Part shown: piece by piece, positions 1-64,000 of the stretch
Numbering within the stretch: position 1 is the first letter of the stretch
Layout: every line of letters starts with the position of its first letter
NCBI RefSeq assembly: GCF_000350525.1
Contig: NZ_AOCN01000015.1
Span: 62,001 to 126,000 of the forward strand
Source of the DNA: Leucobacter salsicius M1-8
Lineage (GTDB): Bacteria; Actinomycetota; Actinomycetes; Actinomycetales; Microbacteriaceae
Reading direction: 5' to 3'
Length of the DNA: 64,000 bases
The notes under the pieces: model-generated
Told to the model about the DNA's origin: nothing
Databases searched by the model: none
What the model saw: only the letters and a program-made list of their open reading frames with translations
Translations under genes and position numbers: made by a program

Positions 1-1851
1 GTTCGTGAGCGCACGATCCCCGGCATGTTCGGCATCTTCGGCCACGGCAACGTGGCAGGCATCGGCCAGGCACTGAAGCAGGCCAACGTCGAAAACCCCG
101 ATCTGATGCCCTACTTCCAGGCGCGCAACGAGCAGGCAATGGTGCATCAGGCCGTCGGCTACGCCCGCATGCACCGCCGCCGCGGCACCTATGCCGCCGC
201 GGCCTCGGTTGGCCCGGGCGCCACGAACATGCTCACGGGTGCGGCGCTCGCCACCACGAACCGCCTGCCCGCGCTGCTGCTGCCGAGCGACACCTTCGCG
301 ACCCGCGTCGCCGATCCGGTGCTGCAGCAGCTCGAACAGCCGCACGATATTGGCCTCACCGTCAACGACGCGTTCCGCCCCGTCTCCAAGTTCTTTGACC
401 GCGTGCAGCGCCCCGAGCAGCTGTTCTCGATCGCGCTCGCGGCAATGCGCGTGCTCACGGATCCGGCAGAGACCGGCGCCGTTACGATCGCGCTCCCCGA
501 GGACGTCCAGGCCGAGGCCATGGACGTGCCGCTCGAGTTCCTCGCGCCGCGGGAATGGCGGATCCGGCGCCCACGGCCCGAACGCGACGCGCTCGCGCTC
601 GCCATCGAGGCCCTCCGTGGGGCAAAGCGTCCCATGATCATTGCGGGTGGCGGCGTGCTGTACTCCGACGCCGAGGAGCAGCTGCGCCAGTTCGCCGAGG
701 CCACCGGAATCCCGGTCGGCACCTCGCAGGCCGGCGGCGGCGTGCTCACCTGGGACCACCCGCAGAACCTCGGCGGCGTGGGCGCGACCGGCACCCTCGC
801 GGCCAACAAGATCGCGGCAGAGGCCGACGTCATCATCGGCATCGGTACCCGCTACAGCGACTTCACGACCGCCTCGCGCACCGCGTTCCAGCACCCCGGT
901 GTGAAGTTCGTGAACATCAACGTCGCGTCGTTCGACGCGTACAAGCACGGCACGCAGATCGCCGTGATCGCCGACGCCCGCGAGACGCTCCTGGAGCTGC
1001 TCGACGCCCACGGAAACGGGGCACTCGGCGAGCTGCGTGTCGATACCGCCTACGCCGAGCGCATCGCCGCGCTAAAAGCGGAGTGGGACGCCTCGGTGGA
1101 CGCGGCCTTCGAGCCCTCGGGGCTCGACCTGCCGGGCCAGACCGAAATCATCGGTGCCGTGCAGCGGTCCTCCGACCCGAAGGATGTCATTGTGCAGGCG
1201 GCGGGATCGCTGCCCGGTGACCTGCACAAGCTGTGGCGCGTGCGTGACGCGCTCGGCTACCACGTCGAGTACGCCTTCTCGTGCATGGGCTACGAGATCG
1301 CCGGCGGCATGGGCGCGAAGCGCGGCCTCGTCGATGCAGGCGACGACCGCGACGTCATCGTGATGGTCGGCGACGGTTCGTACCTGATGCTCAACACCGA
1401 GCTCGTGACCGCGGTCGCCGAGGGCATTAAGATCATCGTCGTGCTGATCCAGAACCACGGCTACGCGTCGATCGGGCACCTGTCAGAGACGGTCGGATCC
1501 GAGCGCTTCGGCACCTGGTACCGCGCCTACGATCCCGAGACGAAGAACTTCCAGGGCGAAGACATTCTGCCCGTCGACCTCGCGATGAATGCCCGCAGCT
1601 ACGGCATGGACGTCATCGAGGTCGAGCCGGGGGCCTCGGCGATCACCGATCTCGAGGCGGCCATGGCCGTCGCGAAGGCCTCGGATCGCTCGACCTTCAT
1701 TCACATCAACAGCAATCCGCTGATCTACTCACCCGATGGCGCGGGTTGGTGGGACGTACCGGTGCCCCAGGTTTCCGAGCTCGAGGCCACGCAGCGCGCC
1801 CGCGCCGAGTATGTTGCGCAGCAGGCGGCACAGAAGCCGCTGCTGGGCTAG
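1..1851 (+). CDS. iolD: IolD-type ThDP-dependent acylhydrolase, paralog 1 (5' end outside window)
   Basis: In the classical pathway IolD opens the ring of 3D-trihydroxycyclohexane-1,2-dione to 5-deoxy-glucuronate. The reading frame is open from the first base and the visible part enters at FGIFGHGNVAG, so roughly 40 N-terminal residues are missing compared with the complete paralog at 26048. The N-terminal ThDP domain shows the NEQA motif carrying the activating Glu. The central domain has IIAGGGVLYSDA. The C-terminal ThDP domain carries GDGSYLML followed by QNHGY (Mg-ThDP motif). The two IolD copies diverge clearly, for example GTWYRAYDPETKNF here against NEFRYREEGGS there, so their substrates may differ. 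The upstream operon is not visible. A strong hairpin follows the stop. Confidence 0.9.
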   Translation, partial: VRERTIPGMFGIFGHGNVAGIGQALKQANVENPDLMPYFQARNEQAMVHQAVGYARMHRRRGTYAAAASVGPGATNMLTGAALATTNRLPALLLPSDTFATRVADPVLQQLEQPHDIGLTVNDAFRPVSKFFDRVQRPEQLFSIALAAMRVLTDPAETGAVTIALPEDVQAEAMDVPLEFLAPREWRIRRPRPERDALALAIEALRGAKRPMIIAGGGVLYSDAEEQLRQFAEATGIPVGTSQAGGGVLTWDHPQNLGGVGATGTLAANKIAAEADVIIGIGTRYSDFTTASRTAFQHPGVKFVNINVASFDAYKHGTQIAVIADARETLLELLDAHGNGALGELRVDTAYAERIAALKAEWDASVDAAFEPSGLDLPGQTEIIGAVQRSSDPKDVIVQAAGSLPGDLHKLWRVRDALGYHVEYAFSCMGYEIAGGMGAKRGLVDAGDDRDVIVMVGDGSYLMLNTELVTAVAEGIKIIVVLIQNHGYASIGHLSETVGSERFGTWYRAYDPETKNFQGEDILPVDLAMNARSYGMDVIEVEPGASAITDLEAAMAVAKASDRSTFIHINSNPLIYSPDGAGWWDVPVPQVSELEATQRARAEYVAQQAAQKPLLG

Positions 1852-1872
1852 CTCTTGTGAGCAGCTTGGATT

Positions 1873-1882
1873 GATCCGGATC
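1873..1882. repeat. GATCCGGATC decamer, first of 18 copies
   Basis: This perfect 10-bp palindrome recurs at 1873, 12018, 12024 (overlapping the previous copy), 14485, 17911, 22318, 23459, 27221, 37706, 40108, 41327, 43180, 45798, 46425, 50561, 51915, 61818 and 63560. Copies lie both in genes and between genes, and inside genes they fall in more than one reading frame. Near-matches GATCCGGATT occur at about 12541 and 51921. The function is unknown. Confidence 0.85.
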
Positions 1883-1887
1883 AAATA

Positions 1888-1925
1888 GAACGGGCGTGCG
1901 AGGGAACTTCCTCGCACGCCCGTTC
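1888..1925. terminator. Bidirectional terminator hairpin between iolD and the cupin gene
   Basis: A perfect 16-bp inverted repeat (GAACGGGCGTGCGAGG and its complement) has a 6-nt loop. It sits between two convergent genes, which fits a shared intrinsic terminator, although the T-tract is short. A GATCCGGATC palindrome lies just upstream at 1873-1882. Confidence 0.75.
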
Positions 1926-1938
1926 TGTTCGGTCGATG

Positions 1939-2298
1939 TTAGGCGAACATCGTGTAGACCTTCTTGAGGTGCTCAGTGACGGTCCAGAAGCCGGCCCAGC
2001 CGGGCTCGAAGACGACGAGGTCGCCCTTCGTGACCTCGACGGGGGCCTCGCCGTCACGCTCGACGGTCATGGCGCCTTCGAGCACGTAAATGACCTCGCC
2101 GCCGTCGGTGAAGTCCCAGCGGGAGCGGCCGACCGCGGTCTCCCAGAACCCAGCGTGGTGCTTCTCGTCGCCCGACGAATACACGTTGACCATGCCGGTC
2201 TGGATGTCCTCGCCGAGCGGGTCTGCCAGGGGCAGATCGAGCGGTGCGATGGTCTTCTGATCCTCGGTGATGTCTGAGACCCGGAGTGCAATTGCCAT
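1939..2298 (-). CDS. Small single-domain cupin protein (DUF861/EutQ-like)
   Basis: This 119-aa protein is one beta-barrel cupin. The core GEVIYVLEGAMTVERDG...KGDLVVFEPGWAGFWTV matches the Cupin_3/DUF861 group (ureidoglycine aminohydrolase-like and EutQ-like proteins), in which a W-containing C-terminal strand is typical. The first cupin motif (WDFTDGGEVIYVLEG) is poor in histidine, so metal binding is uncertain. A good Shine-Dalgarno (GAAGAGGAA) precedes the ATG. It runs convergent to iolD and lies downstream of the Fic gene on the same strand. One of two identical 37-bp repeats lies about 70 bp upstream of its start and may be an operator. A role in sugar or amine metabolism is only inferred from context. 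Confidence 0.8.
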   Translation of the reverse strand: MAIALRVSDITEDQKTIAPLDLPLADPLGEDIQTGMVNVYSSGDEKHHAGFWETAVGRSRWDFTDGGEVIYVLEGAMTVERDGEAPVEVTKGDLVVFEPGWAGFWTVTEHLKKVYTMFA

Positions 2299-2365
2299 GA
2301 AATTCCTCTTCGTATTTCGTGCCAGTGGAGCGTTTGCTCTGGGCTCAGGCTAGCAGCGACGCCCC

Positions 2366-2402
2366 AAACAAAATGAAACCAAAAATTTTGTTTCGTTTTG
2401 TT
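2366..2402. repeat. 37-bp palindromic repeat, copy 1 (downstream of fic, upstream of the cupin gene)
   Basis: This AT-rich imperfect palindrome is identical over 37 bp to 3785-3821. The core is AACCAAAAATTTTGTTTCG. Here the symmetry extends outward to CCCAAAC (2363-2369) and GTTTGGG (2400-2406). It lies between the fic stop and the cupin start. Confidence 0.9.
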
Positions 2403-2420
2403 TGGGAACCGAGCCCTCAC

Positions 2421-3764
2421 CTATCTGCGAGTGATTGCTTGAAGCCGCTGCGTGAGCTCACCACCGGCAACCCAAATGGCGGGCCTAGTTTTTGGGAGGC
2501 GGGCGAGGAGTTTGAGCTCTTCAAGATGCTTTAAGTCGTTTCTCGCGGTTTGCTCGGTCACGTGGAAACGTCGGGCAACCGCGCTTGCCGTGACGGTTGA
2601 GTACTCGCCGTCGTTGAAGGATTCAAGGATCTGGGATTGACGAAAGCTGAACTGTTCAGCCAATGTTGCGAGCGTTCTTTTGAGCTGGGCGTTTTCTGCT
2701 TGTTTGCGTGCGATGTGCTCGTCAAGGTTATCGAGGGATCGTTTGAAGACGCGTAGTTGATGGAGCACGAAGTAGGTAAGATCCCCATCATCGTCTTCTG
2801 CATGCTGATAGGCGTCGCCATACTTTCCAGGGGCTTCGCGGAGGATTCCAGAGATCGTGGCAAACTCAGCGAGCCAGTAACCATTGTGCAGCATGGACCA
2901 ATAGAACGCCGTTCGAGCCAGCCTGCCGTTTCCGTCTTCGAAGTAGTGGTCGTACCCAAACATGAAGTGAGTAATAATCGCCCGTACGACCGGGGGCAAG
3001 TAGGGGGAGCTGTCGGTAGCACCGTTTGCAAACTGAACTAGAGTCTCGAGTCGTTCAGGTAGCTGCGCTGCGGGAGGTGGGACGTGGACACAAACGTCTC
3101 CGGCCCAGACGCTGATGCGTTCATCATCTTCAGTCTGTATCCGACCGGAGTGGTCGGGGTTTTCAAGTGTGTTGGTTGTCAAGGTCTCATGGAGCCCAAG
3201 AACGAATTCTTGAGAGAGTGGCCCCGACGCTGCCTCTTTCGCTTCCTGCATCGCCAGATAGTTATTGAGGATCATGATTTCTGACACATCTCGTGGAGTC
3301 CTGCCACTATCAATCATTTCCACCGCTACCCGGCGGCTCGTGGAGGCGCCTTCGAGCTGGCTTGAGCGAATTGACTCGTCTAGTAGCGAGCGCACCAGAT
3401 AGAGGTCCGTGTCTGCGCGGTTGAGGTCGTTTTTGCCTCCCCCGACAATTCCTCCTGACCGGCGAGCAATTTCCTCAGACAGTTGAAGCACCTCGTCGGT
3501 GAGGTTTACAGTGAGCGGCGTGCCTTCCTTGTCGAGCAGCGGGAGCGGTCGAGCCTGGTTGGCGCGCTTCATCTTGACAAGAAACCACCATTCCTCGGAG
3601 GAGAGGCCCTCCGGGGGTGTTTTTCGTGACAGCTTGTCCCAATGTAGGTATGCGGAGTCGTCAATCTGTGAGGAAAACAGTAGGGGAAGAAGCCGTTCGC
3701 CGACTTCGTGGAGTACCTCTTCCCGGAGAGCGGGGAAATCTGGAGAGGGCTGGCGAAGGGGCAT
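2421..3764 (-). CDS. Fic-family AMP-transferase with C-terminal winged helix
   Basis: Fic enzymes usually transfer AMP to a hydroxyl side chain of a target protein. The canonical motif HYFEDGNGRLAR (H273 to R284) is intact. An N-terminal inhibitory helix motif (S/T)xxxE(G/N) is seen as SSQLEG at residues 134-139, so self-inhibition is expected. An N-terminal Fic_N-like region precedes it. The C-terminal ~75 residues (SFRQSQILESFNDGEYSTVTASAVARRFHVTEQTARNDL) look like a winged helix-turn-helix. Length 447 aa is normal for stand-alone FicD/SoFic-like proteins. Its GC content is visibly lower than that of its neighbours. It is flanked on both sides by an identical 37-bp palindrome, which suggests recent acquisition or autoregulation. 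There is no FicT/FicA antitoxin partner. Confidence 0.92.
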   Translation of the reverse strand: MPLRQPSPDFPALREEVLHEVGERLLPLLFSSQIDDSAYLHWDKLSRKTPPEGLSSEEWWFLVKMKRANQARPLPLLDKEGTPLTVNLTDEVLQLSEEIARRSGGIVGGGKNDLNRADTDLYLVRSLLDESIRSSQLEGASTSRRVAVEMIDSGRTPRDVSEIMILNNYLAMQEAKEAASGPLSQEFVLGLHETLTTNTLENPDHSGRIQTEDDERISVWAGDVCVHVPPPAAQLPERLETLVQFANGATDSSPYLPPVVRAIITHFMFGYDHYFEDGNGRLARTAFYWSMLHNGYWLAEFATISGILREAPGKYGDAYQHAEDDDGDLTYFVLHQLRVFKRSLDNLDEHIARKQAENAQLKRTLATLAEQFSFRQSQILESFNDGEYSTVTASAVARRFHVTEQTARNDLKHLEELKLLARLPKTRPAIWVAGGELTQRLQAITRR

Positions 3765-3784
3765 GTTCTCATCATAAGTGATTG

Positions 3785-3821
3785 AAACAAAATGAAACCA
3801 AAAATTTTGTTTCGTTTTGTT
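3785..3821. repeat. 37-bp palindromic repeat, copy 2 (upstream of fic)
   Basis: Identical to 2366-2402 and in the same orientation. It starts about 20 bp upstream of the fic start codon, where a promoter or operator would sit. The flanking bases differ from those of copy 1, so the identity ends sharply at both edges. Confidence 0.9.
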
Positions 3822-3906
3822 CGAGTTTGGGATCGGCTTGAGGGGTGGGGTGGCGGCTCCCGGTCCATGGGTGTGTGGGGCTGGCGGCTCACAGCATTTT
3901 GGCCTA

Positions 3907-3917
3907 TTGTCATATCA
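3907..3917 (+). promoter_or_regulatory. TTGTCATATCA motif upstream of the 3973 operon
   Basis: TTGTCATATCA lies 66 bp before the GTG start of the TIM-barrel gene. Close relatives TTGTCCTATC occur at 17048-17057 and TTGTCCTATCA at 19110-19120, also ahead of sugar-catabolic genes. It may be a -35 element or a binding site; the role is not known. Confidence 0.35.
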
Positions 3918-3972
3918 AAGGTGCGACCACAGGGGCCGTGCCAGAGAAAGCGCGAACGATGGAGTTTGAATC

Positions 3973-4899
3973 GTGAATGATCAGCCGCCCGCAAACCCCG
4001 GCCTGCGCATCGGCACCGCCCCCGATTCCTGGGGCGTCTGGTTTCCCAACGACCCGAAGCAGGTGCCCTGGGAGCGGTTCCTCGACGAGGTCGTCGAAGC
4101 TGGCTACGAGTGGATCGAACTGGGCCCCTACGGCTACCTGCCGACCGACGCCCACCAGCTTGAGGACGAGCTTGGCAAGCGTGGCCTGAAGCTCTCTGCA
4201 GGCACCGTCTTCACCGGGTTCCACAAGGGTGAAGAGGAGTGGCAGCGGGCCTGGGACCAGGCGCTCAACGTGGCGGGCCTCGCCTCAAAGCTGGGTGCCG
4301 AGCACCTCGTCGTGATTCCCGATATGTGGCGCAGCGACGCGACGAGCGAGGTGCTCGAATCACGCACCCTCACCGAGGACCAGTGGAAGAAGCTGGGGGC
4401 GGGCCACGACCGCCTCGGCAAGGCGCTGCTTGAAGAGTTCGGTATGAAGCAGCAGTTCCACTCGCACGCGGATAGCCACATCGGCACGACGCGTGAGGTC
4501 ACGCGGTTCCTCGATGAAACCGACGAGCGCTACACGAACCTGTGCCTCGACACGGGCCACTTCGCCTACTACGGCGGCGACAACGTGAAGCTGATCGAAG
4601 AGCGCCCCGAGCGCATCGGCTACCTGCACCTCAAGCAGGTCGACCCGACCCTGATCTTCGACGTGCTGAAGAACGACACCCCGTTCGCCGAGGCCGTCGC
4701 CCAGGGCATCATGGTCGAGCCGCCCTATGGCATCCCCGACCTCGCACCCGTGATTGAGGCGGTCTCCAAGATCGACTCCGAGATCTTCGCGATCGTGGAG
4801 CAGGACATGTACGGCTGCGACGTCGACTACCCGGCCCCCATCGCCAAGCGCACCCGCGAGCACATCTTCGGCTGCACCCACCTCGCCCGCATCAGCTAA
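3973..4899 (+). CDS. Sugar phosphate isomerase/epimerase-like TIM-barrel protein (IolE/IolI-like)
   Basis: This 308-aa xylose-isomerase-like TIM barrel (AP endonuclease 2 superfamily) begins LRIGTAPDSWGVWFP, a typical IolE/IolI opening. Metal-ligand positions can be recognised around WIELGPYGY, LCLDTGHFAYYGGD, YLHLKQVD and AIVEQDMYG. Family members isomerise, epimerise or dehydrate keto-sugars and inososes. The GTG start is preceded by GGAG nine bases upstream. It heads a three-gene operon with an IolG-type dehydrogenase (20-bp gap) and IolH. The context suggests an inosose or keto-sugar substrate; the exact reaction is not determined by sequence. Confidence 0.85.
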   Translation: MNDQPPANPGLRIGTAPDSWGVWFPNDPKQVPWERFLDEVVEAGYEWIELGPYGYLPTDAHQLEDELGKRGLKLSAGTVFTGFHKGEEEWQRAWDQALNVAGLASKLGAEHLVVIPDMWRSDATSEVLESRTLTEDQWKKLGAGHDRLGKALLEEFGMKQQFHSHADSHIGTTREVTRFLDETDERYTNLCLDTGHFAYYGGDNVKLIEERPERIGYLHLKQVDPTLIFDVLKNDTPFAEAVAQGIMVEPPYGIPDLAPVIEAVSKIDSEIFAIVEQDMYGCDVDYPAPIAKRTREHIFGCTHLARIS

Positions 4900-4919
4900 C
4901 AACTTTCAAAGGACACACC

Positions 4920-5936
4920 ATGACTGAAGAACTCCGCGTCGCCGTCGTTGGCGCCGGCATGATGGGCGCTGACCACATCAAGCGCATTACGAACCGGATC
5001 GCAGGGGCCCGGGTCTCGGCTGTCGTCGAGCCCGATGCTGGGCGCGCTGCTGCGGCCGCGGCCAACGCCCCGGGCGCGCAGGTGTTCGCGAGCGTCGAGG
5101 AAGCCATCGCTGCCGATGCACTCGATGCCGTGGTTATCGCGACTCCCGGCCAGTTTCATGCTCCCGTGCTGCGCCCCGCACTCGACGCGCGCCTGCCGAT
5201 TCTGTGCGAGAAGCCGCTGACGCAGGATTCGGCAAGCTCGTGGGAGGTGCTCGAGCTCGAGCAGCAGCTCGACAAGCCCCATATCCAGGTCGGCTTCATG
5301 CGTCGCTTCGACGCCGAGTACCAGGAGCTGCGCAAGCTCGTGGAGTCGGGCGACAGCGGCGACCTGCTCATGGTGCGTGCGTTGCACCGCAACCCGTCGG
5401 TGCCCGACAGCTACACGCAGGACATGCTGATCAATGACTCGGTTGTACACGAGTTTGACGTTGTGCCGTGGCTCGCGGGTTCGCGCGTCGTGAGCGTCGA
5501 AGTGAAGCACCCGCGCCGCAACTCGCATGCCCCTGAGCGCCTGCGCGAGCCGATCCTCGTGATCATGGAGCTCGAGAACGGCGTACTCGTCGACGTCGAG
5601 ATGAACGTCAGCGTGGCCTTCGGCTACCAGGTGGCGACCGAGGCCGTGTTCGAGCAGGGCGTCGCCCGCATCGGCCAGCCCTCGGGCATGCAGCGCTGGG
5701 AGGCAGGTAACTTCATCGTCAAGGAGCACGAGAGCTTCGTGACCCGCTTCGAAGCGGCCTACGACTCGCAGGTGCAGCGCTGGGTCGACGCGGTGCGCCG
5801 CGGCGACCTCGTGGACGGACCCAACGCGTGGGACGGCTACCTCGTCGCACTGTCGTGTGAGGCCGGCGTCAAGGCGATGCATGAGGGCGGCGTCGTGCCG
5901 GTTGTTGCTCCCGAACGCCCCGCGTTCTACGCCTAG
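4920..5936 (+). CDS. iolG: Gfo/Idh/MocA oxidoreductase, myo-inositol 2-dehydrogenase type
   Basis: Family members oxidise a ring hydroxyl of cyclitols or sugars with NAD(P). The N-terminal Rossmann fold opens RVAVVGAGMMGADHIKRI. The EKPL motif (CEKPLTQD) supplies the catalytic lysine. GFMRRFDAEY and NDSVVHEFDVVPWL match the IolG subgroup, in which the Asp and His of the second motif complete the catalytic set. The stretch ALHRNPSVPDSYTQDM is characteristic of actinobacterial IolG/IdhA proteins. Length 338 aa is normal. It lies between the IolE-like and IolH genes. A second protein of this subtype lies at 38398. Confidence 0.88.
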   Translation: MTEELRVAVVGAGMMGADHIKRITNRIAGARVSAVVEPDAGRAAAAAANAPGAQVFASVEEAIAADALDAVVIATPGQFHAPVLRPALDARLPILCEKPLTQDSASSWEVLELEQQLDKPHIQVGFMRRFDAEYQELRKLVESGDSGDLLMVRALHRNPSVPDSYTQDMLINDSVVHEFDVVPWLAGSRVVSVEVKHPRRNSHAPERLREPILVIMELENGVLVDVEMNVSVAFGYQVATEAVFEQGVARIGQPSGMQRWEAGNFIVKEHESFVTRFEAAYDSQVQRWVDAVRRGDLVDGPNAWDGYLVALSCEAGVKAMHEGGVVPVVAPERPAFYA

Positions 5937-5966
5937 TCCACCCGCCACCCGTACTTAGGAGTCACG

Positions 5967-6839
5967 ATGGTTCGCATTGCGCTTGACCCCACGCCGTACA
6001 ACAACACGGTGCACCTGCTCGATTTCCCTGATCTCGTCGCCCGCCTGGGCTATGAGTACCTGCAACTCACGCCCAACCCCGACTTTGGGCGGCACTTTCA
6101 CTACCCGAAGGTCGACACGGGCATGCTACAGACGCTCAAGAAGCGGGCTGCAGACGCCGGCGTGACGATCACGTCGGTGCTGCCCGTGCAGCGCTTCTCG
6201 TGGCCCGAGGAGCCGCAGCGCGAGGCTGCGGTGCGCAACATGAAACGCTACATCGAGATCGCGTCGGAGCTCGAGGTGCCCATGGTGAACACCGAGTTCT
6301 CGGGTCGCCCCGAGCGCTCAGAGGACTCGGAGGCCGGCTTCTACAAGTCGATGGAGGAGCTGATCCCCGTGCTCGAGCGCGCGGGGGTCCAGCTCAACAT
6401 TGACCCGCACCCCGACGACTTCGTCGAGGACGGCCTTGAAGCATGGCGCATCATTCGCGGCCTCGATTCGACGCAGGTGGGTTTCGTCTACGTTGCCTCG
6501 CATTCGTTCCACATGGGCGACCGTGCGACCACGCTCATCCCCGAGCTGGGCGACCGACTCGGCGCGGTGTATGCAGCCGACACGTTTGACCACAACCGTT
6601 CGAACGGGCTGCGCTACATCACGAACCCGCCCGGTAACGCCGTGCGCGTGCACCAGCACCTTGCCATCGGCGACGGTGACGTGAACTGGGACGAGCTGTT
6701 CGGCACGCTCAAGGCGAGCGGCTACCTCGACCGTGAGGACGCGCTCATTGTGTCGAACGTGTTCGCCGAGGATGAGCGGGCCGACGAGTACTCGCGCTCG
6801 CAGCTGGCGAAGCTGCGCGAGCTCATCGCGAACGCGTAG
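5967..6839 (+). CDS. iolH: IolH-like TIM-barrel protein
   Basis: A 290-aa xylose-isomerase-like barrel matching IolH throughout: MVRIALDPTPYN at the start, NTEFSGRPERSEDSEAGFYKSMEEL in the middle, then LNIDPHPDDFVEDGLEAWRIIRG, FVYVASHSFHMG and RYITNPPGNAVRVHQH. IolH occurs in many inositol clusters but its biochemical role is poorly defined. The RBS (TAGGAG) lies 8 bases before the ATG. It ends the operon and is followed directly by a hairpin. IolH conservation is the strongest evidence that this first module acts on inositols. Confidence 0.88.
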   Translation: MVRIALDPTPYNNTVHLLDFPDLVARLGYEYLQLTPNPDFGRHFHYPKVDTGMLQTLKKRAADAGVTITSVLPVQRFSWPEEPQREAAVRNMKRYIEIASELEVPMVNTEFSGRPERSEDSEAGFYKSMEELIPVLERAGVQLNIDPHPDDFVEDGLEAWRIIRGLDSTQVGFVYVASHSFHMGDRATTLIPELGDRLGAVYAADTFDHNRSNGLRYITNPPGNAVRVHQHLAIGDGDVNWDELFGTLKASGYLDREDALIVSNVFAEDERADEYSRSQLAKLRELIANA

Positions 6840-6864
6840 CGGCACACGGTCTCGCAACGTGCAC

Positions 6865-6898
6865 GAGCCCGCTCCCCGGATGCGCCGGGGGCGGGCTC
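6865..6898. terminator. Hairpin terminator after iolH
   Basis: A GC-rich stem (GAGCCCGCTCCCCGG and CCGGGGGCGGGCTC, one bulge) lies between convergent genes. Its right arm reaches the stop codon of the minus-strand gene. There is no T-tract; it probably serves both strands. Confidence 0.6.
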
Positions 6899-7284
6899 TA
6901 GTACTTCCAGCCGAGCTCGGATGTGCCCGACATCGCAGCCTCGGCAAATGACTCCTCGGTGCAGTCGCCGCAGTTCGGGGTGAAGACGCGTGCGGGAGCC
7001 GCAAGTCCGTGGTGCGCGGCGGCCCAGGCCCGGTGGTTGCCGTCGATGAGTTCGAGGCCCTGAGGGCCAGGCGTGACCAGGATCGGGTCGAGAATCCCCT
7101 CCGAAAGCACGGAATCCACGACGCGAACCAGCCATCCGGCGGGCTCGAGCGGCTTGTGTGCTCCGACCTCGACGTGCGCCAGATCAGCGACCGGGCGCAA
7201 TCCGTAGTCGCGCGACCGCAGTATCGCGACGGTGTGCGCGGGCAGCACTTCGTCACGCACGCACTCACCGCACTGGTTGGTCAC
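6898..7284 (-). CDS. Small ParB/sulfiredoxin-fold protein with two CxxC pairs
   Basis: This 128-aa protein contains a ParB/Srx-like core: ILDPILVTP....LELIDGNHRAWAA, where the DGNHR segment corresponds to the nucleotide-binding G-x-H-R motif of ParB-like nucleases and sulfiredoxin. A CGEC pair occurs at residues 5-8 and a CGDC pair near residue 105, which suggests metal binding or a redox pair. It lacks the HTH and dimerisation domains of true partition ParB. The GTG start is supported by GAGAGGGG just upstream. No toxin, plasmid or partition genes are nearby. Function unknown. Confidence 0.7.
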   Translation of the reverse strand: MTNQCGECVRDEVLPAHTVAILRSRDYGLRPVADLAHVEVGAHKPLEPAGWLVRVVDSVLSEGILDPILVTPGPQGLELIDGNHRAWAAAHHGLAAPARVFTPNCGDCTEESFAEAAMSGTSELGWKY

Positions 7285-7396
7285 TGTGACCCCTCTCGAG
7301 CGACCCCACCGACTGAAGCCTCCCGCTACAGTACGTGGCCGGCGGCTGTGGCGCCACTCGCTTCGCGAACGCTTGGCATCACGCTAGGTTGTTGCC

Positions 7397-7966
7397 ATGA
7401 CAGAACGGGCAGAATCCGAGCCACTGGTGGTCGCCGACGTGACCGCGTGGCGAGCATGGCTGGACCAGCACGAGGCCAGTTCAGACGGGCTCTGGGTGCT
7501 GCTCGCGAAGAAAGGCACAGTCGATCCGACCTCGCTGACGTACCAGGATGCGCTCGAAGAGGCACTGTGTGGTGGCTGGATCGACGGACAGCGCAAGAGC
7601 GTCGATGCCCACACGTTTAAGCAGCGGTACACGCCCCGGCGGCAGAAGTCGCTCTGGTCGCTGCGCAACATCGAGATTGTGACTCGGCTGACGGCAGAGG
7701 GTCGGATGCGCGAGCGTGGATTCGCCGAGATCGAACGGGCTCAGGCAGACGGGCGCTGGGACCGGGCCTATGCGGGGCCGGCGACAGCCGAAGTACCTGA
7801 CGAATTGGCCAGGGCCCTCAAAGCGCACCCGGCGGCGAATGCCGCGTTTGAAAAGCTCAACCGCACCGAGCGCTACAGTGCACTGCACCCCATACTTACC
7901 GCGACGACCGCTGCGACGCTCGAACGAAGAATCGAGCGCCTGATAGCGAGCCTCCTGCAGCGCTAG
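7397..7966 (+). CDS. YdeI/OmpD-associated family protein
   Basis: This 189-aa protein matches the YdeI/OmpD-associated family: WLDQHEASSDGLWVLLAKKG near the N-terminus, then the diagnostic EEALCGGWIDGQRKSVD, FKQRYTPRRQKSLWSLRN, and a C-terminal helical segment with VPDELARALKAHP. Some relatives are called bacteriocin-protection proteins, but the biochemical function is not established. It is a single gene with no obvious operon partner. The 112 bp upstream shows no strong promoter. Confidence 0.85.
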   Translation: MTERAESEPLVVADVTAWRAWLDQHEASSDGLWVLLAKKGTVDPTSLTYQDALEEALCGGWIDGQRKSVDAHTFKQRYTPRRQKSLWSLRNIEIVTRLTAEGRMRERGFAEIERAQADGRWDRAYAGPATAEVPDELARALKAHPAANAAFEKLNRTERYSALHPILTATTAATLERRIERLIASLLQR

Positions 7967-8000
7967 TTACGATCGCGCGCTCGGCCCGGGGCGCGGCGTT

Positions 8001-9464
8001 TCAGCTGAGTGACCCCGTGAGCCTGCCGTGAAACCGGGTGGAGTGCTCATCGAGGCCGGTGAATTGCACAGCGGTGCCCTGCTCGGCGTACTTCGTCTGC
8101 ACTGAGTCGAGCGCCGCAACGGTGGAGGCGTCCCAGATCTGAGCCGCCGAGAAGTCGACGGTGACCGATGCAGGGTCTTCCGAGTACATGAACTGCTCGA
8201 CGAGATCGTTGCTGCTGCCGAAGAAGAGTGGCCCGCGCACCGTGTACACAACTCCGGTGGCCCCAGGGACCCGGGTGACCGTGACGACGTGCGCGACCCT
8301 GCGCGCGAACAGCACCATCGCGAGCAGCACCCCCAGCCCGACGCCGATGGCGAGGTTGCCGGTAGAGACTGTTACCACCACCGTGAAGACCATGACCATG
8401 GTTTCCGACAGCGGCATCCGTCTAAGCGTCGACGGGCTCACGCTATGAAAATCAACGGTCGATACGGCGACCACCATCATCACGGCGGCCAGCGCGACCA
8501 TAGGGATACGCTCCATCACATCACTGAACACGGTGACGAGCGCGAGCAAAAACACGCCCGCTACGAACGTCGAGATGCGCGTGCGGGCGCGGCCGAGCTT
8601 CACGTTCACCATGGTCTGGCCGATCATCGCGCAGCCGCCGATGCCGCCCCAGAACCCGGCCAGAATATTGGCGACGCCCAGCGCCCACGACTCCCGGCCC
8701 TTGTTCGACTTCGTGTCAGTGAGATCGTCGACGAGCTTGGCGGTGAGCAGGGTTTCCATGAGGCCGACAAAGGCGATGCTCAACGCGGTCGGCCAGATGA
8801 TGGCGAGCGTCTCGAGATTGAATGGTGCGAGCCACGGGGTGATCCCGGGGAGGCCCCCAGAAACCGCGCCCTGATCGCCGACGGTCGGCACCGTGAGGCG
8901 GGCGAAGATGACAATCGCGGTGACCACGATGATCGCAACGAGCGGGGCGGGCACCGCGGTCGTGAGGCGGGGCAACCCGATAACGATCAACAGGGTGAGC
9001 GCGAAGAGCGGGTACACGAGCCACGGCACGCCCAGCACGTGCGGCAGTTGGGCCGCAAAGATGAGAATGCCGAGGGCGTTCACGAAGCCGATCATTACCG
9101 AGCGTGGAATGAACCGCATGAGCCGGGCCAGGCCCGTGACGCCGAACAGAATCTGCACGACCCCAGCGAGCACGACGGCGGGGAGCAGATACTCCACGCC
9201 GTGCTCGTGCACTAGCGGGGCGACGACGAGTGCGACGGCTCCGGCCGCTGCCGTAATCATGGCGGGCCGGCCACCCAGGATCGACATGGAGATGGCCAGC
9301 ACGACCGAGGCGATGAGGCTCACCTTCGGGTCCACACCCGCAATGACCGAGAACGAGATCACCTCGGGAATGAGTGCGAGCGTCGTCACCACGCCGGCGA
9401 GCACCTCGGTGGTGAACTGTCGCGGGTGGCGCAGAGCCTGCAGCGTTGAAGGAGATGAGGTCAC
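8001..9464 (-). CDS. SulP-family inorganic anion transporter with STAS domain
   Basis: SulP proteins move sulfate, bicarbonate or other anions across the inner membrane. The 487-aa product has about 10-12 hydrophobic segments, with the family signature regions LAGVVTTLALIPEVISFSVIAGV near the N-terminus and GFWGGIGGCAMIGQTMVNVKLG in the middle. A C-terminal STAS domain runs from about residue 390, with VDFSAAQIWDASTVAALD at the regulatory-loop position. The short N-terminus before TM1 is typical of the small SulP group. It lies just downstream of a TauE/SafE-type permease on the same strand (37-bp gap), so the two may form an anion-transport pair. The substrate cannot be assigned. Confidence 0.9.
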   Translation of the reverse strand: MTSSPSTLQALRHPRQFTTEVLAGVVTTLALIPEVISFSVIAGVDPKVSLIASVVLAISMSILGGRPAMITAAAGAVALVVAPLVHEHGVEYLLPAVVLAGVVQILFGVTGLARLMRFIPRSVMIGFVNALGILIFAAQLPHVLGVPWLVYPLFALTLLIVIGLPRLTTAVPAPLVAIIVVTAIVIFARLTVPTVGDQGAVSGGLPGITPWLAPFNLETLAIIWPTALSIAFVGLMETLLTAKLVDDLTDTKSNKGRESWALGVANILAGFWGGIGGCAMIGQTMVNVKLGRARTRISTFVAGVFLLALVTVFSDVMERIPMVALAAVMMVVAVSTVDFHSVSPSTLRRMPLSETMVMVFTVVVTVSTGNLAIGVGLGVLLAMVLFARRVAHVVTVTRVPGATGVVYTVRGPLFFGSSNDLVEQFMYSEDPASVTVDFSAAQIWDASTVAALDSVQTKYAEQGTAVQFTGLDEHSTRFHGRLTGSLS

Positions 9465-9501
9465 CGCTCAACCCTACTCGGGATGCGGCTCGGGGGGCGC
9501 G

Positions 9502-10257
9502 CTAGCTCACCAGCAGATAGACCGCCCCGAGCACAGTGCACACGATGACAGCCCAATCAAACGTGGACTGCTTCATACGGGTGGCGATCCGGCGCCCGAT
9601 GAGCGCCCCCACAATGACACCCGGGACAAGAAACACGTCGAGCATCAGGGTGCCGGGGGTGATCAGGCCGAGGCCGATCGACACTGGCACCTTTGCGAGG
9701 TTGATCACCGCGAAGAACCATGCCGCGGTGCCGAGGAACGCCTTGACGGGAAAGCGGGCCGCGAGGAAATACATCGACATGACGGGGCCGCCGGCGTTGG
9801 CGACCATGGTGGTGAATCCGCCGAGTGCGCCGTAGCCGCTGCGTGCTACCGCGCCCACGGCAGCCCCGGTGCCGCGCGACCCCCGCGCCCGCTGCCACAG
9901 CGTGAACGTGATCACGAGCAGCAGGATCACGCCGATCACCTTGCGTACGGATCCATCATCGGCCAGCGCGAGAAACACGGCGCCGAGAGCGACGCCCGCG
10001 ACGACGGCGGGAATCAGACGCACGAGCGTGGCCCAGTCGGCGTGACGACGGTAGGTAATGAGGGCGAACAGGTCGCCCACGATGAGCAGCAGCAGGAGGG
10101 CACCCGTCGAGGCGCGCGCTGGCATCACCGCGGCAAAGATGGCGATCGAGATAGTGTTGATGCCGGGCAAAGCGGTCTTTGAGAACCCGACGAGCAGGGC
10201 AGCCACCGCAAGTAATCCCCATGCGATCGGGGTGAGGGTGGGCAGCATTGTCATCAC
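9502..10257 (-). CDS. TauE/SafE (TSUP) family membrane permease
   Basis: A 251-aa integral membrane protein of the TauE/SafE family, with about eight hydrophobic segments. Family features are GFSKTALPGINTISIAIFAAVMPARASTGALL in the first half and GGFTTMVANAGGPVMSMYFLAARFP in the second, reflecting the internal duplication of the fold. TSUP proteins are linked to export of sulfite, sulfoacetate and related organosulfur anions. The pairing with a SulP transporter supports sulfur or anion traffic but does not prove the substrate. The divergent 265-bp AT-rich region upstream is shared with the MFS carrier gene. Confidence 0.88.
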   Translation of the reverse strand: MMTMLPTLTPIAWGLLAVAALLVGFSKTALPGINTISIAIFAAVMPARASTGALLLLLIVGDLFALITYRRHADWATLVRLIPAVVAGVALGAVFLALADDGSVRKVIGVILLLVITFTLWQRARGSRGTGAAVGAVARSGYGALGGFTTMVANAGGPVMSMYFLAARFPVKAFLGTAAWFFAVINLAKVPVSIGLGLITPGTLMLDVFLVPGVIVGALIGRRIATRMKQSTFDWAVIVCTVLGAVYLLVS

Positions 10258-10395
10258 CCGTACAGACTATGGCTGCGTGCCATGTTTGTTCAATTGTGCT
10301 GACAAATAATGCAATCCTATGGGCATCAAATGAATTGTGTTCATATCGTGAAAGTGCCCCTGGCCGGGCATTCTGAAAGATTGCTGCGGGCTATT

Positions 10396-10424
10396 TTGTC
10401 CTTTTGACATGACATTGTTAGGCT
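10396..10424 (+). promoter_or_regulatory. Possible promoter of the MFS sugar carrier in a divergent AT-rich gap
   Basis: TTGTCC (10396-10401), a 17-bp spacer and TAGGCT (10419-10424) lie about 100 bp before the start. TTGACA at 10402 is an alternative -35. The whole gap 10258-10522 is AT-richer than its surroundings and also contains TTTGT-12-ACAAA at 10285-10306. No firm operator can be named. Confidence 0.35.
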
Positions 10425-10522
10425 GCGTGAAAGCGCGGCCGAGGAAGACTTGGATGCGTGAGTATGACGAAGTGGGGCCGAGCATCACACCAGCGCGGCC
10501 GCGCACGACGAAGGAGTCACTG

Positions 10523-11956
10523 ATGTCCGCCCACACCCAGCCCGTGGCAGGGAAGCTGCCCGCCCTTACAAATGGGCCGCACAAGAAGCGGCTCGGAGTC
10601 GTCGCCCTGATCGCGACGTTTGGTGGGCTGCTCTTTGGGTACGACACGGGCGTCATCAACGGCGCGCTGCGCCCCATGGCCGCGGAGCTCGGCCTCACCC
10701 CCTTCACCGAGGGGGTAGCAACCAGCTCGCTCGTCTTCGCCGCCGCGTTTGGCGCGATGTTCGCGGGCCGCCTCTCGGATGGCTGGGGCCGCCGCAAGAC
10801 GATCATTCTGCTTGCCGTCATGTTCTTCATCGGTACGATCTTTGTCGTCGTCGCACCCGGCCTCAGCACCCTCGTGCTCGGCCGCATCTTCCTCGGGCTT
10901 GCGGTCGGCGGCGCCTCAACCGTGGTGCCCGTGTTCCTTGCCGAAATGGCACCCTACGAAATTCGCGGCTCGCTCTCGGGCCGCAACGAGCTCATGATCG
11001 TGGTCGGCCAGCTCGCCGCATTCATCGTGAATGCGATCATCGGCAACACGCTCGGACACATCGAGGGCGTCTGGCGCATCATGTTCGCCATCTGTGCATT
11101 CCCCGCGATTGTGCTCTTCTTCGGCATGCTGCGGATGCCCGAGTCGCCCCGCTGGCTCGTCGACAAGGGCCGCACCGCCGATGCCCTCGCCGTACTGAAG
11201 ACGGTACGTTCCGAGGATCGCGCGGTTGCTGAGTTCGACGAGCTCACACGGCCGAACGCCGCTAAGAAGGGCCGCCCCCAGCTCGACTGGCGCGCCATTT
11301 TCAAGAACAAGAATCTGCTGAAGATTGTGCTCATTGGCGTGGGAGTCGGCGTCGCCCAGCAGCTCACGGGCATCAACTCGATCATGTACTTCGGCCAGAC
11401 GGTGCTCGTCGAGTCGGGGTTCGATGAGAGCGCCGCCCTCATCGCCAACATCGCTCCCGGCCTGATCGCCGTCATCGGTGCGATCATCGCCCTCACGATG
11501 ATGGACCGCTTCGACCGCCGCAAGACGTTCATCACGGGCTACTCACTGACCACCGTGAGCCACCTGCTGATCGGGCTGGCCTCGCTCACGATTCCCGTCG
11601 GCAACCCCGCCCGCCCCTGGGTCATCCTGACACTCGTGGTGATCTTCGTCGGCTCGATGCAGACCTTCTTGAACGTCGCGACCTGGGTCTACCTCTCCGA
11701 GATCTTCCCGCAGCACATGCGCGGCTTCGGTATGGGCGTCTCGGTCTTCGCACTCTGGATCTCCAACGGATTCCTGTCGCTGTGCTTCCTGTCGATCGTC
11801 GACGCGGTTGGCATCACCGGCACGTTCTTCATGTTCGCCGCGGTCGGCGTACTCGCGCTGTTCTTCGTGTGGCGCTTCGTGCCCGAGACCCGCGGCCGCA
11901 CCCTCGAGGCGCTCGAGGACGACGTGCGCACGGGCGCGATCTACATCCAGAAGTAG
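10523..11956 (+). CDS. Sugar-porter MFS transporter (IolT-like)
   Basis: A 477-aa, 12-TM carrier of the sugar porter subfamily that brings in inositol or hexoses with a proton. Subfamily motifs are all present: GYDTGVINGAL in TM1, GRLSDGWGRRKT after TM2, PESPRWL at the end of the first half, QQLTGINSIMYFG in TM7, DRFDRRKT after TM8 and PETRGRTLE at the C-terminus. I start at the ATG at 10523 because AAGGAG lies eight bases upstream; an in-frame upstream start would add 38 non-membrane residues. The surrounding inositol genes make an inositol symporter plausible. A strong terminator follows. Confidence 0.9.
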   Translation: MSAHTQPVAGKLPALTNGPHKKRLGVVALIATFGGLLFGYDTGVINGALRPMAAELGLTPFTEGVATSSLVFAAAFGAMFAGRLSDGWGRRKTIILLAVMFFIGTIFVVVAPGLSTLVLGRIFLGLAVGGASTVVPVFLAEMAPYEIRGSLSGRNELMIVVGQLAAFIVNAIIGNTLGHIEGVWRIMFAICAFPAIVLFFGMLRMPESPRWLVDKGRTADALAVLKTVRSEDRAVAEFDELTRPNAAKKGRPQLDWRAIFKNKNLLKIVLIGVGVGVAQQLTGINSIMYFGQTVLVESGFDESAALIANIAPGLIAVIGAIIALTMMDRFDRRKTFITGYSLTTVSHLLIGLASLTIPVGNPARPWVILTLVVIFVGSMQTFLNVATWVYLSEIFPQHMRGFGMGVSVFALWISNGFLSLCFLSIVDAVGITGTFFMFAAVGVLALFFVWRFVPETRGRTLEALEDDVRTGAIYIQK

Positions 11957-11975
11957 TTCCCGCTGCACGAGAAAA

Positions 11976-12009
11976 GCTCCCTCCCCGGCTTGGGGAGGGA
12001 GCAATTTTT
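11976..12009 (+). terminator. Intrinsic terminator after the MFS gene
   Basis: An 11-bp perfect stem (GCTCCCTCCCC with GGGGAGGGAGC), a 5-nt loop, then AATTTTTG. A canonical Rho-independent terminator. Confidence 0.9.
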
Positions 12010-12031
12010 GTGTGCTTGATCCGGATCCGGA

Positions 12032-12745
12032 TCAGCCGACGCGAGAATCCTCGCGCGCCGGGCTCACTCGCGGGTCGGGCATGACCTGATCGATGCGCGG
12101 TTTCGCGCCCTTCTGCGCGCGCATCCACACGAAGAAGCCGACCGCGGTGAAGCCGCCGTAGAAGACGTACATGAGGCCGGTCGCGTAGTAGCCCGAGCTG
12201 AACAGCAGCGGCACCCCGACGATGTCGACGGCGATCCAGATCAGCCAGAACTCGGTCCACCCCTTGGCCATGCCGTAGGTCGCGAGCAGCGAGCCGACGA
12301 AGGTCCACGCGTCGGCCCACACCGGATCCCACGAGCCGAGCGCGCGAAACAGCGGGGTCAGCGCGATCGTACCGAGCGCGAGCGTGAGCACGAGGCCCAC
12401 GCGGGTGCGGTTCGACGCCCAGCGCGGTGTGACCTGGCCGCCGTCGTTCTTCGCCTGGCGCCAGCGCACCCAGCCGTAGATCGCGACCGTGATGAACATG
12501 ATCTGTCGGCCGGCCTGGCCGAGCAGGTTCGGGAGTTCGTGATCCGGATTCAGAATCGAGCCCAGAAACACCGTGAGTAGCAGCAGATTGCCGACGATGC
12601 CTACGGGCCAGGCCCAGATCTTGCGGCGCATGCCGCCGAACGCGCTTGCGAGCCCAAATATGTTGCCCACCACCTCGCGAACGAGCAGGGATTGCCCGCC
12701 GGGTAACACCCAGTGCGAGTTGAAGGCGTCGATCAGCCAGTGCAA
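12032..12745 (-). CDS. PnuC-family vitamin transporter, probably riboflavin importer (RibM/PnuX-like)
   Basis: A 237-aa membrane protein of the PnuC family (VGNIFGLASAFGGMRRKIWAWPVGIVGN near the N-terminus, WTEFWLIWIAVDIVGVPL towards the C-terminus; about seven hydrophobic segments). PnuC proteins import nicotinamide riboside, but an actinobacterial branch (PnuX/RibM) imports riboflavin and sits behind FMN riboswitches. An FMN riboswitch lies directly upstream here, so riboflavin is the likely substrate. I start at TTG 12745 (LHWLIDAFNSHW), which has GAGAGGAG eight bases upstream; an upstream ATG at 12829 would overlap the riboswitch. The Shine-Dalgarno is part of a hairpin (12752-12780), which implies translational control. 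Confidence 0.88.
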   Translation of the reverse strand: MHWLIDAFNSHWVLPGGQSLLVREVVGNIFGLASAFGGMRRKIWAWPVGIVGNLLLLTVFLGSILNPDHELPNLLGQAGRQIMFITVAIYGWVRWRQAKNDGGQVTPRWASNRTRVGLVLTLALGTIALTPLFRALGSWDPVWADAWTFVGSLLATYGMAKGWTEFWLIWIAVDIVGVPLLFSSGYYATGLMYVFYGGFTAVGFFVWMRAQKGAKPRIDQVMPDPRVSPAREDSRVG

Positions 12746-12751
12746 GTTGTT

Positions 12752-12780
12752 TCTCCTCTCGGTAGTAGCCGCCGAGGAGA
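12752..12780 (-). promoter_or_regulatory. Shine-Dalgarno-sequestering hairpin (riboswitch expression platform)
   Basis: On the minus strand TCTCCTCGG pairs with CCGAGAGGAGA (2-nt bulge). The right arm contains the GAGAGGAG Shine-Dalgarno of the TTG start. This fits an OFF state in which FMN binding frees this hairpin to block translation. Confidence 0.7.
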
Positions 12781-12815
12781 ACGTGGGGCGCAGCTCATAA
12801 GCTATGGCCCACGCC

Positions 12816-12940
12816 CGTGCTTCTCTCATCCAGACTGTAACTGTCGGTATCGGAATTTCACCGATTCAACCTCAGCCCTTGCGGGCCTCGGGTCGCGGAC
12901 TATCACCGCCGGTTCGGACTTTCACCGACCCCGGAGCACG
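12816..12940 (-). ncRNA. FMN riboswitch (RFN element)
   Basis: Read on the minus strand, the hallmark RFN blocks appear in order: GGGGTCGGTGAAAGTCCGA, ACCGGCGGTGATAGTCCGCGA, a variable hairpin GGCCCGCAAGGGC, GAATCGGTGAAATTCCGATACC and GACAGTTACAGTCTGGATGA. The closing P1 stem is formed by CGTGCT (12940-12935 on the minus strand) and AGCACG (12821-12816). It lies about 70 nt upstream of the TTG start of the PnuC-family gene. The match to the known element is close enough to call without a covariance search. Confidence 0.96.
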
Positions 12941-13004
12941 TTTGTGTATCAGGTAGAACTGTAGCCCACGGGGTTCTATTCCCGGGCGTCGATGACGAGA
13001 CCAC

Positions 13005-13064
13005 ATCGAAATGACGAGTCCATACGATAGTTGCGCGATTATCGTATGGACTCGTCATTTCGAT
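13005..13064. repeat. Long intergenic hairpin, family A copy 1
   Basis: Perfect 25-bp inverted arms (start ATCGAAATGACGAG, inner part TCCATACGATA) flank a 10-nt loop GTTGCGCGAT. The outer arm ends AAATGACGAG/CTCGTCATTT recur at 46.35 kb and 50.49 kb with different but still complementary inner arms. It lies between the FMN riboswitch and the stop of the 122-aa gene. Confidence 0.9.
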
Positions 13065-13102
13065 ATGCACCGGCCGGTGCCGGGGCCGTGTCCTACGCCG
13101 CG

Positions 13103-13471
13103 CTACGCAGCGGGGGCGTCGACGATGCCGGTGAAGCGGGATCCGACGCCGTAGGTGAATTCGCGGTGCGCGCCGGCGTCCGCGGGTTTAGGGAGTTCGC
13201 TGAGATCGTGGTCGAAGCAGGCGAGCATCGTGAAGGCGGGCCACCACTTCTTGGGGCGAGCCTGCTCGGAGTACCCACAGACCGCGCACTCGAGCTTCAC
13301 CCACACGGGCTTCTTGCCGGTGCGGTTGGCGCGCGACTGCACGAGCCACGCGGGCGGGTGCTGATCGATCTCGTCGAGCTCGGCCTGGCTGATCTGGGAA
13401 GGGATTCCGTGGCGCTGCGCCATTTCCAGGGAAATGTCGAGCTGCAGGGCGGCATCGTATCGAGAGGGCAT
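13103..13471 (-). CDS. Conserved-looking 122-aa hypothetical protein with CxxC
   Basis: I do not recognise a named family. The N-terminal half is hydrophilic and helix-prone (LQLDISLEMAQRHGIPSQISQAELDEIDQHPPAW). It is followed by VWVKLECAVCGYSEQARPKKWWPAFTMLACFDH, with a CxxC pair plus a third Cys and a His that could form a small zinc or redox site. The C-terminus carries FTYGVGSRFTGIVD. Codon usage matches the neighbours and the frame is clean, supporting a real gene. It is flanked downstream by the long hairpin at 13005-13064 and lies head-to-head with the dehydrogenase gene at 13610. Function unknown. Confidence 0.7.
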   Translation of the reverse strand: MPSRYDAALQLDISLEMAQRHGIPSQISQAELDEIDQHPPAWLVQSRANRTGKKPVWVKLECAVCGYSEQARPKKWWPAFTMLACFDHDLSELPKPADAGAHREFTYGVGSRFTGIVDAPAA

Positions 13472-13609
13472 CCCTCAAGGGTACGCGGGTTGCGGTGAGC
13501 TGTGCTCCGATCCGCAGCGAGGGCGTACGCTCGAAGTGCTCGAGGGAGTCGTACAAGACCGCGCTGCGCGCCCGAGCTCGACGGCAGTATCAATGGAGAG
13601 GTGTGTGTC

Positions 13610-14659
13610 ATGAGGATCGGACTGGTCGGATTCGGTGTGGGAGGGCGACTGTTTCACCTGCCCTACATTCAAGCTGCTACCGAGTGGACCCTTGCGGGCG
13701 TGGTGACGCGGTCGCCCGAGCGGCGTGCGGAACTTGCCCAGGCGGCGCCGGGGGTAGAGGCCTTCGACTCACTCGACACGCTTATCGACGCCGGTGTCGA
13801 CGTGGTTGTGATTACGACGCCGCCGGCCACGCGTCGCGAGCTCGTGCTGCGGGCCCTCGAGCGAGGTGTGCACGTCGTCGCGGACAAGCCGTTCGCGCCC
13901 GACGCTGAAACCGCCCGCGAACTCATCGCGGCGGCCAAATCCGCGGGGCGCACGCTCACCGTCTTTCACAACCGACGCTGGGACACCGATCTGGTGACGC
14001 TGCGCTCAGTACTCGACTCTGGTCGGCTCGGCGCCATCTGGCGCGCGGACTTCGCGCTCGACCAGGACGACCGCACGATCCTCGATCAGGGCCCAGACGA
14101 GGGGCTACTGCGAGATCTCGGCGCACACGTTGTCGACCAGCTGACGCAGCTCTTCGGCCCCGTGGAGCGCGTCAACGCTCACCTCGACTGGGTCGGGGAG
14201 AGCGAAGGGGAGGGAGCCGAGGCGGTCGACAACCGGGTCGATGTTGGGTTCGCCCTCGGCCTGCACCATGCGAACGGTGTCTACAGCGCGGTGTCGTCGT
14301 CGAAGGGTGCGCGGCGGGAGGACCGCCGCATGATCGTCTTGGGGCGTGAGGGCCACTACGAGTCGCACATGAGTGACGTGCAGACCGAGCAGTTGCTCAC
14401 TGGGCTCAGGCCTAACACCGATGGCGAGGTGTGGGGCATCGAGCAGGAGGAGCGCTGGGGCACGCTGTCGGTCGGGGACGGGCCGATCCGGATCCCGTCA
14501 TTGCGGGGCGACTACAGCGAGTTCTATCGCGACCTGCATCGCGCGATCGAGGCCGGTGAGGAGCCCGCGGTGAAGCTCAGCGAGGCGCTGCACAACGTGG
14601 CGATTCTCGATGCGGCACGCGAGAGCGCGGTGCGCGGGGTGTGCGTCGACGTGGCCTAG
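13610..14659 (+). CDS. Gfo/Idh/MocA oxidoreductase, scyllo-inositol dehydrogenase (IolW/YdgJ) type
   Basis: A 349-aa NAD(P)-dependent dehydrogenase. The N-terminus MRIGLVGFGVGGRLFHLPYI, the catalytic-lysine motif VVADKPFAPDAETAREL (DKP rather than EKP), VFHNRRWDTDLVTL and LLRDLGAHVVDQLTQLFG match the YdgJ/IolW subgroup, which includes NADP-dependent scyllo-inositol 2-dehydrogenases. The ATG at 13610 is preferred (GGAGAG upstream) over an in-frame start 108 bp earlier. It is a single-gene unit that ends at a hairpin shared with a convergent TIM-barrel gene. A GATCCGGATC copy lies inside it at 14485 and encodes part of GPIRIPSLRG. Confidence 0.85.
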   Translation: MRIGLVGFGVGGRLFHLPYIQAATEWTLAGVVTRSPERRAELAQAAPGVEAFDSLDTLIDAGVDVVVITTPPATRRELVLRALERGVHVVADKPFAPDAETARELIAAAKSAGRTLTVFHNRRWDTDLVTLRSVLDSGRLGAIWRADFALDQDDRTILDQGPDEGLLRDLGAHVVDQLTQLFGPVERVNAHLDWVGESEGEGAEAVDNRVDVGFALGLHHANGVYSAVSSSKGARREDRRMIVLGREGHYESHMSDVQTEQLLTGLRPNTDGEVWGIEQEERWGTLSVGDGPIRIPSLRGDYSEFYRDLHRAIEAGEEPAVKLSEALHNVAILDAARESAVRGVCVDVA

Positions 14660-14683
14660 GTTCGCGAGGCCCCTGATCGGGCG

Positions 14684-14741
14684 TCGTGGGGCCTTGAGTG
14701 GGGGTTATGCGGCGCCATGACCCCCACTTGAGGCCCCACGA
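14684..14741. terminator. Long bidirectional hairpin between convergent genes
   Basis: 22-nt arms (TCGTGGGGCCTTGAGTGGGG... and complement) with only two G-U type wobbles and a 14-nt loop. It lies exactly between two convergent stops, fitting a shared terminator, but the stem is longer than needed and there is no T-tract. Confidence 0.65.
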
Positions 14742-14757
14742 GTGGTTCAACGTGCGA

Positions 14758-15765
14758 TCACAGCGAAGCGGCGAGCGCCGCGTCGGCATCGCGCAGCACC
14801 TTTGCGGCGACCTCGAGCCCCTCGATGCGGCCGAGCGAGACATCCTCGTGCTCGATATTGACCCACATGTTGGGGTCGACCTCGCGCAATGCGCGCAGAA
14901 ACTCGGTCCAGAACGCGGTGTCGTGGCCGCGGCCCAGAGCGACGAAGTCCCACGCCGACTGCTTCGGCCACTCGTTGGCCCACTCGTCACCGCCGAGGTT
15001 CGTGCGTGGCTCGTCCGCCGCAAGCCTGCGGAACGAGTTGTCGAGCACGCCGTTGATGCTCGCCCACTCCGGATTCACCCGCACGTCCTTCGCAGCGGCG
15101 TGGAACACGAGCTCGCCGAGGTGCCGCACTACGGCGACCGGGTCCATCTGCTGCCAGAACAGGTGCGAGGCGTCGAGCTCGACACCCACATGGGTGGCGC
15201 CCGTGAGTTCGATCAGCTTGTGCACGTCGGCCGAGTTGAAGACCAGGTTCTGCGGGTGTAGTTCGAGCGCGACCTTGACGCCGTGATCGGCCGCGAAGCG
15301 GTCCATCTCGCGCCAGAAGTTCGCCGCGATGTCCCACTGATAGTCGAGCACGTCGAGGGCGGCCGAGTTCCAGGCGTTGACCACCCAGTTCACGGTCGTG
15401 GCCCCGGGCTCGCCGCCGGGCAGGCCCGACATCGTGACCACCCGATCCTGCCCGAGCCGCTGCGCGAGCTGGATCGAGCGGCGCACGTCGTTTGCGTGCG
15501 CGTCGCCGATCGCGGCTTTGGGGTGCAGCGGATTGCCGTTGCAGTTGAGGCCCGCGGGGCTCACGCTCGTGCCCTCGAACAGGCCGAGGAAGTCGTCGCG
15601 CGCGGTGTCCGAGACGAGAATGTCGTCGCAGCTCGGAATGTGGAGCGAGGGGAGAAACCCGCCCGAGTTGAGCTCGATACCGGTGAGTCCGAGACCCTGT
15701 ACGACCTCGATGGCCTCGGGGAGGCTGCGGTCGTGCAGGATCGCGTTGTAGACGCCAAGTTTCAT
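14758..15765 (-). CDS. Sugar phosphate isomerase/epimerase-like TIM-barrel protein (335 aa)
   Basis: A xylose-isomerase-like TIM barrel starting MKLGVYNAILHDRSLPEAIEVVQGLGLTGIELNSGGFLP. Metal-ligand regions are seen at VALELHPQNLVFN (Glu), VGVELDASHLFWQ (Asp/His), VFHAAAKDVRV and WVNIEHEDVS (final Glu). At 335 aa it is longer than IolE/IolI proteins and resembles barrels paired with long Gfo/Idh/MocA oxidases in keto-glycoside, levoglucosan and C-glycoside pathways. The start ATG at 15765 fits the family N-terminus. It follows the long dehydrogenase gene at 16996 by 43 bp in one operon. Likely step: isomerisation or elimination on a 3-keto-glycoside or inosose (inference). Confidence 0.85.
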   Translation of the reverse strand: MKLGVYNAILHDRSLPEAIEVVQGLGLTGIELNSGGFLPSLHIPSCDDILVSDTARDDFLGLFEGTSVSPAGLNCNGNPLHPKAAIGDAHANDVRRSIQLAQRLGQDRVVTMSGLPGGEPGATTVNWVVNAWNSAALDVLDYQWDIAANFWREMDRFAADHGVKVALELHPQNLVFNSADVHKLIELTGATHVGVELDASHLFWQQMDPVAVVRHLGELVFHAAAKDVRVNPEWASINGVLDNSFRRLAADEPRTNLGGDEWANEWPKQSAWDFVALGRGHDTAFWTEFLRALREVDPNMWVNIEHEDVSLGRIEGLEVAAKVLRDADAALAASL

Positions 15766-15808
15766 GGGGTGTGCTGCCTTCAGTTTGTAAGTTGTTGTGT
15801 GGCGCTGG

Positions 15809-16996
15809 CTAGACCGTGACGGTCTGGCCACCCAGGGAGGCCGACTCGGCGACGGCGGCGAGAAACTCCATGTTGTGCACGCCATCATCGAACGTGCGGC
15901 AGCGGGGTAGCGACTCGGCCTCGGGGATTCCCGCGACCTCCTCGAGGAACGCACGCGCCTGGTGCACGAAGAGGTCGTTCTGCCCGATGCCAACGCCTGG
16001 GGCATCCATCGCCCAGCCGCCCGCGTAGCCGGGGTGTGCGGGGCCGAGCGGCACGGTGCGGTAGCCGGAGAGATCGCCCTGTTCGTCGTGCAGCATGACC
16101 TCGACCTGCGAGGGGTTCGTCTGCGACCAGCGGGCGGCACCCTTCGACCCAAAGACCTCGATGTACAGGTCGTTGGGGTGACCAGCGGCGACGCGTGACA
16201 CCTCAAGGGTGCCAACGCAGCGCTCAAACTTCGCGTTGAAGGTGGCGTAGTCGTCGTTGGTGACGGGCGCGGTCTCATCGCTGACGTTGCCGCGGGTATG
16301 ACCCACGACCTGGCCGAGCGGCTTGGGGCGCTCGGTGATCGAGGTGTGGAATCGGCCGCCGGAGACCTCCTGAACGTCGCCGCACAGGTACTCGGCGATG
16401 TAGCTCAGGTGGCTGCCGACGTCGCCGAGCGCGCCTGACCCCGCGGGACCCTGATAGCGCCAACTGATGGGCGCGTCGGGGCGGCAGCCGTAGTCGGTCC
16501 AGTAGCGGCCTGAAAAGTGCAGCACCTCGCCGAGGCGTCCGTCATCGATGAGCTGTCGCAGAAACGCGATGCCCGGGGCGCGCAAGTAGCTAAATCCGAT
16601 GCGGGCTACGAGTCCGCGATCAGCTGCGGCGTTCGCATCGGTTGCCATCGCGCGGGCGTCTTCGATCGTGTCGCTCAGCGGCTTCTCGCAGAGCACGTGC
16701 TTGCCCGCGGCGAGCAGGCCCGCGACGATTTCGCGGTGCAGGGAGTTGGCGACGACGACGCTCACAACGTCGATGTCGTCTGCCGCTGCGATGTCGCGCC
16801 AGTCGGAGACGTGCCGCTCGAAGCCGAACCGCTTCGCCGCCTCCTGGCCGAGTGGAGCGTACACGTCACCAATCGCGACGAGGCGAATCTCGGGGAGGAC
16901 AGGGCTGTAGACAGAAGCGGCTGCGCGGTAGGCGGCGGCGTGTGCCTTGCCTGCCATTCCGGCGCCGATGACGGCTACGCCAATTGATGAAGTCAC
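15809..16996 (-). CDS. Long Gfo/Idh/MocA oxidoreductase (levoglucosan-dehydrogenase-like group)
   Basis: A 395-aa dehydrogenase. The Rossmann start IGVAVIGAGMAGKAHAAAYRAA, CEKPLSDTIEDA (catalytic Lys), GFSYLRAPGIAFLRQLIDDGRLGEVLHFSGRYWTDYG and SWRYQGPAGSGALGDVGSHLSYIAEYLCG resemble the long subgroup that includes levoglucosan dehydrogenase and C-glycoside 3-oxidases. I start at GTG 16996, with AAGGAC upstream; no upstream extension matches the family. Its promoter is probably TTGACA (17110-17105) and TATCTT (17086-17081) on the minus strand, with a LacI-type operator at 17059-17072 in the initially transcribed region. The regulator gene is divergent. Substrate unknown. Confidence 0.85.
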   Translation of the reverse strand: MTSSIGVAVIGAGMAGKAHAAAYRAAASVYSPVLPEIRLVAIGDVYAPLGQEAAKRFGFERHVSDWRDIAAADDIDVVSVVVANSLHREIVAGLLAAGKHVLCEKPLSDTIEDARAMATDANAAADRGLVARIGFSYLRAPGIAFLRQLIDDGRLGEVLHFSGRYWTDYGCRPDAPISWRYQGPAGSGALGDVGSHLSYIAEYLCGDVQEVSGGRFHTSITERPKPLGQVVGHTRGNVSDETAPVTNDDYATFNAKFERCVGTLEVSRVAAGHPNDLYIEVFGSKGAARWSQTNPSQVEVMLHDEQGDLSGYRTVPLGPAHPGYAGGWAMDAPGVGIGQNDLFVHQARAFLEEVAGIPEAESLPRCRTFDDGVHNMEFLAAVAESASLGGQTVTV

Positions 16997-17047
16997 GGGG
17001 GTCCTTTCGTTTGCGTCATTGCGACGAAGGGGCGCCGGCGGTAGTAT

Positions 17048-17110
17048 TTGTCCTATCGTTGGAGCGCTCCAATTGGGATTAAGATAACCCGGATTAGATT
17101 GTTCTGTCAA
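17048..17110. promoter_or_regulatory. Divergent promoter region with LacI-type operator TTGGAGCGCTCCAA
   Basis: A perfect 14-bp palindrome TTGGAGCGCTCCAA at 17059-17072 has a central CpG, typical of LacI-family operators. On the minus strand TTGACA (17110-17105), 18 bp and TATCTT (17086-17081) form a promoter for the 16996 gene just upstream of the operator. TTGTCCTATC (17048-17057) abuts the operator. Confidence 0.8.
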
Positions 17111-17186
17111 TATGAATTCAGCGTGACTCTGGGGGCACGCGGGCAACGGCAGATGTGGCTCAAGGCATTCGAGGGGAGACTCGGCA

Positions 17187-18212
17187 ATGGTGGTGGCAAA
17201 ACGACCGACGATCTATGACGTCGCCGAGCGCGCGGGCGTCTCAAAATCTCTCGTCTCGCTCGTGCTGCGCGACTCGCCCCGAGTCAGTGAGGAAAAGCGT
17301 GAGGCCGTGCTCGCGGCTGTAGCCGATTTGAACTACACGCCGAGCCGCCTCGCCGCCGGCCTCGCCGGCACCCGCACGCGCAGCGTCGGCGTCGTCATCG
17401 ATGACTTCTCGAACCTCTGGTTCGTGGAGGCCCTCGCGGGCCTGCGCTCAGAGCTCGCCGCGGGCGGCTACACGCTCAGCGTCGCCGATTCGAGCCTCAA
17501 TGCCCACCTCGGTCTTGACCCCATCGAGGCGTTTCGCGCCCTCCGCGTCGACGGTCTCGTGCTGGCGGGCGAGGCCTCCGCCGACGCCGTGACGCGCAGC
17601 GGCGTCCCGGCCGTCGTGCTCGGGGTGCGCGCGCTCAGCGCCGAGTTGCCCGAACTGCCGGTCATCGACAGCGACGAAACCGCGGGCGGTCATCTCGCGG
17701 TGCAGCACCTCGCGAGCCTCGGGCACCGCCGCATCGCGTGCGTGTCGGGTCCCGGCGCCAGCGCGGGCCAACGTGAGCGCGGCTACGCCGAAGCCATGCG
17801 CGAGCTCGGCCTCGAGCCGAGTATCGCACGGGCCCCCGACACCGGTGAGGCCGCCGCACGCGAGGTCGCGCGCGAGCTGCTCGCGGCGGGTTCGCGAGGG
17901 GCTGCGGGGCGATCCGGATCAAACCCCACCGCGGTATTTGCCGTCAACGACCCGATGGCCACGGGCGTAATTGGGGCCGCTCGCGAGCTGGGCCTCGCGG
18001 TGCCGGGCGACCTCTCGGTCGTCGGCTACGACGATTCGCCCCTCGCCGCCTATGGGCTCGTCTCGCTCACCACGATCAGCGGGGACCCGCGCGAGCTGGG
18101 GGAGGCCGCGGGGCGCGCGCTCGTCGCGAGGCTCGAGGGTGACGCGAGCCGGATCGAGTCGCGCAGCTTCACGCCGCGGCTGGTGCAGCGCGGGTCGGCC
18201 GCGGAGGTGTAG
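17187..18212 (+). CDS. LacI-family transcriptional regulator 1
   Basis: A 341-aa repressor. The N-terminal HTH is RPTIYDVAERAGVSKSLVSLVLRDSPRVSEEKRE, with recognition helix SKSLVSLV, followed by the hinge SRLAAGLAGTRT and a periplasmic-binding-protein-like sensor domain (SVGVVIDDFSNLWFVEALAGL, HLASLGHRRIACVSGP, AVFAVNDPMATGVIGAARELG, VVGYDDSPLAAYGLVSLTTI). It is divergent from the 395-aa dehydrogenase gene, with a perfect TTGGAGCGCTCCAA palindrome between them, so it probably represses that operon and itself. The effector is likely a sugar or cyclitol intermediate. A GATCCGGATC copy at 17911 encodes a GRSGSNP stretch in the sensor domain. Confidence 0.92.
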   Translation: MVVAKRPTIYDVAERAGVSKSLVSLVLRDSPRVSEEKREAVLAAVADLNYTPSRLAAGLAGTRTRSVGVVIDDFSNLWFVEALAGLRSELAAGGYTLSVADSSLNAHLGLDPIEAFRALRVDGLVLAGEASADAVTRSGVPAVVLGVRALSAELPELPVIDSDETAGGHLAVQHLASLGHRRIACVSGPGASAGQRERGYAEAMRELGLEPSIARAPDTGEAAAREVARELLAAGSRGAAGRSGSNPTAVFAVNDPMATGVIGAARELGLAVPGDLSVVGYDDSPLAAYGLVSLTTISGDPRELGEAAGRALVARLEGDASRIESRSFTPRLVQRGSAAEV

Positions 18213-18223
18213 GCGGTCGATCC

Positions 18224-18958
18224 CTAGGGGACGATCGGGGGATTGCAGAAGTAGTCCTCGCAAGGCAGTAGCGGGGAGCGCGGGGTTGTGCCCGCCGGAG
18301 GGGTGAGTACCTCGGCTGCCCGCGTGCTGTCCATGAGTTGCATGCCCTTGGTGGTCATGACCCGTCGCGATACCTCGCACTCGGGCGAGAACGGGGGCTG
18401 CACGTAATCAAAGGCTCGCAGGGTCTCGGGCGAGAACTCCGCCTCGAGCCGTGCGATCTTGTCGCGAATTGCGCGGCTCTCGGGGCGACTTTGTATTTCT
18501 TCGATGGTCTCGTTGAGCAAGTCGTTGTCGGTCGTGGGTTCGAGCTTCTTGATGATTTCCCGAGGCTTGGGCTTGTGGCCCGGTGACACGGCGGCCGAAA
18601 CGATTTCGCGTGATGTCGTCAGGGGGAGGTCTGCGCCGCGCACCGTGAGGTCGTAGGTATAGCCCGGAATGAGGTGCGTTTGGAGGCTGGGGTCGGCTGT
18701 GCACGTCGCTTGGTTGGTTGAGCGGAACGTGCCGCAGTCAGTGTGAATGCGGGGAAAGAATGAACCGCCACGGCGCCCCCTGGCTTCGAAGGGCTGCTCA
18801 GTGACCGTGCAGCTTGTTCGGGTTTCGGTGGGAAACAATGCGCTCGAGAGCGGCAGGCCGATCGAGACGAGAAGCCCCACTCCGAGGGCAACGACCGTGC
18901 CCCACGCCATGCGTTTCAGGCCCTTTCGTGGCCCGCGAGGTTCGCCCTGGTCATCCAT
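18224..18958 (-). CDS. Hypothetical membrane-anchored secreted protein
   Basis: About 244 aa with no recognised family. A basic N-terminus (GEPRGPRKGLKRM) leads into one hydrophobic segment (AWGTVVALGVGLLVSIGLPLSSALF) and then a long hydrophilic part expected outside the membrane. The outer part has several cysteines (RTSCTVTE, HTDCGTF, QATCTAD, PECEVS, LPCEDYFCNPP), suggesting disulfides, and a charged helical stretch in the middle (LNETIEEIQSRPESRAIRDKIARLEAEF). The start is uncertain: an ATG at 18958 has AGAAGG very close to it, and an earlier in-frame ATG at 19006 has no clear Shine-Dalgarno. It lies between sugar regulators and dehydrogenases but shows no sign of belonging to them. Confidence 0.6.
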   Translation of the reverse strand: MDDQGEPRGPRKGLKRMAWGTVVALGVGLLVSIGLPLSSALFPTETRTSCTVTEQPFEARGRRGGSFFPRIHTDCGTFRSTNQATCTADPSLQTHLIPGYTYDLTVRGADLPLTTSREIVSAAVSPGHKPKPREIIKKLEPTTDNDLLNETIEEIQSRPESRAIRDKIARLEAEFSPETLRAFDYVQPPFSPECEVSRRVMTTKGMQLMDSTRAAEVLTPPAGTTPRSPLLPCEDYFCNPPIVP

Positions 18959-19073
18959 GCCTTCTATTCTCACAGGCGGCATCGCGACGAAAGGTTTCGG
19001 GTGCACGCTGCGCTGGAGCGAGGTCGAGTTAGAGGCAGGTGGAGTGTGGCTGAAATGCGGGTTCGTGTTGCTC

Positions 19074-19138
19074 TTGGACGGAACGGCCTCTGTGCGTACA
19101 ATGAATCCATTGTCCTATCAATTTAGATCGTGCTAAAT
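19074..19138 (+). promoter_or_regulatory. Promoter and candidate operators of the 19169 operon
   Basis: TTGGAC (19074-19079), a 17-bp spacer and TACAAT (19097-19102) form a promoter. An inverted repeat ACAATGAATCCATTGT (19098-19113) overlaps the -10. TTGTCCTATCA (19110-19120) follows, then ATTTAG-6-CTAAAT (19121-19138). The start codon is at 19169. Confidence 0.6.
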
Positions 19139-19168
19139 CAGCAGGGTCGAGACCCCAAGGGGATCGCA

Positions 19169-20176
19169 ATGACGCAGCCACCCGTACGTTTTGGACTCAT
19201 CGGCACCGGTCGTATCGGCCAGGTACACGCCGCCACGATCGCGGCCATGCCGGAGGCAACCCTGTCGTGGGTCGCCGACCCTTTCATCGAGGGTGCCGAT
19301 GGTGTTGTCGCCCGCTTCGGCGGTACCGCGACCGCCTCGCCCGAGGAGCTCATCGCCTCGGGCGAGGTCGACGCCGTGCTCATCGCCTCGCCGACGCCGA
19401 CCCACGTCGACCTGATTGAGGCCTCGATCAAGGCAGGCCTGCCCGTGCTGTGTGAGAAGCCCATTGACCTCGACATCGCGCGCGTCGACGCGCTGCGCCC
19501 GCTCGTGGCATCGTCGGGAGTCCCCGTGGCGCTCGGGTTTAACCGCCGCTTTGATCCGGCATTTGCCGAGGCGCAGGCGCGCGTCGCCGCGGGCGAAGTG
19601 GGCGCGCTGGAGCAGCTCGTGATCATCAGCCGCGACCCGGCCGCACCCCCCGCCGATTACGTCAAGGTCTCGGGCGGCATCTTCCGCGACATGACCATCC
19701 ATGACTTCGACATGGCGCGCTTCTTCATCGACGACATCGTCTCGGTGAGCGCCACGGGCACGCAGTCGTTTGACGCGGGCGCGCGCGAGCACGGCGACTT
19801 CGACACCGCGGTCACCACGTTGACGTCGGCTTCGGGTGCGATCGTGACGATCATCAACTCACGCCACAGCTCGGCTGGCTACGACCAGCGCATTGAGGCC
19901 TTCGGCGCGAACGGCATGCTGCAGGTGTCGAACGAGCCCTCCACGCTCGTGAGCTTCTCGGGTGCCTCGGTCGTCGAGGCCAAGCGGCCCTACCCCGAGT
20001 TCTTCCTCGAGCGCTACGCCGACGCCTACGCTCTCGAACTGCGTGAGTTCGTGAAGCTGGTGCGCGGCGAGGCCTCGACGAGCCCCACCTTCGAAGACGG
20101 CCGCGCTGCGCTTGTGCTCGCCGACGCTGCCCAGCGCTCGGCCACCGAGGGCGTCACCGTCAAGGTTCAGCTCTAG
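19169..20176 (+). CDS. iolG: Gfo/Idh/MocA oxidoreductase, inositol 2-dehydrogenase (IolG/IdhA) type
   Basis: A 335-aa NAD-dependent dehydrogenase of the classical IolG group: FGLIGTGRIGQVHAATIAAMP (Rossmann), LCEKPIDLDIARVD (catalytic Lys), GFNRRFDPAFAEAQARVAAGEVG, and GGIFRDMTIHDFDMARFFI with the catalytic Asp-His pair. This pattern matches rhizobial and corynebacterial IdhA/IolG closely. I start at ATG 19169, with AAGGGGA upstream. It is followed after 29 bp by a hydroxypyruvate-isomerase-like gene in the same operon. Oxidation of myo-inositol or another cyclitol to an inosose is the expected reaction. Confidence 0.87.
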   Translation: MTQPPVRFGLIGTGRIGQVHAATIAAMPEATLSWVADPFIEGADGVVARFGGTATASPEELIASGEVDAVLIASPTPTHVDLIEASIKAGLPVLCEKPIDLDIARVDALRPLVASSGVPVALGFNRRFDPAFAEAQARVAAGEVGALEQLVIISRDPAAPPADYVKVSGGIFRDMTIHDFDMARFFIDDIVSVSATGTQSFDAGAREHGDFDTAVTTLTSASGAIVTIINSRHSSAGYDQRIEAFGANGMLQVSNEPSTLVSFSGASVVEAKRPYPEFFLERYADAYALELREFVKLVRGEASTSPTFEDGRAALVLADAAQRSATEGVTVKVQL

Positions 20177-20205
20177 CGCGCTGCGCTGGATTGCTGGAGC
20201 TGAGT

Positions 20206-20982
20206 ATGGCTTCGTATCGTCTGGCCGCCTGCGCCGAGATGCTGTTCACCGACCTGCCGTTCGTGGAGCGCGTCAAGCGCATCCACGAGCGCGGGTTTCT
20301 CGTCGAGATCTGGGACTGGAGCAGTAAAGATCTCGAGGCGCTCGCCGCCACCGGGGCCGAGTTCTCGTCGATGACCGGCTACCTGCGGGGCGACCTCACG
20401 ACTGCGGAGGGGCGGGCCGAGCTGCTCGCGACGGCGCGTGAGTCGCTCACGGCAGCCGAGATCATCGATTCGCCCCGGCTCAACCTGCACGGCACGGGTC
20501 TGGGTGAGGGTGGCATCCCGGTCGTGCCGCACTCGGTGGTGACCGGTGAGGACTGGGTGCACGCGGCCGAGACGCTGCGCCAAGTCGCCGAGCTCGGTGC
20601 CGCCGCCGGCCGCACGTTCGTGCTCGAGAACCTCAACCTCGCCGTCGATCACCCAGGCACCCCGTTTGCCAGAGCCGCCGATACTCTCGCGCTCGTGCGC
20701 GGGGTGAACCACCCTGCATTGCGGCTGAATCTCGACCTCTATCACGCGCAGATTGGCGAGGGAAACCTCGTCTCGCTGGTCACCGAAGCGCTGCCCTGGA
20801 TCGGCGAGATCCAGGTGGCAGACGTGCCGGGCCGGTGTGAGCCGGGCACGGGCGAGATTCGGTACGAGGCGGTGGCTAGTGCCCTGCAGGCCCTGGGCTA
20901 CGACGGCGTGATTGGCATGGAGGCGTGGGCGAGCGACGACCCCGAGGCCGCTCTCGACGCGTTCAAGGCGGCGTTCAAGTAG
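20206..20982 (+). CDS. Hydroxypyruvate isomerase-like TIM-barrel protein
   Basis: A 258-aa xylose-isomerase-like barrel. YRLAACAEMLFTDLPFVERVKRIHERGFLVEIWDW at the N-terminus, then LNLHGTGLGEGG, FVLENLNLAVDHPGTPFARAADTLALVRGV, LRLNLDLYHAQIGEGNLVSLV and IQVADVPGRCEPGTGEI follow the Hyi/OtnI group pattern (Glu, Asp, His and Glu metal ligands). Members interconvert hydroxypyruvate with tartronate semialdehyde, or related keto-sugar acids such as 2-oxo-tetronate. The ATG at 20206 has GGAG seven bases upstream. Its operon partner is the IolG-type dehydrogenase. The real substrate could be an inositol-derived ketose. A perfect 22-bp hairpin follows the gene. Confidence 0.85.
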   Translation: MASYRLAACAEMLFTDLPFVERVKRIHERGFLVEIWDWSSKDLEALAATGAEFSSMTGYLRGDLTTAEGRAELLATARESLTAAEIIDSPRLNLHGTGLGEGGIPVVPHSVVTGEDWVHAAETLRQVAELGAAAGRTFVLENLNLAVDHPGTPFARAADTLALVRGVNHPALRLNLDLYHAQIGEGNLVSLVTEALPWIGEIQVADVPGRCEPGTGEIRYEAVASALQALGYDGVIGMEAWASDDPEAALDAFKAAFK

Positions 20983-20995
20983 TCACGACCCGCCG

Positions 20996-21053
20996 CAGAT
21001 GGGACAGTTTGTACGCTAATGAGCGTTCTAAAGCGTACAAACTGTCCCATCTG
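20996..21053. terminator. Perfect 22-bp hairpin downstream of the Hyi-like gene
   Basis: Arms begin CAGATGGGACAGTTTGTACG and are exactly complementary over 22 bp around a 13-nt loop. It lies just after the stop and before the next LacI gene on the same strand. It may terminate transcription but has no T-tract, and its sequence differs from the 13005/46350/50485 hairpin family. Confidence 0.65.
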
Positions 21054-21158
21054 TTGTCTGGGGTAACCCTGGAGCCCTTGACCCTGATTGGGCGCCGCGT
21101 CCGCGCGGTGGGTCATCACGTGTGGCTCCCGTAGGATGAACGGGTGCAAGGAGGTGCG

Positions 21159-22211
21159 ATGACAGACCCAAATGAGGCCGCGGCAAGTGCACCCCCACGC
21201 CCGCCGACCATTCGCGACGTCGCGCGAGAAGCGGCCGTCTCGAAGTCACTCGTTTCGCTCGTGTTCAACGGCGGCGAGAACGTCAGCGAGGAGCGGCGCC
21301 TGCGCGTCCTGCACGCCGCAGACAGGCTCGGCTATCGCCCCAACCTCGTCGCACAATCGCTGTCTGCGGGCCGCCGCGACTTCGTTGCGATCCTGGTCTC
21401 AAACCTGCACAACCCGCTGTTTGCTGAGATCGTGGGGGCCGCGAAGGCGCAGCTCGCCGAGGCGGGCCGCCGCACCATGATCGTGAGCGCCCAGGTCGAC
21501 GACGGCGGCGGCTCGGCGATGCTCGACCAAGACAACATCGCCATGCTGCGCGACCTGCGCCCCTCGGGGCTCATTACCGTCGGCACGATCCCCGGGTTTG
21601 CTGAACTCACCGAGCTTGCGGCCACGATTCCTACGGTCGTCGCCAGCGCGATCGACGCAACCCCCGACGTCGTGGCGACGGTGCGCAGCGACGACAACGC
21701 CGGAGTCGATCTGGTCATCGCCCATCTCGTCGGCCAGGGCATCAAGCGGATTGCCCTCGTGGGCGGCGAAGGCGGAACGGTTTCTGCCTCGCGCGCCACC
21801 GCCTTTACCCGGGCCATCGCTCGCCGCGGCCTCGAGGCCGGGTCCTGGGTTGAGTCCGCTGACTTCACCGAGGCCGGGGCCCGCCGCGCCGTCGAGCGCA
21901 TGCTCGCCGAGGGGCGGCTGCCCGAGGCCATCATCGCGGTCAACGACCTCTCTGCCGTCGGCGTGATCTCGGCGCTCGAATCCGCGGGCGTCGCGGTGCC
22001 CGCTGGCTGCCGCGTCGCTGGCTACGACGACACGTCGTTGGCCGCGATCCCGCGCATCTCGCTCACGAGCGTCGATCCGGGCAACCGCCGCATCGGCCGT
22101 GATGCCGCGACCGCGCTGCTCACGGCGCTCGATGCTGACGCTCCGGATCGGGGCCTCGAGGTGCTCATCGAGCCGCGGCTTGTGGTGCGGGGCTCGTCAA
22201 CGGTGAGCTGA
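21159..22211 (+). CDS. LacI-family transcriptional regulator 2
   Basis: A 350-aa LacI-type repressor. The HTH is PPTIRDVAREAAVSKSLVSLVFNGGENVSEERRL. Its recognition helix SKSLVSLV is identical to that of LacI regulator 1 at 17187, so the two may bind overlapping operators. The sensor domain has FVAILVSNLHNPLFAEIVGAAKAQL, SDDNAGVDLVIAHLVGQGIKRIALVGGE, AIIAVNDLSAVGVISALESAG and VAGYDDTSLAAIPRISLTSVDPG. The ATG at 21159 has AAGGAGG eight bases upstream. It is convergent with a TIM-barrel gene. The region before it shows no clear palindromic operator, so its targets are unknown. Confidence 0.92.
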   Translation: MTDPNEAAASAPPRPPTIRDVAREAAVSKSLVSLVFNGGENVSEERRLRVLHAADRLGYRPNLVAQSLSAGRRDFVAILVSNLHNPLFAEIVGAAKAQLAEAGRRTMIVSAQVDDGGGSAMLDQDNIAMLRDLRPSGLITVGTIPGFAELTELAATIPTVVASAIDATPDVVATVRSDDNAGVDLVIAHLVGQGIKRIALVGGEGGTVSASRATAFTRAIARRGLEAGSWVESADFTEAGARRAVERMLAEGRLPEAIIAVNDLSAVGVISALESAGVAVPAGCRVAGYDDTSLAAIPRISLTSVDPGNRRIGRDAATALLTALDADAPDRGLEVLIEPRLVVRGSSTVS

Positions 22212-22336
22212 GCTCGACCGGCCCGCTGCCCGCTCGGCACGAGATGGCTCGCCACGAGATGCGCGACCCTGCGAAACGGGCCTGGCGTGCCGCGGCTCGC
22301 CTCGGCCCGGGCCCATCGATCCGGATCGAGCGTCAG

Positions 22337-23218
22337 CTACGCGACCAGGCGCCGATCGGCCTCCGCGAAGCAGGCGAGCGTCGCCTCGCGAGCGGCGGCG
22401 AGCCCCTCAGTGAGGGGCAGCGTGCGGTGGTGATCCGAGAGGATCTCGACGCCCCAGGGGCCGTCGAAGCCCGTCGCGCGCACCGCGTTGATAAACGCGG
22501 GCACATCAAAGCTGCCATCGCCGGGCAGCAGCCGGCGGTGAATGGTGTCCTCGAAGAGGGTGCCGATCGTTTCGGGCGCCGCGTCGTTGAGCTCGACCGA
22601 GAACACGTACTCGCCGGGCAGTGATTCGGCGATCACCGCGTAGTCGGTGCCGGGCCGGGCGACGTGCCAGATGTCGATGCACAGCCCGCCCGCCGGGTTC
22701 GCGACCTGCGTCACCAGCTCGATGCCGGCCTCGAGCGAGGGGCCGTGGGTGGCGAATGGCAGAAACTCGTAGGCGATGCGGGTGCCGTGTGCGGCGGCCT
22801 CGGTCGCGAGGGCGTCGAACGCTTCGGCGAAGGTGGTCGGGTCGACGGGATGCCCGCCCGTTTCGGGCCCCACCTTGATGGTTTGGGCGCCGAGCACCTC
22901 CGCTGCCGCGAAGAGTTCGCGCCGCACTCGGTCGGACACGGGCCGCCGCTCGTCACTAGCCCACCAGTGCTCGATAAGTTCGAGCTCAACGTGAGTGATG
23001 CCGTTGTCGGCCAGCATGAGCCGCAAATCGGCCAGCGTGTGGTCGACAAGAAATGCCTCGAGATCGGCGTGCACGAGCCCGAAGCCCTGCCAGCCGCCCG
23101 CGGCCGTGGCGGCGATGCGCTCGGCGACGGGAATGGGGCTAAGTGATTGGCCGGCAAGCGGCAGGGCGGTGCCCGCAGTGGTCCAACAGGTCGCCAGCAG
23201 GCTCGGTGCAGTGGTCAC
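22337..23218 (-). CDS. Sugar phosphate isomerase/epimerase-like TIM-barrel protein
   Basis: A 293-aa xylose-isomerase-like barrel. Ligand-bearing segments are THVELELIEHWWASDERRP, RIAYEFLPFATHGPSLEAG (Glu), GGLCIDIWHVARPGTDY (Asp/His), YVFSVELNDAAPE and PWGVEILSDHHRTLPL (Glu). The group includes IolE-like and epimerase-like proteins of unassigned substrate. The GTG start at 23218 has AAGGAG six bases upstream. It is monocistronic, downstream of the third LacI gene on the same strand, and its upstream region holds the palindrome TAGCACGTGCTA. Probably a keto-sugar or inosose isomerase, dehydratase or epimerase. Confidence 0.82.
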   Translation of the reverse strand: MTTAPSLLATCWTTAGTALPLAGQSLSPIPVAERIAATAAGGWQGFGLVHADLEAFLVDHTLADLRLMLADNGITHVELELIEHWWASDERRPVSDRVRRELFAAAEVLGAQTIKVGPETGGHPVDPTTFAEAFDALATEAAAHGTRIAYEFLPFATHGPSLEAGIELVTQVANPAGGLCIDIWHVARPGTDYAVIAESLPGEYVFSVELNDAAPETIGTLFEDTIHRRLLPGDGSFDVPAFINAVRATGFDGPWGVEILSDHHRTLPLTEGLAAAREATLACFAEADRRLVA

Positions 23219-23281
23219 GGTGCTCCTTCGCGGGGTGAACAGACCAAATGTGGCAGTTGCATCACCCTAGCAAAGAACTAC

Positions 23282-23293
23282 TAGCACGTGCTA
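23282..23293. promoter_or_regulatory. LacI-type operator TAGCACGTGCTA upstream of the 22337-23218 gene
   Basis: A perfect 12-bp palindrome with a central CpG, 64 bp upstream of the GTG start. It resembles LacI-family operators but differs from the other two operators in the window. Which of the three LacI proteins binds it is not decided by sequence. Confidence 0.55.
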
Positions 23294-23336
23294 ATGGTTC
23301 GAATAGGGAAGCATCGCAGCATTGTTGCCGCCCCCG

Positions 23337-24386
23337 CTACCGCGGTGCTGCTGTGCTGTCGCGCACCGACAGCGTCGGAGTGACGCGCGACACCGAGAGC
23401 TCGCTCGCAGGCTGATCGAGGCGGGCACGAACGGCCTCGAGGGCGAGCTGTGCCATATGATCCGGATCGGGCCGCACGCTCGTGAGCCGCACGAACGGCA
23501 GCGCTGCCGCACTGCTGTCGTCGAATCCGATCACTGACACATCCTCGGGAACCCGCACCCCGGCGCGCACCAGGGTCTGCAGCGCGCCGATCGCGCAGTG
23601 GTCGTTCACGCACACGAGCGCGGTGGGTCCCTGTGGGCTGTCCAGTTCTTGCAAGATTTCGGTGGCGGCGCGGTGGCCGCCCGCTTCGGTGAAGTCGCTT
23701 TCGATCACGCGGGCAGGGAATGCGCGAGTGGCCATTGCCGCGAGATAGCCGTGTAGGCGGTCGGCCGCGTTGGGCCCTGACTGTGGCCCCAAGTAGGCGA
23801 TGCGTTCGTGGCCCAGATTGGTCAGGTGTGAGACCGCTAGCTCCAGGCCGGCGCCGTTTTCAAGCGTGACCCGGTCATGGGCGGCGGCTGAGTTCGGGCC
23901 GCCCAGTAGGAGTGCGGGGACACCGGTGGGCAGTGGCACTTGCTCGTTGTCACTGTCGCCCGCGTCCAGCACAATCAGCGCCTCGATGCGCTGGCGCATG
24001 AGCTCAGCAAGGGCTGTCTCCTGCGACCGTGCCGAGCCCATAGTGCTCAGCGCGAGGGAGAACCCGTAATCGCCCGCGCGGCGATACAGCGCCTCAACCA
24101 GATCGACCTCGAACGGCTGACGCATGGTGAAGAGCACGCCGATCTGGCCGCTGTGGCGCCTGCGCAGCATGCGTGCCGAGTCGTCGGGGTGGTAGCCCAA
24201 CTCGCGTGCCGCCGCGAGAATGCGATCCTTCGACGCTTCGCTCGCGCCAGGAGCTCCACGCAGCACGATGGACACGAGTTGGCGCGACATTCCCACGCGA
24301 TCGGCGACATCCTGCATGGTGGGCCGGGCAGGGAGCGCGGTGCTCGAGTCGCGTTCGAGGGCAGTCGCATCATCACGTGTGGTCAC
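23337..24386 (-). CDS. LacI-family transcriptional regulator 3
   Basis: A 349-aa LacI-type repressor. The HTH is RPTMQDVADRVGMSRQLVSIVLRGAPGASEASKDR, with recognition helix SRQLVSIV, different from the other two LacI proteins. The sensor domain has IGVLFTMRQPFEVDLVEALYRRAG, HLTNLGHERIAYLGPQSGP, ALVCVNDHCAIGALQTLVRAG and VIGFDDSSAAALPFVRLTSVRPDPD. It is divergent from the aldehyde dehydrogenase-iolD operon, and the intervening region carries the perfect 20-bp palindrome AATTTGGACCGGTCCAAATT, making this the best candidate regulator for that operator and for the matching site at 34146. The GTG start lacks an obvious Shine-Dalgarno. Confidence 0.92.
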   Translation of the reverse strand: MTTRDDATALERDSSTALPARPTMQDVADRVGMSRQLVSIVLRGAPGASEASKDRILAAARELGYHPDDSARMLRRRHSGQIGVLFTMRQPFEVDLVEALYRRAGDYGFSLALSTMGSARSQETALAELMRQRIEALIVLDAGDSDNEQVPLPTGVPALLLGGPNSAAAHDRVTLENGAGLELAVSHLTNLGHERIAYLGPQSGPNAADRLHGYLAAMATRAFPARVIESDFTEAGGHRAATEILQELDSPQGPTALVCVNDHCAIGALQTLVRAGVRVPEDVSVIGFDDSSAAALPFVRLTSVRPDPDHMAQLALEAVRARLDQPASELSVSRVTPTLSVRDSTAAPR

Positions 24387-24449
24387 GCGTCTATCGTGCC
24401 ATGCCGGGCTCGCCCCAAAGGCTGCGGCCCGCGCCCGGCGCAGGCGAGG

Positions 24450-24496
24450 TTGACGTGGCAGGCCACATGTGCTTACAATTTGGACCGGTCCAAATT
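24450..24496 (+). promoter_or_regulatory. Promoter with operator AATTTGGACCGGTCCAAATT
   Basis: TTGACG (24450-24455), an 18-bp spacer and TACAAT (24474-24479) form the promoter. The perfect 20-bp palindrome 24477-24496 overlaps the end of the -10 and the start region, a classic repression layout. The same arrangement recurs at 34117-34160. Confidence 0.88.
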
Positions 24497-24539
24497 ACCG
24501 GTCTAGATCAACGACGACGGGCAAGGCAAAGGCGCAACA

Positions 24540-25994
24540 ATGAGCAATCACGGCACGCACGACTACGGCAGCTTCGGCCTCCTCATCGGAGGAGAGTGGC
24601 GCGAATCCGCCACCAATACCCGCCGTGAGGTGCGCTCACCGTTCGACGGCCGCGCCGTCGGCGAGGTCGCTCTTGCCAGTGAGGCCGACGTCGAAGCCGC
24701 ACTCACCGCCGCTGAGCACGGGGCCGCCGTCTGGCGCCGCACTCCGGCCCATGAGCGTGCCGCGATCCTGCAGCGCGCAGCGAACCTTGCCGACGAACGT
24801 GCCGACCGCATTGGCGCCACGATCTCCGCAGAGAACGGCAAACCGCTCGCCGAAGCGCTCGGGGAAGCGCGCCGCTCGGGTGCCATCATCCGGCTTGCCG
24901 CGCAGGAGGGCACCCAGCTTTACGGTGACTCACTGCCGCTTGACGCTAACCCCGGCACCGGCCAAGACAAGGTCGGCTTTACCCTGCGCCAGCCCGTGGG
25001 CATCGTCGTCGCGATCACCCCCTTCAACTACCCGGCCCTGCTCGTGCTGCACAAGCTCGCCCCGGCGCTCGCCGCCGGCAACGCCATCATTCTGAAGCCC
25101 GCGGGCGCCACGCCGCTTACCGCGCTTGCACTCGCGCAGCTGTTCATCGAGGCCGGCCTCCCCGAGGGTGTGCTCTCGGTGATCACCGGATCCGGTGGCA
25201 CGATCGGCGATGCGCTCGTGAGCGACCCCCGGGTGCGCAAAATCTCATTCACCGGATCAACCGGCGTGGGCGAACGGATCGCCCGGCTCGCAGGCATCAA
25301 GAAGCTCTCGCTCGAGCTCGGGGCCTCCTCGCCGACCCTGATCCTGCCCGGCGCGGATCTCGACAAGGCCGCCGCTGCGGTCGCCGCCGGCGGCTACGTG
25401 AACGGCGGGCAGGTCTGCATTTCGGTGCAGCGCGTGATTGTGCACCGCGATGTCGAACGCGACTTCCTCGACGCCCTCGTGCCCAGGGTTGAGGCGATTC
25501 GCATGGGCGATCCCTTCGCCGAGGGTACGACGCTCGGCCCGCTCATCACCGAGCGTGAGGCGGATCGCGTCGAGCGCAGCATTACCCAGGCCGTGAAGGA
25601 GGGGTCGCGGCTGCTCACGGGTGGGGTGCGTGATGGTGGATTCGTGTCACCCGCCATCGTGGCCGGCGTCGACACCCGCCAAGCGCTGGCGCAGGAAGAG
25701 CTCTTCGGCCCCGCCGTCGCCGTCACCGCCGTCGACTCGTTCGATGCCGCGATCGACGCGGCAAACGGCACCCCCTATGGCCTCGCGGCCGGCGTCTTCG
25801 GCGGCACGCTCGCCGAGGGGATTCGCGCAATGCGAGAGATCGACGCGGGCAGCGTGCACCTCGGGTGGACGCCGCTGTGGCGCGCCGACCTGATGCCCTA
25901 CGGCGGCTTCAAAGCCAGCGGCTACGGCAAGGAGGGCGTGCGCTCCACGGTCGAGGAGATGACCGAGGTGAAGACAGTGATCCTGCACAGCTAG
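24540..25994 (+). CDS. NAD(P)-dependent aldehyde dehydrogenase
   Basis: A 484-aa ALDH-superfamily enzyme that oxidises an aldehyde to an acid. The catalytic Cys is C293 in GGQVCISVQRV and the general base is E259 in LSLELGASSP. TPFNYPALLVLHKLAPALAAGNAIILKPAGATPLTA gives the cofactor-binding lysine, and EELFGPAVAV is near the C-terminus. It lacks the features expected of CoA-acylating methylmalonate-semialdehyde dehydrogenase (IolA) and is closer to lactaldehyde, phosphonoacetaldehyde or non-phosphorylating GAPDH types. It is the first gene after the GGACCGGTCC operator and is followed after 53 bp by iolD. It may oxidise an aldehyde released by the adjacent aldolase. Confidence 0.9.
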   Translation: MSNHGTHDYGSFGLLIGGEWRESATNTRREVRSPFDGRAVGEVALASEADVEAALTAAEHGAAVWRRTPAHERAAILQRAANLADERADRIGATISAENGKPLAEALGEARRSGAIIRLAAQEGTQLYGDSLPLDANPGTGQDKVGFTLRQPVGIVVAITPFNYPALLVLHKLAPALAAGNAIILKPAGATPLTALALAQLFIEAGLPEGVLSVITGSGGTIGDALVSDPRVRKISFTGSTGVGERIARLAGIKKLSLELGASSPTLILPGADLDKAAAAVAAGGYVNGGQVCISVQRVIVHRDVERDFLDALVPRVEAIRMGDPFAEGTTLGPLITEREADRVERSITQAVKEGSRLLTGGVRDGGFVSPAIVAGVDTRQALAQEELFGPAVAVTAVDSFDAAIDAANGTPYGLAAGVFGGTLAEGIRAMREIDAGSVHLGWTPLWRADLMPYGGFKASGYGKEGVRSTVEEMTEVKTVILHS

Positions 25995-26047
25995 ACCGCC
26001 ACCCCCAGACACGACAAACGAACATCACCAGCAAAAGGAGCACAGCA

Positions 26048-27997
26048 ATGGTGCAAGGACTCTCGGGCAAGACCGTCAGACTGACGGTCTCCCAGGCGAT
26101 CGTGAAGTACACGGCCGCTCAGTACACGGTGGCCGACGGCGAGCGTCGCCGCTTCGTGCCCGCGGCACTCGGAATCTTTGGTCACGGCAATGTCGCCGGT
26201 CTCGGCCAGGCCTTCGCCGAGTACGCCGACAAACTGCCGTTCGTGCAGGGGCGCAACGAGCAGGCCATCGCCCACCTCGCCACGGGCTTCGCGAAGGCCG
26301 CGAAGCGCCGCCAGACCCTCGCGGTCACCGCGTCTGTTGGCCCGGGGGCTACCAACCTCGTGACGGCGGCCGCACTCGCAACCGTCAACCGGATCCCGCT
26401 GCTGCTGCTCCCCGGTGACACCTACGCTACGCGCCGCCAGGGTCCCGTGCTGCAGCAGATTGACCTGCCGGGCACGCCAGATGTCACCGTCAACGACGCT
26501 TTCCGGCCCATCTCGCGCTTCTTCGACCGCATCAACCGCCCCGAGCAGCTGCTCACCGCGCTGCCGCAGGCATTCCGCGTGCTCGCGAACCCTGAGGAGA
26601 CGGGCGCAGTCGTGCTCTCGCTGCCGCAGGACGTGCAGTCGCACGCCTACGACTTCCCCGTCGAGTTCTTCGACGAAAAGGACTGGGTGATCCGGCGCCG
26701 CGTGCCCGAACCCACCGAGATCGCAGAGATCGCGCGCCTACTGCAGGCTTCGAAGCGCCCGCTCATCATTGCGGGCGGCGGTGTTATCTACTCTGACGCG
26801 CAGGAGCGCCTCACCGAGCTCGGCCGCCGCACCGGTGTGCCGATTAGCGAGACCTTCGCGGGCAAGGGCGCGGTGACCGAGGATGGTCCGTTCCGCGTCG
26901 ACGGCATCGGCCTCGAGGGCTCGCCCGAGACGAACCGGCTCGCCGAGCGCGCCGACCTCGTGCTGCACATCGGTACCCGGCTCACCGACTTCGCGACCGC
27001 CTCGCAGTCCATCTTCCAGGGTGAGAACGTCAAGTTCGCGTCGATCAACATCGTCGAGCACGACGCCGTGAAGCAGGGCGCGTTCGCCGCGCTCGCCGAC
27101 GCCGGCCTCGCGCTCGCCGCGCTCACGACGGCGCTCGGCGACTACCGCGTCGAGGCGGCCTGGGCCGCAGACATCGAGACCGCGCGCACGACCTGGGCTC
27201 CGGTGAGGGCGCAGGCGCTTGATCCGGATCAGCTCTTCGACAAGGCCACCCGGCCCGAAGTGCCCGAGACTGACGCCATTCTCACGCAGGGCCAGCTCAT
27301 CGGCCTCATGCAGGAACACGCGCAGCCCGGCGACACGATCGTCGCTGCAGCCGGAGGACCTCCCGGCGACCTGCAGAAGGTGTGGGACGCGACGAACGGG
27401 CGCCACGCGCACCTCGAGTTTGGGTTCTCGTGCATGGGCTACGAACTGCCCGCCGCGATGGGTGTGCGCCTCGCCGATCCCGACCCGAGCCACCGCGTTA
27501 CCGCATTCATTGGCGACGGCACCTTCGTGATGGCCCCCACCGAGATCGTGACCGCGGCGCAGGAGCGCATCCCGTTCACCCTCGTGGTCTCCGAGAATCA
27601 CGGCTACCAGGTGATTCGGCGACTGCAGATGTGGCGCACGGGCGAGCACTTTGCCAACGAGTTCCGCTACCGCGAGGAGGGCGGCTCGCTCGCCGGCTCC
27701 GACGCTGGTCGCCTCGAGGGTGGCTACCTAGACATCGACTTGACCCAGATCGCGGCCGGCCTCGGCGCCGTCGTGCGCAAGCCCTACACCGCCGACGAGG
27801 TGCGCCAGGCACTCGCCGAGACGCGCGACGTGCAAGGCCCGGTCGTCATTGTTGTGCCCACCATTCCTCACGTGGACCTGCCCAGTTCAGAGGTGTGGTG
27901 GGACGTTTCTCCCGCCGAGGTGTCGCAAACGCCCGACACGCGTGTCGAACTTGCTGACTACCTCGAGGGCCGCGCAAACCAGCGGTGGCACGGATGA
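26048..27997 (+). CDS. iolD: IolD-type ThDP-dependent acylhydrolase, paralog 2
   Basis: A complete 649-aa enzyme. The start MVQGLSGKTVRLTVSQAIVKYTAAQYT fits IolD. RNEQAIAHLATGFAKA carries the ThDP-activating Glu, RPLIIAGGGVIYSDAQERL lies in the middle domain, and FIGDGTFVMAPTEIVTAAQERIPFTLVVSENHGYQVI is the Mg-ThDP motif. AAGGAG lies before the ATG at 26048. In inositol catabolism it cleaves the ring of trihydroxycyclohexanedione. It is translationally coupled (ATGA overlap) to an HpcH/HpaI aldolase gene, an unusual neighbour, and no IolB or IolC is present here. A GATCCGGATC copy at 27221 encodes LDPDQL. Confidence 0.92.
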   Translation: MVQGLSGKTVRLTVSQAIVKYTAAQYTVADGERRRFVPAALGIFGHGNVAGLGQAFAEYADKLPFVQGRNEQAIAHLATGFAKAAKRRQTLAVTASVGPGATNLVTAAALATVNRIPLLLLPGDTYATRRQGPVLQQIDLPGTPDVTVNDAFRPISRFFDRINRPEQLLTALPQAFRVLANPEETGAVVLSLPQDVQSHAYDFPVEFFDEKDWVIRRRVPEPTEIAEIARLLQASKRPLIIAGGGVIYSDAQERLTELGRRTGVPISETFAGKGAVTEDGPFRVDGIGLEGSPETNRLAERADLVLHIGTRLTDFATASQSIFQGENVKFASINIVEHDAVKQGAFAALADAGLALAALTTALGDYRVEAAWAADIETARTTWAPVRAQALDPDQLFDKATRPEVPETDAILTQGQLIGLMQEHAQPGDTIVAAAGGPPGDLQKVWDATNGRHAHLEFGFSCMGYELPAAMGVRLADPDPSHRVTAFIGDGTFVMAPTEIVTAAQERIPFTLVVSENHGYQVIRRLQMWRTGEHFANEFRYREEGGSLAGSDAGRLEGGYLDIDLTQIAAGLGAVVRKPYTADEVRQALAETRDVQGPVVIVVPTIPHVDLPSSEVWWDVSPAEVSQTPDTRVELADYLEGRANQRWHG

Positions 27998-28776
27998 GCG
28001 CGGGACCGCTCGCGCCCAACCGCGCGCTGCGCGCGCGGTTCCGTGCGGGCGAGCCCACGGTCGGCACCTTCTTGGGGCTCGGCTCGGTCGCAGCGGCCGA
28101 GGTGTGTGCGTCGACGGGCCTCGACTGGGTGCTCGCCGATCTCGAGCACGGCGGCGGAGACGAGGCCGAGGTCGGCGCGATTGTCGCGGCGGCCGGTGCC
28201 TACGGGACCGCGACCCTCGTGCGGGTCGAGCAGCCCGACCGCATTCGCGTCGGGCGTGTGCTTGACGCGGGGGCTGCGGGCATCATGCTTCCCAGAATCT
28301 CCAGCGCAGACGAGGCCGCTGCCGCGCTGCGGCACCGGCTCTACCCTCCCGAGGGTGACCGCGGCGTCGCGACCTATAACCGTGCAGCCCGCTGGGGTGG
28401 TGAGATGGCAGCACTCGACGCCGCAAACGACCGTGCTGTGGGCATCGTGCAGATCGAAACAGCCGGCGCGATGGATGACCTCGACGCGATCGCCGCGACT
28501 CCGGGTGCCGACGTGCTGTTCGTGGGCCCGCAAGATCTCAGCTACGCGCTGGGGGTGCCGCGCCAGTTCGATGCCCCCGCGTTTCAGGAGGCACTCGACC
28601 GGGTGGTCGCAGCCTGCCAGAAGCACGGGAAGGTTGCTGGCATCCTCACGAACGACCGTTCGGGCGCCGAGGCGTACCTCGCGCGCGGCTTCAAATTCAT
28701 CGCGATTGGGTCGGACGCAACGCTGCTCGCGGCGACCGTGCGCGCCGCGCTTCCGAGACTCGGGGGTGCATCGTGA
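27994..28776 (+). CDS. HpcH/HpaI-family class II aldolase
   Basis: A 260-aa metal-dependent aldolase that splits 2-keto-3-deoxy acids into pyruvate (or a related keto acid) and an aldehyde. Family hallmarks are GTFLGLGSVAAAEVCASTGLDWVLADLEHG at the N-terminus, GAAGIMLPRISSADEAAAAL, IVQIETAGAMDDLDAIAATPGADVLFVGPQDLSYALG (metal Glu and Asp), and GFKFIAIGSD at the C-terminus. It starts at ATG 27994, inside the iolD stop, and ends overlapping the next gene (GTGA), so the three are coupled. Beside an IolD and an aldehyde dehydrogenase it suggests direct aldol cleavage of a keto-deoxy sugar acid without kinase activation. Confidence 0.9.
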   Translation: MSAGPLAPNRALRARFRAGEPTVGTFLGLGSVAAAEVCASTGLDWVLADLEHGGGDEAEVGAIVAAAGAYGTATLVRVEQPDRIRVGRVLDAGAAGIMLPRISSADEAAAALRHRLYPPEGDRGVATYNRAARWGGEMAALDAANDRAVGIVQIETAGAMDDLDAIAATPGADVLFVGPQDLSYALGVPRQFDAPAFQEALDRVVAACQKHGKVAGILTNDRSGAEAYLARGFKFIAIGSDATLLAATVRAALPRLGGAS

Positions 28777-29696
28777 GTGAGGAACTCACCCCGGTCGTCG
28801 TGGGGCTCGGGCCCGTTGATCCGGCACTTGTTACGCCGTTCCTGGGGGAGGGAGTGCAGTTTGTGCGCGACCCATCAGCGGGTGATCTCGCGGTCGCGCA
28901 GGGCGCGATCGTGCGTGCAGCCTACGACGTCGATCGTGCGCTGCTCGATCGTATGCCCGCTCTGAGGGTCGTCGCGCGCACCGGAGTGGGGGTCGAACGC
29001 GTCGACGTCGCGGCCGCTCGAGAGCGAGGCATCGCGGTCGCGGTGACGCCGGGCAGCAACGCCCGCGCGGTCGCAGAGGGGGCGTTTGCGATGCTGCTCG
29101 CCCTCATCAAGCGCGTGCCCGAGTCGCATCGGTTTGTTGCGAATGGCACCTGGGGTATTGCTCCGGTACCAGTGCCTGGCGACGCGCACGGAACGACGCT
29201 CGCGGTCGTGGGATTTGGCCGGATCGGCCGTATCATCGCGGGGTTTGCGACGGCGTTTGGCATGCGGGTGATCGTGCATGACCCGTTTGTGCAGGCCGAG
29301 GAGTTCGAGAATGTTTCACTGGAGCAGGCGGTGGCACGGGCAGATGCGCTCACGCTGCACCTGCCTGGAGGCGATGGTGAGCTGCTACCGCGAGCGCTGC
29401 TGGCGTCGGCCCGGCCCGGTCTGGTGCTCGTGAACTGCGCTCGTGCCGAACTTGTCTCGACAGAAACGATAATCTGGGGCCTAGGGGCAGGGAGGCTCGC
29501 GGGAGTCGGGCTCGATGTGTTTGCGTCCGAGCCGATGCGTGACCACCCATTAGCGCACGATCCCCGAGTCATTCTGAGCCCGCACACCACCGGGCTCTCC
29601 CAGGCGGCACTGGCTGCCACGTTTCAGATGGCGGCGGAGGCCGTGACCGAAACGCTAGCCGGTCGTTACCCAACCTTTACCGTAAAGGTCGCCTGA
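28773..29696 (+). CDS. D-2-hydroxyacid dehydrogenase (NAD-dependent)
   Basis: A 307-aa member of the D-isomer-specific 2-hydroxyacid dehydrogenase family. The NAD-binding motif is LAVVGFGRIGRIIAGFATAFG. The catalytic Arg is in VNCARAELVS, the acidic residue in LDVFASEP, and His in LSPHTTGLSQAAL. VVARTGVGVERVDVAAARERGIAVAVTPGSNARAVAEGAFAMLLAL is the usual substrate-domain signature. It reduces or oxidises glyoxylate, hydroxypyruvate or sugar-derived 2-keto acids. The GTG start overlaps the aldolase stop by four bases, so it acts in the same pathway, probably on an aldolase product. Substrate unassigned. Confidence 0.88.
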   Translation: MSEELTPVVVGLGPVDPALVTPFLGEGVQFVRDPSAGDLAVAQGAIVRAAYDVDRALLDRMPALRVVARTGVGVERVDVAAARERGIAVAVTPGSNARAVAEGAFAMLLALIKRVPESHRFVANGTWGIAPVPVPGDAHGTTLAVVGFGRIGRIIAGFATAFGMRVIVHDPFVQAEEFENVSLEQAVARADALTLHLPGGDGELLPRALLASARPGLVLVNCARAELVSTETIIWGLGAGRLAGVGLDVFASEPMRDHPLAHDPRVILSPHTTGLSQAALAATFQMAAEAVTETLAGRYPTFTVKVA

Positions 29697-29705
29697 CGCG
29701 AAAAC

Positions 29706-29741
29706 TTGCGGTACAGTACAAAACAGAGCGAATGCTTTGTA
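29706..29741 (+). promoter_or_regulatory. Possible promoter/operator ahead of the ABC importer
   Basis: The 82-bp gap before the binding-protein gene is AT-rich and holds TTGCGG (29706-29711) and an inverted repeat TACAAA-13-TTTGTA (29717-29722, 29736-29741), with AGCGAATGCT centred between the arms. This suggests a separate regulated promoter for the importer; no -10 is convincing. Confidence 0.4.
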
Positions 29742-29778
29742 ACGACATTAGTTCAATTAACACGATGGAGTGAAGACG

Positions 29779-30774
29779 ATGAAGTCACAAATGAAGCGGT
29801 GGAGTCGTGTCGGCATTGCCGGCATTGCAGCAACCGGAGCCCTGCTCCTCGCGGCGTGCGGTAGCCCCGCAGGTGCGGGTGGCGGCGCGGCTGGCGGCGG
29901 CGGAGACGACGCAGCACCCAAGACTGAAGAGCTGAAGGTTGCGCTGATCACTCACGCAGCCCCCGGCGATACGTTCTGGGACACGATCCGTGCGGGCGCC
30001 GAGAACTCGGCAGGCCTGAACAACATCGATCTGCTCTACACCTCCGACCCCGATGGTGCGCGCCAGGCGCAGCTCGTGCAGCAGGCCGTAGACCAGAAGG
30101 TCGACGGCATCGTCGTCACGCTGGCCAAGGCCGACGCCATGTCGGGTGAGGTCAAGAAGGCCGTCGAAGCAGGCATCCCCGTATTCAGCATTAATGCTGG
30201 TGAAAATGACTTCAAGTCCATGGGCATCCTCGCCCACTTCGGTCAGAACGAGTTCGTCGCCGGTCAGGCTGCCGCTGAGCAGTTCAACGAGGCTGGCAAG
30301 AAGAAGGTCATCTGCGTGATCCAGGAGCAGGGCCACGTTGGCCTTGAGTCGCGCTGCGAGGGTCTCGCCGACAAGCTCGAGGGCACCTCTGAGGTTCTGT
30401 ACGTGCAGGGCACCGACATGACGAACGTCGCATCGACCATCACGTCGAAGCTGCAGACCAACAAGGACATCGACGCGGTACTCACGCTCGGCGCTCCCTT
30501 CGCTATGACCGCAGTTGACGCGATCAAGGATGCGGGCAGCACCGCCACGCTGGCGACCACCGACCTGAACCCCGACGTGTACGCGGCGATCAAGGATGGC
30601 ACGATGCTCTTCGGTATTGACCAGCAGCCGTTCATGCAGGGCTACGAGTCGGTCGAAGCTGTGCGTCTCTACAACGAGGGCGGCTACGTGCTCGGCGGCG
30701 GCCAGGCTGTGCTCACCGGACCCGCTGTTGTAAACGCTGCCAACGCCGAGAGCGTTGCTTCGCAGTTCAACTAA
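29779..30774 (+). CDS. Sugar ABC transporter substrate-binding lipoprotein
   Basis: A 331-aa periplasmic-binding-protein-like protein of the ribose/inositol (type I) group, anchored as a lipoprotein: basic start MKSQMKRWSRV, hydrophobic segment, then lipobox LLLAACG and a Gly/Ala-rich linker. The ligand-binding part has LKVALITHAAPGDTFWDTIRAGAENSAGLNNIDLLYTSDPDGARQAQLVQQAVDQKVDGIVVTLAKADAM, IPVFSINAGENDFKSMGILAHFGQNEFVAGQAA and MLFGIDQQPFMQGYESVEAVRLY. The ATG at 29779 has GGAG nine bases upstream. It is followed by permease and ATPase genes. A cyclitol or sugar ligand is expected from the linked catabolic genes. Confidence 0.92.
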   Translation: MKSQMKRWSRVGIAGIAATGALLLAACGSPAGAGGGAAGGGGDDAAPKTEELKVALITHAAPGDTFWDTIRAGAENSAGLNNIDLLYTSDPDGARQAQLVQQAVDQKVDGIVVTLAKADAMSGEVKKAVEAGIPVFSINAGENDFKSMGILAHFGQNEFVAGQAAAEQFNEAGKKKVICVIQEQGHVGLESRCEGLADKLEGTSEVLYVQGTDMTNVASTITSKLQTNKDIDAVLTLGAPFAMTAVDAIKDAGSTATLATTDLNPDVYAAIKDGTMLFGIDQQPFMQGYESVEAVRLYNEGGYVLGGGQAVLTGPAVVNAANAESVASQFN

Positions 30775-30796
30775 CACTGCGAGAGAGTTGAAATCT

Positions 30797-31843
30797 ATGT
30801 CTACAGCTACAGCGCCAAAGTTTGACGAACGTATGGCCACTGGCAACCTCTTCACGCGCTTCTTCTCGAAGCCTGAAGCGGGAGCTAGTGCGGCCGCACT
30901 CGTCCTGGCGATCATGTTTGCGGTCGTCGCACCGCAGTTCACCCAACCCGAGTCGATCGCGACGATCCTTTACGGTGCCTCCACCGTGGGCATCATGGCG
31001 GTCGGGGTATCGCTCCTGATGATCGGCGGCGAGGTCGACCTGTCGGCCGGCGTCGGTGTCATCTCATCAGCGCTGTCTGCCTCGTTGTTTATGTATTGGT
31101 TCGGCGGCAACGTATGGGTCGGTGCCATTATCGGCCTCGTATTCTCGTTGCTCGTTGGATTCATCAACGGCTGGCTGTTGACCAAGACAAAGCTCTCGAG
31201 CTTTATCATCACCCTGGCCACGTTCTTCATGCTGACGGGCCTCAACCTGGGTGTTACGCGATTGGTCACGGGCGGGGTCGCGGCCCCGTCGATCGCGAAT
31301 TGGCCCGGCTTTGAATCAGCCGCAGCCGTGTTCGCGTCGGATATTCCGGTTTTCGGGGTGAAGGTGAAGATCACGGTCTTCTACTGGATCCTGCTCGTGG
31401 CCATCGCAACCTGGATCCTCAAGCGCACCCGCGCTGGTAACTGGATCTTCGCCAGCGGCGGCGCTCCCGACGCGGCACGGGCAGTGGGTGTGCCCGTCGT
31501 GCGTACGAAGATTGCGCTTTACATGGGCGTCGGCTTCTGCGCCTGGCTGCTCGGCATGCACCAGCTGTTTGCCTTCAAGACGGTGCAGTCGGGTGAGGGC
31601 ATCGGCAACGAGTTCCTCTACATCATCGCTGCCGTCGTCGGTGGCTGCCTCATGACCGGTGGTTACGGTTCGGCGATCGGCGGCGCCATCGGTGCCCTTA
31701 TCTACGGCATGGCGCTTAAGGGTGTCGTGTACGCCGAGTGGAACCCTGACTGGCTCAAGTTCTTCCTCGGTGCCATGCTCCTCGGAGCGACCGTGCTCAA
31801 CTTCACGCTGCAGCGACGCGCAGCGCAGGGAGGTAAAAAGTGA
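30797..31843 (+). CDS. Sugar ABC transporter permease (RbsC family)
   Basis: A 348-aa inner membrane permease with about nine to ten hydrophobic segments. Family regions are [29 protein letters not shown] (the GGxDLSxG-type motif), [32 protein letters not shown], and [29 protein letters not shown] with the EAA-like loop contacting the ATPase. It starts at ATG 30797 (GAGAGAG upstream). The stop overlaps the ATPase start by four bases. It transports the ligand of the 29779 binding protein. Confidence 0.92.
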
Positions 31844-32757
31844 ACGCCACAACCGCAACGGCAGCGCCGCTCGTAGAGCTGCGCGAGACCGAGAAGCGCT
31901 ACGGCAACATCATCGCCCTGCGCGATGTCAGCCTCAAGGTGAGCCCCGGCGAGGTGATGTGCGTGCTCGGTGATAACGGTGCCGGCAAGTCCACCCTCAT
32001 CAAGATCATTGCCGGGTTGCACCAGCACACCGGCGGAGAGTTCCTCATCGAGGGCAACGAGGTCAAGCTTGACTCGCCCCGCGAGGCGCTCAACCTCGGC
32101 ATCGCGACGGTCTACCAGGACCTCGCCGTTGCCCCGCTGATGCCGGTGTGGCGCAACTTCTTCCTCGGCTCCGAGAAGACGATTGGCCGGGGCCCGTTTA
32201 AGCGCCTCGACATTGCCTTCATGCGTGAGACGGCCAAGAAGGAACTGCTCGACATGGGCATCGACCTTCGCGACGTCGATCAGCCGATCGGCACCCTCTC
32301 GGGTGGTGAGCGCCAGTGTGTTGCCATCGCCCGCGCCGTCTACTTCGGTGCCAAGGTGCTGATCCTCGACGAGCCGACCGCCGCCCTCGGTGTCAAGCAG
32401 TCGGGCGTCGTGCTGCGCTACATCATCCAGGCGCGTGACCGCGGTCTCGGTGTGGTGTTCATCACGCACAACCCGCACCACGCCTACCCCGTGGGTGACC
32501 GGTTCCTGCTGCTCAAGCGTGGCCAGAGCATCGGCTATCACGAGAAGGCAGACATCTCACTTGAAGAGCTCACCGGCCTCATGGCCGGCGGCGCTGAACT
32601 CGAGCAGCTCGTGCATGAGCTGCGTCAGGTCGGCACCAGCACCGATACGGTGCGCACGATCCGCGACGAAATCGAGGAGGACGAGGCCGCTGGAGTGGGC
32701 CGCGTTACCGTGACCGAGGTCGTCAACGTTGTGATTCCAGAAGAGGACGAGCGCTAG
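31840..32757 (+). CDS. Sugar ABC transporter ATPase with a single nucleotide-binding domain
   Basis: A 305-aa ATPase: Walker [10 protein letters not shown] (residues 44-52), Q-loop VYQDLAV, signature LSGGERQ, Walker [11 protein letters not shown], and the switch His in [11 protein letters not shown]. Importers of the ribose type usually have a fused double ATPase of about 500 aa; this one has one domain, as in FrcA-type fructose importers, so it should act as a homodimer. After the ATPase core a C-terminal tail of about 55 residues ([49 protein letters not shown]) is acidic and of unknown role. The GTG start overlaps the permease stop. A clear terminator follows. Confidence 0.9.
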
Positions 32758-32777
32758 CCCGCGACGTCTGAAACAAG

Positions 32778-32806
32778 AGGGGCGTCCTGTACAGGGCGCC
32801 CCTTTT
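32778..32806 (+). terminator. Intrinsic terminator after the ABC operon
   Basis: The stem AGGGGCGTCCTG / CAGGGCGCCCCT (one G-U pair) with a short loop is followed by TTTT. It ends the 24540-32757 gene series. Confidence 0.88.
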
Positions 32807-32884
32807 GCGTGCTGGTGGGGCGAGTACCGCGCCACCAGCACAAGCCCCGCAACCGATGCTGGCCGCCAGTCCTAGGAGTCTCGA

Positions 32885-34060
32885 GTGAAACCATCGCGCT
32901 GGATCCTCATCGCCGCCCTCGCCTGCGGCGGATTCGGCATTGGTGTCAGTGAGTTTCTGGTGATGGGCCTTTTGCCTCAGATTGCCACCGATCTGTTGCC
33001 CGAGCTCATGCGCAGCCACCGCGATGCCGCGCTCGCGGCGACCGGTGGCCTTGCCTCGGCCTACGCCCTCGGCGTCGTCGTCGGCATCTTCATGACCCCG
33101 CTGCTGGTGCGCCGCATGTCTGAGCGCCACGCGCTGATGGTGTGCGCGGGGAGCATGCTGCTGTGGACTCTGCTGACCGCATTCGCGCCGACCCTCGCGT
33201 TTGCGATTGTGCTGCGGTTTCTCTCGGCGCTCACCCATGCCAGCTTCATCGGGGTGGGGGCGATGGCGGTCGCCCATCTCATGGGCTCCAACAGCTACGG
33301 CCGCGGCTCCGCGATCGTGCATGGTGGACTCGCGCTGGCCAATCTGGCGGGTGTCCCTGCCCTCACGGCCCTCGGGTCGGTCGTGGACTGGCGGACCATT
33401 CTGGGGGCCTGCACGCTGTTCTTTGCGGCTCCGTTCGCGGCCTTGATCGCGATCGATGTTCCGGATCGTGGCCATGCCGCCGTGGCGAAGAGCACAGCCC
33501 GCATCCGACGGCGCAGCCTGCTGCTCGTCCTGGGAGCCGCGGTGGTCTCTGCGGCAGGCGGTTTTGCCATCGTGACCTACGTGGCACCCGTGACGCTGTG
33601 GGCAAGAGGCGGCGATGCATGGCTCAGCGCCGCGATTGCGATGCTGGCCTTCGGTATCGGCATGAACATCGGCAACTTTGTGGCGGGGCTCGTCGCTGAT
33701 CGGGCCGCCGGCCTCGCGTTTGGCGGTGCGATCTTTGCGGGCGCGGCGGGCGCGGCCCTGCTGGTCGTCCCGGGCATCGGGGGAGTCGGAGCCGGTCTGG
33801 GCGTGCTCCTCATTGGTGTGCTGCTGGGCGGCCAGGGCCCGGCCGGTCAGGTGCTCTACCTGCGTGAGCTTGCCCGCTTTCCCCGACTGGCGTCGTCGTT
33901 GCCTTCGGGTACGGGAAACATGGGCAGCTTTGTGGGCGCACTCGTCGGTGCCGGGTTGCTGGCGGGCTTCGGCCCGGCGGCGGTCCCGGTTGGGGCGATC
34001 GCGCTGCTGGGAGCTGGCCTGCTGATCTTCGTGATCTACGCGCGGGTCGCGCGGCGCTAA
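32885..34060 (+). CDS. MFS transporter (AraJ/YdhP-like efflux group)
   Basis: A 391-aa, 12-TM major facilitator. GGFGIGVSEFLVMGLLPQIATDL in TM1, LASAYALGVVVGIFMTPLLVRRMSERHALMV around TM2-3 and LRFLSALTHASFIGVGAMAVAHLMG in TM4 fit the DHA1 group of AraJ/YdhP-type exporters (arabinose, purine or drug efflux). The GTG start at 32885 has AGGAG eight bases upstream. It lies between the two operator-controlled catabolic operons and has no obvious operator of its own. It may export a sugar or cyclitol by-product, or be unrelated. Confidence 0.85.
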   Translation: MKPSRWILIAALACGGFGIGVSEFLVMGLLPQIATDLLPELMRSHRDAALAATGGLASAYALGVVVGIFMTPLLVRRMSERHALMVCAGSMLLWTLLTAFAPTLAFAIVLRFLSALTHASFIGVGAMAVAHLMGSNSYGRGSAIVHGGLALANLAGVPALTALGSVVDWRTILGACTLFFAAPFAALIAIDVPDRGHAAVAKSTARIRRRSLLLVLGAAVVSAAGGFAIVTYVAPVTLWARGGDAWLSAAIAMLAFGIGMNIGNFVAGLVADRAAGLAFGGAIFAGAAGAALLVVPGIGGVGAGLGVLLIGVLLGGQGPAGQVLYLRELARFPRLASSLPSGTGNMGSFVGALVGAGLLAGFGPAAVPVGAIALLGAGLLIFVIYARVARR

Positions 34061-34116
34061 CCCGGGCGCCTCGATCTGTGCGCGAAGCGGCGCGCCGGAT
34101 CACATCCCTCGGTGGC

Positions 34117-34160
34117 TTGACACCCAGGTCTTTATGTACTTACAATTTGGACCGGTCCAT
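34117..34160 (+). promoter_or_regulatory. Second promoter with the TGGACCGGTCCA operator
   Basis: TTGACA (34117-34122), an 18-bp spacer and TACAAT (34141-34146) are followed by TTTGGACCGGTCCATTT. CTTACAATTTGGACCGGTCC is identical to the site at 24472-24491; the last arm diverges (CATTT here against CAAATT). Spacing between -35, -10 and operator is the same at both promoters. Confidence 0.88.
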
Positions 34161-34225
34161 TTCTTTCGGGAGTGGGCCACGCAACGGCGCACTTGGTGCC
34201 TGACACCTCGACGAAAGATACGACT

Positions 34226-35464
34226 ATGCAGACGAACGAAGACGGCACCATTACGATCGGCGTCGGCCTCATCAGCGTGGGCTGGATGGGCCAGCTGCAC
34301 AGCCGGGCTTACTCGAACTTGCGCTACGCATACCCCGATCTCGGCATCAAAACTCGCCTCGTGCACGCCGCCGACACCGCACCCGCCCGCGCGCAGGAGG
34401 CCGTCGAGGTGCTCGGCTATGAGCGCGCCTCGGCCGATTACCACGAGGTCTTGAACGACCCCGAGGTCGACGTCGTCTCGATCTGCGCCCCTAACTTCCT
34501 GCACGCTGAGATCGCGGTCGCCGCGGCCAACGCCGGCAAGCACTTCTGGGTTGAAAAGCCCGTGGGCCGCGGCGAAGATGAGACCCGCGCCGTCTCCGAG
34601 GCCGCCGCTGCAGCTGGCGTTGTCAGCACCATCGGCTTCAACTACCGTCACGCGCCCGCGATCGAGCACCTCAAGCAGCTCATCGCCGACGGCGACCTCG
34701 GCCGCATCACCAACGTGCGCGGCCACATGTTTGCCGATTACTCGGCCGATCCCCGCGGTGCACTTTCCTGGCGCTTCATTCGCAATCTTGCAGGCTCGGG
34801 CGTACTCGGCGACCTGATGGGACACCTCGTCGACCTCGTGCAGTACAGCCTGGGCCCCATCGCCGAGGTCAGCGCCGTCACCTCCACCGTCTACACCGAG
34901 CGCCCCGAGCTACCCATGGGTACCGGCACCCACTTCGCCCTGATCGAGGACGGCGAGATGAAGCCCGTCGAGAACGAGGACTACGCTGCCATGCTCGTGC
35001 GGCTTTCGGATGACGCGGCCGCTCCCGGCATCGTGGGCACGCTCGAGGCTTCGCGCGTCGCCGTCGGCCCGCGCGCCAGCTACGGCATCGAGATCTACGG
35101 CACCAACGGCTCGGCCCACTGGGACTTTGAACGCATGAACGAACTGCACATCTCGAGCGGCCTCGGCGCCGCGCACCAGGGCTACACCCGCGTCATGGCG
35201 AGCCCGGGCATGGGCGACTTCGGTCGCTTCCAGCCCGGCGCCGGCACCTCAATGGGCTACGACGACCTCAAGGTCATCGAGGCGAAGAAGTTCCTGGAGG
35301 CTGTCGCGGGCCGCACCGCGGTCAACTCAAACATTCAGGACGCGCTGTCTGCTGCACAGGTGATCTCGGCGGCCGAGCGCTCGGCGGCGGGCCGCAGCTG
35401 GGAAGCCAGCGCACCCGTAGCTGGCACGACGTCGGCCACGTCGGCAACCGCGGCCAACGCCTAA
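34226..35464 (+). CDS. Long Gfo/Idh/MocA oxidoreductase (412 aa)
   Basis: A dehydrogenase of the long subgroup that includes levoglucosan dehydrogenase-like enzymes: VGLISVGWMGQLHSRAYSNLRYAYPDLG, HFWVEKPVGRGEDETRAV (catalytic Lys), GFNYRHAPAIEHLKQLIADGDLGRITNVRGHMFADYSADPRGALSWRF, and GSGVLGDLMGHLVDLVQYSLGPI with the catalytic Asp/His pair. The Ala/Thr-rich C-terminal tail (PVAGTTSATSATAANA) looks disordered. It starts at ATG 34226, which fits the Rossmann start. It is the first gene after the second GGACCGGTCC promoter and is followed by iolE. It probably oxidises a glycoside or cyclitol. Confidence 0.87.
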   Translation: MQTNEDGTITIGVGLISVGWMGQLHSRAYSNLRYAYPDLGIKTRLVHAADTAPARAQEAVEVLGYERASADYHEVLNDPEVDVVSICAPNFLHAEIAVAAANAGKHFWVEKPVGRGEDETRAVSEAAAAAGVVSTIGFNYRHAPAIEHLKQLIADGDLGRITNVRGHMFADYSADPRGALSWRFIRNLAGSGVLGDLMGHLVDLVQYSLGPIAEVSAVTSTVYTERPELPMGTGTHFALIEDGEMKPVENEDYAAMLVRLSDDAAAPGIVGTLEASRVAVGPRASYGIEIYGTNGSAHWDFERMNELHISSGLGAAHQGYTRVMASPGMGDFGRFQPGAGTSMGYDDLKVIEAKKFLEAVAGRTAVNSNIQDALSAAQVISAAERSAAGRSWEASAPVAGTTSATSATAANA

Positions 35465-35505
35465 GCCTCACGACCTCACCAACCACGACAAAGGAGTCAC
35501 ACCCA

Positions 35506-36390
35506 ATGAACGCACGCATCGCTTCCGCCCCCATCAGCTGGGGCGTCATCGAGGTCCCCGACTGGGGCGTCCAGCTCGACCGCGACCGGGTGCTCGGTGA
35601 AATGGTGTCGCTCGGCATCACCGCGACCGAGTTCGGCCCCGAGGGCTTCCTGCCCGACGCACCTGCCGATCGCGCGCGCGTGCTCGCCGAGGCCGGCCTG
35701 AGTGCTGTCGGCGGCTTCTACCCCGCGGTGCTGCACAAGTCTGCAGAGCCCGGATCGGCCGATGATCCGCTCCCCGCGATCGAGCGCGAGCTTGAGGCCT
35801 ACGTTGCTGCGGGGGCCTCGACCCTCGTGCTCGCGGCTGCCACGGGTGCCGAGGGTTACGACGCGGCACCCGTGCTGAGCGATGCCGAATGGGGCACCTT
35901 GCTCGCGAACCTCGACCGTATTCAGGGCGCAGCTGCGGCAGTGGGTGTCGTTGCGACACTGCACCCGCACCTGGGCACCCTGGTAGAGACCCCTGAGGCG
36001 GTAGCCCGCGTGATCGAGGGCTCCTCGATTGGGCTGTGCCTCGACACGGGCCACTTCACGCTGGGCGGCGGCGACCCCGTCGACCTCGTCAAGCAGCACG
36101 CAGATCGCATTGTGCACGCGCACCTCAAGGATGTCAGCGTCGCGGCGGCCGAGCGCGTGCGCGCAGGCGAGATGGATTACCGCGAGGGCGTACGACAGGG
36201 CATGTACCAGGCGCTGGGCGAGGGCGATGCCTGCGTCGGCGAGATCGTCGAGGCGCTCGTGGGCGCCGGCTACGACGGCTGGTATGTGCTTGAGCAGGAC
36301 ACCGTCGTCGAGAACGAAGAGGATGCGGCCCGTGCCCTCGAGAACGCGCGCAAGAGCGTCGCGTTCATTCGTGCGGCGGTTGCCAAGTGA
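35506..36390 (+). CDS. iolE: Inosose dehydratase-like TIM barrel (IolE type)
   Basis: A 294-aa protein starting MNARIASAPISWGVIEVPDWGVQLDRDRVLGEM, the typical IolE opening. Metal-site regions are TEFGPEGFLP, VVATLHPHLGTLVETPEAVARVIEG, SIGLCLDTGHFTLGGGDPVDLVK (Asp/His), VHAHLKDVSV and GWYVLEQDTVV (Glu). IolE dehydrates 2-keto-myo-inositol to the trihydroxycyclohexanedione used by IolD. AAGGAGTC lies before the ATG. Its stop overlaps the next GTG start by four bases. Under the same operator as iolD paralog 2, it supplies the expected preceding step. Confidence 0.87.
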   Translation: MNARIASAPISWGVIEVPDWGVQLDRDRVLGEMVSLGITATEFGPEGFLPDAPADRARVLAEAGLSAVGGFYPAVLHKSAEPGSADDPLPAIERELEAYVAAGASTLVLAAATGAEGYDAAPVLSDAEWGTLLANLDRIQGAAAAVGVVATLHPHLGTLVETPEAVARVIEGSSIGLCLDTGHFTLGGGDPVDLVKQHADRIVHAHLKDVSVAAAERVRAGEMDYREGVRQGMYQALGEGDACVGEIVEALVGAGYDGWYVLEQDTVVENEEDAARALENARKSVAFIRAAVAK

Positions 36391-37442
36391 CCGCGGCGCA
36401 GGCCAGCGCAGCCGCGCAGCCAGGCCAGGAAGCTCCGCTGCGCATCGGTATGCTGGGTGCCTCGCGCATCGCCGAGCTCGCCGTCATCGACGCGAGTGAG
36501 CACACGGGCGATGCGCGCGCGGCCGTCGCCGCCCGCGACCCCGAGCGCGCACGGGCCTACGCTGCCGAGCACGGCTTCGAAGGCACTCGCGACGACTACG
36601 CCGAGCTCGTCGCCGACGACTCTCTCGATCTGATCTACATCGGCCTGCCCAACGGGCTCCACGCCGAGTGGACCGCGCAAGCGCTCGAGGCGGGCCGAGC
36701 GGTGCTCGTTGAGAAGCCATTCGCAGCCAACCTCGAGGAGTTCGACCGGGCGGCGAAGCGACTCGAAACGTCGCAGGGCTGGGCCTGGGAGGCGTTTCAC
36801 TACGCCGACCACCCGCTCATCGCGCGCGTCCTCGAACTGCTGCAGGGGGGCGAGATCGGCGAACTGCGCGAGGTCACCGTGCACATGCTCATGCCCGATC
36901 CCGGCGCCACCGACCCGCGCTGGAACTTCGACCTTGCCGGCGGCACCATGATGGACCTCGGCTGCTACGCGCTCCACGCGCTGCTCACGATCGGCGACGC
37001 GCTGGGTCACAAGGTGACCCTCGACGGTGCGAAGGCTACGACCTACGCGGCAGACGAGCGGGTCGACGCGAGTGTCGAGGCCGAGCTCACGCTCGGCGAC
37101 GCTGCAGTCACGCTGCGCACGAGCATGGAGCACGACGTCTTCGACTTCAGCCTCGAGCTCACGGGTACGAAGGGTTTGCTGTTCTCGCCCAACTTCGTGA
37201 AGCCGCAGGAGGACGACCGACTCATCGTCCGCACGACCGCGGGTGAAAGCGTCTTCGAGCGCGAGGAACGCGTCGGCACCCAGTCGTCGTACGTGTACCA
37301 GCTCGAGCGTATTCGCCGTGAGCTGCGCTCAGGCGTTCGCAACAGCGAAGACCTGGCACGCTCGCGCAACACGATGTCACTGATCGACGACATCTACACG
37401 GCCACCGGGCTGCCGCTTCGCCCCGGCCGCCTGAACGACTGA
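36387..37442 (+). CDS. Gfo/Idh/MocA oxidoreductase (351 aa)
   Basis: A dehydrogenase with an extended N-terminus before the Rossmann fold (LRIGMLGASRIAELAVIDASEHTGDARAAVAARDPERARAYAAEHGF). LVEKPFAANLEEFDRA gives the catalytic Lys and WEAFHYADHPLIARVLELLQGGEIGEL the substrate region. NFDLAGGTMMDLGCYALHALLTIG replaces the usual D-x-x-H pattern with a D-x-x-C-Y-x-x-H arrangement, as in dihydrodiol-dehydrogenase-like members. Translational coupling to iolE is seen (GTGA overlap). It probably acts on a ketone or hydroxyl of the cyclitol intermediate; the exact substrate is unknown. Confidence 0.85.
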   Translation: MTAAQASAAAQPGQEAPLRIGMLGASRIAELAVIDASEHTGDARAAVAARDPERARAYAAEHGFEGTRDDYAELVADDSLDLIYIGLPNGLHAEWTAQALEAGRAVLVEKPFAANLEEFDRAAKRLETSQGWAWEAFHYADHPLIARVLELLQGGEIGELREVTVHMLMPDPGATDPRWNFDLAGGTMMDLGCYALHALLTIGDALGHKVTLDGAKATTYAADERVDASVEAELTLGDAAVTLRTSMEHDVFDFSLELTGTKGLLFSPNFVKPQEDDRLIVRTTAGESVFEREERVGTQSSYVYQLERIRRELRSGVRNSEDLARSRNTMSLIDDIYTATGLPLRPGRLND

Positions 37443-37539
37443 ATGATTGAACGGCTGAGCTCTATACCGCCGAACAGCACATCGCTGACTCGTGGATCAC
37501 TCAATGATGGATAACTGACCGAAAATCGGGGAACACACC

Positions 37540-38346
37540 ATGCAGGCACTCATGCAGGGCAAGATCGTACTCATCACGGGCGGCACGCAGGGCCTCGGCC
37601 TCGCGATCGCCGAGGCCGCCGCCCGCGAGGGCGCGACCGGCGTCGCGATCGTGGGCCGCAGCTCGGCGAAGGCCGAGATCGCGCTTGAGGCGATTCGTGC
37701 GGCGGGATCCGGATCGCACCAATCCGCACCTGAGGCCGTTGCGATCATCGCCGACCTGAGCGTCGACGGCGAAGCCGAGCGCGCGGTCGCAGAGACCGTC
37801 GCGCGGTTCGGCCGCGTCGACAGCCTCGTGAACGCGGCGGGCGCGACGAGCCGCGGCACGCTGCTCGACACGAGCCGCGAGCTGCTGAACGAGCACCTCA
37901 CACTTAACCTCGTGGTGCCGTTCATGACCATGCAGGGGGCCGTGGCCGACATGCAAGGGCGCGGTGCGCCGGGCACGATCGTCAATATCATCACGATGGC
38001 GATGCACGGTGGGCAGCCGTACCTCGCGCCCTACGTCGCGTCGAAGGCGGGCCTTGCGGGCCTGACGAAGAACGCCGCGTTTGCGCATCGGTTCGACCGG
38101 ATCCGCATTAACGGGCTCAACATCGGATGGACTGCGACGCCCGGCGAGGCGCAAACGCAGAAGGGTTTTCACGGTGCCGCCGATAACTGGCTCGATGCAG
38201 CCTCGGCCGCGCAACCGATGGGCAAGCTCGGGCAGCCCGACGAGATTGCCGACGCGGTCGTGTTCTTGCTGAGTGAGCGCAGCGGGGTTGTCACCGGATC
38301 GATCATCGACTGGGACCAGAACGTCCCGGGCGCATACGACCAGTAA
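37540..38346 (+). CDS. Short-chain dehydrogenase/reductase with Thr at the catalytic Ser position
   Basis: A 268-aa SDR. Cofactor motif TGGTQGLG (residues 13-20), NAAGA at 98-102, YxxxK as Y165-VAS-K169. The catalytic Ser normally lies 13 residues before the Tyr; here that residue is T152 (NIITMAMHGG), an unusual but possibly functional substitution. The C-terminal SGVVTGSIIDWDQNVPGAYDQ resembles the SDR ending V-T-G, followed by a family-specific IIDWDQ. It lies in the operon after a 97-bp gap. It probably oxidises or reduces a cyclitol or sugar. A GATCCGGATC copy at 37706 encodes GSGSH within a surface loop. Confidence 0.86.
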   Translation: MQALMQGKIVLITGGTQGLGLAIAEAAAREGATGVAIVGRSSAKAEIALEAIRAAGSGSHQSAPEAVAIIADLSVDGEAERAVAETVARFGRVDSLVNAAGATSRGTLLDTSRELLNEHLTLNLVVPFMTMQGAVADMQGRGAPGTIVNIITMAMHGGQPYLAPYVASKAGLAGLTKNAAFAHRFDRIRINGLNIGWTATPGEAQTQKGFHGAADNWLDAASAAQPMGKLGQPDEIADAVVFLLSERSGVVTGSIIDWDQNVPGAYDQ

Positions 38347-38397
38347 CTTGTGTCATTGGGCAGCAGTGACATCGAAATCGGCGGCGTGAGGAGCCTC

Positions 38398-39444
38398 ATG
38401 AGAATCGGCATCATCGGTACGGGCGTCATGGGTGCGTTCCACGTCAAGCTCCTGCACGAGCAGGTGAGCGGTGCGACCGTTGCGGCAGTGGCCGACCCGG
38501 ATCTCGGGCGTGCGACCGCCGCGGTGGCTGGCATCCCCGGCGCCGTGGCATTCGCCGACCCGCGCCAGCTCATCGAGTGCACCGACGTCGACGCCGTGCT
38601 CATCGCGTCACCAGATTTCTTGCACGCCGAGCAGACGCTCGCCTGCATCGCGGCGGGCAAGCCGGCGCTGTGCGAGAAGCCGCTGTCGTACTCCGTGGAG
38701 GACGCCGAGCGCGTCACCGCAGCTCACCGCGAGGTCGTCGGTGATGGCGTTCCGCTTGTGCATCAGGGGTTCATGCGGCGCTTTGATCCGGGCTATGTCG
38801 AGCAGAAGCGTGTCGTGGACTCGGGCGTGCATGGCCGTCCCGTGATGGTGCACTCCGTGGGGCGCGGTGTAGAAACCGGCCCCGGTGCAACCGACGAATC
38901 CGTGATCTTCAACTCGGCCATTCACGACCTCGACGTCGTGCCCTGGCTGCTCGGATCGCCCGTCACCGAGGTGAGCTGGCACGCCCCCGAGACGCCAAGC
39001 TCGACCGGCGGCGGCCTGCGCGACCCCTTCTTCCTGTTGCTGCGCACCGCCGACGGCGCACTTTCGACCGTCGAGAACTCGCTCAATGCGCGTTACGGCT
39101 ACGACATGCGCTCGGAGGTGCTGTGCGAGACCGGCGCCGTCGCGATCACTGAGCCCCAGCGCATCGTGACCTCGTCGACGCTCGCCGCCACGGCAGACCT
39201 GCCCGAGGACTTTCGGCCACGCTTCGCGGAGGCCTATCGGCTCGAACTGCAGGAGTGGGTGACCGCGCTGAACGAGGGCCGGGCGCCCACACTCGCGACC
39301 GTCGAGGACGGCGCGCAGGCGACACGGGTTGCCGCTGCCGCCGTCGCGTCGATGCGCTCGGGCGGCGCATTTGTGCGAGTGGCTGCGCCCGGCGCCGGTA
39401 TCAATGCCGGTGCTGGCACCGCTTCTGTGGTTGGTGTTCGATGA
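38398..39444 (+). CDS. iolG: Gfo/Idh/MocA oxidoreductase, myo-inositol 2-dehydrogenase type
   Basis: A 348-aa IolG-type dehydrogenase: MRIGIIGTGVMGAFHVKLLHEQVSGATVAAVADPD, CEKPLSYSVEDAERV (catalytic Lys), HQGFMRRFDPGYVEQKRVVDSGVHGRPVMVHSVGRG and NSAIHDLDVVPWLLG with the Asp/His catalytic elements. The subgroup is shared with the 4920 protein. ATG 38398 is preferred because GAGGAG lies seven bases upstream; an earlier in-frame GTG or TTG would add 16 residues. Its stop overlaps the next ATG (ATGA). Together with IolE and IolD under one operator type it would give the first three steps of inositol catabolism. Confidence 0.87.
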   Translation: MRIGIIGTGVMGAFHVKLLHEQVSGATVAAVADPDLGRATAAVAGIPGAVAFADPRQLIECTDVDAVLIASPDFLHAEQTLACIAAGKPALCEKPLSYSVEDAERVTAAHREVVGDGVPLVHQGFMRRFDPGYVEQKRVVDSGVHGRPVMVHSVGRGVETGPGATDESVIFNSAIHDLDVVPWLLGSPVTEVSWHAPETPSSTGGGLRDPFFLLLRTADGALSTVENSLNARYGYDMRSEVLCETGAVAITEPQRIVTSSTLAATADLPEDFRPRFAEAYRLELQEWVTALNEGRAPTLATVEDGAQATRVAAAAVASMRSGGAFVRVAAPGAGINAGAGTASVVGVR

Positions 39445-40502
39445 CCGCCCCCGCGCTGCGCCCGACCGGCCTGCCCGCGCCGCAGGTTCCCGATCCAATG
39501 CACGGTCCCGCCCTGCGCTGGGCCGTCCTCGGCACCGGATGGATCGCCGATCGCTTCGTCGAGGCGCTGCAGCAGAACACGAACCAGCGGGTGGTCGCGG
39601 TGGGCTCGCGCACGCTGGACCGCGCCGCCGAGTTCGCGAGCGCCCGCGGCATCGCCGAGGCCTACGGCTCCTACGAAGAGCTCGTGGCCGCAGGCGTCAA
39701 CGTGGTCTATGTCGCCACGGGGCACCTCGACCATCTGGCCCACGCGACCCTCGCGCTCGAGGCGGGCAAACCCGTGCTCGTGGAGAAGCCAATGACGCCG
39801 CGCCTGGCCGACACCCGCGCGATCGTCGCGCTCGCCCGCGAGAAGGGGCTGTTCGCGATGGAGGCGGTGTGGACCCTCGCGCTGCCGCGCTACTCAGTGG
39901 TCCGCCAGGTGATCGAGTCGGGCATGCTCGGAGAGGTTCACGAGGTGCACGCCAACCTGGGCGAGCGGCTCATCGATCACCACCGCGCGATGGACCCCGC
40001 GCAGGGCGGCGGGGCCATGAACGACATCGGCTCGTACACGATGATGTTCGCCAATGAGATGCTGCCCGGCCTCACCGTACAAGCGGCCAGGGGTACGCGG
40101 GGACCGCGATCCGGATCAGACACCGCGGGTACCGAGGCCGCGATCGCCCAGTTCCACGCCCTGCTCGGCAACGACGCGGGGCAGATTGCGACCGTGAGCG
40201 CATCAATGTTTGGCGACACCCCCACGACCGCGTATATCGCGGGTTCGGAGGCGACGCTCGCGCTTGAGGCGCCGTTCTACCAGCCAGGACCGGTCACCGT
40301 GCGGTTTCACGACGGCGAGGTGTTGCGGTACAACGAGCCCGCGCTCGCCCACTCCCAACTGTTCTGGGAGGCGCTCGAGGTGGCGCGGTGCATCGACGCC
40401 GGGCTCACGGAGTCACCGCTGCGGCCGCTGGACCGCACGCTCGAGACGGTCGCGCTCATGGAGCAGGCCCGCGAACTCATGGGTGACTCGCTGGCGCACT
40501 AG
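39441..40502 (+). CDS. Gfo/Idh/MocA oxidoreductase (dihydrodiol-dehydrogenase-like)
   Basis: A 353-aa dehydrogenase of the shorter, dihydrodiol-dehydrogenase-like subgroup: LRWAVLGTGWIADRFVEALQQNTNQRVVAVGSRTLDRAAEFA, VLVEKPMTPRLADTRAI (catalytic Lys), EAVWTLALPRYSVVRQVIESGMLGEVHEVHANLGERL, and GGGAMNDIGSYTMMFANEML, where the D-x-G-x-Y pattern replaces the Asp/His pair. It is the last gene of the operon and starts inside the preceding stop codon (ATGA). Its stop overlaps the convergent amidase gene by four bases. A GATCCGGATC copy at 40108 encodes PRSGSDT. Substrate unknown. Confidence 0.85.
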   Translation: MTAPALRPTGLPAPQVPDPMHGPALRWAVLGTGWIADRFVEALQQNTNQRVVAVGSRTLDRAAEFASARGIAEAYGSYEELVAAGVNVVYVATGHLDHLAHATLALEAGKPVLVEKPMTPRLADTRAIVALAREKGLFAMEAVWTLALPRYSVVRQVIESGMLGEVHEVHANLGERLIDHHRAMDPAQGGGAMNDIGSYTMMFANEMLPGLTVQAARGTRGPRSGSDTAGTEAAIAQFHALLGNDAGQIATVSASMFGDTPTTAYIAGSEATLALEAPFYQPGPVTVRFHDGEVLRYNEPALAHSQLFWEALEVARCIDAGLTESPLRPLDRTLETVALMEQARELMGDSLAH

Positions 40503-41938
40503 CCCATCAGCTGGGCGGCGAGCTGCAGCAGTCGCGGTTCGCGACCCATCTCGCCGATCATCTGCACGCCGACGGACAGCCCCGAAGGCAGCGTTTGGAT
40601 GGGTGCCGCGATCGCGGGCAGTCCGGCCACGTTGACCATCGACGTGAAGGGTGTCCACTCGCACTGCATCCGGTAGTCGGCGTCGGCGTCGAGTGTGGTG
40701 AACGCGCCAATGTGCGGCGGTGCGAACGCGAGACCCGGCGTGAGGATCACGTCGTACTGGCCCCACGCCTCGCGCATTCCCTGCGCGATCTGGGTGAGTT
40801 CGTACGCCGCGGCCTGGTGCTCGGCCATGGTGCGCTCGAGCGCGCGCTCCCGAAATGTGCGCGTCAACGTCGTGAGCTTTTCCTCGGCGTCCGCCTCGAG
40901 TCGCAGGAGCGACAGCCCCGCCGTCCATACCTGCCCAAATATCTCGGGGTAGCGCGGGTCGAAGGCGATGTCGGCGAGCTCCACGGCATGCCCGCGGGCC
41001 GCCAGGACGGCCGCTGCGGTCTCGACCGCGGCGCGCTCCTCTGGCGAGATGGGGGTGGGGTGCGTGGCTTCAAAGGGCGATGCGAAGCTCACGCCAATGC
41101 GCAGCCCGAGCAGTCCGTCGGCCGCGCGCACCGCCGACACCGAGGGCTCGGAATGCTTGCCCCGCATCGCGTCAAACAACAGCGCGGCGTCACGTGCATC
41201 GCGCGCGATCGGCCCAGTCACGCCCAGGCGCGGCGCACCAAACTCGTCGATGACCCCCGCAAGGACGTCGGTGGGAATCGCGCCTAGCCCGGGCTTGAGG
41301 CCCACGAGGCCGCACGCAAGGGCGGGGATCCGGATCGAGCCGCCGCCGTCAGACCCGGGCGCGAACGGCACGAGACCCGCGGCCACCGCGGCAGCGATGC
41401 CGCCCGAGGATCCGCCGGCGGTGCGGGTGGTGTCGAGGGGGTTGCGCACTGGTGGCGCGATGAGGTTCTCGGAGTAGGCGTTGAGGCCGAACTCGGGGAC
41501 CTGGGTCTTGCCGACCGAGATTGCCCCGGTCTTGCGGAGGGATGCCGCCTCGGGGGAGTCCCGCTTGGCGACGAGGTGCGGCAGGGCCGCGGAGCCGCGC
41601 GTGGTGGGGGCGCCCTCGATGTCGACCAGGTCCTTGTGCGCGATGGGTAGCCCGCGCAGCGGCGCGAAGTTGAGTGTGCCGGTCTCGGGGTGGGGGCTGT
41701 TGGCTGACCCCGAGCTACGGTCGGCCGCGAGCAGCACGTCGGCGCGGTCGGCCTCGGCGAGTGCGAGGTTGGCCGACACGTGGATGAACGCACCGAGATC
41801 GGCGCGTGCTTCGATGCGGGCGAGCGAGCGCTCGACCAGTTCGCGTGCCGACGCGGTGCCGCTGCGCAGCGCCTCGCGTAGTTCGAATGCCGACTCCGGG
41901 AGCTGGTCCGCGGTGTTGCTGGCTGACATGTCGCTCAT
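40499..41938 (-). CDS. Amidase (amidase signature family)
   Basis: A 479-aa hydrolase of the amidase signature family that cleaves carboxamides. The Ser-Ser-Lys triad regions are visible: GLPIAHKDLVDIEG (Lys), RTAGGSSGGIAAAVAAGLVPFAPGSDGGGSIRIPA (the two Ser). The C-terminal LPAIAAPIQTLPSGLSVGVQMIG is also typical. Without GatB or GatC neighbours it is not a glutamyl-tRNA amidotransferase subunit. Its physiological amide is unknown. It is convergent with the dehydrogenase operon with a 4-bp overlap. A GATCCGGATC copy at 41327 falls in the codons for SIRIP beside the catalytic loop. Confidence 0.9.
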   Translation of the reverse strand: MSDMSASNTADQLPESAFELREALRSGTASARELVERSLARIEARADLGAFIHVSANLALAEADRADVLLAADRSSGSANSPHPETGTLNFAPLRGLPIAHKDLVDIEGAPTTRGSAALPHLVAKRDSPEAASLRKTGAISVGKTQVPEFGLNAYSENLIAPPVRNPLDTTRTAGGSSGGIAAAVAAGLVPFAPGSDGGGSIRIPALACGLVGLKPGLGAIPTDVLAGVIDEFGAPRLGVTGPIARDARDAALLFDAMRGKHSEPSVSAVRAADGLLGLRIGVSFASPFEATHPTPISPEERAAVETAAAVLAARGHAVELADIAFDPRYPEIFGQVWTAGLSLLRLEADAEEKLTTLTRTFRERALERTMAEHQAAAYELTQIAQGMREAWGQYDVILTPGLAFAPPHIGAFTTLDADADYRMQCEWTPFTSMVNVAGLPAIAAPIQTLPSGLSVGVQMIGEMGREPRLLQLAAQLMG

Positions 41939-42040
41939 GGGCTCAGCCTACCGCCGGGGCACTGACCGGGCCTCCCGTCTCACTCAGGGTCGTGTTCCGG
42001 CCCATGACTGGGGCCAAACATGGCCACTGGACCCCCCTTG

Positions 42041-42086
42041 TTGCGAACGGTTCTCAGTAGGGGCTAGAATGAGACTCATTCTCATT
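42041..42086 (+). promoter_or_regulatory. Zinc-transporter promoter with Zur/Fur-like box
   Basis: TTGCGA (42041-42046), an 18-bp spacer and TAGAAT (42065-42070). The -10 overlaps AATGAGACTCATTCTCATT (42068-42086), made of the palindrome AATGAG-A-CTCATT plus a second CTCATT half-site. The position fits repression by the Zur-like protein at the end of this operon. Confidence 0.75.
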
Positions 42087-42099
42087 TAGAAAGCTTTTC

Positions 42100-43266
42100 A
42101 TGGCACACCCCCCAATTCACGTAATCCACGAGCGACGCGGTCTGCGCCGCAATCGCCGACCCGCCGCGCTGGTCGCGGGCCTCACCGTCACCCTGGCTTC
42201 GGCGCTCACGCTGAGCTCCTGTGCGACCCTCGCCAGCAACTCTGCGGTAGATGCCGGCCAGTTGCGCGTGGTGGCCACCACCACGCAGCTTGCCGACTTC
42301 GTATCCGAGGTGGGCGACGGAGACATCGAGCTCCACGGCCTCATGGCGCCGGGAGCCTCGGCGCACCACTTCGACCCCAGCCCCGCCGACCTGCTCGCGC
42401 TGGCCGAGGCCGACGTGCTGGTCACGAACGGGCTCGGGCTCGAACCGTTTCTCGATAGCGCGATCGAGGCCTCGGGGTTCCGCGGCGAGATCGTGACTGC
42501 GAGCGATGGCATCGACCTCGAAGAGGCCGCGCACATCAGCGAGGACATGGGCGGCGACGCGCATGACGGCGAGCTTGCCGAGCATGCTGATCACGGCGAC
42601 GAGCACGCCGCCGAGGACAGCCACGACGGCCACGATCACGGCCCAGTCAACCCCCACATCTGGACCTCCCCGCGCCAGGCGCAGGGAATGGTCACCGAGG
42701 TCGCCCGCGGGCTCGCCGCGGCCGACGAGGCCCACGCGAGCGACTATGAGCAGCGGGCCGAGAGCTACATCGAGCGGCTGCAGGCCCTCGACGCCTGGGC
42801 CGCGGCGCAGTTCGACCGGGTGCCCGAGGCCGACAGGGTGCTCGTCACCGGTCACGACTCGCTCAGTTACTACCTGCACGATTACGACATCGCGTTCGCG
42901 GGCTCCATTCTGCCGAGCTTTGAAGACAACGCCGAGCCCAGCGCCACCGAAATCGACGCGCTCGTCGCTCGCATCAAGCAGCTCGGGGTGCCCGCGATCT
43001 TCGTCGAGTCCTCCATGAGCCCGAAGCTGGCCCGCACGATCGCCCGCGAGGCCGGCGTGCAGGTCATTGACGCCGAGTCGCTCTATGCCGATGCGCTCGG
43101 GCCCGCGGGCTCTGGCGCCGACACCTACTTCGACGCGACCGCCCACAATACGCGCGTGATTCTCGAGGCCTGGGGTGTTGATCCGGATCCATTGCCCGCA
43201 ATGAATCCCGCCGCAAGCGCCGCAGACACCGCAGCAGCATCAGCAGCCAAGGAGCCCACCGCATGA
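42100..43266 (+). CDS. znuA: Zinc ABC transporter substrate-binding lipoprotein (ZnuA-like)
   Basis: A 388-aa cluster A-I metal-binding protein. The N-terminal signal ends in the lipobox LTLSSC. Metal ligands of the family are present: APGASAHHFDPSPADLLALAEADVLVTNGLGLEPFL (first His), NPHIWTSPRQAQGMV (second His), VLVTGHDSLSYYLHDYDIAFAG (third His) and DAESLYADALG (Asp). A His/Asp/Glu-rich loop at about residues 147-187 (HDGELAEHADHGDEH, DSHDGHDHGP) is the zinc-collecting loop typical of ZnuA. The promoter carries a Zur-like box. The ATPase, two permeases and a Zur regulator follow with 4-bp overlaps. Confidence 0.93.
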   Translation: MAHPPIHVIHERRGLRRNRRPAALVAGLTVTLASALTLSSCATLASNSAVDAGQLRVVATTTQLADFVSEVGDGDIELHGLMAPGASAHHFDPSPADLLALAEADVLVTNGLGLEPFLDSAIEASGFRGEIVTASDGIDLEEAAHISEDMGGDAHDGELAEHADHGDEHAAEDSHDGHDHGPVNPHIWTSPRQAQGMVTEVARGLAAADEAHASDYEQRAESYIERLQALDAWAAAQFDRVPEADRVLVTGHDSLSYYLHDYDIAFAGSILPSFEDNAEPSATEIDALVARIKQLGVPAIFVESSMSPKLARTIAREAGVQVIDAESLYADALGPAGSGADTYFDATAHNTRVILEAWGVDPDPLPAMNPAASAADTAAASAAKEPTA

Positions 43267-44048
43267 CCGCCGCGATCACACTCGAGGGGGCGGCGTTCGG
43301 CTACGGCGGCGTCACCCGCGTCGAGGACCTCACCCTCGAAGTGCCCGTGGGTGCCGCCGTCGCACTGATCGGGCCCAACGGTTCGGGCAAGTCCACGCTG
43401 CTGCGCGGGCTGCTCGGCCTCGCCGACCGCACCGCGGGAAGCGTGCGCGTGCTGGGCGAGGCGCCCGAGCGGGCACGCAGCCGCGTGGGTACTCTGCCGC
43501 AGGCCGATACCCGCGACACGACGCTGCCGATTTCGCTGCGGCAGGCTGTCACGATGGGGCTCTACCGCAGCCGCGGCCCGATTAGCCCGATTGGGCGTGA
43601 GGGTCGCCAGGCCGTTTCCCACGCGCTCGAGCGGGTGGGGCTGGCGAAGTTCGCGGGCCGCCGCTTTGGCGAGCTGTCGGGTGGTCAGCAGCAGCGCGGA
43701 ATTCTCGCGCGGGCGCTCGTTTCGAACCCGCAACTGCTGCTGCTCGACGAGCCGTTCAACGGACTCGACCGCGAGAACCGCGACACCCTGCTCGAGCTCG
43801 TGCGCGAGCTCACGGCCGAGGGGCGCACCGTGGTCGTCTCCACGCACGACCTCGAGATCGCGCAGCAGGCGTGTACGCACGCGCTGCTGCTGGCGAGCGG
43901 GCATCACCCGAACCAGCCCGGGCATCCGGCGTCCTTTGGTCGCGTGGACGAGGCCATCACACTGGGCTCGGTGCAGCACGCATTCCACGACGTCACGGTC
44001 GAACTCGATCAGCACACCGTCACGACGACGCGGGAGACCGAGGGGTGA
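43263..44048 (+). CDS. znuC: Metal ABC transporter ATPase (ZnuC-like)
   Basis: A 261-aa ATPase: Walker A GPNGSGKST, Q-loop LPQADTRDTTLPISL, signature LSGGQQQRG, Walker B LLLLDEPFNGLD, H-switch VVVSTHDLE. The family is that of zinc/manganese importers (ZnuC, MntB-like). The start ATG overlaps the znuA stop (ATGA). The C-terminal tail (VQHAFHDVTVELDQHTVTTTRETEG) is His-containing and short. It powers the two permeases encoded next. Confidence 0.92.
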   Translation: MTAAITLEGAAFGYGGVTRVEDLTLEVPVGAAVALIGPNGSGKSTLLRGLLGLADRTAGSVRVLGEAPERARSRVGTLPQADTRDTTLPISLRQAVTMGLYRSRGPISPIGREGRQAVSHALERVGLAKFAGRRFGELSGGQQQRGILARALVSNPQLLLLDEPFNGLDRENRDTLLELVRELTAEGRTVVVSTHDLEIAQQACTHALLLASGHHPNQPGHPASFGRVDEAITLGSVQHAFHDVTVELDQHTVTTTRETEG

Positions 44049-45013
44049 CCGGGATCGCGCAGCTCGCCGAGCTCGGGCCCCTCGGCATCTTCTCGCTGCC
44101 GTTCATGTGGCGCGCGCTGCTCACGATCGTGATTCTGTCGGTCGCGGCGGGCATCGTGGGGCTCTTCGTGAGCTTTCGTGACCTGGAGTTTGTCAGCGAC
44201 GGGCTCGTTCACGCCGTGTTTCCCGGCCTCGTGATCGGTGCGGCGCTCGGCGGTACGGCGGCCGTGCTGCCCGGCGCGCTCGTGGCCGCGCTCGTGGCCG
44301 CCGTGCTGTTCACGCTGCTCGAGCGTCGCGGCGGCGTGGACGCCGACTCTGCCATCGCCGTCGTGCTCACGGGGTTGTTCAGCCTGGGCGTCGTGCTGGT
44401 GTCGCGGCAGGAAAGCTACGTGTCGCAGCTGCAGGAGCTGCTGTTTGGCCGGCTGCTGACGGTCACGCAGGAGCAGCTGTGGCAGATCGCCGCGGTCGCG
44501 CTGCTCGCCCTGCTGGTGATCGCGCTGACGGGCAGGTCGCAGCTGTTTCGCGCGTTCGATCGCTCGGGCGCAGAGGCCGCGGGGGTGAGTGTGCTGCGCA
44601 CCGACCTCGCGCTCGCCGTCGCGGTCGCGCTGCTCGTGGTCGCCGGTGTGCAGGCCCTCGGCGTGCTGATGGTGATCGCGCTGACGATTGTGCCGATGGC
44701 GGTCGCCCGCCTCGTGACCCGTCGCTTCGCCTGGCTCGTGCCGCTCGCCATCGTGACCCCGCTGGTCGCGGGCGTCGCGGGGCTCGCGCTCGCCTTCGAC
44801 TGGTCGGTGCGGCTCGACACCTCGGTGTCGCCGGGGGCCGTCGTCGTGATGCTGCTCGTGGCGCTGTATGCCGTCGCGGTCGTGTGGCGGCTCGCTGCGG
44901 GGCTCAGGAGCTCGACTGGTCGCGGCGCAGCTGCCGGGGCGGGATCCGGCACAGGATCAGACTCACCCTCCACGCCGGGCTACTGCCCCGTACCGGGGGA
45001 GGCCCGCGCATGA
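44045..45013 (+). CDS. Metal ABC transporter permease 1 (ZnuB/ABC-3 family)
   Basis: A 322-aa membrane permease with about eight to nine hydrophobic segments: FMWRALLTIVILSVAAGIVGLFVSFRDLEFVSDGLVHAVFPGLVIGAALGG at the N-terminus and VALLVVAGVQALGVLMVIALTIVPMAVARLVTRRF in the C-terminal half, characteristic of ABC-3 permeases. I start at GTG 44045, overlapping the ATPase stop. The C-terminal tail (STGRGAAAGAGSGTGSDSPSTPGYCPVPGEARA) is Gly/Ala/Ser-rich and probably disordered in the cytosol. It probably forms a heterodimer with the next gene product. Confidence 0.88.
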   Translation: MTGIAQLAELGPLGIFSLPFMWRALLTIVILSVAAGIVGLFVSFRDLEFVSDGLVHAVFPGLVIGAALGGTAAVLPGALVAALVAAVLFTLLERRGGVDADSAIAVVLTGLFSLGVVLVSRQESYVSQLQELLFGRLLTVTQEQLWQIAAVALLALLVIALTGRSQLFRAFDRSGAEAAGVSVLRTDLALAVAVALLVVAGVQALGVLMVIALTIVPMAVARLVTRRFAWLVPLAIVTPLVAGVAGLALAFDWSVRLDTSVSPGAVVVMLLVALYAVAVVWRLAAGLRSSTGRGAAAGAGSGTGSDSPSTPGYCPVPGEARA

Positions 45014-45900
45014 GCTACTTCGCACTCGCCGCGCTCGAGCTGACGCTGCTCGGGCTACTTTCGGGCATCGCGGGCACCCTGATCGTGCTGCGCCGCCGCT
45101 CATTCTTCGCGGTCGCCCTCAGCCACGCTACCTTCCCCGGTGGGGTCGTCTTTGCCGTCGCCGGATGGAACCTGCTGCTCGGCCAGGCGCTCTTCGCCAT
45201 CGTGCTCGTGCTGCTCATGACCGTGCTCGCGCGCGTACCGGGGCAGGGCCGCCAGGTCGCGAGCGGCATCGTGCTCGCCTTCGGCTTCGCCCTCGGCACG
45301 TTGCTCGCGAGCCTGAACCCGGGGCTGGGTGTGCCCGTCGAGGCGCTGCTCGTTGGCTCGCCGCTCGCCGTTACCACTGCTGATATTGCCGTCACGGCCG
45401 CGGTGCTGCTGGCCGCGCTCGCCGCCGCCGCCGTCTTCGGTAGACGCATCCTGTTTCACACCTTTGACCCAGTCGGGTTTCGTGCGGCGGGCTTTCGGGC
45501 CTGGCCCGTCGAGCTCGCCGTCACGGGCATCATCACGGCCGCCGTGGTCGTCGCGATGCCCGCGGTCGGCGCGATCCTCGGCGTAGCGGTGCTCCTCGGT
45601 CCGGCCGCTGCGGCGCGTGTGCTGGCGCCGCGCACCGAGTGGATCCCGCCCATCGCCGCCGGCCTCGGCGTCGCCGGCGGGCTCCTGGGGCTCTGGATCT
45701 CACGGGAGTTCGCGGTCGCCGCGGGCGGCGCGATCGGACTCACCATGGCGGGGCTATTCATCGCGGCCCTCGCAGTGAACGCGCTGGGGCGCGGGATGAT
45801 CCGGATCAACAAGCCGCGCAGCAGCGAAGTTCGGTACCGTGAGAGGCACGGCGCGGGGCTCCGTGACGAGTGTGTAGTGGAAGCGGGAGGTGGCGTGTGA
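45010..45900 (+). CDS. Metal ABC transporter permease 2 (ZnuB/ABC-3 family)
   Basis: A second ABC-3 permease, 296 aa, with about eight hydrophobic segments: ALELTLLGLLSGIAGTLIVLRRRSFFAVALSHATFPGGVVFAVAGWNLLLG at the N-terminus and PAVGAILGVAVLLGPAAAARVLAPRT in the C-terminal half. It is related to but clearly distinct from permease 1, so the importer probably uses a heterodimer. ATG 45010 overlaps the previous stop (ATGA). The C-terminus (KPRSSEVRYRERHGAGLRDECVVEAGGGV) is hydrophilic and its 3' end overlaps the zur start. A GATCCGGATC copy at 45798 encodes MIRIN. Confidence 0.88.
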   Translation: MSYFALAALELTLLGLLSGIAGTLIVLRRRSFFAVALSHATFPGGVVFAVAGWNLLLGQALFAIVLVLLMTVLARVPGQGRQVASGIVLAFGFALGTLLASLNPGLGVPVEALLVGSPLAVTTADIAVTAAVLLAALAAAAVFGRRILFHTFDPVGFRAAGFRAWPVELAVTGIITAAVVVAMPAVGAILGVAVLLGPAAAARVLAPRTEWIPPIAAGLGVAGGLLGLWISREFAVAAGGAIGLTMAGLFIAALAVNALGRGMIRINKPRSSEVRYRERHGAGLRDECVVEAGGGV

Positions 45901-46295
45901 AGCCGAGACGCAACACGTGGCAGCGTGAGGCGGTGCGCGCTGCGCTGGTGGGCGCGCACGGATTTGTGAGTGCGCAGCAGCTGCATCAGACCCTGCGAGA
46001 CTCCGGATCTACCATTGGGCTCGCGACGGTGTACCGGGCCCTCGCAAGCCTCACCGAGGACGGCGAGGCCGACTCGATCCAGGCTCCTGAGGGCGAGAAC
46101 CTGTTTATGTCGTGCGGGTCGACGGGACACCACCACCACCTGATCTGCCGCAGCTGCGGGGCGGCTCGCGAGCTCGACGCGACGGTCGTCGAGGAGTGGG
46201 CGAGCAAGGTGGGCGCCGAGCACGGCTTCGCCGAGATCGAGCACGTCATCGACCTGTTCGGCATCTGCGCGGCCTGCCGCGCCAAGGAGGCCTGA
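45897..46295 (+). CDS. zur: Fur-family zinc regulator (Zur-like)
   Basis: A 132-aa Fur-family repressor. The winged helix is RNTWQREAVRAALVGAHGFVSAQQLHQTLRDSGSTIGLATVYRALASLTEDGEAD, where TVYRALASL is the recognition helix. The metal sites follow: GHHHHLICRSCGAARELD (His cluster and CxxC) and LFGICAACRAKEA (second CxxC), the two cysteine pairs of the structural zinc site. Its place at the end of a zinc-transport operon with a Zur-like box at the front supports Zur rather than Fur. GTG 45897 overlaps the permease stop; no other start keeps the HTH intact. Confidence 0.9.
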   Translation: MKPRRNTWQREAVRAALVGAHGFVSAQQLHQTLRDSGSTIGLATVYRALASLTEDGEADSIQAPEGENLFMSCGSTGHHHHLICRSCGAARELDATVVEEWASKVGAEHGFAEIEHVIDLFGICAACRAKEA

Positions 46296-46342
46296 CCACT
46301 GCCTTCTCTGCTCTAAAGCTTGAGCGGCCCGACCTTCGGGCA

Positions 46343-46400
46343 ATATCGAAATGACGAGCACACATGGTGATTGCATCATTACCGTGTGTGCTCGTCATTG
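46343..46400. repeat. Long intergenic hairpin, family A copy 2
   Basis: Arms AATGACGAGCACACATGGT (46350-46368) and ACCGTGTGTGCTCGTCATT (46381-46399) are complementary except one position. It is preceded by ATATCGAAATGACGAG as in the other copies and followed by GCGTATGGACTCAA and, 25 bp later, by GATCCGGATCCCGG, the same order as at 50537-50573. Gap 46296-46627 between convergent zur and RND genes holds no gene. Confidence 0.85.
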
Positions 46401-46508
46401 GCGTATGGACTCAAGAGAGGAGCTGATCCGGATCCCGGCCCACGGCGCCAGGCTCTCGAGGGCCAGCACCGCTCGCCAGCAAGGTGACCACCCCAGGCCT
46501 TTGGTCAG

Positions 46509-46576
46509 GTAGGAGATCCGCGCTCTCTGAGGATCGAAACTCGAGTTTCGATGCCCCAAAATCGCAGATCTCCTAC
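46509..46576. repeat. Nested inverted repeat between zur and the RND gene
   Basis: Outer arms GTAGGAGATCCGCG and CGCAGATCTCCTAC (one mismatch) enclose a perfect 18-bp palindrome TCGAAACTCGAGTTTCGA (46534-46551). The nesting gives a long structured element just ahead of the RND stop codon; it may be a bidirectional terminator or a mobile-element remnant. Confidence 0.65.
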
Positions 46577-46627
46577 TCAGCAGTCACGACCATGTCGGGA
46601 TCGCGGCCGCCTTGACCCCGCGCGGGC

Positions 46628-49600
46628 CTAGCTCGCCGAGTCTACGAGCGCGTCGAGCTCCGAAGCCGCAGTGGGGCTCGCAGCTCCCGCACGCGCCTCG
46701 CGACGCTCGATCCGGCGCTCCATACGGCGCACGCGGCGTGCGCGCCGCTTCACGATCTTGCGGTCGCGACGCCGCTCGACGAGCGTGTAGAGCACCGGCA
46801 CCAGAATCAGGGTCAGCAGCGTCGACGAGATCAGCCCGCCGATCACGACGATCGCGAGCGGCTTCGAGATGAAGACGCCACCGCCCGTGAGCCCGAGCGA
46901 CATCGGGATCAGCGCGAAGATCGTCGCCGCGGCCGTCATGAGGATTGGCCGCAGCCGCAGGCGCGTGCCGTGTTCGACCGCGTCCGCGAGGGACGCCCCG
47001 CTCGCACGTAGCCGGTTGATCAGGTCCATCAGTACGATCGCGTTGGTCACCACGATGCCGATCAGCATGAGCAGGCCGATGAGCGCGGGCAAGCCGAGCG
47101 GGGTGCCCGTGATGAGCAGGCCCAGGATCGCGCCGGTCGCCGCGAAGGGGATCGAGATGAGCAGCACGAGCGGGCCACGGAAGCTGCGGAACGTCGCCAC
47201 CATCACGAGCAGCACGAGCATGATGGCCGCGAGCATCGCGAGGCCCAGCTGGGCGAACGCCTCATCCTGTTCTGCCGAGACGCCGCCGAGTTCGAACGAG
47301 ACGCCCGCGGGCAGATCAGTCGTGGCGATGGCGGTGTCGATGGCTGCGGAAGCCGCCTCGAGCTGGCCCGACTTGGGGGTCACGGTGAGCGCGATCTGGC
47401 GTTCGCCGTCGGCGCGCGAGATGCTGGGCGCCGTGAGCTCCTCGGTCACCGTCGCGATGTCCGACAGCGGGATCGGGGTGCCCGTGACCTCGACCGCGGC
47501 CTTCTGCTCGGCCTCGGCCTCCTGCTGCTTGGCGAGCTGGGTCGCTGCCTCGCCCTGCGCCTCGCGCAACGCCGCCAGCTGTTCGTCGAGCCCGGCGATT
47601 CCGCCCTGGGCGCCCGCGATCGCGCCCTGGAGTGCCGCGATCTGCTCGGCGCGCTGCTCGGCGGCGCGCACCTCGGAATCCTCCTCGGGGGTGCGCGGCT
47701 TCTCGGGTGTGATGGGGGCCTTGCTGAGCTGCTCGAGCTGGGCCGTGAGTGTCGCGAGCTGCGCCACGAGCTCGGCTCGCGCGTTCGCTGCCTCGTTCAT
47801 CTGGTTCGTGAGGTTTGCGTTGGCCTCGAGGCGGGCGTTCTCGGCTTCGACCTCGGCCTGCTCCTGGAGCTTGTCGCCCGCACGCTTCTGCGCCTCGGCC
47901 GTCTGCTGCGGGGTGACGGGCAGCAAGATCTTGCCGAGCTCGTCGGCGCTGCGCTCGGCGCTGCGCTCGGCGCCCGGGGTGCGCACGACGATCGTGCGTT
48001 CCTGTCCCTCGAACATCATCTGCCCGACGGTCGTACCCTCGAGGGCGTCACGAACGACGCCAGCGACGGTGGCGCGGTCGAACCCGAGCTTCATGGCCTT
48101 CGCCTCGTCAAGCTCTACTCGCACAATAGGCTGCTCGCCCGAGAGCTCACTCTTCACCGACTGCACGCCCGCGGCCTCCGCGAGCTGCTGCTCAAGCAGA
48201 TCGCTTGCGGCGCGCAGCGCGGCCGGGTCGCTGCCTCGGATCTGCACAGAGATGCCCCCGCCCGAACCGTCGACGAACGCGTCCTGCGACGCCATGCTGA
48301 GCTCGCCCGAGTCGCTGAGCTTGTCGAGCGCCTTCTGTACCGCGGGTTCGACCGTCTGCACCTCGGCGCCCTCTGTGAGCTGCACCGTGTAGCTGATCTC
48401 GGTGGGCCCGCCGGTGCTGGCGCCCAGCGGGATCGACGTCATCACGTCGCGCACGCCCGTGACCTTGGCGAGTGCCTGCTCGACCGGCTCGGCGGCCGCG
48501 ACCAAGGCGTCGCTGCCCGCCGTCCCCTTCTTGGGTACCTGGGTGACCTGCAGGCTCTCCTGGCCTGAGGACCCGAGAAAGTCGGTGGGAATGAACGCGC
48601 TCATCGCGAGCGTGCCCACGAGAATCAGCGACGACGTGACGATCGTGATGACCGGGTGCCGGCGCGTGGCGCCCAGCATGGGCATGATTGCCTTTTGTAG
48701 CCGGTCAGGAGCGGTGTGAATTTCGGCCAGATCTGATTCCGGATCCAGGGTGGGTGTGGTGCCTGTGCTGGCGAGGTCGGTGCCAGCCAGCTCTTCGGTA
48801 GGAGTCTGCTTGCCTGACTTATCGCCGCGCATGAACCAGAACGCGAGCACCGGCACGATCGTGAGGGCGACGAAGAGGGACGCGAGGAGCGCGATCGAGA
48901 CGGTGACGGCGAAGGGCCGAAACAGCTGCCCGGCCATGCCCGAGACGAATGCGATCGGCAAGAAGACGGCGACAGTGGTGAGGGTCGACGCGGTGATCGC
49001 GCCCGCGACCCGCCGCACCGAGGCCACCACTCCCGCGATGGTGAGTGGTCCATCCCCACGTCGTCGGCTGATGTTCTCGATCACCACGATCGAGTCGTCC
49101 ACCACGCGCCCAATCGCGATGGTCAGAGCTCCGAGCGTCAGAATGTTGAGGGTGTTCTCGCTCCACCACAGCCCAATCAGCGTGATGAGCAGCGACAGCG
49201 GAATCGAGACCGCGGCGATGAGCGTCGAGCGCCACGACCCGAGGAACGCGAGAATCACGAGCACCGCGAACAGCAGGCCGAGCCCGCCCTCGACTGAAAG
49301 GTCGTGAATCGACTGCTCGATGAAGGGCGCCTGGTCAAACAGCGCTACGAACTCGGCCTTGAGGGTCGGGGCGACGCGGTCGAGCTCGGCGTTGACGGCG
49401 TGCGAGATGTCGACCACGTTGGCGCCCTGCGTGGGCATGATCTGCAGCGTCAGGGCGGGTTTGCCGTTGACACGCGAGATCGCCTCGGTAGGCACTGCTT
49501 CGAGGGTGACGTCGGCGAAGTCAGACACCCGCACGACACCGTCCTTGCCCGACACGGGCAGCGCGCCGACGGCGGCGATTGCCTCGTCGGGGGTGGTTGC

Positions 49601-50302
49601 GCCGAGCTCGGATCCGACGGTCACGGGCAGCGGCTGGCCGTCCTGGAGGGCCTGACCGGCCGGCAGCGCGGCACCGTGCGCCTCGAGCACGAGCGCAATC
49701 TGGGCCGTGTCGACCCCGAGGCGCTTGGCGTCGGCCGGGCGCAGGTCGACCATGATGCGCTCGTCCTCGCGGCCCGCGAGCTCCACGGTTTGCACCCCGG
49801 CGATGGCCTGCAGCGCGGGCACCACCGTCTGCTGCAGCGCGTCCCCGAAGGCGGCCTCGTCGCCCGTCGTACCAGCGCTCAGCACCATGGCGGGCACCCC
49901 ATCGGTGCCGCCCGAGAACACCTCCAGGGTGGACCCGGCGGGCAGCATCGGCTTCACGCCGTCTGCGGCACCCCGAATCGCGCGCATGGTCTCGTCTTCA
50001 CCCTCGGTGAAGGGCCACTCGACCATGACCGTCGCGTATCCGCTCGCGGTGTTCGACGTCACCGTAGTCACCCCGGGCACGGTGCTCACCGCCTGCTCGA
50101 CGGGCTCGGTGACGATGCGCGCCATCTCTTCGGGCGCGAGACCCGGTGACTGCACCGACACCATCGCCATGGGGGCCTGCATCGAGGGCATGAGCTCTTG
50201 TTTGAGCGCGCCCATGGAAAAGAGGCCGATGACGGCGACGGCAAGGGTCGCGAGCCCGACAATGAGCCGGTTCTTGAGACTGGCGAGGGTGAGGAAGGAC
50301 AT
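46628..50302 (-). CDS. RND-superfamily efflux transporter (AcrB/HAE-type) with coiled-coil insertion
   Basis: A 1224-aa proton-driven exporter. The AcrB-type layout is visible: TM1 near the start (NRLIVGLATLAVAVIGLFSMGAL), a first large extracellular loop (to about residue 335), a TM block with AIGRVVDDSIVVIENISRRRGDG (about residues 395-420, the proton-relay TM4 Asp pair), a second large loop, and a second TM block near the C-terminus (FRGPLVLLISIPFAATGAILGLLITG, IGIVVTNAIVLMDLINR). Within the second loop, residues about 800-935 are a Glu/Ala/Gln-rich coiled-coil stretch that AcrB lacks. No adjacent membrane-fusion protein or outer channel is present, as expected in an actinobacterium. Substrate unknown. 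Confidence 0.9.
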   Translation of the reverse strand: MSFLTLASLKNRLIVGLATLAVAVIGLFSMGALKQELMPSMQAPMAMVSVQSPGLAPEEMARIVTEPVEQAVSTVPGVTTVTSNTASGYATVMVEWPFTEGEDETMRAIRGAADGVKPMLPAGSTLEVFSGGTDGVPAMVLSAGTTGDEAAFGDALQQTVVPALQAIAGVQTVELAGREDERIMVDLRPADAKRLGVDTAQIALVLEAHGAALPAGQALQDGQPLPVTVGSELGATTPDEAIAAVGALPVSGKDGVVRVSDFADVTLEAVPTEAISRVNGKPALTLQIMPTQGANVVDISHAVNAELDRVAPTLKAEFVALFDQAPFIEQSIHDLSVEGGLGLLFAVLVILAFLGSWRSTLIAAVSIPLSLLITLIGLWWSENTLNILTLGALTIAIGRVVDDSIVVIENISRRRGDGPLTIAGVVASVRRVAGAITASTLTTVAVFLPIAFVSGMAGQLFRPFAVTVSIALLASLFVALTIVPVLAFWFMRGDKSGKQTPTEELAGTDLASTGTTPTLDPESDLAEIHTAPDRLQKAIMPMLGATRRHPVITIVTSSLILVGTLAMSAFIPTDFLGSSGQESLQVTQVPKKGTAGSDALVAAAEPVEQALAKVTGVRDVMTSIPLGASTGGPTEISYTVQLTEGAEVQTVEPAVQKALDKLSDSGELSMASQDAFVDGSGGGISVQIRGSDPAALRAASDLLEQQLAEAAGVQSVKSELSGEQPIVRVELDEAKAMKLGFDRATVAGVVRDALEGTTVGQMMFEGQERTIVVRTPGAERSAERSADELGKILLPVTPQQTAEAQKRAGDKLQEQAEVEAENARLEANANLTNQMNEAANARAELVAQLATLTAQLEQLSKAPITPEKPRTPEEDSEVRAAEQRAEQIAALQGAIAGAQGGIAGLDEQLAALREAQGEAATQLAKQQEAEAEQKAAVEVTGTPIPLSDIATVTEELTAPSISRADGERQIALTVTPKSGQLEAASAAIDTAIATTDLPAGVSFELGGVSAEQDEAFAQLGLAMLAAIMLVLLVMVATFRSFRGPLVLLISIPFAATGAILGLLITGTPLGLPALIGLLMLIGIVVTNAIVLMDLINRLRASGASLADAVEHGTRLRLRPILMTAAATIFALIPMSLGLTGGGVFISKPLAIVVIGGLISSTLLTLILVPVLYTLVERRRDRKIVKRRARRVRRMERRIERREARAGAASPTAASELDALVDSAS

Positions 50303-50484
50303 GGGGCCTTTCGGGCAGAATCCTGCGCCTGGTCAGCGCATAGTGGTCTACCTTCTAGCCTGGCGGCCCGCTCGCCCCTGCGCGTCGTCCTCAGGTACCA
50401 GTCGTCTCATCCCACGGGATGAGATTCGCCCGCGCGGCTGAGCCACGCAGCTCGGACGCGCAGCTCGGCCCGCACCTGATATCG

Positions 50485-50536
50485 AAATGACGAGTGCATA
50501 CGGTAATTGCGCAATTACCGTATGCACTCGTCATTT
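50485..50536. repeat. Long intergenic hairpin, family A copy 3 (52-bp perfect palindrome)
   Basis: Left arm 50485-50510 begins AAATGACGAGTGCATACGGT and is exactly complementary to 50511-50536 with no loop. It is preceded by ATATCG and followed by GCGTATGGACTCAA and GATCCGGATCCCGGG. Gap 50303-50645 between the RND start and the SGNH stop carries this element and a tandem repeat but no gene. Confidence 0.9.
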
Positions 50537-50600
50537 GCGTATGGACTCAATGAGGTCCCTGATCCGGATCCCGGGCTTGCGGAGCTACGCGCGCGGCACG

Positions 50601-50661
50601 GCTACTCCCGCGGCGCGACGGAGCTACTCCCGCGGCGCGGCACTGCTACTCCCGCGGCGCG
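50601..50661. repeat. Three tandem copies of a 17-bp unit at 22-bp period
   Basis: GCTACTCCCGCGGCGCG occurs at 50601, 50623 and 50645, with 5-bp variable joints (ACGGA, GCACT). The last copy contains the stop codon and last codons (APRE) of the SGNH hydrolase gene. Confidence 0.85.
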
Positions 50662-51425
50662 ATTGTGACCCAGGTCGGGTGCTTCGCTGTGCGGCCGTCG
50701 CCGCTCGAACGGCCCGTCAGCCTGCGCCCGATCCACGGCAGTACGTGCTCGCGTACGTAGCGCGCCTGGTCACGGCGCGACGGCACCGGAATTGGAGCGG
50801 CGTCGATCACCCAGTCGGCGGGCGTCGCATAGCCGAGGGCGCCCAGCACGTTGGAGGCCACCCGGTGATGCCCCACGGGGGCCAGGTGCAGTCGGTCGCT
50901 GGACCAGTACTCGCGGCCGGCCAGCACCGGGTCGCTCCAGTTGTCGCAGTACTGGGTGCCGAGGCGCGCGGCGAGCTCGCCAGCCGCCGAAGTGAGCTGG
51001 TCGCCTTTCGCCCGCACGCCCTCGCCGCGCGGCAGGCCCGCGGTCGGGTTCGCGCCTGCAATCAAGAGGGGCGACGCACCGGTTTCGGCGATCCGGAGCA
51101 GCGTGCGCTCAGTCTCCGCAATGATCCAGGGCATGTCGGTCCCCGGGCGTAGCATGTCGTTGCCGCCGCCGTTGAAGCTCACGAGGGTGGGGCCGAGGGC
51201 GAGCGCGGCCTCCAACTGCTCGGCAATGATCGGAGCGAGCAAGCGGCCCCGGATCGCGAGGTTCGCGTACTCGATCGGCTCGCCCACCGCGTCGGCGATG
51301 CCCTGTGCAACGAGATCGGCCCAGCCGCGCACCGAACCATCGGGCTGCTCATCTCCGACACCCTCGGTGAAGCTGTCGCCAATCGCGACGTAGCGGATCC
51401 GGGCCTGCCCCTGTGTAGTGCTCAC
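50646..51425 (-). CDS. SGNH/GDSL hydrolase
   Basis: A 259-aa esterase/lipase-like hydrolase. Block I is RYVAIGDSFTEGVGDE (nucleophile Ser), block II YANLAIRGRLL (Gly), block III SFNGGGNDMLRPG (Asn), block V WSSDRLHLAPVGHHRVA (Asp and His). No signal peptide is visible, so it acts in the cytosol. GTG 51425 has GGAG upstream. The C-terminal region after block V (about 70 residues) has an arginine-rich segment. The 3' end runs into a 22-bp-period tandem repeat. It is head-to-head with the symporter gene. Substrate unknown. Confidence 0.88.
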   Translation of the reverse strand: MSTTQGQARIRYVAIGDSFTEGVGDEQPDGSVRGWADLVAQGIADAVGEPIEYANLAIRGRLLAPIIAEQLEAALALGPTLVSFNGGGNDMLRPGTDMPWIIAETERTLLRIAETGASPLLIAGANPTAGLPRGEGVRAKGDQLTSAAGELAARLGTQYCDNWSDPVLAGREYWSSDRLHLAPVGHHRVASNVLGALGYATPADWVIDAAPIPVPSRRDQARYVREHVLPWIGRRLTGRSSGDGRTAKHPTWVTIAPRE

Positions 51426-51574
51426 CGCTCCAGCTTATGTTGCGGGCGGACGCCGGGCACCGTCGCATCGCCTACTATTGCGGGAGACTCTTCGCACCGG
51501 CGCGCCCCCGCGCTCCCCGCGCCGCGCCTTCGCGCACACCGCAGTTACGCGAGTCGACGAACTCAAGGATCCAC

Positions 51575-52855
51575 ATGAAACTCTTGCGCGCTCTGCCGCT
51601 CCTCGCCTGGATCGTGCTCGCGATCATCCTCGGAATGCTCACCGGGCCCATCATGCCCGAGTGGCTGGGTAACGTCTTTCTGACCTATAACTCGATCTTC
51701 TCGGGCATTCTGGGCTTCTCGGTGCCGCTCATCATTTTGGGGCTCGTCACGCCCGCGATCGCCGAGCTGGGCAAGGGCGCCGGCAAGTGGCTCGGCCTCA
51801 CGGCCGGCCTGGCATATGGCTCCACGATTCTCGCGGGCCTGCTCGCGTACTTCGTGAGCCGCTGGCTGTTCACCCCGGCACTCGGGGGCGGCAGCCTGGT
51901 GGAGCTTGAGGGGGGATCCGGATCCGGATTCGCACCCTACGTGTCCATCACCGCGAGCGCCACGGGCAGCGCGACCGAGATCGTGCTGCCGCCCGTGATC
52001 GACGTCATGAGCGCCCTCGTGCTCGCGTTTGTCGTCGGCATTGGGCTTACCGCGTTCCACAGCCGCGTGATCTTCCGCGGCGCGGTTGAGTTTCGCACCA
52101 TTATCGAGCTGCTGATTCGCCGCATCATCGTGCCCGCTCTGCCGCTGTTCATCTTCGGCATCTTCCTGGACCTGTCGGCGAGCGGCGACGCGGTCACGGT
52201 CGTCACGAAGTTCTTGCTCGTGGTTGTCGTCTCGTTCGCGCTCACTCTCGTCGTGCTGCTCGCGCAGTACACGATCGCGGGCGCCCTGAACGGCCTCAAC
52301 CCGCTGAAGGCGCTGTGGAACATGCGCGACGCCTACTTCACGGCGCTCGGCACTTCGTCATCGGCCGCCACGATTCCCGTGACGCTCGCGTCAACGAAGA
52401 AGAACGGTGTCTCGGACTCTGTGGCCGGGTTTGTGGTGCCGCTGTGCGCCACGATCCACCTGTCGGGTTCGATGGTCAAGATCACGTGCTTCTCGATCGC
52501 GGTGCTGCTGCTGACCGGCGGCGACGTGTCGTTCGGGGCATACATGCCATTCATCCTGATGCTCGGCGTGATGATGATCGCGGCGCCCGGCGTGCCCGGC
52601 GGCGCGATCGCCGCGGCCGCGGGTCTGCTCGCGCAGATGCTCGGCTTCGGCGAGATGGAGATCGGCCTGATGTTCGCGGCCTACATCGCGCTCGACAGCT
52701 TCGGCACCGCCACGAACGTGACGGGCGACGGCGCGCTCGCGCTGATCGTGAACAAGCTGACGCGTGGCCGGCTCGGCGCGCAGCCGCAGGACGAGATCGA
52801 CGAGGACGTCGAGGTGCTGCCCGGCGAGGCCGCTGAGAAGCACTCACTGTCGTAG
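51575..52855 (+). CDS. Dicarboxylate/amino acid:cation symporter (DAACS family)
   Basis: A 426-aa secondary transporter for dicarboxylates or amino acids (Na+ or H+ coupled). Hallmarks are the Ser-rich re-entrant loop ALGTSSSAATIPVTLAS, the second loop APGVPGGAIAAAAGLLAQ, and the TM8 signature DSFGTATNVTGDGALALIVNKL that binds the substrate amino group. About eight hydrophobic segments are visible. ATG 51575 starts the protein at its first transmembrane segment; an in-frame upstream reading frame lacks family features. A hairpin (52912-52946) follows after 56 bp. Serine or threonine transport (SstT-like) is also possible. Confidence 0.9.
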   Translation: MKLLRALPLLAWIVLAIILGMLTGPIMPEWLGNVFLTYNSIFSGILGFSVPLIILGLVTPAIAELGKGAGKWLGLTAGLAYGSTILAGLLAYFVSRWLFTPALGGGSLVELEGGSGSGFAPYVSITASATGSATEIVLPPVIDVMSALVLAFVVGIGLTAFHSRVIFRGAVEFRTIIELLIRRIIVPALPLFIFGIFLDLSASGDAVTVVTKFLLVVVVSFALTLVVLLAQYTIAGALNGLNPLKALWNMRDAYFTALGTSSSAATIPVTLASTKKNGVSDSVAGFVVPLCATIHLSGSMVKITCFSIAVLLLTGGDVSFGAYMPFILMLGVMMIAAPGVPGGAIAAAAGLLAQMLGFGEMEIGLMFAAYIALDSFGTATNVTGDGALALIVNKLTRGRLGAQPQDEIDEDVEVLPGEAAEKHSLS

Positions 52856-52911
52856 GGAATTTGGCGCGTGAGGGGCTGAGGTGCCTCAGGTGCCTCAGAT
52901 GCTGACGCGTT

Positions 52912-52953
52912 GCGGCGGTCCGGATCAGGTTGATTCGGGCCGCCGCTTTGTGT
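52912..52953 (+). terminator. Terminator hairpin after the symporter; rest of the 305-bp gap
   Basis: Arms GCGGCGGTCCGGATC and GATTCGGGCCGCCGC pair fully with two G-U wobbles around AGGTT, then TTTGTGTT. The gap 52856-53160 otherwise holds only short GTGCCTCAG repeats (52880-52898) and no clear promoter for the next gene. Confidence 0.75.
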
Positions 52954-53160
52954 TGTGTGGGGCGTGACGGTGACGTGGTGAGGGTGTGGCGCTGGTATCG
53001 CGCTGGTGCCGCGATCACGTCGTCCACAGGTGCCGGTTGCGCCGAGTGCGGCGCGACTTGTCCACAGATTGCGCTGTGTCGCCCACCCTCGCCGCGCAGC
53101 GGGTTACGGTCGTCGCATGGTGATGAGACGAGGGTGCCAAAGCCGTGAGGGGCGGCGCCG

Positions 53161-56100
53161 ATGAAGCTTCGCCTGTCCCTGCAGCACCCCGACGGTGACA
53201 GCCACGACGTCACGCTCGCGTGTGACGTGACAGCGACCGTCGCCGAGCTCGCGCGCACCCTGATAAGCGCCGGATACGGGGCCGACCCGTTGCTGCCGCG
53301 CCTCGCCGCCGAACGGCTGCAGCCCGTGACGGTGCTGGCGCGCAGGGCGACCGAGGGTGCCGCCGCGGGTGCCGGGACGGGCGCTGCCGGGGGTGCTCCG
53401 GTGCTGCTGGATCCCGGTGCTGCGATCGCAACGTCGGGGCTGCAGCACGGCTGGATCATTGAGCCGGTCGCGGAGTTTGTTCACGCGGCCTCGCGAGTGC
53501 GGGAGCCCGCGGGGTACCTCGAGGTGCTGAGCGGGCGCCAAACCGGTGCGCTCTACAGCCTGTTGCCCGGCCGCAACCTCGTGGGGCGCGATCCCACGGC
53601 ACGCGCTTACCTCGGTGACCCGGAGGTATCGCGGCGGCACGCCCTGCTTGAGATTGCGGCGTCGGGGGAGGCCGTGCTGCGTGACCTGGGGTCGGTCAAC
53701 GGCACCCGGGTGGTGTCAGCGGCTTCTGCGAATACGACCCTGTGTGGCCCGGCCGAGATCGAACTGGGTGGTGTCGCGCTGCGGTTTACCCCGGGGCCGC
53801 CGGGAGCAGCGGGTTCGGCGGGTGCGGTGGGTCCGCCGGGGGCCATGGGTTCGGCGGCGGGGAGGCCGGAGCCGTGCGCGCTCACGGACCGTGTCGTGCA
53901 CACCCGCTCACCGCGGGTGGTTCCGGAATTTCCCGCATCGACCCGCGAGCTCCCGGCACCCCCGACCCCCGTGCCACCCGGGCGCATTCCCATGCTGGCG
54001 ATGCTCGCGCCCATGATCATGGGCGGCGTGATGTTTGCGGTGACGCGCTCACCGATGAGCCTCATGATGATGGCGTTTTCGCCCGTGATGATGATCGGGT
54101 CGTGGATCGACGCCAAGTTCGGGTCGCGGCGCAAGCATCGCGGCGAGGGGGCCGCGTTTCGTGCGGCGCTCACCGCAGAGCGGGGTGAGCTTGAGGCCCT
54201 GCGGGCCAGGGAAATCAAGATGTGCGGCGAGGAGTCACCCACGCTTGAGCAGGTGGCGCGGGCCGTCGAGGAACACTCGGGGCTGCTGTGGGCGAGGCGC
54301 CCCGAGCACCCCCGGTTTCTCGAGGTGCGGTTTGGGGAGGGCAGCCTACCGAGTCGCACGATCCTCACGCCCCCGGCGCGTGGTGACGGCGACGCCGAAC
54401 ACTGGGAGGCCGTGCGCCGGCTCGAGTCGGACTTTGCGACGGTGCATCCGGTTCCCGTGCTCGAGCGGCTTGACCGGTGCGGGGCGGTCGGAGTGGCGGG
54501 TGATCCGCAGTTCGCGGCGGGGCTGGCTCGGTCGCTCGTGCTGCAGCTCGCGGGGCTTCATTCGCCCGAAGAGCTGGTCGTGGCGTGCTTCGCCGATGCG
54601 CAGCGGGCGGCTGAATGGGAATGGCTCAAGTGGCTGCCGCACGTCGACACCGTGAACAGCCCGATATCGGCCTGGCAGCTCGCCGACGATGAGGCCTCGA
54701 CGACCCGACTGCTGATTGCGTTGGAGGGACTGATCGCGGCCCGATCCAAGTCGTCACCCGCGGGCCACGCACGCTTCGTGCCCGCGGTCGTAGTGCTCGT
54801 GCTCACCAGCGCCCATGCGGTGCCAGCGCGGCTGATTGGGCTGGCCGAGGACGGGCCGCCGGTGGGGGTGCACGTCATTTGGGTGGCGCGCTCCCAGGCC
54901 GAGCTGCCCGCCGCCTGCCGCACGTTTGTGGCGCTCGGCACGGGCATGGGCGCGGGCACGGGGACCGGGGAGCGGGCCGGGGGCCCTGCCACAGGTGCAG
55001 ACGACAGCGTCGGCCAGGGAGCCAGCGAGGTGGGGTTCGTGCGCGAGGGCGCGCGCGTGCCGCTCAGCCGCGTGGAACACGTTGACACCCCGGTAGCGGT
55101 GCGGCTGGCCAGGCGCCTCGCGCCGGTCGCCGATGCGGCCGCCCGCGCCCTGGACGAGAGCGACCTGCCCAGGGCCGTGGCCTTGCGAGAGGTGCACGCG
55201 GTCGACCTGACTGCGGGAGCCACCCCGATCCTGCAGGCCTGGGGCGACACCCTGACCGCGCACTGGGTGCGCGGAGCGGAGCGCGAGCCCGTCGCGCTCG
55301 CCGCCGCCGTGGGACAGGGGGCCGACGGCCCGGCCACGATCGACCTGCGGTTGCACGGGCCCCACGCGCTCGTTGGCGGCACGACCGGGGCGGGCAAGTC
55401 AGAATTCTTGCAGAGCTGGATCATGAGCCTTGCGGCGAACGTGAGTCCGGATCGCCTCACGTTTTTGCTCGTCGACTATAAGGGTGGGGCCGCGTTCGCC
55501 GAGTGTGTTGACCTGCCGCACACCGTGGGGCTCGTCACCGATCTCAGCCCGCACCTCGTGCGCCGTGCCCTCACCTCCCTGCGGGCCGAGCTGCGCTATC
55601 GCGAGGAGCTGCTCGCCGAACACGGGGCGAAGGACCTCACCACGATGGAGCGCCGCAGCGACCCGGCCACACCGCCCACACTCGTGATCGTGGTCGACGA
55701 GTTCGCGGCGCTCGCGAGCGACGTGCCCGAGTTCGTGGACGGGGTCGTGGACGTGGCGCAACGCGGACGCTCGCTCGGGTTACACCTGATCCTCGCCACC
55801 CAGCGGCCGGCGGGGGTCATCAAGGACAACCTGCGCGCCAACACCAACCTGCGGGTGGCACTACGCATGGCCGATGAGGCCGACAGCAGCGACGTGATCG
55901 GGGTGAAGGACGCCGCCTACTTCGACGCCGAGACCCCGGGCCGCGGAGCCATCAAAGTGGGGCCCGGCCGAATCACCCACTTTCAAACCGGCTACCTCGG
56001 AGGTCGCGAACAGGAGGGCGGTGCAGACACGACGCTGGAGCTGCGCTCACTGGGCTTCAGCGAGGGCCCGCTGTGGCACGTGGCACCCGACAGCACGGAT

Positions 56101-58104
56101 TCCGAGGCAGCCGCGCCTAAACCAGGGGCGGCCCCGACGGCGAGACCGCGGCGCCCAGAGAAGCGGCCCCGCGACATCGAGCGGCTGCGTGACGGCATCG
56201 TTGCGGCCGCCCTCTCCGCTGGCCTTCGCGCCCCGCGGCGACCCTGGCTCGACGCGCTTCCCGACCGGCTCGCCCTCGAAACGCTCCCCGGCCCGCTCCC
56301 CGGCGCGCGGTCTCGCGACCGGGCGATGGGTGGAGGCGTCGAACACGGAGACGCCGTTGCAGTGGGAGTACGGGACGTGCCCGAAGAGCAGGCACAACGC
56401 CCCGAACTCTTCGACCTCGAACACGTCGGCAATGTCGCAATTATTGGCTCAAGCGGCACGGGTAAGACGAGCGCGCTGATCGCGCTGGCATCCGCGCTCT
56501 CGCGAGGCGCCGTCGACCGGCCGATCGAACTGTATGGCATCGATGCGGGTGGGGGTGCGCTCGACGCGATCCGGAGCTTCCCGACAGTGGGGGCCGTCGC
56601 GTCGCTCGCAGATACCGAGCTGGTGGGGCGGGTGCTGGAGCGCGTGCTCGCCGCGCTCGCGGCCCGATCCGCCCGGTTCGCCGCCGCGAGATGCAGCGGC
56701 CTGGCTGCGTATCGAGCGACGCCGCAGGGCCAGCGTGAACCCCGGATCGTGCTGCTCATTGACGGGTTCGCGGCACTGCGGCAGACCGCCGAGGCGATCG
56801 GAGGCCCCATTGCCCTGTTGCAGCAACTCACCGAGATTGCGACTACGGGGCGGGCCGCTGGCGTACACGTTGTGGTCACCGCCGATCGCCCCGGAGCGCT
56901 CCCGGTGGCGCTCGCCGCGAGCGTGCAAGCGCAGTATGTGTTGCGCCTCGCGAGCCCGCATGACTACGCGTACTTTGGGGTTCCGCCCGACGTGCTCGAG
57001 GACGCGCCTGCGGGGCGAGCGGTGCTGGCCGGGGTTGCCAAGCGTTCGGGCAGCGGGGCCGCCGTGGCGCCGAGCGAGCTGCAGTTCGCACTCGCGGGCG
57101 GTGAGCCCGAGCTCCATGCGCAGACACGTGCGGTCGAGGCACTGGGTGCGCGATTGCGTGCGGCCGGGGTGGCTGAGTTGCCGAAGGTGCGCAATGCTCC
57201 GGATCGAATTGAACTCAGTGCGTTGCCTGTTGAGGTGCGCGGCCGCCCCGTGTTCGGGATTGGCACCGCGATGGCGATAGTCGACGGCGCGTGCGATGAG
57301 TCTGACGCTGGTGACGCGAGCGTTCCCGCCCGGGAGGTCGGGTTTGCGGCCGTGGGGTTGCCGGTGGCGGGCCTTGCTGTGATCGCCGGGCCCTCGGGAG
57401 CTGGGCTTTCCACGGCGGCCGCAACATGCGCGGCGGCGTACGTGCGCTGGGCGCGAGGCAGAAACGAGCCAGCGCGGCGCATTCTGCTCACGTTTGCCCG
57501 AGCTGGGCTGCAACAGGCGCAGAGCGAGTCAGCGCAATCCGCCCCCGTTGGTGGATGGGACCGCATCGCGTGTGGTGAGGACGAAGTGGCTGCGCTCGCG
57601 CGCGAACTGACCCTCGAGCTCGGCGGCAAGCCGCCCCGGGTCATGGTTCCAGTCGGTCTGCTCGCGGGAGTGCCGGCCGCGGGCGCGGTCGATACCGGCA
57701 AACTCGATGCCGGCAAGCCCGATGCCGGCAAAGTCGTAGAAGAAACCGTCGCGGATCAGGGCAGCTTGCATGGCTCAGAGCGCCTGGTTGTGGTCGTTGA
57801 ACGGCCCGCCGAGGCAGAGGGCACGGTCGCCCTTGCCGAGCTTGTGGCGCTGGCGAAAGCCGCGCGGCGGGCGAACGCGCTGGTGATTTTCGAATTTGAG
57901 CAGGGCGCCGGGGCCTCGGTGTGGGAACTGCTCTCCGCGCTCAAACAGCCCACCTGGGGGTTGTCGCTGCAGCCCGATGAGGGCGAGAGCCAGAGTCCAT
58001 TCCGTGAGAATCTGGGGCGGGTGAAGCGCGCAAATTTTGTTCCGGGGCGTGGGTTCGTGATCGAGAGTGGGCGCGTGACTCCCGTTCAGGTTGCGCTGAT
58101 TTGA
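53161..58104 (+). CDS. FHA-containing FtsK/SpoIIIE ATPase (EssC/EccC-like, type VII secretion)
   Basis: A 1647-aa membrane-linked ATPase. The N-terminal ~100 residues begin MKLRLSLQHPDGDSHDVTLA (ubiquitin- or FHA-like fold). An FHA domain covers about 119-215 (LVGRDP, VSRRHALLE, LGSVNGTRV). A hydrophobic hairpin at about 276-318 (PMLAMLAPMIMGGVMFAV, MSLMMMAFSPVMMIGSWID) gives two membrane passes. ATPase 1 has Walker A GGTTGAGKSE (~738) and Walker B LVIVVDEFAAL (~840). ATPase 2 has GSSGTGKTS (~1096), but Walker B is IVLLIDGFAAL (acidic partner lost). ATPase 3 has GPSGAGLST (~1410), with the Walker Lys replaced by Leu. No WXG100, EsxA-like or EccB/D/E genes flank it. It probably drives export of proteins encoded elsewhere. 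Confidence 0.9.
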   Translation: MKLRLSLQHPDGDSHDVTLACDVTATVAELARTLISAGYGADPLLPRLAAERLQPVTVLARRATEGAAAGAGTGAAGGAPVLLDPGAAIATSGLQHGWIIEPVAEFVHAASRVREPAGYLEVLSGRQTGALYSLLPGRNLVGRDPTARAYLGDPEVSRRHALLEIAASGEAVLRDLGSVNGTRVVSAASANTTLCGPAEIELGGVALRFTPGPPGAAGSAGAVGPPGAMGSAAGRPEPCALTDRVVHTRSPRVVPEFPASTRELPAPPTPVPPGRIPMLAMLAPMIMGGVMFAVTRSPMSLMMMAFSPVMMIGSWIDAKFGSRRKHRGEGAAFRAALTAERGELEALRAREIKMCGEESPTLEQVARAVEEHSGLLWARRPEHPRFLEVRFGEGSLPSRTILTPPARGDGDAEHWEAVRRLESDFATVHPVPVLERLDRCGAVGVAGDPQFAAGLARSLVLQLAGLHSPEELVVACFADAQRAAEWEWLKWLPHVDTVNSPISAWQLADDEASTTRLLIALEGLIAARSKSSPAGHARFVPAVVVLVLTSAHAVPARLIGLAEDGPPVGVHVIWVARSQAELPAACRTFVALGTGMGAGTGTGERAGGPATGADDSVGQGASEVGFVREGARVPLSRVEHVDTPVAVRLARRLAPVADAAARALDESDLPRAVALREVHAVDLTAGATPILQAWGDTLTAHWVRGAEREPVALAAAVGQGADGPATIDLRLHGPHALVGGTTGAGKSEFLQSWIMSLAANVSPDRLTFLLVDYKGGAAFAECVDLPHTVGLVTDLSPHLVRRALTSLRAELRYREELLAEHGAKDLTTMERRSDPATPPTLVIVVDEFAALASDVPEFVDGVVDVAQRGRSLGLHLILATQRPAGVIKDNLRANTNLRVALRMADEADSSDVIGVKDAAYFDAETPGRGAIKVGPGRITHFQTGYLGGREQEGGADTTLELRSLGFSEGPLWHVAPDSTDSEAAAPKPGAAPTARPRRPEKRPRDIERLRDGIVAAALSAGLRAPRRPWLDALPDRLALETLPGPLPGARSRDRAMGGGVEHGDAVAVGVRDVPEEQAQRPELFDLEHVGNVAIIGSSGTGKTSALIALASALSRGAVDRPIELYGIDAGGGALDAIRSFPTVGAVASLADTELVGRVLERVLAALAARSARFAAARCSGLAAYRATPQGQREPRIVLLIDGFAALRQTAEAIGGPIALLQQLTEIATTGRAAGVHVVVTADRPGALPVALAASVQAQYVLRLASPHDYAYFGVPPDVLEDAPAGRAVLAGVAKRSGSGAAVAPSELQFALAGGEPELHAQTRAVEALGARLRAAGVAELPKVRNAPDRIELSALPVEVRGRPVFGIGTAMAIVDGACDESDAGDASVPAREVGFAAVGLPVAGLAVIAGPSGAGLSTAAATCAAAYVRWARGRNEPARRILLTFARAGLQQAQSESAQSAPVGGWDRIACGEDEVAALARELTLELGGKPPRVMVPVGLLAGVPAAGAVDTGKLDAGKPDAGKVVEETVADQGSLHGSERLVVVVERPAEAEGTVALAELVALAKAARRANALVIFEFEQGAGASVWELLSALKQPTWGLSLQPDEGESQSPFRENLGRVKRANFVPGRGFVIESGRVTPVQVALI

Positions 58105-58134
58105 CCGGCCGAGTCCGTCGTCTGCAGATTCAGG

Positions 58135-58163
58135 TTGCGCGTGTCGCGATTCTCACCTAAACT
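58135..58163 (+). promoter_or_regulatory. Promoter of the rpmB-rpmG-rpsN operon
   Basis: TTGCGC (58135-58140), a 17-bp spacer and TAAACT (58158-58163), about 140 bp before rpmB. No Zur-like box of the AATGAG/CTCATT type is seen in the leader. Confidence 0.6.
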
Positions 58164-58300
58164 TGACCCTTGGCTGTGCGCCGTCCCAGTGCGCAGACCG
58201 CAGGAGTGATTCTTGACCGAGGCTTTCTCGGCCCGGGCGCTCTGGCAGACAAGAAATCTTGGGTGAGGCCGTCCGGTCTCACGGTATGAGAGGAAACATC

Positions 58301-58537
58301 ATGGCAGCAGTGTGCCAGGTGACAGGAGCCGTTCCCGGCTTTGGTCACAACATTTCGCACTCGCACCGTCGCACCAAGCGTCGGTTCGATCCGAACATCC
58401 AGAAGAAGACTTACTTCGTGCCTTCGCTTGGCCGCAAGGTGACGCTCACCTTGTCGGTTAAGGGTATCAAGCGCATCGACGCTCGTGGCATCGAGTCTGT
58501 TGTTGCTGACCTTCAGAAGCGTGGGGTGAAGATCTAA
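58301..58537 (+). CDS. rpmB: 50S ribosomal protein L28
   Basis: A 78-aa protein with the L28 pattern [36 protein letters not shown] and [25 protein letters not shown]. Only one Cys is present, so it lacks the zinc-ribbon cysteines (zinc-independent form). AGAGGAAAC lies before the ATG. It is the first gene of a tight cluster with rpmG (1-bp gap) and rpsN. Confidence 0.96.
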
Positions 58538-58538
58538 C

Positions 58539-58706
58539 ATGGCTAAGGATAAGGACGTACGTCCGATCATCAAGCTCAAGTCGACGGCCGGTACCGGGTT
58601 CACTTACGTGACTCGCAAGAACCGTCGCAACACCCCCGACCGCCTCGTGCTCAAGAAGTACGATCCCGTGGTCCGCAAGCACGTCGATTTCCGAGAGGAG
58701 CGCTAA
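58539..58706 (+). CDS. rpmG: 50S ribosomal protein L33
   Basis: A 55-aa protein: [20 protein letters not shown], then [20 protein letters not shown] and [15 protein letters not shown]. It has no cysteine, so it is the zinc-free L33 form. It lies one base after the rpmB stop and two bases before rpsN. Confidence 0.95.
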
Positions 58707-58708
58707 AC

Positions 58709-59014
58709 ATGGCTAAGAAGAGCATGATTGCGAAGAACAAGCAGCGTCAGGCCATCGTGGAGCGTTACGCCGCGAAGCGCCTTGAGCTGAAGAAGGCACT
58801 CATCGACCCCAACGGGACCGATGAGAGCCGCGAAGCCGCACGCGTGGGCCTGCAGAAGCTGCCCCGCAACGCATCGCCCGTTCGCGTGCGTAGCCGCGAC
58901 GTCATCGATGGCCGCCCCCGTGGCGTCCTGTCGAAGTTCGGCGTCTCGCGTGTTCGCTTCCGCGACATGGCACACCGTGGCGAGCTGCCCGGTATCACCA
59001 AGTCGAGCTGGTAA
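58709..59014 (+). CDS. rpsN: 30S ribosomal protein S14 (long, zinc-independent form)
   Basis: A 101-aa S14 with the long-form pattern [31 protein letters not shown] and [51 protein letters not shown]. The CxxC-x12-CxxC zinc ribbon of the short form is absent. The cysteine-free L28-L33-S14 set is often the zinc-independent group in Actinobacteria, where Zur may control it. A strong terminator follows. Confidence 0.96.
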
Positions 59015-59027
59015 GCACTAGCTTTCG

Positions 59028-59068
59028 AAAGTGGGCGTGGATCCTTTGGGATCCACGCCCACTTTTTT
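59028..59068 (+). terminator. Intrinsic terminator after rpsN
   Basis: AAGTGGGCGTGGATCC and its exact complement around TTTG, running into TTTTTT. Canonical. Confidence 0.95.
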
Positions 59069-59267
59069 GCTATCCAAAAGCTCTCGGGATGTTCTCGCGT
59101 GGCGTATTTTGGGCGTTTGGGGCGAAATTCCCTCCAGAATCCGCATCATTCCGCCAAATTGGGGTAGATTCGTAGCGATCAACCGATCGTGCCCGCCGAC
59201 CTGGTGGGATACCTGAACCAGATCAGGGGCCGGCGCCATGTGCGTCATCGCCCTGGAAGGACACAAC

Positions 59268-59546
59268 ATGGCACTCAACAAGACCGAGCTCGTTGCCAAG
59301 ATCGCCGCAGAGACCGGCCAGAGCCAGGCCGCGGTTTCCAGCGTGATCGACGGTTTCTTCACCGCCGTTTCCGAGACCGTCGCTGCAGGCGAGAAGGTTT
59401 CGATCCCCGGCTGGCTTTCGTTCGAGACCGCAACCACCGCTGCTCGTACGGGCCGCAACCCCCGCACCGGCGAGTCGATCGAGATCGCTGCCGGCAAGCG
59501 CGTCAAGGTTTCGGTTGGTTCGAAGCTCAAGGCTGCCGTGAAGTAA
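59268..59546 (+). CDS. HU-family DNA-binding protein
   Basis: A 92-aa histone-like protein: MALNKTELVAKIAAETGQSQAAVSSVIDGFFTAVSETVAAGEKVSIPGWLSFETATTAARTGRNPRTGESIEIAAGKRVKV. The arm signature ARTGRNPRTGE is canonical for HU/IHF. GGAAGGA lies before the ATG at 59268. It lacks the long Lys/Ala-rich C-terminal tail of mycobacterial HupB. It is a single gene bounded by strong terminators on both sides. The 199-bp upstream stretch holds no other gene. Confidence 0.95.
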   Translation: MALNKTELVAKIAAETGQSQAAVSSVIDGFFTAVSETVAAGEKVSIPGWLSFETATTAARTGRNPRTGESIEIAAGKRVKVSVGSKLKAAVK

Positions 59547-59560
59547 CTTCACGTTCGGTT

Positions 59561-59598
59561 ACAAAGCCCCCGGGTCCGTATGGACCCGGGGGCTTTGT
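59561..59598 (+). terminator. Terminator after the HU gene
   Basis: A perfect 17-bp stem (ACAAAGCCCCCGGGTCC with its complement) and a GTAT loop. Confidence 0.9.
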
Positions 59599-59721
59599 GC
59601 TGTGCGGAGTGAGTGAGTGGCGTCCACAGTGGCGGCACCGGCCTGGGTGGGGCTGCGTGTCCCGGGGCGCGGCTGGGTGTGAGGCGCGTTTCGCCTCAGG
59701 CGCAGCGCGTAGGCTTGACCC

Positions 59722-61713
59722 GTGCCACGTTATCTGCGCGTCTTTGCCCCTGCCATTTTGATCGCCTCGACCCTTGCGTTTCTGCTGATCGGGCTCGCGA
59801 TTGGAGACGTAGCGGCGCCGCGCGCGCTGGCCGACCCGGGTGCGGTTGTGCGATACGGCATGCCGATCGCCCGCACACTGGTCAACATCTCGATGGCGGT
59901 GCTCATCGGCTCCGTGACGATGGCCGTTTGGGCGCTGGCGACCGAACGCCCCGAATATCGGGTCGCGATGGACCTGGCTGCGGCCGCAGCCGCAGTGCTG
60001 ACCGTCGCCGTCGCCGCCACTCTGGTGTTCACCTATGTGAATGTGTCGGGGCTGGCGTTCTCGGGTGACGCAACCTTTGGCGCCGGGCTCGCACAGTTCA
60101 TCACCGAGATTGAGCTCGGCCAGCTCTGGATCTTTGAACTTCTGCTCGCCGCCGCCACCACGGTGATGGCGTTCGCGATTCGCGGGCGCAAGCTCACCCT
60201 CCTCGTGCTGGCCGCCGCGCTGCTCACCACGCTGCCCATCGCGCAGCAGGGGCACGCGGCTGGCGCCTCGGGGCACTCGCAGGCGGTGAACTCGCTGCTC
60301 GTGCACCTGGTGGGAGCCGCGGTGTGGCTGGGTGGACTCGTCACGCTCGCCTTTGTGGCGCGCACGGTCGACCGGTCACGGCTTGCCGCCATCACGGCGC
60401 GATACTCGACGCTCGCGCTGTTTGCGTTCATCGCGGTCGCGGCGTCGGGTGTGGTGAGTGCGTGGTTGCGAATCGGCTCGTGGGACGCGCTCGTAAACAC
60501 CGGATACGGCCAGCTCGTGCTGTGGAAGACCGGCTCGCTCGTGGCCCTCGGCATCTTTGGTGCTTGGCAGCGCACCCGGCTGATTCCGCGCATCGGGGCC
60601 GCAGCCAAAGGGAGCCGCGTGTTCGTCTGGTTCGTGCTCGCCGAGCTCGCCGTTATGGGCGTCGCGAGCGGCATGGCGGGGGCTCTCGGCCGCACCGCGA
60701 CCCCGGTCGCGCTCGAGCCGGCCCGTGAGGGTGGCGAAGGCATCAGCCCGGCCGAGTGGCTCACGGGCGACCCGCTGCCGCCCGAGGCGGTGCCCTCCGC
60801 GTTCCTCACCGAATGGAAGTTTGACCTCGCGTGGGCGCTCGTCTGCTTCTTCGGTGTCGCCATCTACATCGCCGGCGTGATTCGCCTGGCGCGCCGCGGC
60901 GACAAGTGGCCTATTGGTCGCACGATCGCGTGGTTCACCGGCTTCCTGCTGCTGTTCTACACGACGAACGGTGCGCTCAACGCCTACGAACGCTACGTCT
61001 TCAGCATTCACATGCTGGGGCACATGGCGCTCGCGATGCTGATTCCGCTCGTGCTGGTGCTCGGCGCTCCCGTGACGCTCGCGCTGCGGGCCACGCACAA
61101 GCGCGACGACGGCTCGTGGGGCGGCCGCGAATGGATCATGTGGGCGGTGCACTCGCCGTACTCGAAGTTCATCACGCACCCCGTGGTCGCGGCCGTCATC
61201 TTCGTCGGTTCGCTCTGGGTGTTCTACTTCACTCCCATGTCACAGTGGGCGATGGAGGAGCACCTCGGTCACCAGTGGATGATCATTCACTTCTTGATCT
61301 CGGGCTACCTGTTTGCGCTGTCGATGGTCGGGATCGATCCCGTGCCTTACCGGTTCCCGTACGCCCTGCGCATCGTGACCCTGTTCGCAACGATGGCCTC
61401 ACACGCGTTCTTCGGCGTCACGATCATGACCGAGAAGGGGCTGATGCTCGCCGATTGGTTCGGCGCGATGGGTCGTACCTGGGGGCTGCCGCCGCTCGAG
61501 GATCAGGGAATGGGCGGTGGAATCGCCTGGGGTATCGGCGAGCTGCCGACGCTCGCGCTCGCGCTCGTTGTGGCGGTGCAGTGGGCGCGCAGCGACGACA
61601 AGGAGCAGAAGCGTAAGGATCGGTACGCCGACCGCTCGGGTGAGGCCGAGCTGAACGAGTACAACGAGATGCTTGCGAAGCAGGCCGCCCGCGACGAGAA
61701 GATCACGCGCTAG
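59722..61713 (+). CDS. CopD-CtaG fusion membrane protein
   Basis: A 663-aa polytopic protein. The first ~330 residues are CopD-like (PIAQQGHAAGASGHSQAVNSLLVHLVGAAVWLGGLVTLAFVARTV, with a Gly/His-rich loop after a TM), and the rest is the CtaG/caa3 assembly domain (FYTTNGALNAYERYVFSIHMLGHMALAMLIPLVLVLGAPVTLALRA, EEHLGHQWMIIHFLISGYLFALSMVGIDP). CopD proteins import copper and CtaG-like domains assist cytochrome oxidase copper-centre assembly; the fusion is common in Actinobacteria. GTG 59722 is only 10 nt after TTGACC and has no clear Shine-Dalgarno, so leaderless translation is possible. The C-terminal ~45 residues are charged and cytosolic. Confidence 0.9.
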   Translation: MPRYLRVFAPAILIASTLAFLLIGLAIGDVAAPRALADPGAVVRYGMPIARTLVNISMAVLIGSVTMAVWALATERPEYRVAMDLAAAAAAVLTVAVAATLVFTYVNVSGLAFSGDATFGAGLAQFITEIELGQLWIFELLLAAATTVMAFAIRGRKLTLLVLAAALLTTLPIAQQGHAAGASGHSQAVNSLLVHLVGAAVWLGGLVTLAFVARTVDRSRLAAITARYSTLALFAFIAVAASGVVSAWLRIGSWDALVNTGYGQLVLWKTGSLVALGIFGAWQRTRLIPRIGAAAKGSRVFVWFVLAELAVMGVASGMAGALGRTATPVALEPAREGGEGISPAEWLTGDPLPPEAVPSAFLTEWKFDLAWALVCFFGVAIYIAGVIRLARRGDKWPIGRTIAWFTGFLLLFYTTNGALNAYERYVFSIHMLGHMALAMLIPLVLVLGAPVTLALRATHKRDDGSWGGREWIMWAVHSPYSKFITHPVVAAVIFVGSLWVFYFTPMSQWAMEEHLGHQWMIIHFLISGYLFALSMVGIDPVPYRFPYALRIVTLFATMASHAFFGVTIMTEKGLMLADWFGAMGRTWGLPPLEDQGMGGGIAWGIGELPTLALALVVAVQWARSDDKEQKRKDRYADRSGEAELNEYNEMLAKQAARDEKITR

Positions 61714-61954
61714 GGTTCGCTCGATTGCGGGCCTCGTGCGATCTGTCGCCCGCAAGGGGGCACGTGGGTGAGTGCGAGGAATGGCTTGCGCGCACGCTTC
61801 GGGTGCGCGCGATGATTGATCCGGATCTCAGATGTCAGTTCCCGGATCCCCGGTCTCCGGGGGCCCAGATCCTGGCCCCGGGCCAGGCATTCCGCAGGCT
61901 CACTTCTTGCGGGCGCTTCTTGGCTCGCGGCGGAGCGACGTGCGGCAGATCGGC

Positions 61955-62052
61955 GTGACGAGCGCCTATCTTTGGCACCGCGGCCTAGGGAATGGCCGCA
62001 CCCAGCGAGGTGAAAACCGTAGACGTTCGTGCCAAACCTAGGCGCTCGTCAC
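61955..62052. repeat. Large inverted repeat in a 435-bp gene-free gap
   Basis: Arms GTGACGAGCGCC (61955-) to TTTGGCAC (-61978) and their complement at 62029-62052 match over 24 bp with two mismatches, separated by 50 nt that hold another hairpin (GCGGCC...GGCCGC). The gap 61714-62148 lies between convergent genes and carries further short hairpins (near 61792-61812 and 61840-61860) and one GATCCGGATC. No gene or known RNA was recognised. Confidence 0.7.
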
Positions 62053-62148
62053 CAGATTGAGAAGGTGCTCCCGGGACTAGACGGGCACCTATCCAGCTGC
62101 CTCGGGGCGCAGACGTGCACGCCCGCAGGGCATGCGGTGCCTCGCGCG

Positions 62149-62754
62149 TTACGCGCCGGGGGCGCCCGCTTCAGTGCGCGTCACGTCGGCGCGGTGAAAG
62201 TTCAGGTGTGACCGCGAAGCGGTCGGCCCGCGCTGGCCGAGGTAGCGCGAGAAGGTCGCGCCCGAGCCGTACGGCCGGTCCGAGGGCGACGACAGCTGGA
62301 AGAAGCACAGCTGGCCGATCTTCATGCCGGGCCACAGGCGAATGGGCAGCGTGGCTACGTTCGACAGTTCGAGGGTGACGTGCCCCGAGAAGCCGGGGTC
62401 GATGAACCCGGCGGTCGAGTGGGTCAGGAGGCCGAGGCGGCCGAGCGAGCTCTTGCCCTCGAGGCGCGCGGCAACATCGTCGGGCAGGGTGACCTGCTCG
62501 TAGGTCGAGCCGAGAACGAACTCGCCGGGGTGCAGAATGAAGCCCTCTTCGGGGTCGACCTCGATGAGGCGGGTCAGCTCGGGCTGATCCTGCGAAGGGT
62601 CGATGACGGCATACTTGTGGTTGTCGAACAGCCGAAAGTAGCGGTCGAGGCGCACGTCAACGCTCGACGGCTGCACCATCTCGGGCTCGCTCGGGGAAAG
62701 CCCGATGCGACCGGAAGCGAGTTCGGCCTGGATGTCACGATCAGAAAGCAGCAC
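62149..62754 (-). CDS. dcd: dCTP deaminase
   Basis: A 201-aa enzyme converting dCTP to dUTP (or to dUMP in bifunctional forms). The family core [37 protein letters not shown], then [43 protein letters not shown] with the catalytic Glu, and [17 protein letters not shown] is typical. GTG 62754 gives the usual N-terminus (LLSDRDI); upstream in-frame starts add 12 atypical residues. The C-terminal tail ([31 protein letters not shown]) is longer than the core. It is monocistronic. Confidence 0.95.
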
Positions 62755-62820
62755 GAACCCCAGTCTAATGCGCACCGCGCCGCCTAGCACGGGGCGCGCC
62801 TCAGGTTGAGGCCGTGGGTG

Positions 62821-63504
62821 CTAGCGCGTGCCCGGATCGAGTGGTTCCGTGATGGCAAACAGCAACTCGGCGAGGCGCTCGCCGAGTTCGTCAAGGTCGG
62901 CGCGCGAGCCGGGGCCAGCAAGCGCGGCAGCGCGCAGCGCCCGCTCGTAGACCCCACTCAACACTGGGATTGCGCGGTGCGTCGGCAGCGAGAACTTGCG
63001 GCCAGCTGCGGTGAGTACGCGCTCAACGACGCCGGAGATGCTCGCGTAGAAGCCGTACATAAATACCTCGTGACCGGGGGCCAGTTCGGGGTCGCGCATG
63101 GCGAGCAGCAGGAACTCGGCCTCGAGCACAAACCAGGCGGTCGCGTCGTCTGACGGGCCAAAGAACCGCGCGATGTACGAGGCCGCCTCGGTGGCATTCA
63201 GGCTGCCATCGTGCGAGGCGATGAGGGGTTCAAGTTCGAGAGCCTTCGATGCGACATCGTCGGCGCGGCGCCGAAACTCGCGCTCGAGTAGTGCCAGAAA
63301 CAGCTGTTCCTTGCTTGAGAAGTTTGAGTAAAAGGCGCCCCGGCTGAAGCCCGCACGGGCGCAAATTGCCTCGACTGAAGCCCCCTGCAGCCCGAGTTCC
63401 GTGAACACCTCGGTCGCAGCATCGAGCAAGCGCAGCTGCGTCTCGCGCCTGCGCGCGCTGGGCGGCGCGGCGGGCTCTTCGCCAGCGTCGAACTGCGTCT
63501 CCAT
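62821..63504 (-). CDS. TetR-family transcriptional regulator
   Basis: A 227-aa TetR-type repressor. The HTH is RRRETQLRLLDAATEVFTELGLQGASVEAICARAGFSRGAFYSNFSSKEQLFLALL, with recognition helix FSRGAFYSNF. The ligand domain is helical (ATAWFVLEAEFLLLAMRDPELAPGHEVFMYGFYASISGVVERVL). I prefer ATG 63504 because AGAGGG lies nine bases upstream; the first ATG at 63513 abuts the same Shine-Dalgarno. It is divergent from an MMPL transporter gene, with a TGTATCG-4-CGATACA palindrome between, so it probably represses that transporter. Confidence 0.9.
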   Translation of the reverse strand: METQFDAGEEPAAPPSARRRETQLRLLDAATEVFTELGLQGASVEAICARAGFSRGAFYSNFSSKEQLFLALLEREFRRRADDVASKALELEPLIASHDGSLNATEAASYIARFFGPSDDATAWFVLEAEFLLLAMRDPELAPGHEVFMYGFYASISGVVERVLTAAGRKFSLPTHRAIPVLSGVYERALRAAALAGPGSRADLDELGERLAELLFAITEPLDPGTR

Positions 63505-63687
63505 GCGTTCCATCCCTCTATTCTTGCGCGGTGTGACTGGGCTGCGGCGGTATGCGCACGATCCGGATCGAAGCGGACGTGCCCCTCACTGCCCGCCGCA
63601 TCCGAGCGGCGCCCGCCTTCGCGAGCATCTGAGTGCGCGCTATGCGGGGGACACTCAGCAACCCGCGGGGCCTTGCGGATACACTAC

Positions 63688-63716
63688 TGTATCGAACACG
63701 ATACATCACTGTATCG
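63688..63716. promoter_or_regulatory. TetR-type operator TGTATCGAACACGATACA with an extra half-site
   Basis: The palindrome TGTATCG-AACA-CGATACA at 63688-63705 is followed by a third TGTATCG half-site at 63710-63716. It lies about 60 bp upstream of the MMPL start and is the likely target of the divergent TetR protein. Confidence 0.75.
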
Positions 63717-63775
63717 AAAGCCCCTTGCCTTGTGGTGAGCGGTGCCCGCATCGAACCGCAACCCGGAAGGTACGC

Positions 63776-64000
63776 ATGTCGACCGTCCTTTATGCTCTTG
63801 GCCGGTGGGCCACAAGAGCAAAGTTTCTTGTGCTCGCACTCTGGATCGCAGTGCTCATGCTCTTGGGCGCTGGCGCCGTGTTTTTGGGGCAGGGCGCCAA
63901 TGCGCCGATCTCAATTCCGGGCACCGAGTCGCAGGACGCCATCACTTCGCTCAGCCACACTTTCCCCGAGGTGAGCGGCACGAGCGCGACGGTGATCGTG
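63776..64000 (+). CDS. MMPL/RND-family transporter, N-terminal fragment (3' end outside window)
   Basis: The first 75 residues are visible: MSTVLYALGRWATRAKFLVLALWIAVLMLLGAGAVFLGQ, one membrane segment, then NAPISIPGTESQDAITSLSHTFPEVSGTSATVIV, the conserved start of the first extracellular loop of MMPL-type proteins. GGAAGG lies before the ATG. The rest runs past the window edge. It is controlled, by position, by the divergent TetR gene. Lipid or drug export is the family role. Confidence 0.88.
   Translation, partial: MSTVLYALGRWATRAKFLVLALWIAVLMLLGAGAVFLGQGANAPISIPGTESQDAITSLSHTFPEVSGTSATVIV

Follow-up and report, generated by a model that had tools for sequence, protein, structure and literature searches.

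How is the product of an IolD enzyme used when the iolD gene is accompanied not by a kinase gene but by genes for an aldolase and two dehydrogenases? The question is raised by a stretch of 64,000 nucleotides from Leucobacter salsicius M1-8 (contig NZ_AOCN01000015.1, in our numbering G000:C15:62001-126000; hereafter the window), in which genes for an aldehyde dehydrogenase (ALDH), an IolD (IolD2), an HpcH/HpaI aldolase and a 2-hydroxyacid dehydrogenase (2HADH) form a single coupled run between positions 24540 and 29696. This module lies beside an ordinary inositol operon and may represent a route for the degradation of inositol-like sugars that has not been described before. The reading we favour, with a probability of roughly 40%, is that it constitutes a second, separately regulated cyclitol branch beside the classical iol pathway, in which oxidation would take the place of phosphorylation for the IolD product and the aldolase would yield hydroxypyruvate and malonate semialdehyde.

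According to the original prediction, neither IolB, IolC nor IolJ was visible and the module acted instead of them. Their apparent absence comes from where the window begins: the classical cluster (iolC, Cgl0159-type aldolase, iolA, iolB, iolD, iolE, iolG) spans the left edge of the window, with iolB, iolC, iolA and the Cgl0159-type gene directly to the left, and the first, classical IolD at the window start had been overlooked. With this cluster next door, the module is no substitute for the classical enzymes in this genome, in which iolB, iolC, iolA and iolD are found together above their curated cut-offs, the only IolC above the cut-off being the classical-cluster copy. While iolB and iolC were thus located adjoining the window, IolJ is only putative: the Cgl0159-type protein matches no curated IolJ model, and it would perform the IolJ step, to judge from its position in the cluster and from background on Cgl0159-type proteins. 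The same genome contains a PF02595 glycerate kinase, and PF02733 DhaK was not found in it.

Table 1. Features of the classical iol cluster and of the module; positions refer to the window unless prefixed with C15 (contig) or L002 (locus), scores are in bits.
Feature	Position	Strand	Match or remark
iolC	C15:57420-58334		left of window; over curated cut-off
Cgl0159-type aldolase, IolJ position	L002:16292-17251		left of window; PF22649, 423.6 vs 27; PDB 3fok (uncharacterized)
iolA	L002:17103-18881		left of window; over curated cut-off
iolB	C15:61036-61818		left of window; over curated cut-off
Classical iolD (iolD1)	C15:61923-63836	+	crosses edge, ends at window 1851; over curated cut-off
Right part of classical iol cluster	1..5936	+	iolD1, iolE-like, iolG-like
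iolE-like, classical cluster	3973-4899	+	under cut-off
iolG-like, classical cluster	4920-5936	+	under cut-off
LacI-family regulator	23337..24386	-	divergent from ALDH; LacI HTH and periplasmic-binding domains
Proposed operator of ALDH-IolD operon	24478..24495	.	perfect palindrome ATTTGGACCGGTCCAAAT, immediately 3' of TACAAT
ALDH, aldehyde dehydrogenase	24540..25994	+	top NCBIfam match lactaldehyde dehydrogenase, 460 vs cut-off 650
IolD2, second IolD (trihydroxycyclohexanedione hydrolase family)	26048..27997	+	NCBIfam TIGR04377, 761.4 vs 715
HpcH/HpaI class II aldolase	27985..28776	+	PF03328, 112.7 vs 25
2HADH, D-2-hydroxyacid dehydrogenase	28773..29696	+	phosphoglycerate dehydrogenase/glyoxylate reductase-like (profile matches)
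CUT2 sugar/cyclitol-binding protein (SBP)	29770..30774	+	PDB 4ru1, 276.9
ABC permease, CUT2 type	30755..31843	+	profile matches
ABC ATPase	31840..32757	+	profile matches
Second proposed operator copy	34147..34160	.	exact TTGGACCGGTCCA, ahead of GfoA-IolE
GfoA, Gfo/Idh/MocA dehydrogenase	34172..35464	+	best PDB 6a3f (putative dehydrogenase), 5ya8 (scyllo-inositol dehydrogenase)
IolE2, IolE-like dehydratase	35506..36390	+	TIGR04379, 151.8 vs 290; PDB IolE 9zmu, 3cny
Further Gfo/Idh/MocA dehydrogenases (36387, 38350 IolG-like, 39255) and SDR (37540)	36387..40502	+	module link by position

The architecture of the run itself stands as it had been described, with an ALDH gene in front and iolD coupled to the aldolase and 2HADH genes. 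The aldolase probably starts at ATG 27994, overlapping the end of iolD2 by ATGA (27994-27997), and is itself overlapped by 2HADH through GTGA (28773-28776), both of which fit translational coupling. IolD2 exceeds the curated IolD cut-off and is a true member of the family, sharing 44.1% identity over 585 positions with the genome's own classical IolD, while IolE2 is 31% identical to the classical IolE. In an alignment of 29 rows, C293 and E259 of ALDH, presumably the catalytic residues, are conserved in at least 95% of the rows, as are R224, E253 and H271 of 2HADH, to which we assume functional roles. In the aldolase, H55, R80, E158 and D184 are conserved, with no more than a single exception among the 29 rows; they were matched to HpaI by eye in the alignment, and the roles of the corresponding catalytic and metal-binding residues are described in passages of PMC8560999. 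R86, R88, Y131 and N132 of the aldolase are typical of its clade and are prime candidates for a role in handling 2-oxo-3,4-dihydroxyadipate. The protein thus has both the PF03328 fold family and its catalytic and metal residues, and it was rejected as an equivalog of HpaI (184.4 bits, cut-off 368.8) and of GarL (161.9 bits, cut-off 406.75). Profile scans detected no IolC kinase among the module genes between 24540 and 36390. Levoglucosan degradation was considered as well and set aside, the levoglucosan dehydrogenase model scoring 290.4 against a cut-off of 650 bits.

Separate control of the module is suggested by its promoters. The exact sequence TTGGACCGGTCCA precedes both ALDH (at 24480) and GfoA-IolE (at 34147); its core is found ahead of ALDH in all four Leucobacter loci and in Kocuria, and the second copy occupies the same place in three of these four and in Kocuria, the fourth (L019) showing no GfoA. 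A genome-wide search gave two forward and two reverse matches at two palindromic places, i.e. at no site beyond these two promoters, and a control with the pattern reversed gave two and one; the raw counts are close to the control; the weight of the proposed operator rests on its position and conservation. The divergent LacI-family regulator is, by position, the candidate repressor. The single operator originally predicted for the whole set holds for the ALDH and GfoA-IolE promoters and does not extend to the SDR and IolG-like genes between 37540 and 40502, ahead of which TTGGACCGGTCCA was not found. Direct repeats (the largest 20 of at least 60 families) were uninformative.

Among 45 aldolase loci that were fetched, ALDH, IolD2, the aldolase and 2HADH co-occur in 28, all actinobacterial, and the remaining 17 have distant aldolases (27-40% identity) without IolD. 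GfoA was found in 26 of the 28 module loci, and the module IolDs form a separate clade in the IolD gene tree (support 100/100). IolC (E<=1e-70, a threshold that leaves weaker PfkB kinases outside) and the Cgl0159-type aldolase (E<=1e-10) are both missing from the identical 13 of the 28 module genomes, all of them MAGs of 0.8-1.4 Mb, in which IolD2 is the sole IolD. IolB is present in all 28 (in 26 over the cut-off), and its conserved blocks, whose residues have presumed functional roles, are intact in 10 aligned IolC-less relatives. A gene of the MMSDH/IolA family, which also acts in valine breakdown, is found in 11 of the 13. It is unlikely that the absence of IolC reflects assembly gaps, since in 11 of the 13 loci the flanking genes are directly joined. 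Locus L030 carries iolB, iolA, a Cgl0159-type gene and iolC ahead of the module; at the equivalent place in L025 and L028 the latter two are missing and iolA adjoins an RmlD-like gene, while in L033, L034, L035, L038, L039, L040, L045, L056 and L060 iolB directly adjoins the RmlD-like gene upstream of the module. In L032 and L036 the contigs begin in or just before ALDH, which places the junction outside the contig. The idea of a kinase-free branch after IolD, untenable as a replacement in the window genome, gains support from the conservation of the module with its own IolD clade, from the proposed operator and from the 13 module genomes, among 28, that have neither IolC nor the Cgl0159-type aldolase.

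We infer the following chemistry for the favoured branch. The ABC transporter would import an inositol-type cyclitol, enzymes of the GfoA/IolG type would convert it to an inosose, IolE2 would dehydrate the inosose, and IolD2 would open the ring to give a 5-deoxy-hexuronate. ALDH would then oxidise its aldehyde to a carboxylate and a dehydrogenase would convert the adjoining carbon to a ketone, giving 2-oxo-3,4-dihydroxyadipate, which in relatives keeping IolB might also be reached from 2-deoxy-5-ketogluconate via oxidation of C6. Cleavage between C3 and C4 by the HpcH/HpaI aldolase would release hydroxypyruvate and malonate semialdehyde; IolA would convert the latter to acetyl-CoA, and 2HADH would either form the 2-oxo acid or reduce hydroxypyruvate to glycerate. 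Passages of PMC8560999 and PMC7610986 describe HpcH/HpaI enzymes as cleaving 4-hydroxy-2-oxo acids and some of them as taking hydroxypyruvate. In the original prediction, an unphosphorylated keto-deoxy acid would undergo aldol cleavage directly, with oxidation to follow. This is possible, but we consider an order with oxidation ahead of cleavage likelier because, as far as these passages go, such aldolases use 2-oxo acids.

Several observations bear on this branch in opposite directions. The SBP resembles in sequence the myo-inositol binder 4ru1, termed a verified myo-inositol transporter in a passage of PMC10747050, and GfoA resembles scyllo-inositol dehydrogenase; both count for the favoured branch, as does the presence of a PF02595 glycerate kinase, but not of PF02733 DhaK, in the window genome. 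On the other hand, the retention of IolB in 28 of 28 genomes speaks against the simplest version, since IolB would be dispensable for an oxidation that starts directly from 5-deoxyglucuronate, and so does the lack of PF02595 glycerate kinase in the 13 IolC-less genomes. That all 13 are small MAGs also weighs against the favoured reading. In the 28 genomes plus the window's own, this kinase occurs in 11 of 29 and PF02733 DhaK in 9 of 29 (2 of the 13 without IolC), counts that did not separate hydroxypyruvate from dihydroxyacetone as the product.

Dihydroxyacetone would be expected in a non-oxidative version close to the original prediction, in which 2-deoxy-5-ketogluconate formed by IolB would be split by the HpcH aldolase without prior phosphorylation, malonate semialdehyde being the other product, and ALDH and 2HADH would act on the products. 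This would account for the fact that all 28 genomes have IolB although 13 have neither IolC nor the Cgl0159-type aldolase, but we regard it as quite improbable: a passage of PMC8560999 has HpcH/HpaI enzymes bind a 2-oxo acid via its carboxylate and oxo group, a feature that 2-deoxy-5-ketogluconate lacks, DhaK is as scarce as stated above, and ALDH and 2HADH are left unexplained. It is rather unlikely, too, that the module serves another cyclitol (an O-methyl inositol, an inosamine or a rarer stereoisomer) whose ring-opened product IolB and IolC could not use, and for which the steps downstream of IolD may not follow the oxidative model. Such a substrate would suit a genome that has, besides its classical cluster, additional dehydrogenases and a separate proposed operator; it would also suit the low identity of IolD2 and IolE2 to the classical pair, and a match of the SBP to the rhizopine-binding protein model below its cut-off (190.4 vs 420 bits). 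However, the SBP is closest to a myo-inositol binder, and the 13 relatives with IolD2 as sole IolD plus IolB, together with a true IolG (365 vs 355 bits) adjoining the module in L034, the one such locus scanned, suggest that ordinary inositol is used, in these genomes at least.

In genomes G400 and G408, IolD2 is the sole IolD and IolB, IolC and the Cgl0159-type aldolase are all kept, so that it may supply the classical route as well. Taken further, IolD2 would be a mere paralogue, ALDH, the aldolase and 2HADH would do an unrelated job, and other enzymes, a sugar kinase and an aldolase (e.g. a fructose-bisphosphate-aldolase-like IolJ), would have taken over in the 13 relatives; PfkB kinases below the IolC search threshold would indeed have escaped notice. 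We find this improbable, given that the three enzymes accompany IolD2 in 28 of 28 loci and that no PfkB kinase turned up among the 13 proteins scanned at the L034 locus. The favoured oxidative branch could also be generalised: we tentatively suggest, with more doubt than confidence, an undescribed oxidative, kinase-free inositol pathway on which small-genome actinobacteria would rely alone after losing IolC and the adjoining aldolase, probably twice according to the IolD gene tree, while Leucobacter-like bacteria would keep both routes under separate control.

Among known systems, the classical iol pathway (IolG, IolE, IolD, IolB, IolC, IolJ, IolA) shares with the module an IolD over the cut-off and enzymes of the IolE and Gfo/Idh/MocA types, and the module adjoins iolB in several relatives and iolA in three; unlike it, the module has ALDH, HpcH aldolase and 2HADH in place of a kinase and its own proposed operator, and 13 of its 28 relatives lack IolC and the Cgl0159-type aldolase. 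In the glucarate/galactarate route, an acid of hexuronate type is converted to a diacid and cut by GarL of the HpcH/HpaI family, and the oxo product is then reduced. The proposed oxidation, cleavage and reduction are alike, but the module aldolase falls far below the GarL cut-off, no sugar-acid dehydratase was found among the module proteins scanned, and the precursor would come from IolD. The Thermotoga-type route (IolM/IolN/IolO), a non-classical, IolC-independent inositol degradation, is not known to include an IolD ring opening; two ADHs near iolB in L034 remained below the IolM-model cut-off (199.3 and 185.3 vs 450 bits). Rhizopine (moc) catabolism resembles the module in its CUT2 binding protein and Gfo/Idh/MocA dehydrogenases and was rejected on the binding-protein score given above.

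Among the matches listed from the open-licence PMC literature, there was no description of this gene set or of a kinase-free route after IolD. A large survey counted an iol cluster if at least three of four members were present, and in the passage concerned ascribed a missing member possibly to incomplete genomes, assembly errors or frameshifts (PMC9430895). Should the module function as a branch, some of these gaps would reflect genuine biology, the ecology of actinobacteria with small genomes and an apparently freshwater habitat would change, and a new aldolase specificity, for a 3,4-dihydroxy-2-oxo acid, would be gained. The kinase-free question can be tested directly through the 13 genomes that lack IolC.

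As for the iolG/iolE/iolD set of the original prediction, the assignment of iolD is borne out, while the IolE-like and IolG-like module proteins are related to these families but stay under the equivalog cut-offs, the IolG-like protein at 38350-39444 scoring 209.2 against 355 and 221.4 against 540 bits. Relatives of the neighbouring SDR are also found in Leucobacter (L017), Streptomyces (L020) and Kocuria (L023).

The genes named in the original prediction are present in the module: the aldehyde dehydrogenase (ALDH), HpcH/HpaI aldolase and 2-hydroxyacid dehydrogenase (2HADH) calls are sound, the second IolD (IolD2) exceeds the curated cut-off (Table), and the gene junctions comprise one ATGA and one GTGA overlap. 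Downstream of the 2HADH lies an ABC transporter, whose binding protein scores 276.9 bits against PDB 4ru1, described in one paper as a verified myo-inositol transporter (PMC10747050). On the other hand, the reported absence of IolB and IolC stems from the window edge at base 62001 of contig NZ_AOCN01000015.1. The classical iolC, iolA and iolB lie directly to its left and iolD spans it, therefore the genome has a classical cluster, with two IolDs 44% identical to each other, and the idea that the module acts instead of IolB, IolC and IolJ is wrong as stated for this organism.

Table. Features in and beside the window (L002, locus with the classical cluster; scores in bits versus cut-off)
Feature	Position	Score
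GntR-type regulator	directly left of window	
iolC	directly left of window	393.2 vs 300
Cgl0159-type aldolase-like protein	directly left of window, IolJ position, L002:16292-17251	423.6 vs 27 (PF22649)
iolA	directly left of window	657.9 vs 448.5
iolB	directly left of window	243.9 vs 205
Classical iolD	across window edge	817.7 vs 715
IolE-type gene	3973	below cut-off
IolG-type gene	4920	below cut-off
LacI-type regulators	17187 and 21144	
Further inositol dehydrogenase gene	19130-20176	370.6 vs 355 (IolG)
Inverted repeat, intergenic	20998-21051	
IolD2	26048-27997	761.4 vs 715
GfoA, IolE-like protein, further dehydrogenases	3' of ABC transporter	
Zinc/manganese-type ABC transporter	42100-45900	below cut-off

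The Cgl0159-type protein also matches PDB 3fok, an entry without a characterized function, whereas none of the curated IolJ models matches; by its gene position it is a putative enzyme of the IolJ step. Its placement between iolC and iolA, and its presence or absence together with IolC in all 28 module-bearing genomes, argue for its being the IolJ-step aldolase of actinobacteria. The further inositol dehydrogenase, flanked by the two LacI-type regulators, is the sole product over the IolG cut-off among the window proteins scanned.

With the aldolase as a query, 45 loci were retrieved, in 28 of which it is 52-82% identical and adjoins an IolD, while the remaining 17 hold distant aldolases (27-40% identity) without IolD. 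ALDH and 2HADH occur in all 28 module loci, GfoA in 26 and the IolE-like gene in 22, counts in which L035, L037 and L040 end short of the gene(s) scored as missing. The module is sparse: an independent, evenly drawn sample of 394 genomes from the class had the aldolase (E<=1e-50) in 4, the window's own included. In a tree of 43 IolDs (5 of 46 matches left out), all 29 module sequences fall on one side of a 100/100 branch, and the other 14 include the classical IolD of the window genome; the closest relatives of IolD2 are from Leucobacter (82% at best). L034 and L038, whose records bear the title of Bifidobacterium breve MAGs, fall together with a Candidatus Nanopelagicales record in this tree and are probably mislabelled.

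We searched all 28 module-bearing genomes for IolD, IolB, IolC and the Cgl0159-type aldolase. IolD is single in 15 and present in two or more copies in 13; IolB occurs in 28 (26 over cut-off), and IolC (E<=1e-70; 14 over cut-off) and the Cgl0159-type aldolase (E<=1e-10) in the same 15. The other 13 had neither at these thresholds; they may still encode a weaker PfkB kinase or a Bacillus-type IolJ. These are MAGs of 0.8-1.4 Mb, apparently from freshwater judging by isolate names; the module IolD is their sole IolD, and 11 encode MMSDH/IolA, two at contig ends. In L030 the order is iolB, iolA, Cgl0159-type gene, iolC, RmlD-like gene, LacI, module; in L025 and L028 iolA adjoins the RmlD-like gene (the L028 contig begins inside iolA), as does iolB in nine further loci. 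Because L025 and L028 cluster with L030 in the IolD tree (99/96), away from the other eleven IolC-less sequences, the simplest reading would be that IolC and the Cgl0159-type gene were lost twice.

The conserved RmlD-like NAD-dependent reductase directly precedes the module's LacI gene in L025, L028, L030, L033-L035, L038-L040, L045, L056 and L060, and lies elsewhere near the module in L026 (14947-15912). Close to iolB and convergent to it, the IolC-less L034 (3-3609) carries an FMN-dependent dehydrogenase, zinc alcohol dehydrogenases and a Gfo/Idh/MocA protein, found in part in L025, L033, L035, L038, L039, L040, L045, L056 and L060, with the set incomplete in some; such dehydrogenases could take part in the pathway.

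What stands of the original prediction is a real conserved branch after IolD, which seems to take the place of IolC in the relatives; among the papers listed in our literature searches we found no description of such a branch. HpcH/HpaI aldolases are described as holding a metal-bound 2-oxo acid via its carboxylate and oxo group and cleaving C3-C4 of a 4-hydroxy-2-oxo acid, and 19 of 571 class II aldolases screened take hydroxypyruvate instead of pyruvate (PMC8560999, PMC7610986). The module aldolase retains the residues for 2-oxo acid binding and cleavage; R86, R88, Y131 and N132 typify its clade, and no more than 3 of 14 distant aldolases have them. 5-Deoxyglucuronate would be oxidised at C1 and then C2 to 2-oxo-3,4-dihydroxyadipate, which the aldolase would cleave to hydroxypyruvate and malonate semialdehyde, the compound on which IolA normally acts. 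On chemical grounds this oxidative route would give every core enzyme of the module a role.

Direct oxidation of 5-deoxyglucuronate would not need IolB, which does not fit its retention in all 28 genomes, with conserved blocks intact in the 10 IolC-less relatives aligned. Either the route runs via 2-deoxy-5-ketogluconate, with C6 oxidation giving the same 2-oxo diacid, or the non-oxidative cleavage originally proposed is correct, or IolB has a different job. As to kinases for the three-carbon product, none of the 13 IolC-less genomes has a PF02595 glycerate kinase and two have DhaK. Because two genomes (G400, G408) have IolD2 as their sole IolD, yet retain IolC and the Cgl0159-type aldolase, IolD2 can probably serve the classical route as well.

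The module's branch is apparently under its own control, separate from the classical cluster. The exact TTGGACCGGTCCA lies directly 3' of a TACAAT box before ALDH and before GfoA; with one mismatch allowed it has no third place in the 3.19 Mb genome, and is thus absent at the classical cluster. The backwards pattern gave similar raw match numbers, so the case for this putative operator rests on position. Exact copies occur in 5 of 90 fetched loci (all four Leucobacter and Kocuria) and in none of the remaining 23 module loci; they precede ALDH in all five, GfoA in four (three Leucobacter, Kocuria) and the transporter in three Leucobacter loci.

The intergenic inverted repeat (Table) is a perfect 20-base GATGGGACAGTTTGTACGCT with a 14-base loop; even with up to 3 mismatches allowed, it recurs nowhere else in the window. 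It may represent a terminator or what is left of a small mobile element. The zinc/manganese-type transporter after the cyclitol region, with AztC-, AztA- and AztB-like proteins, is ordinary.
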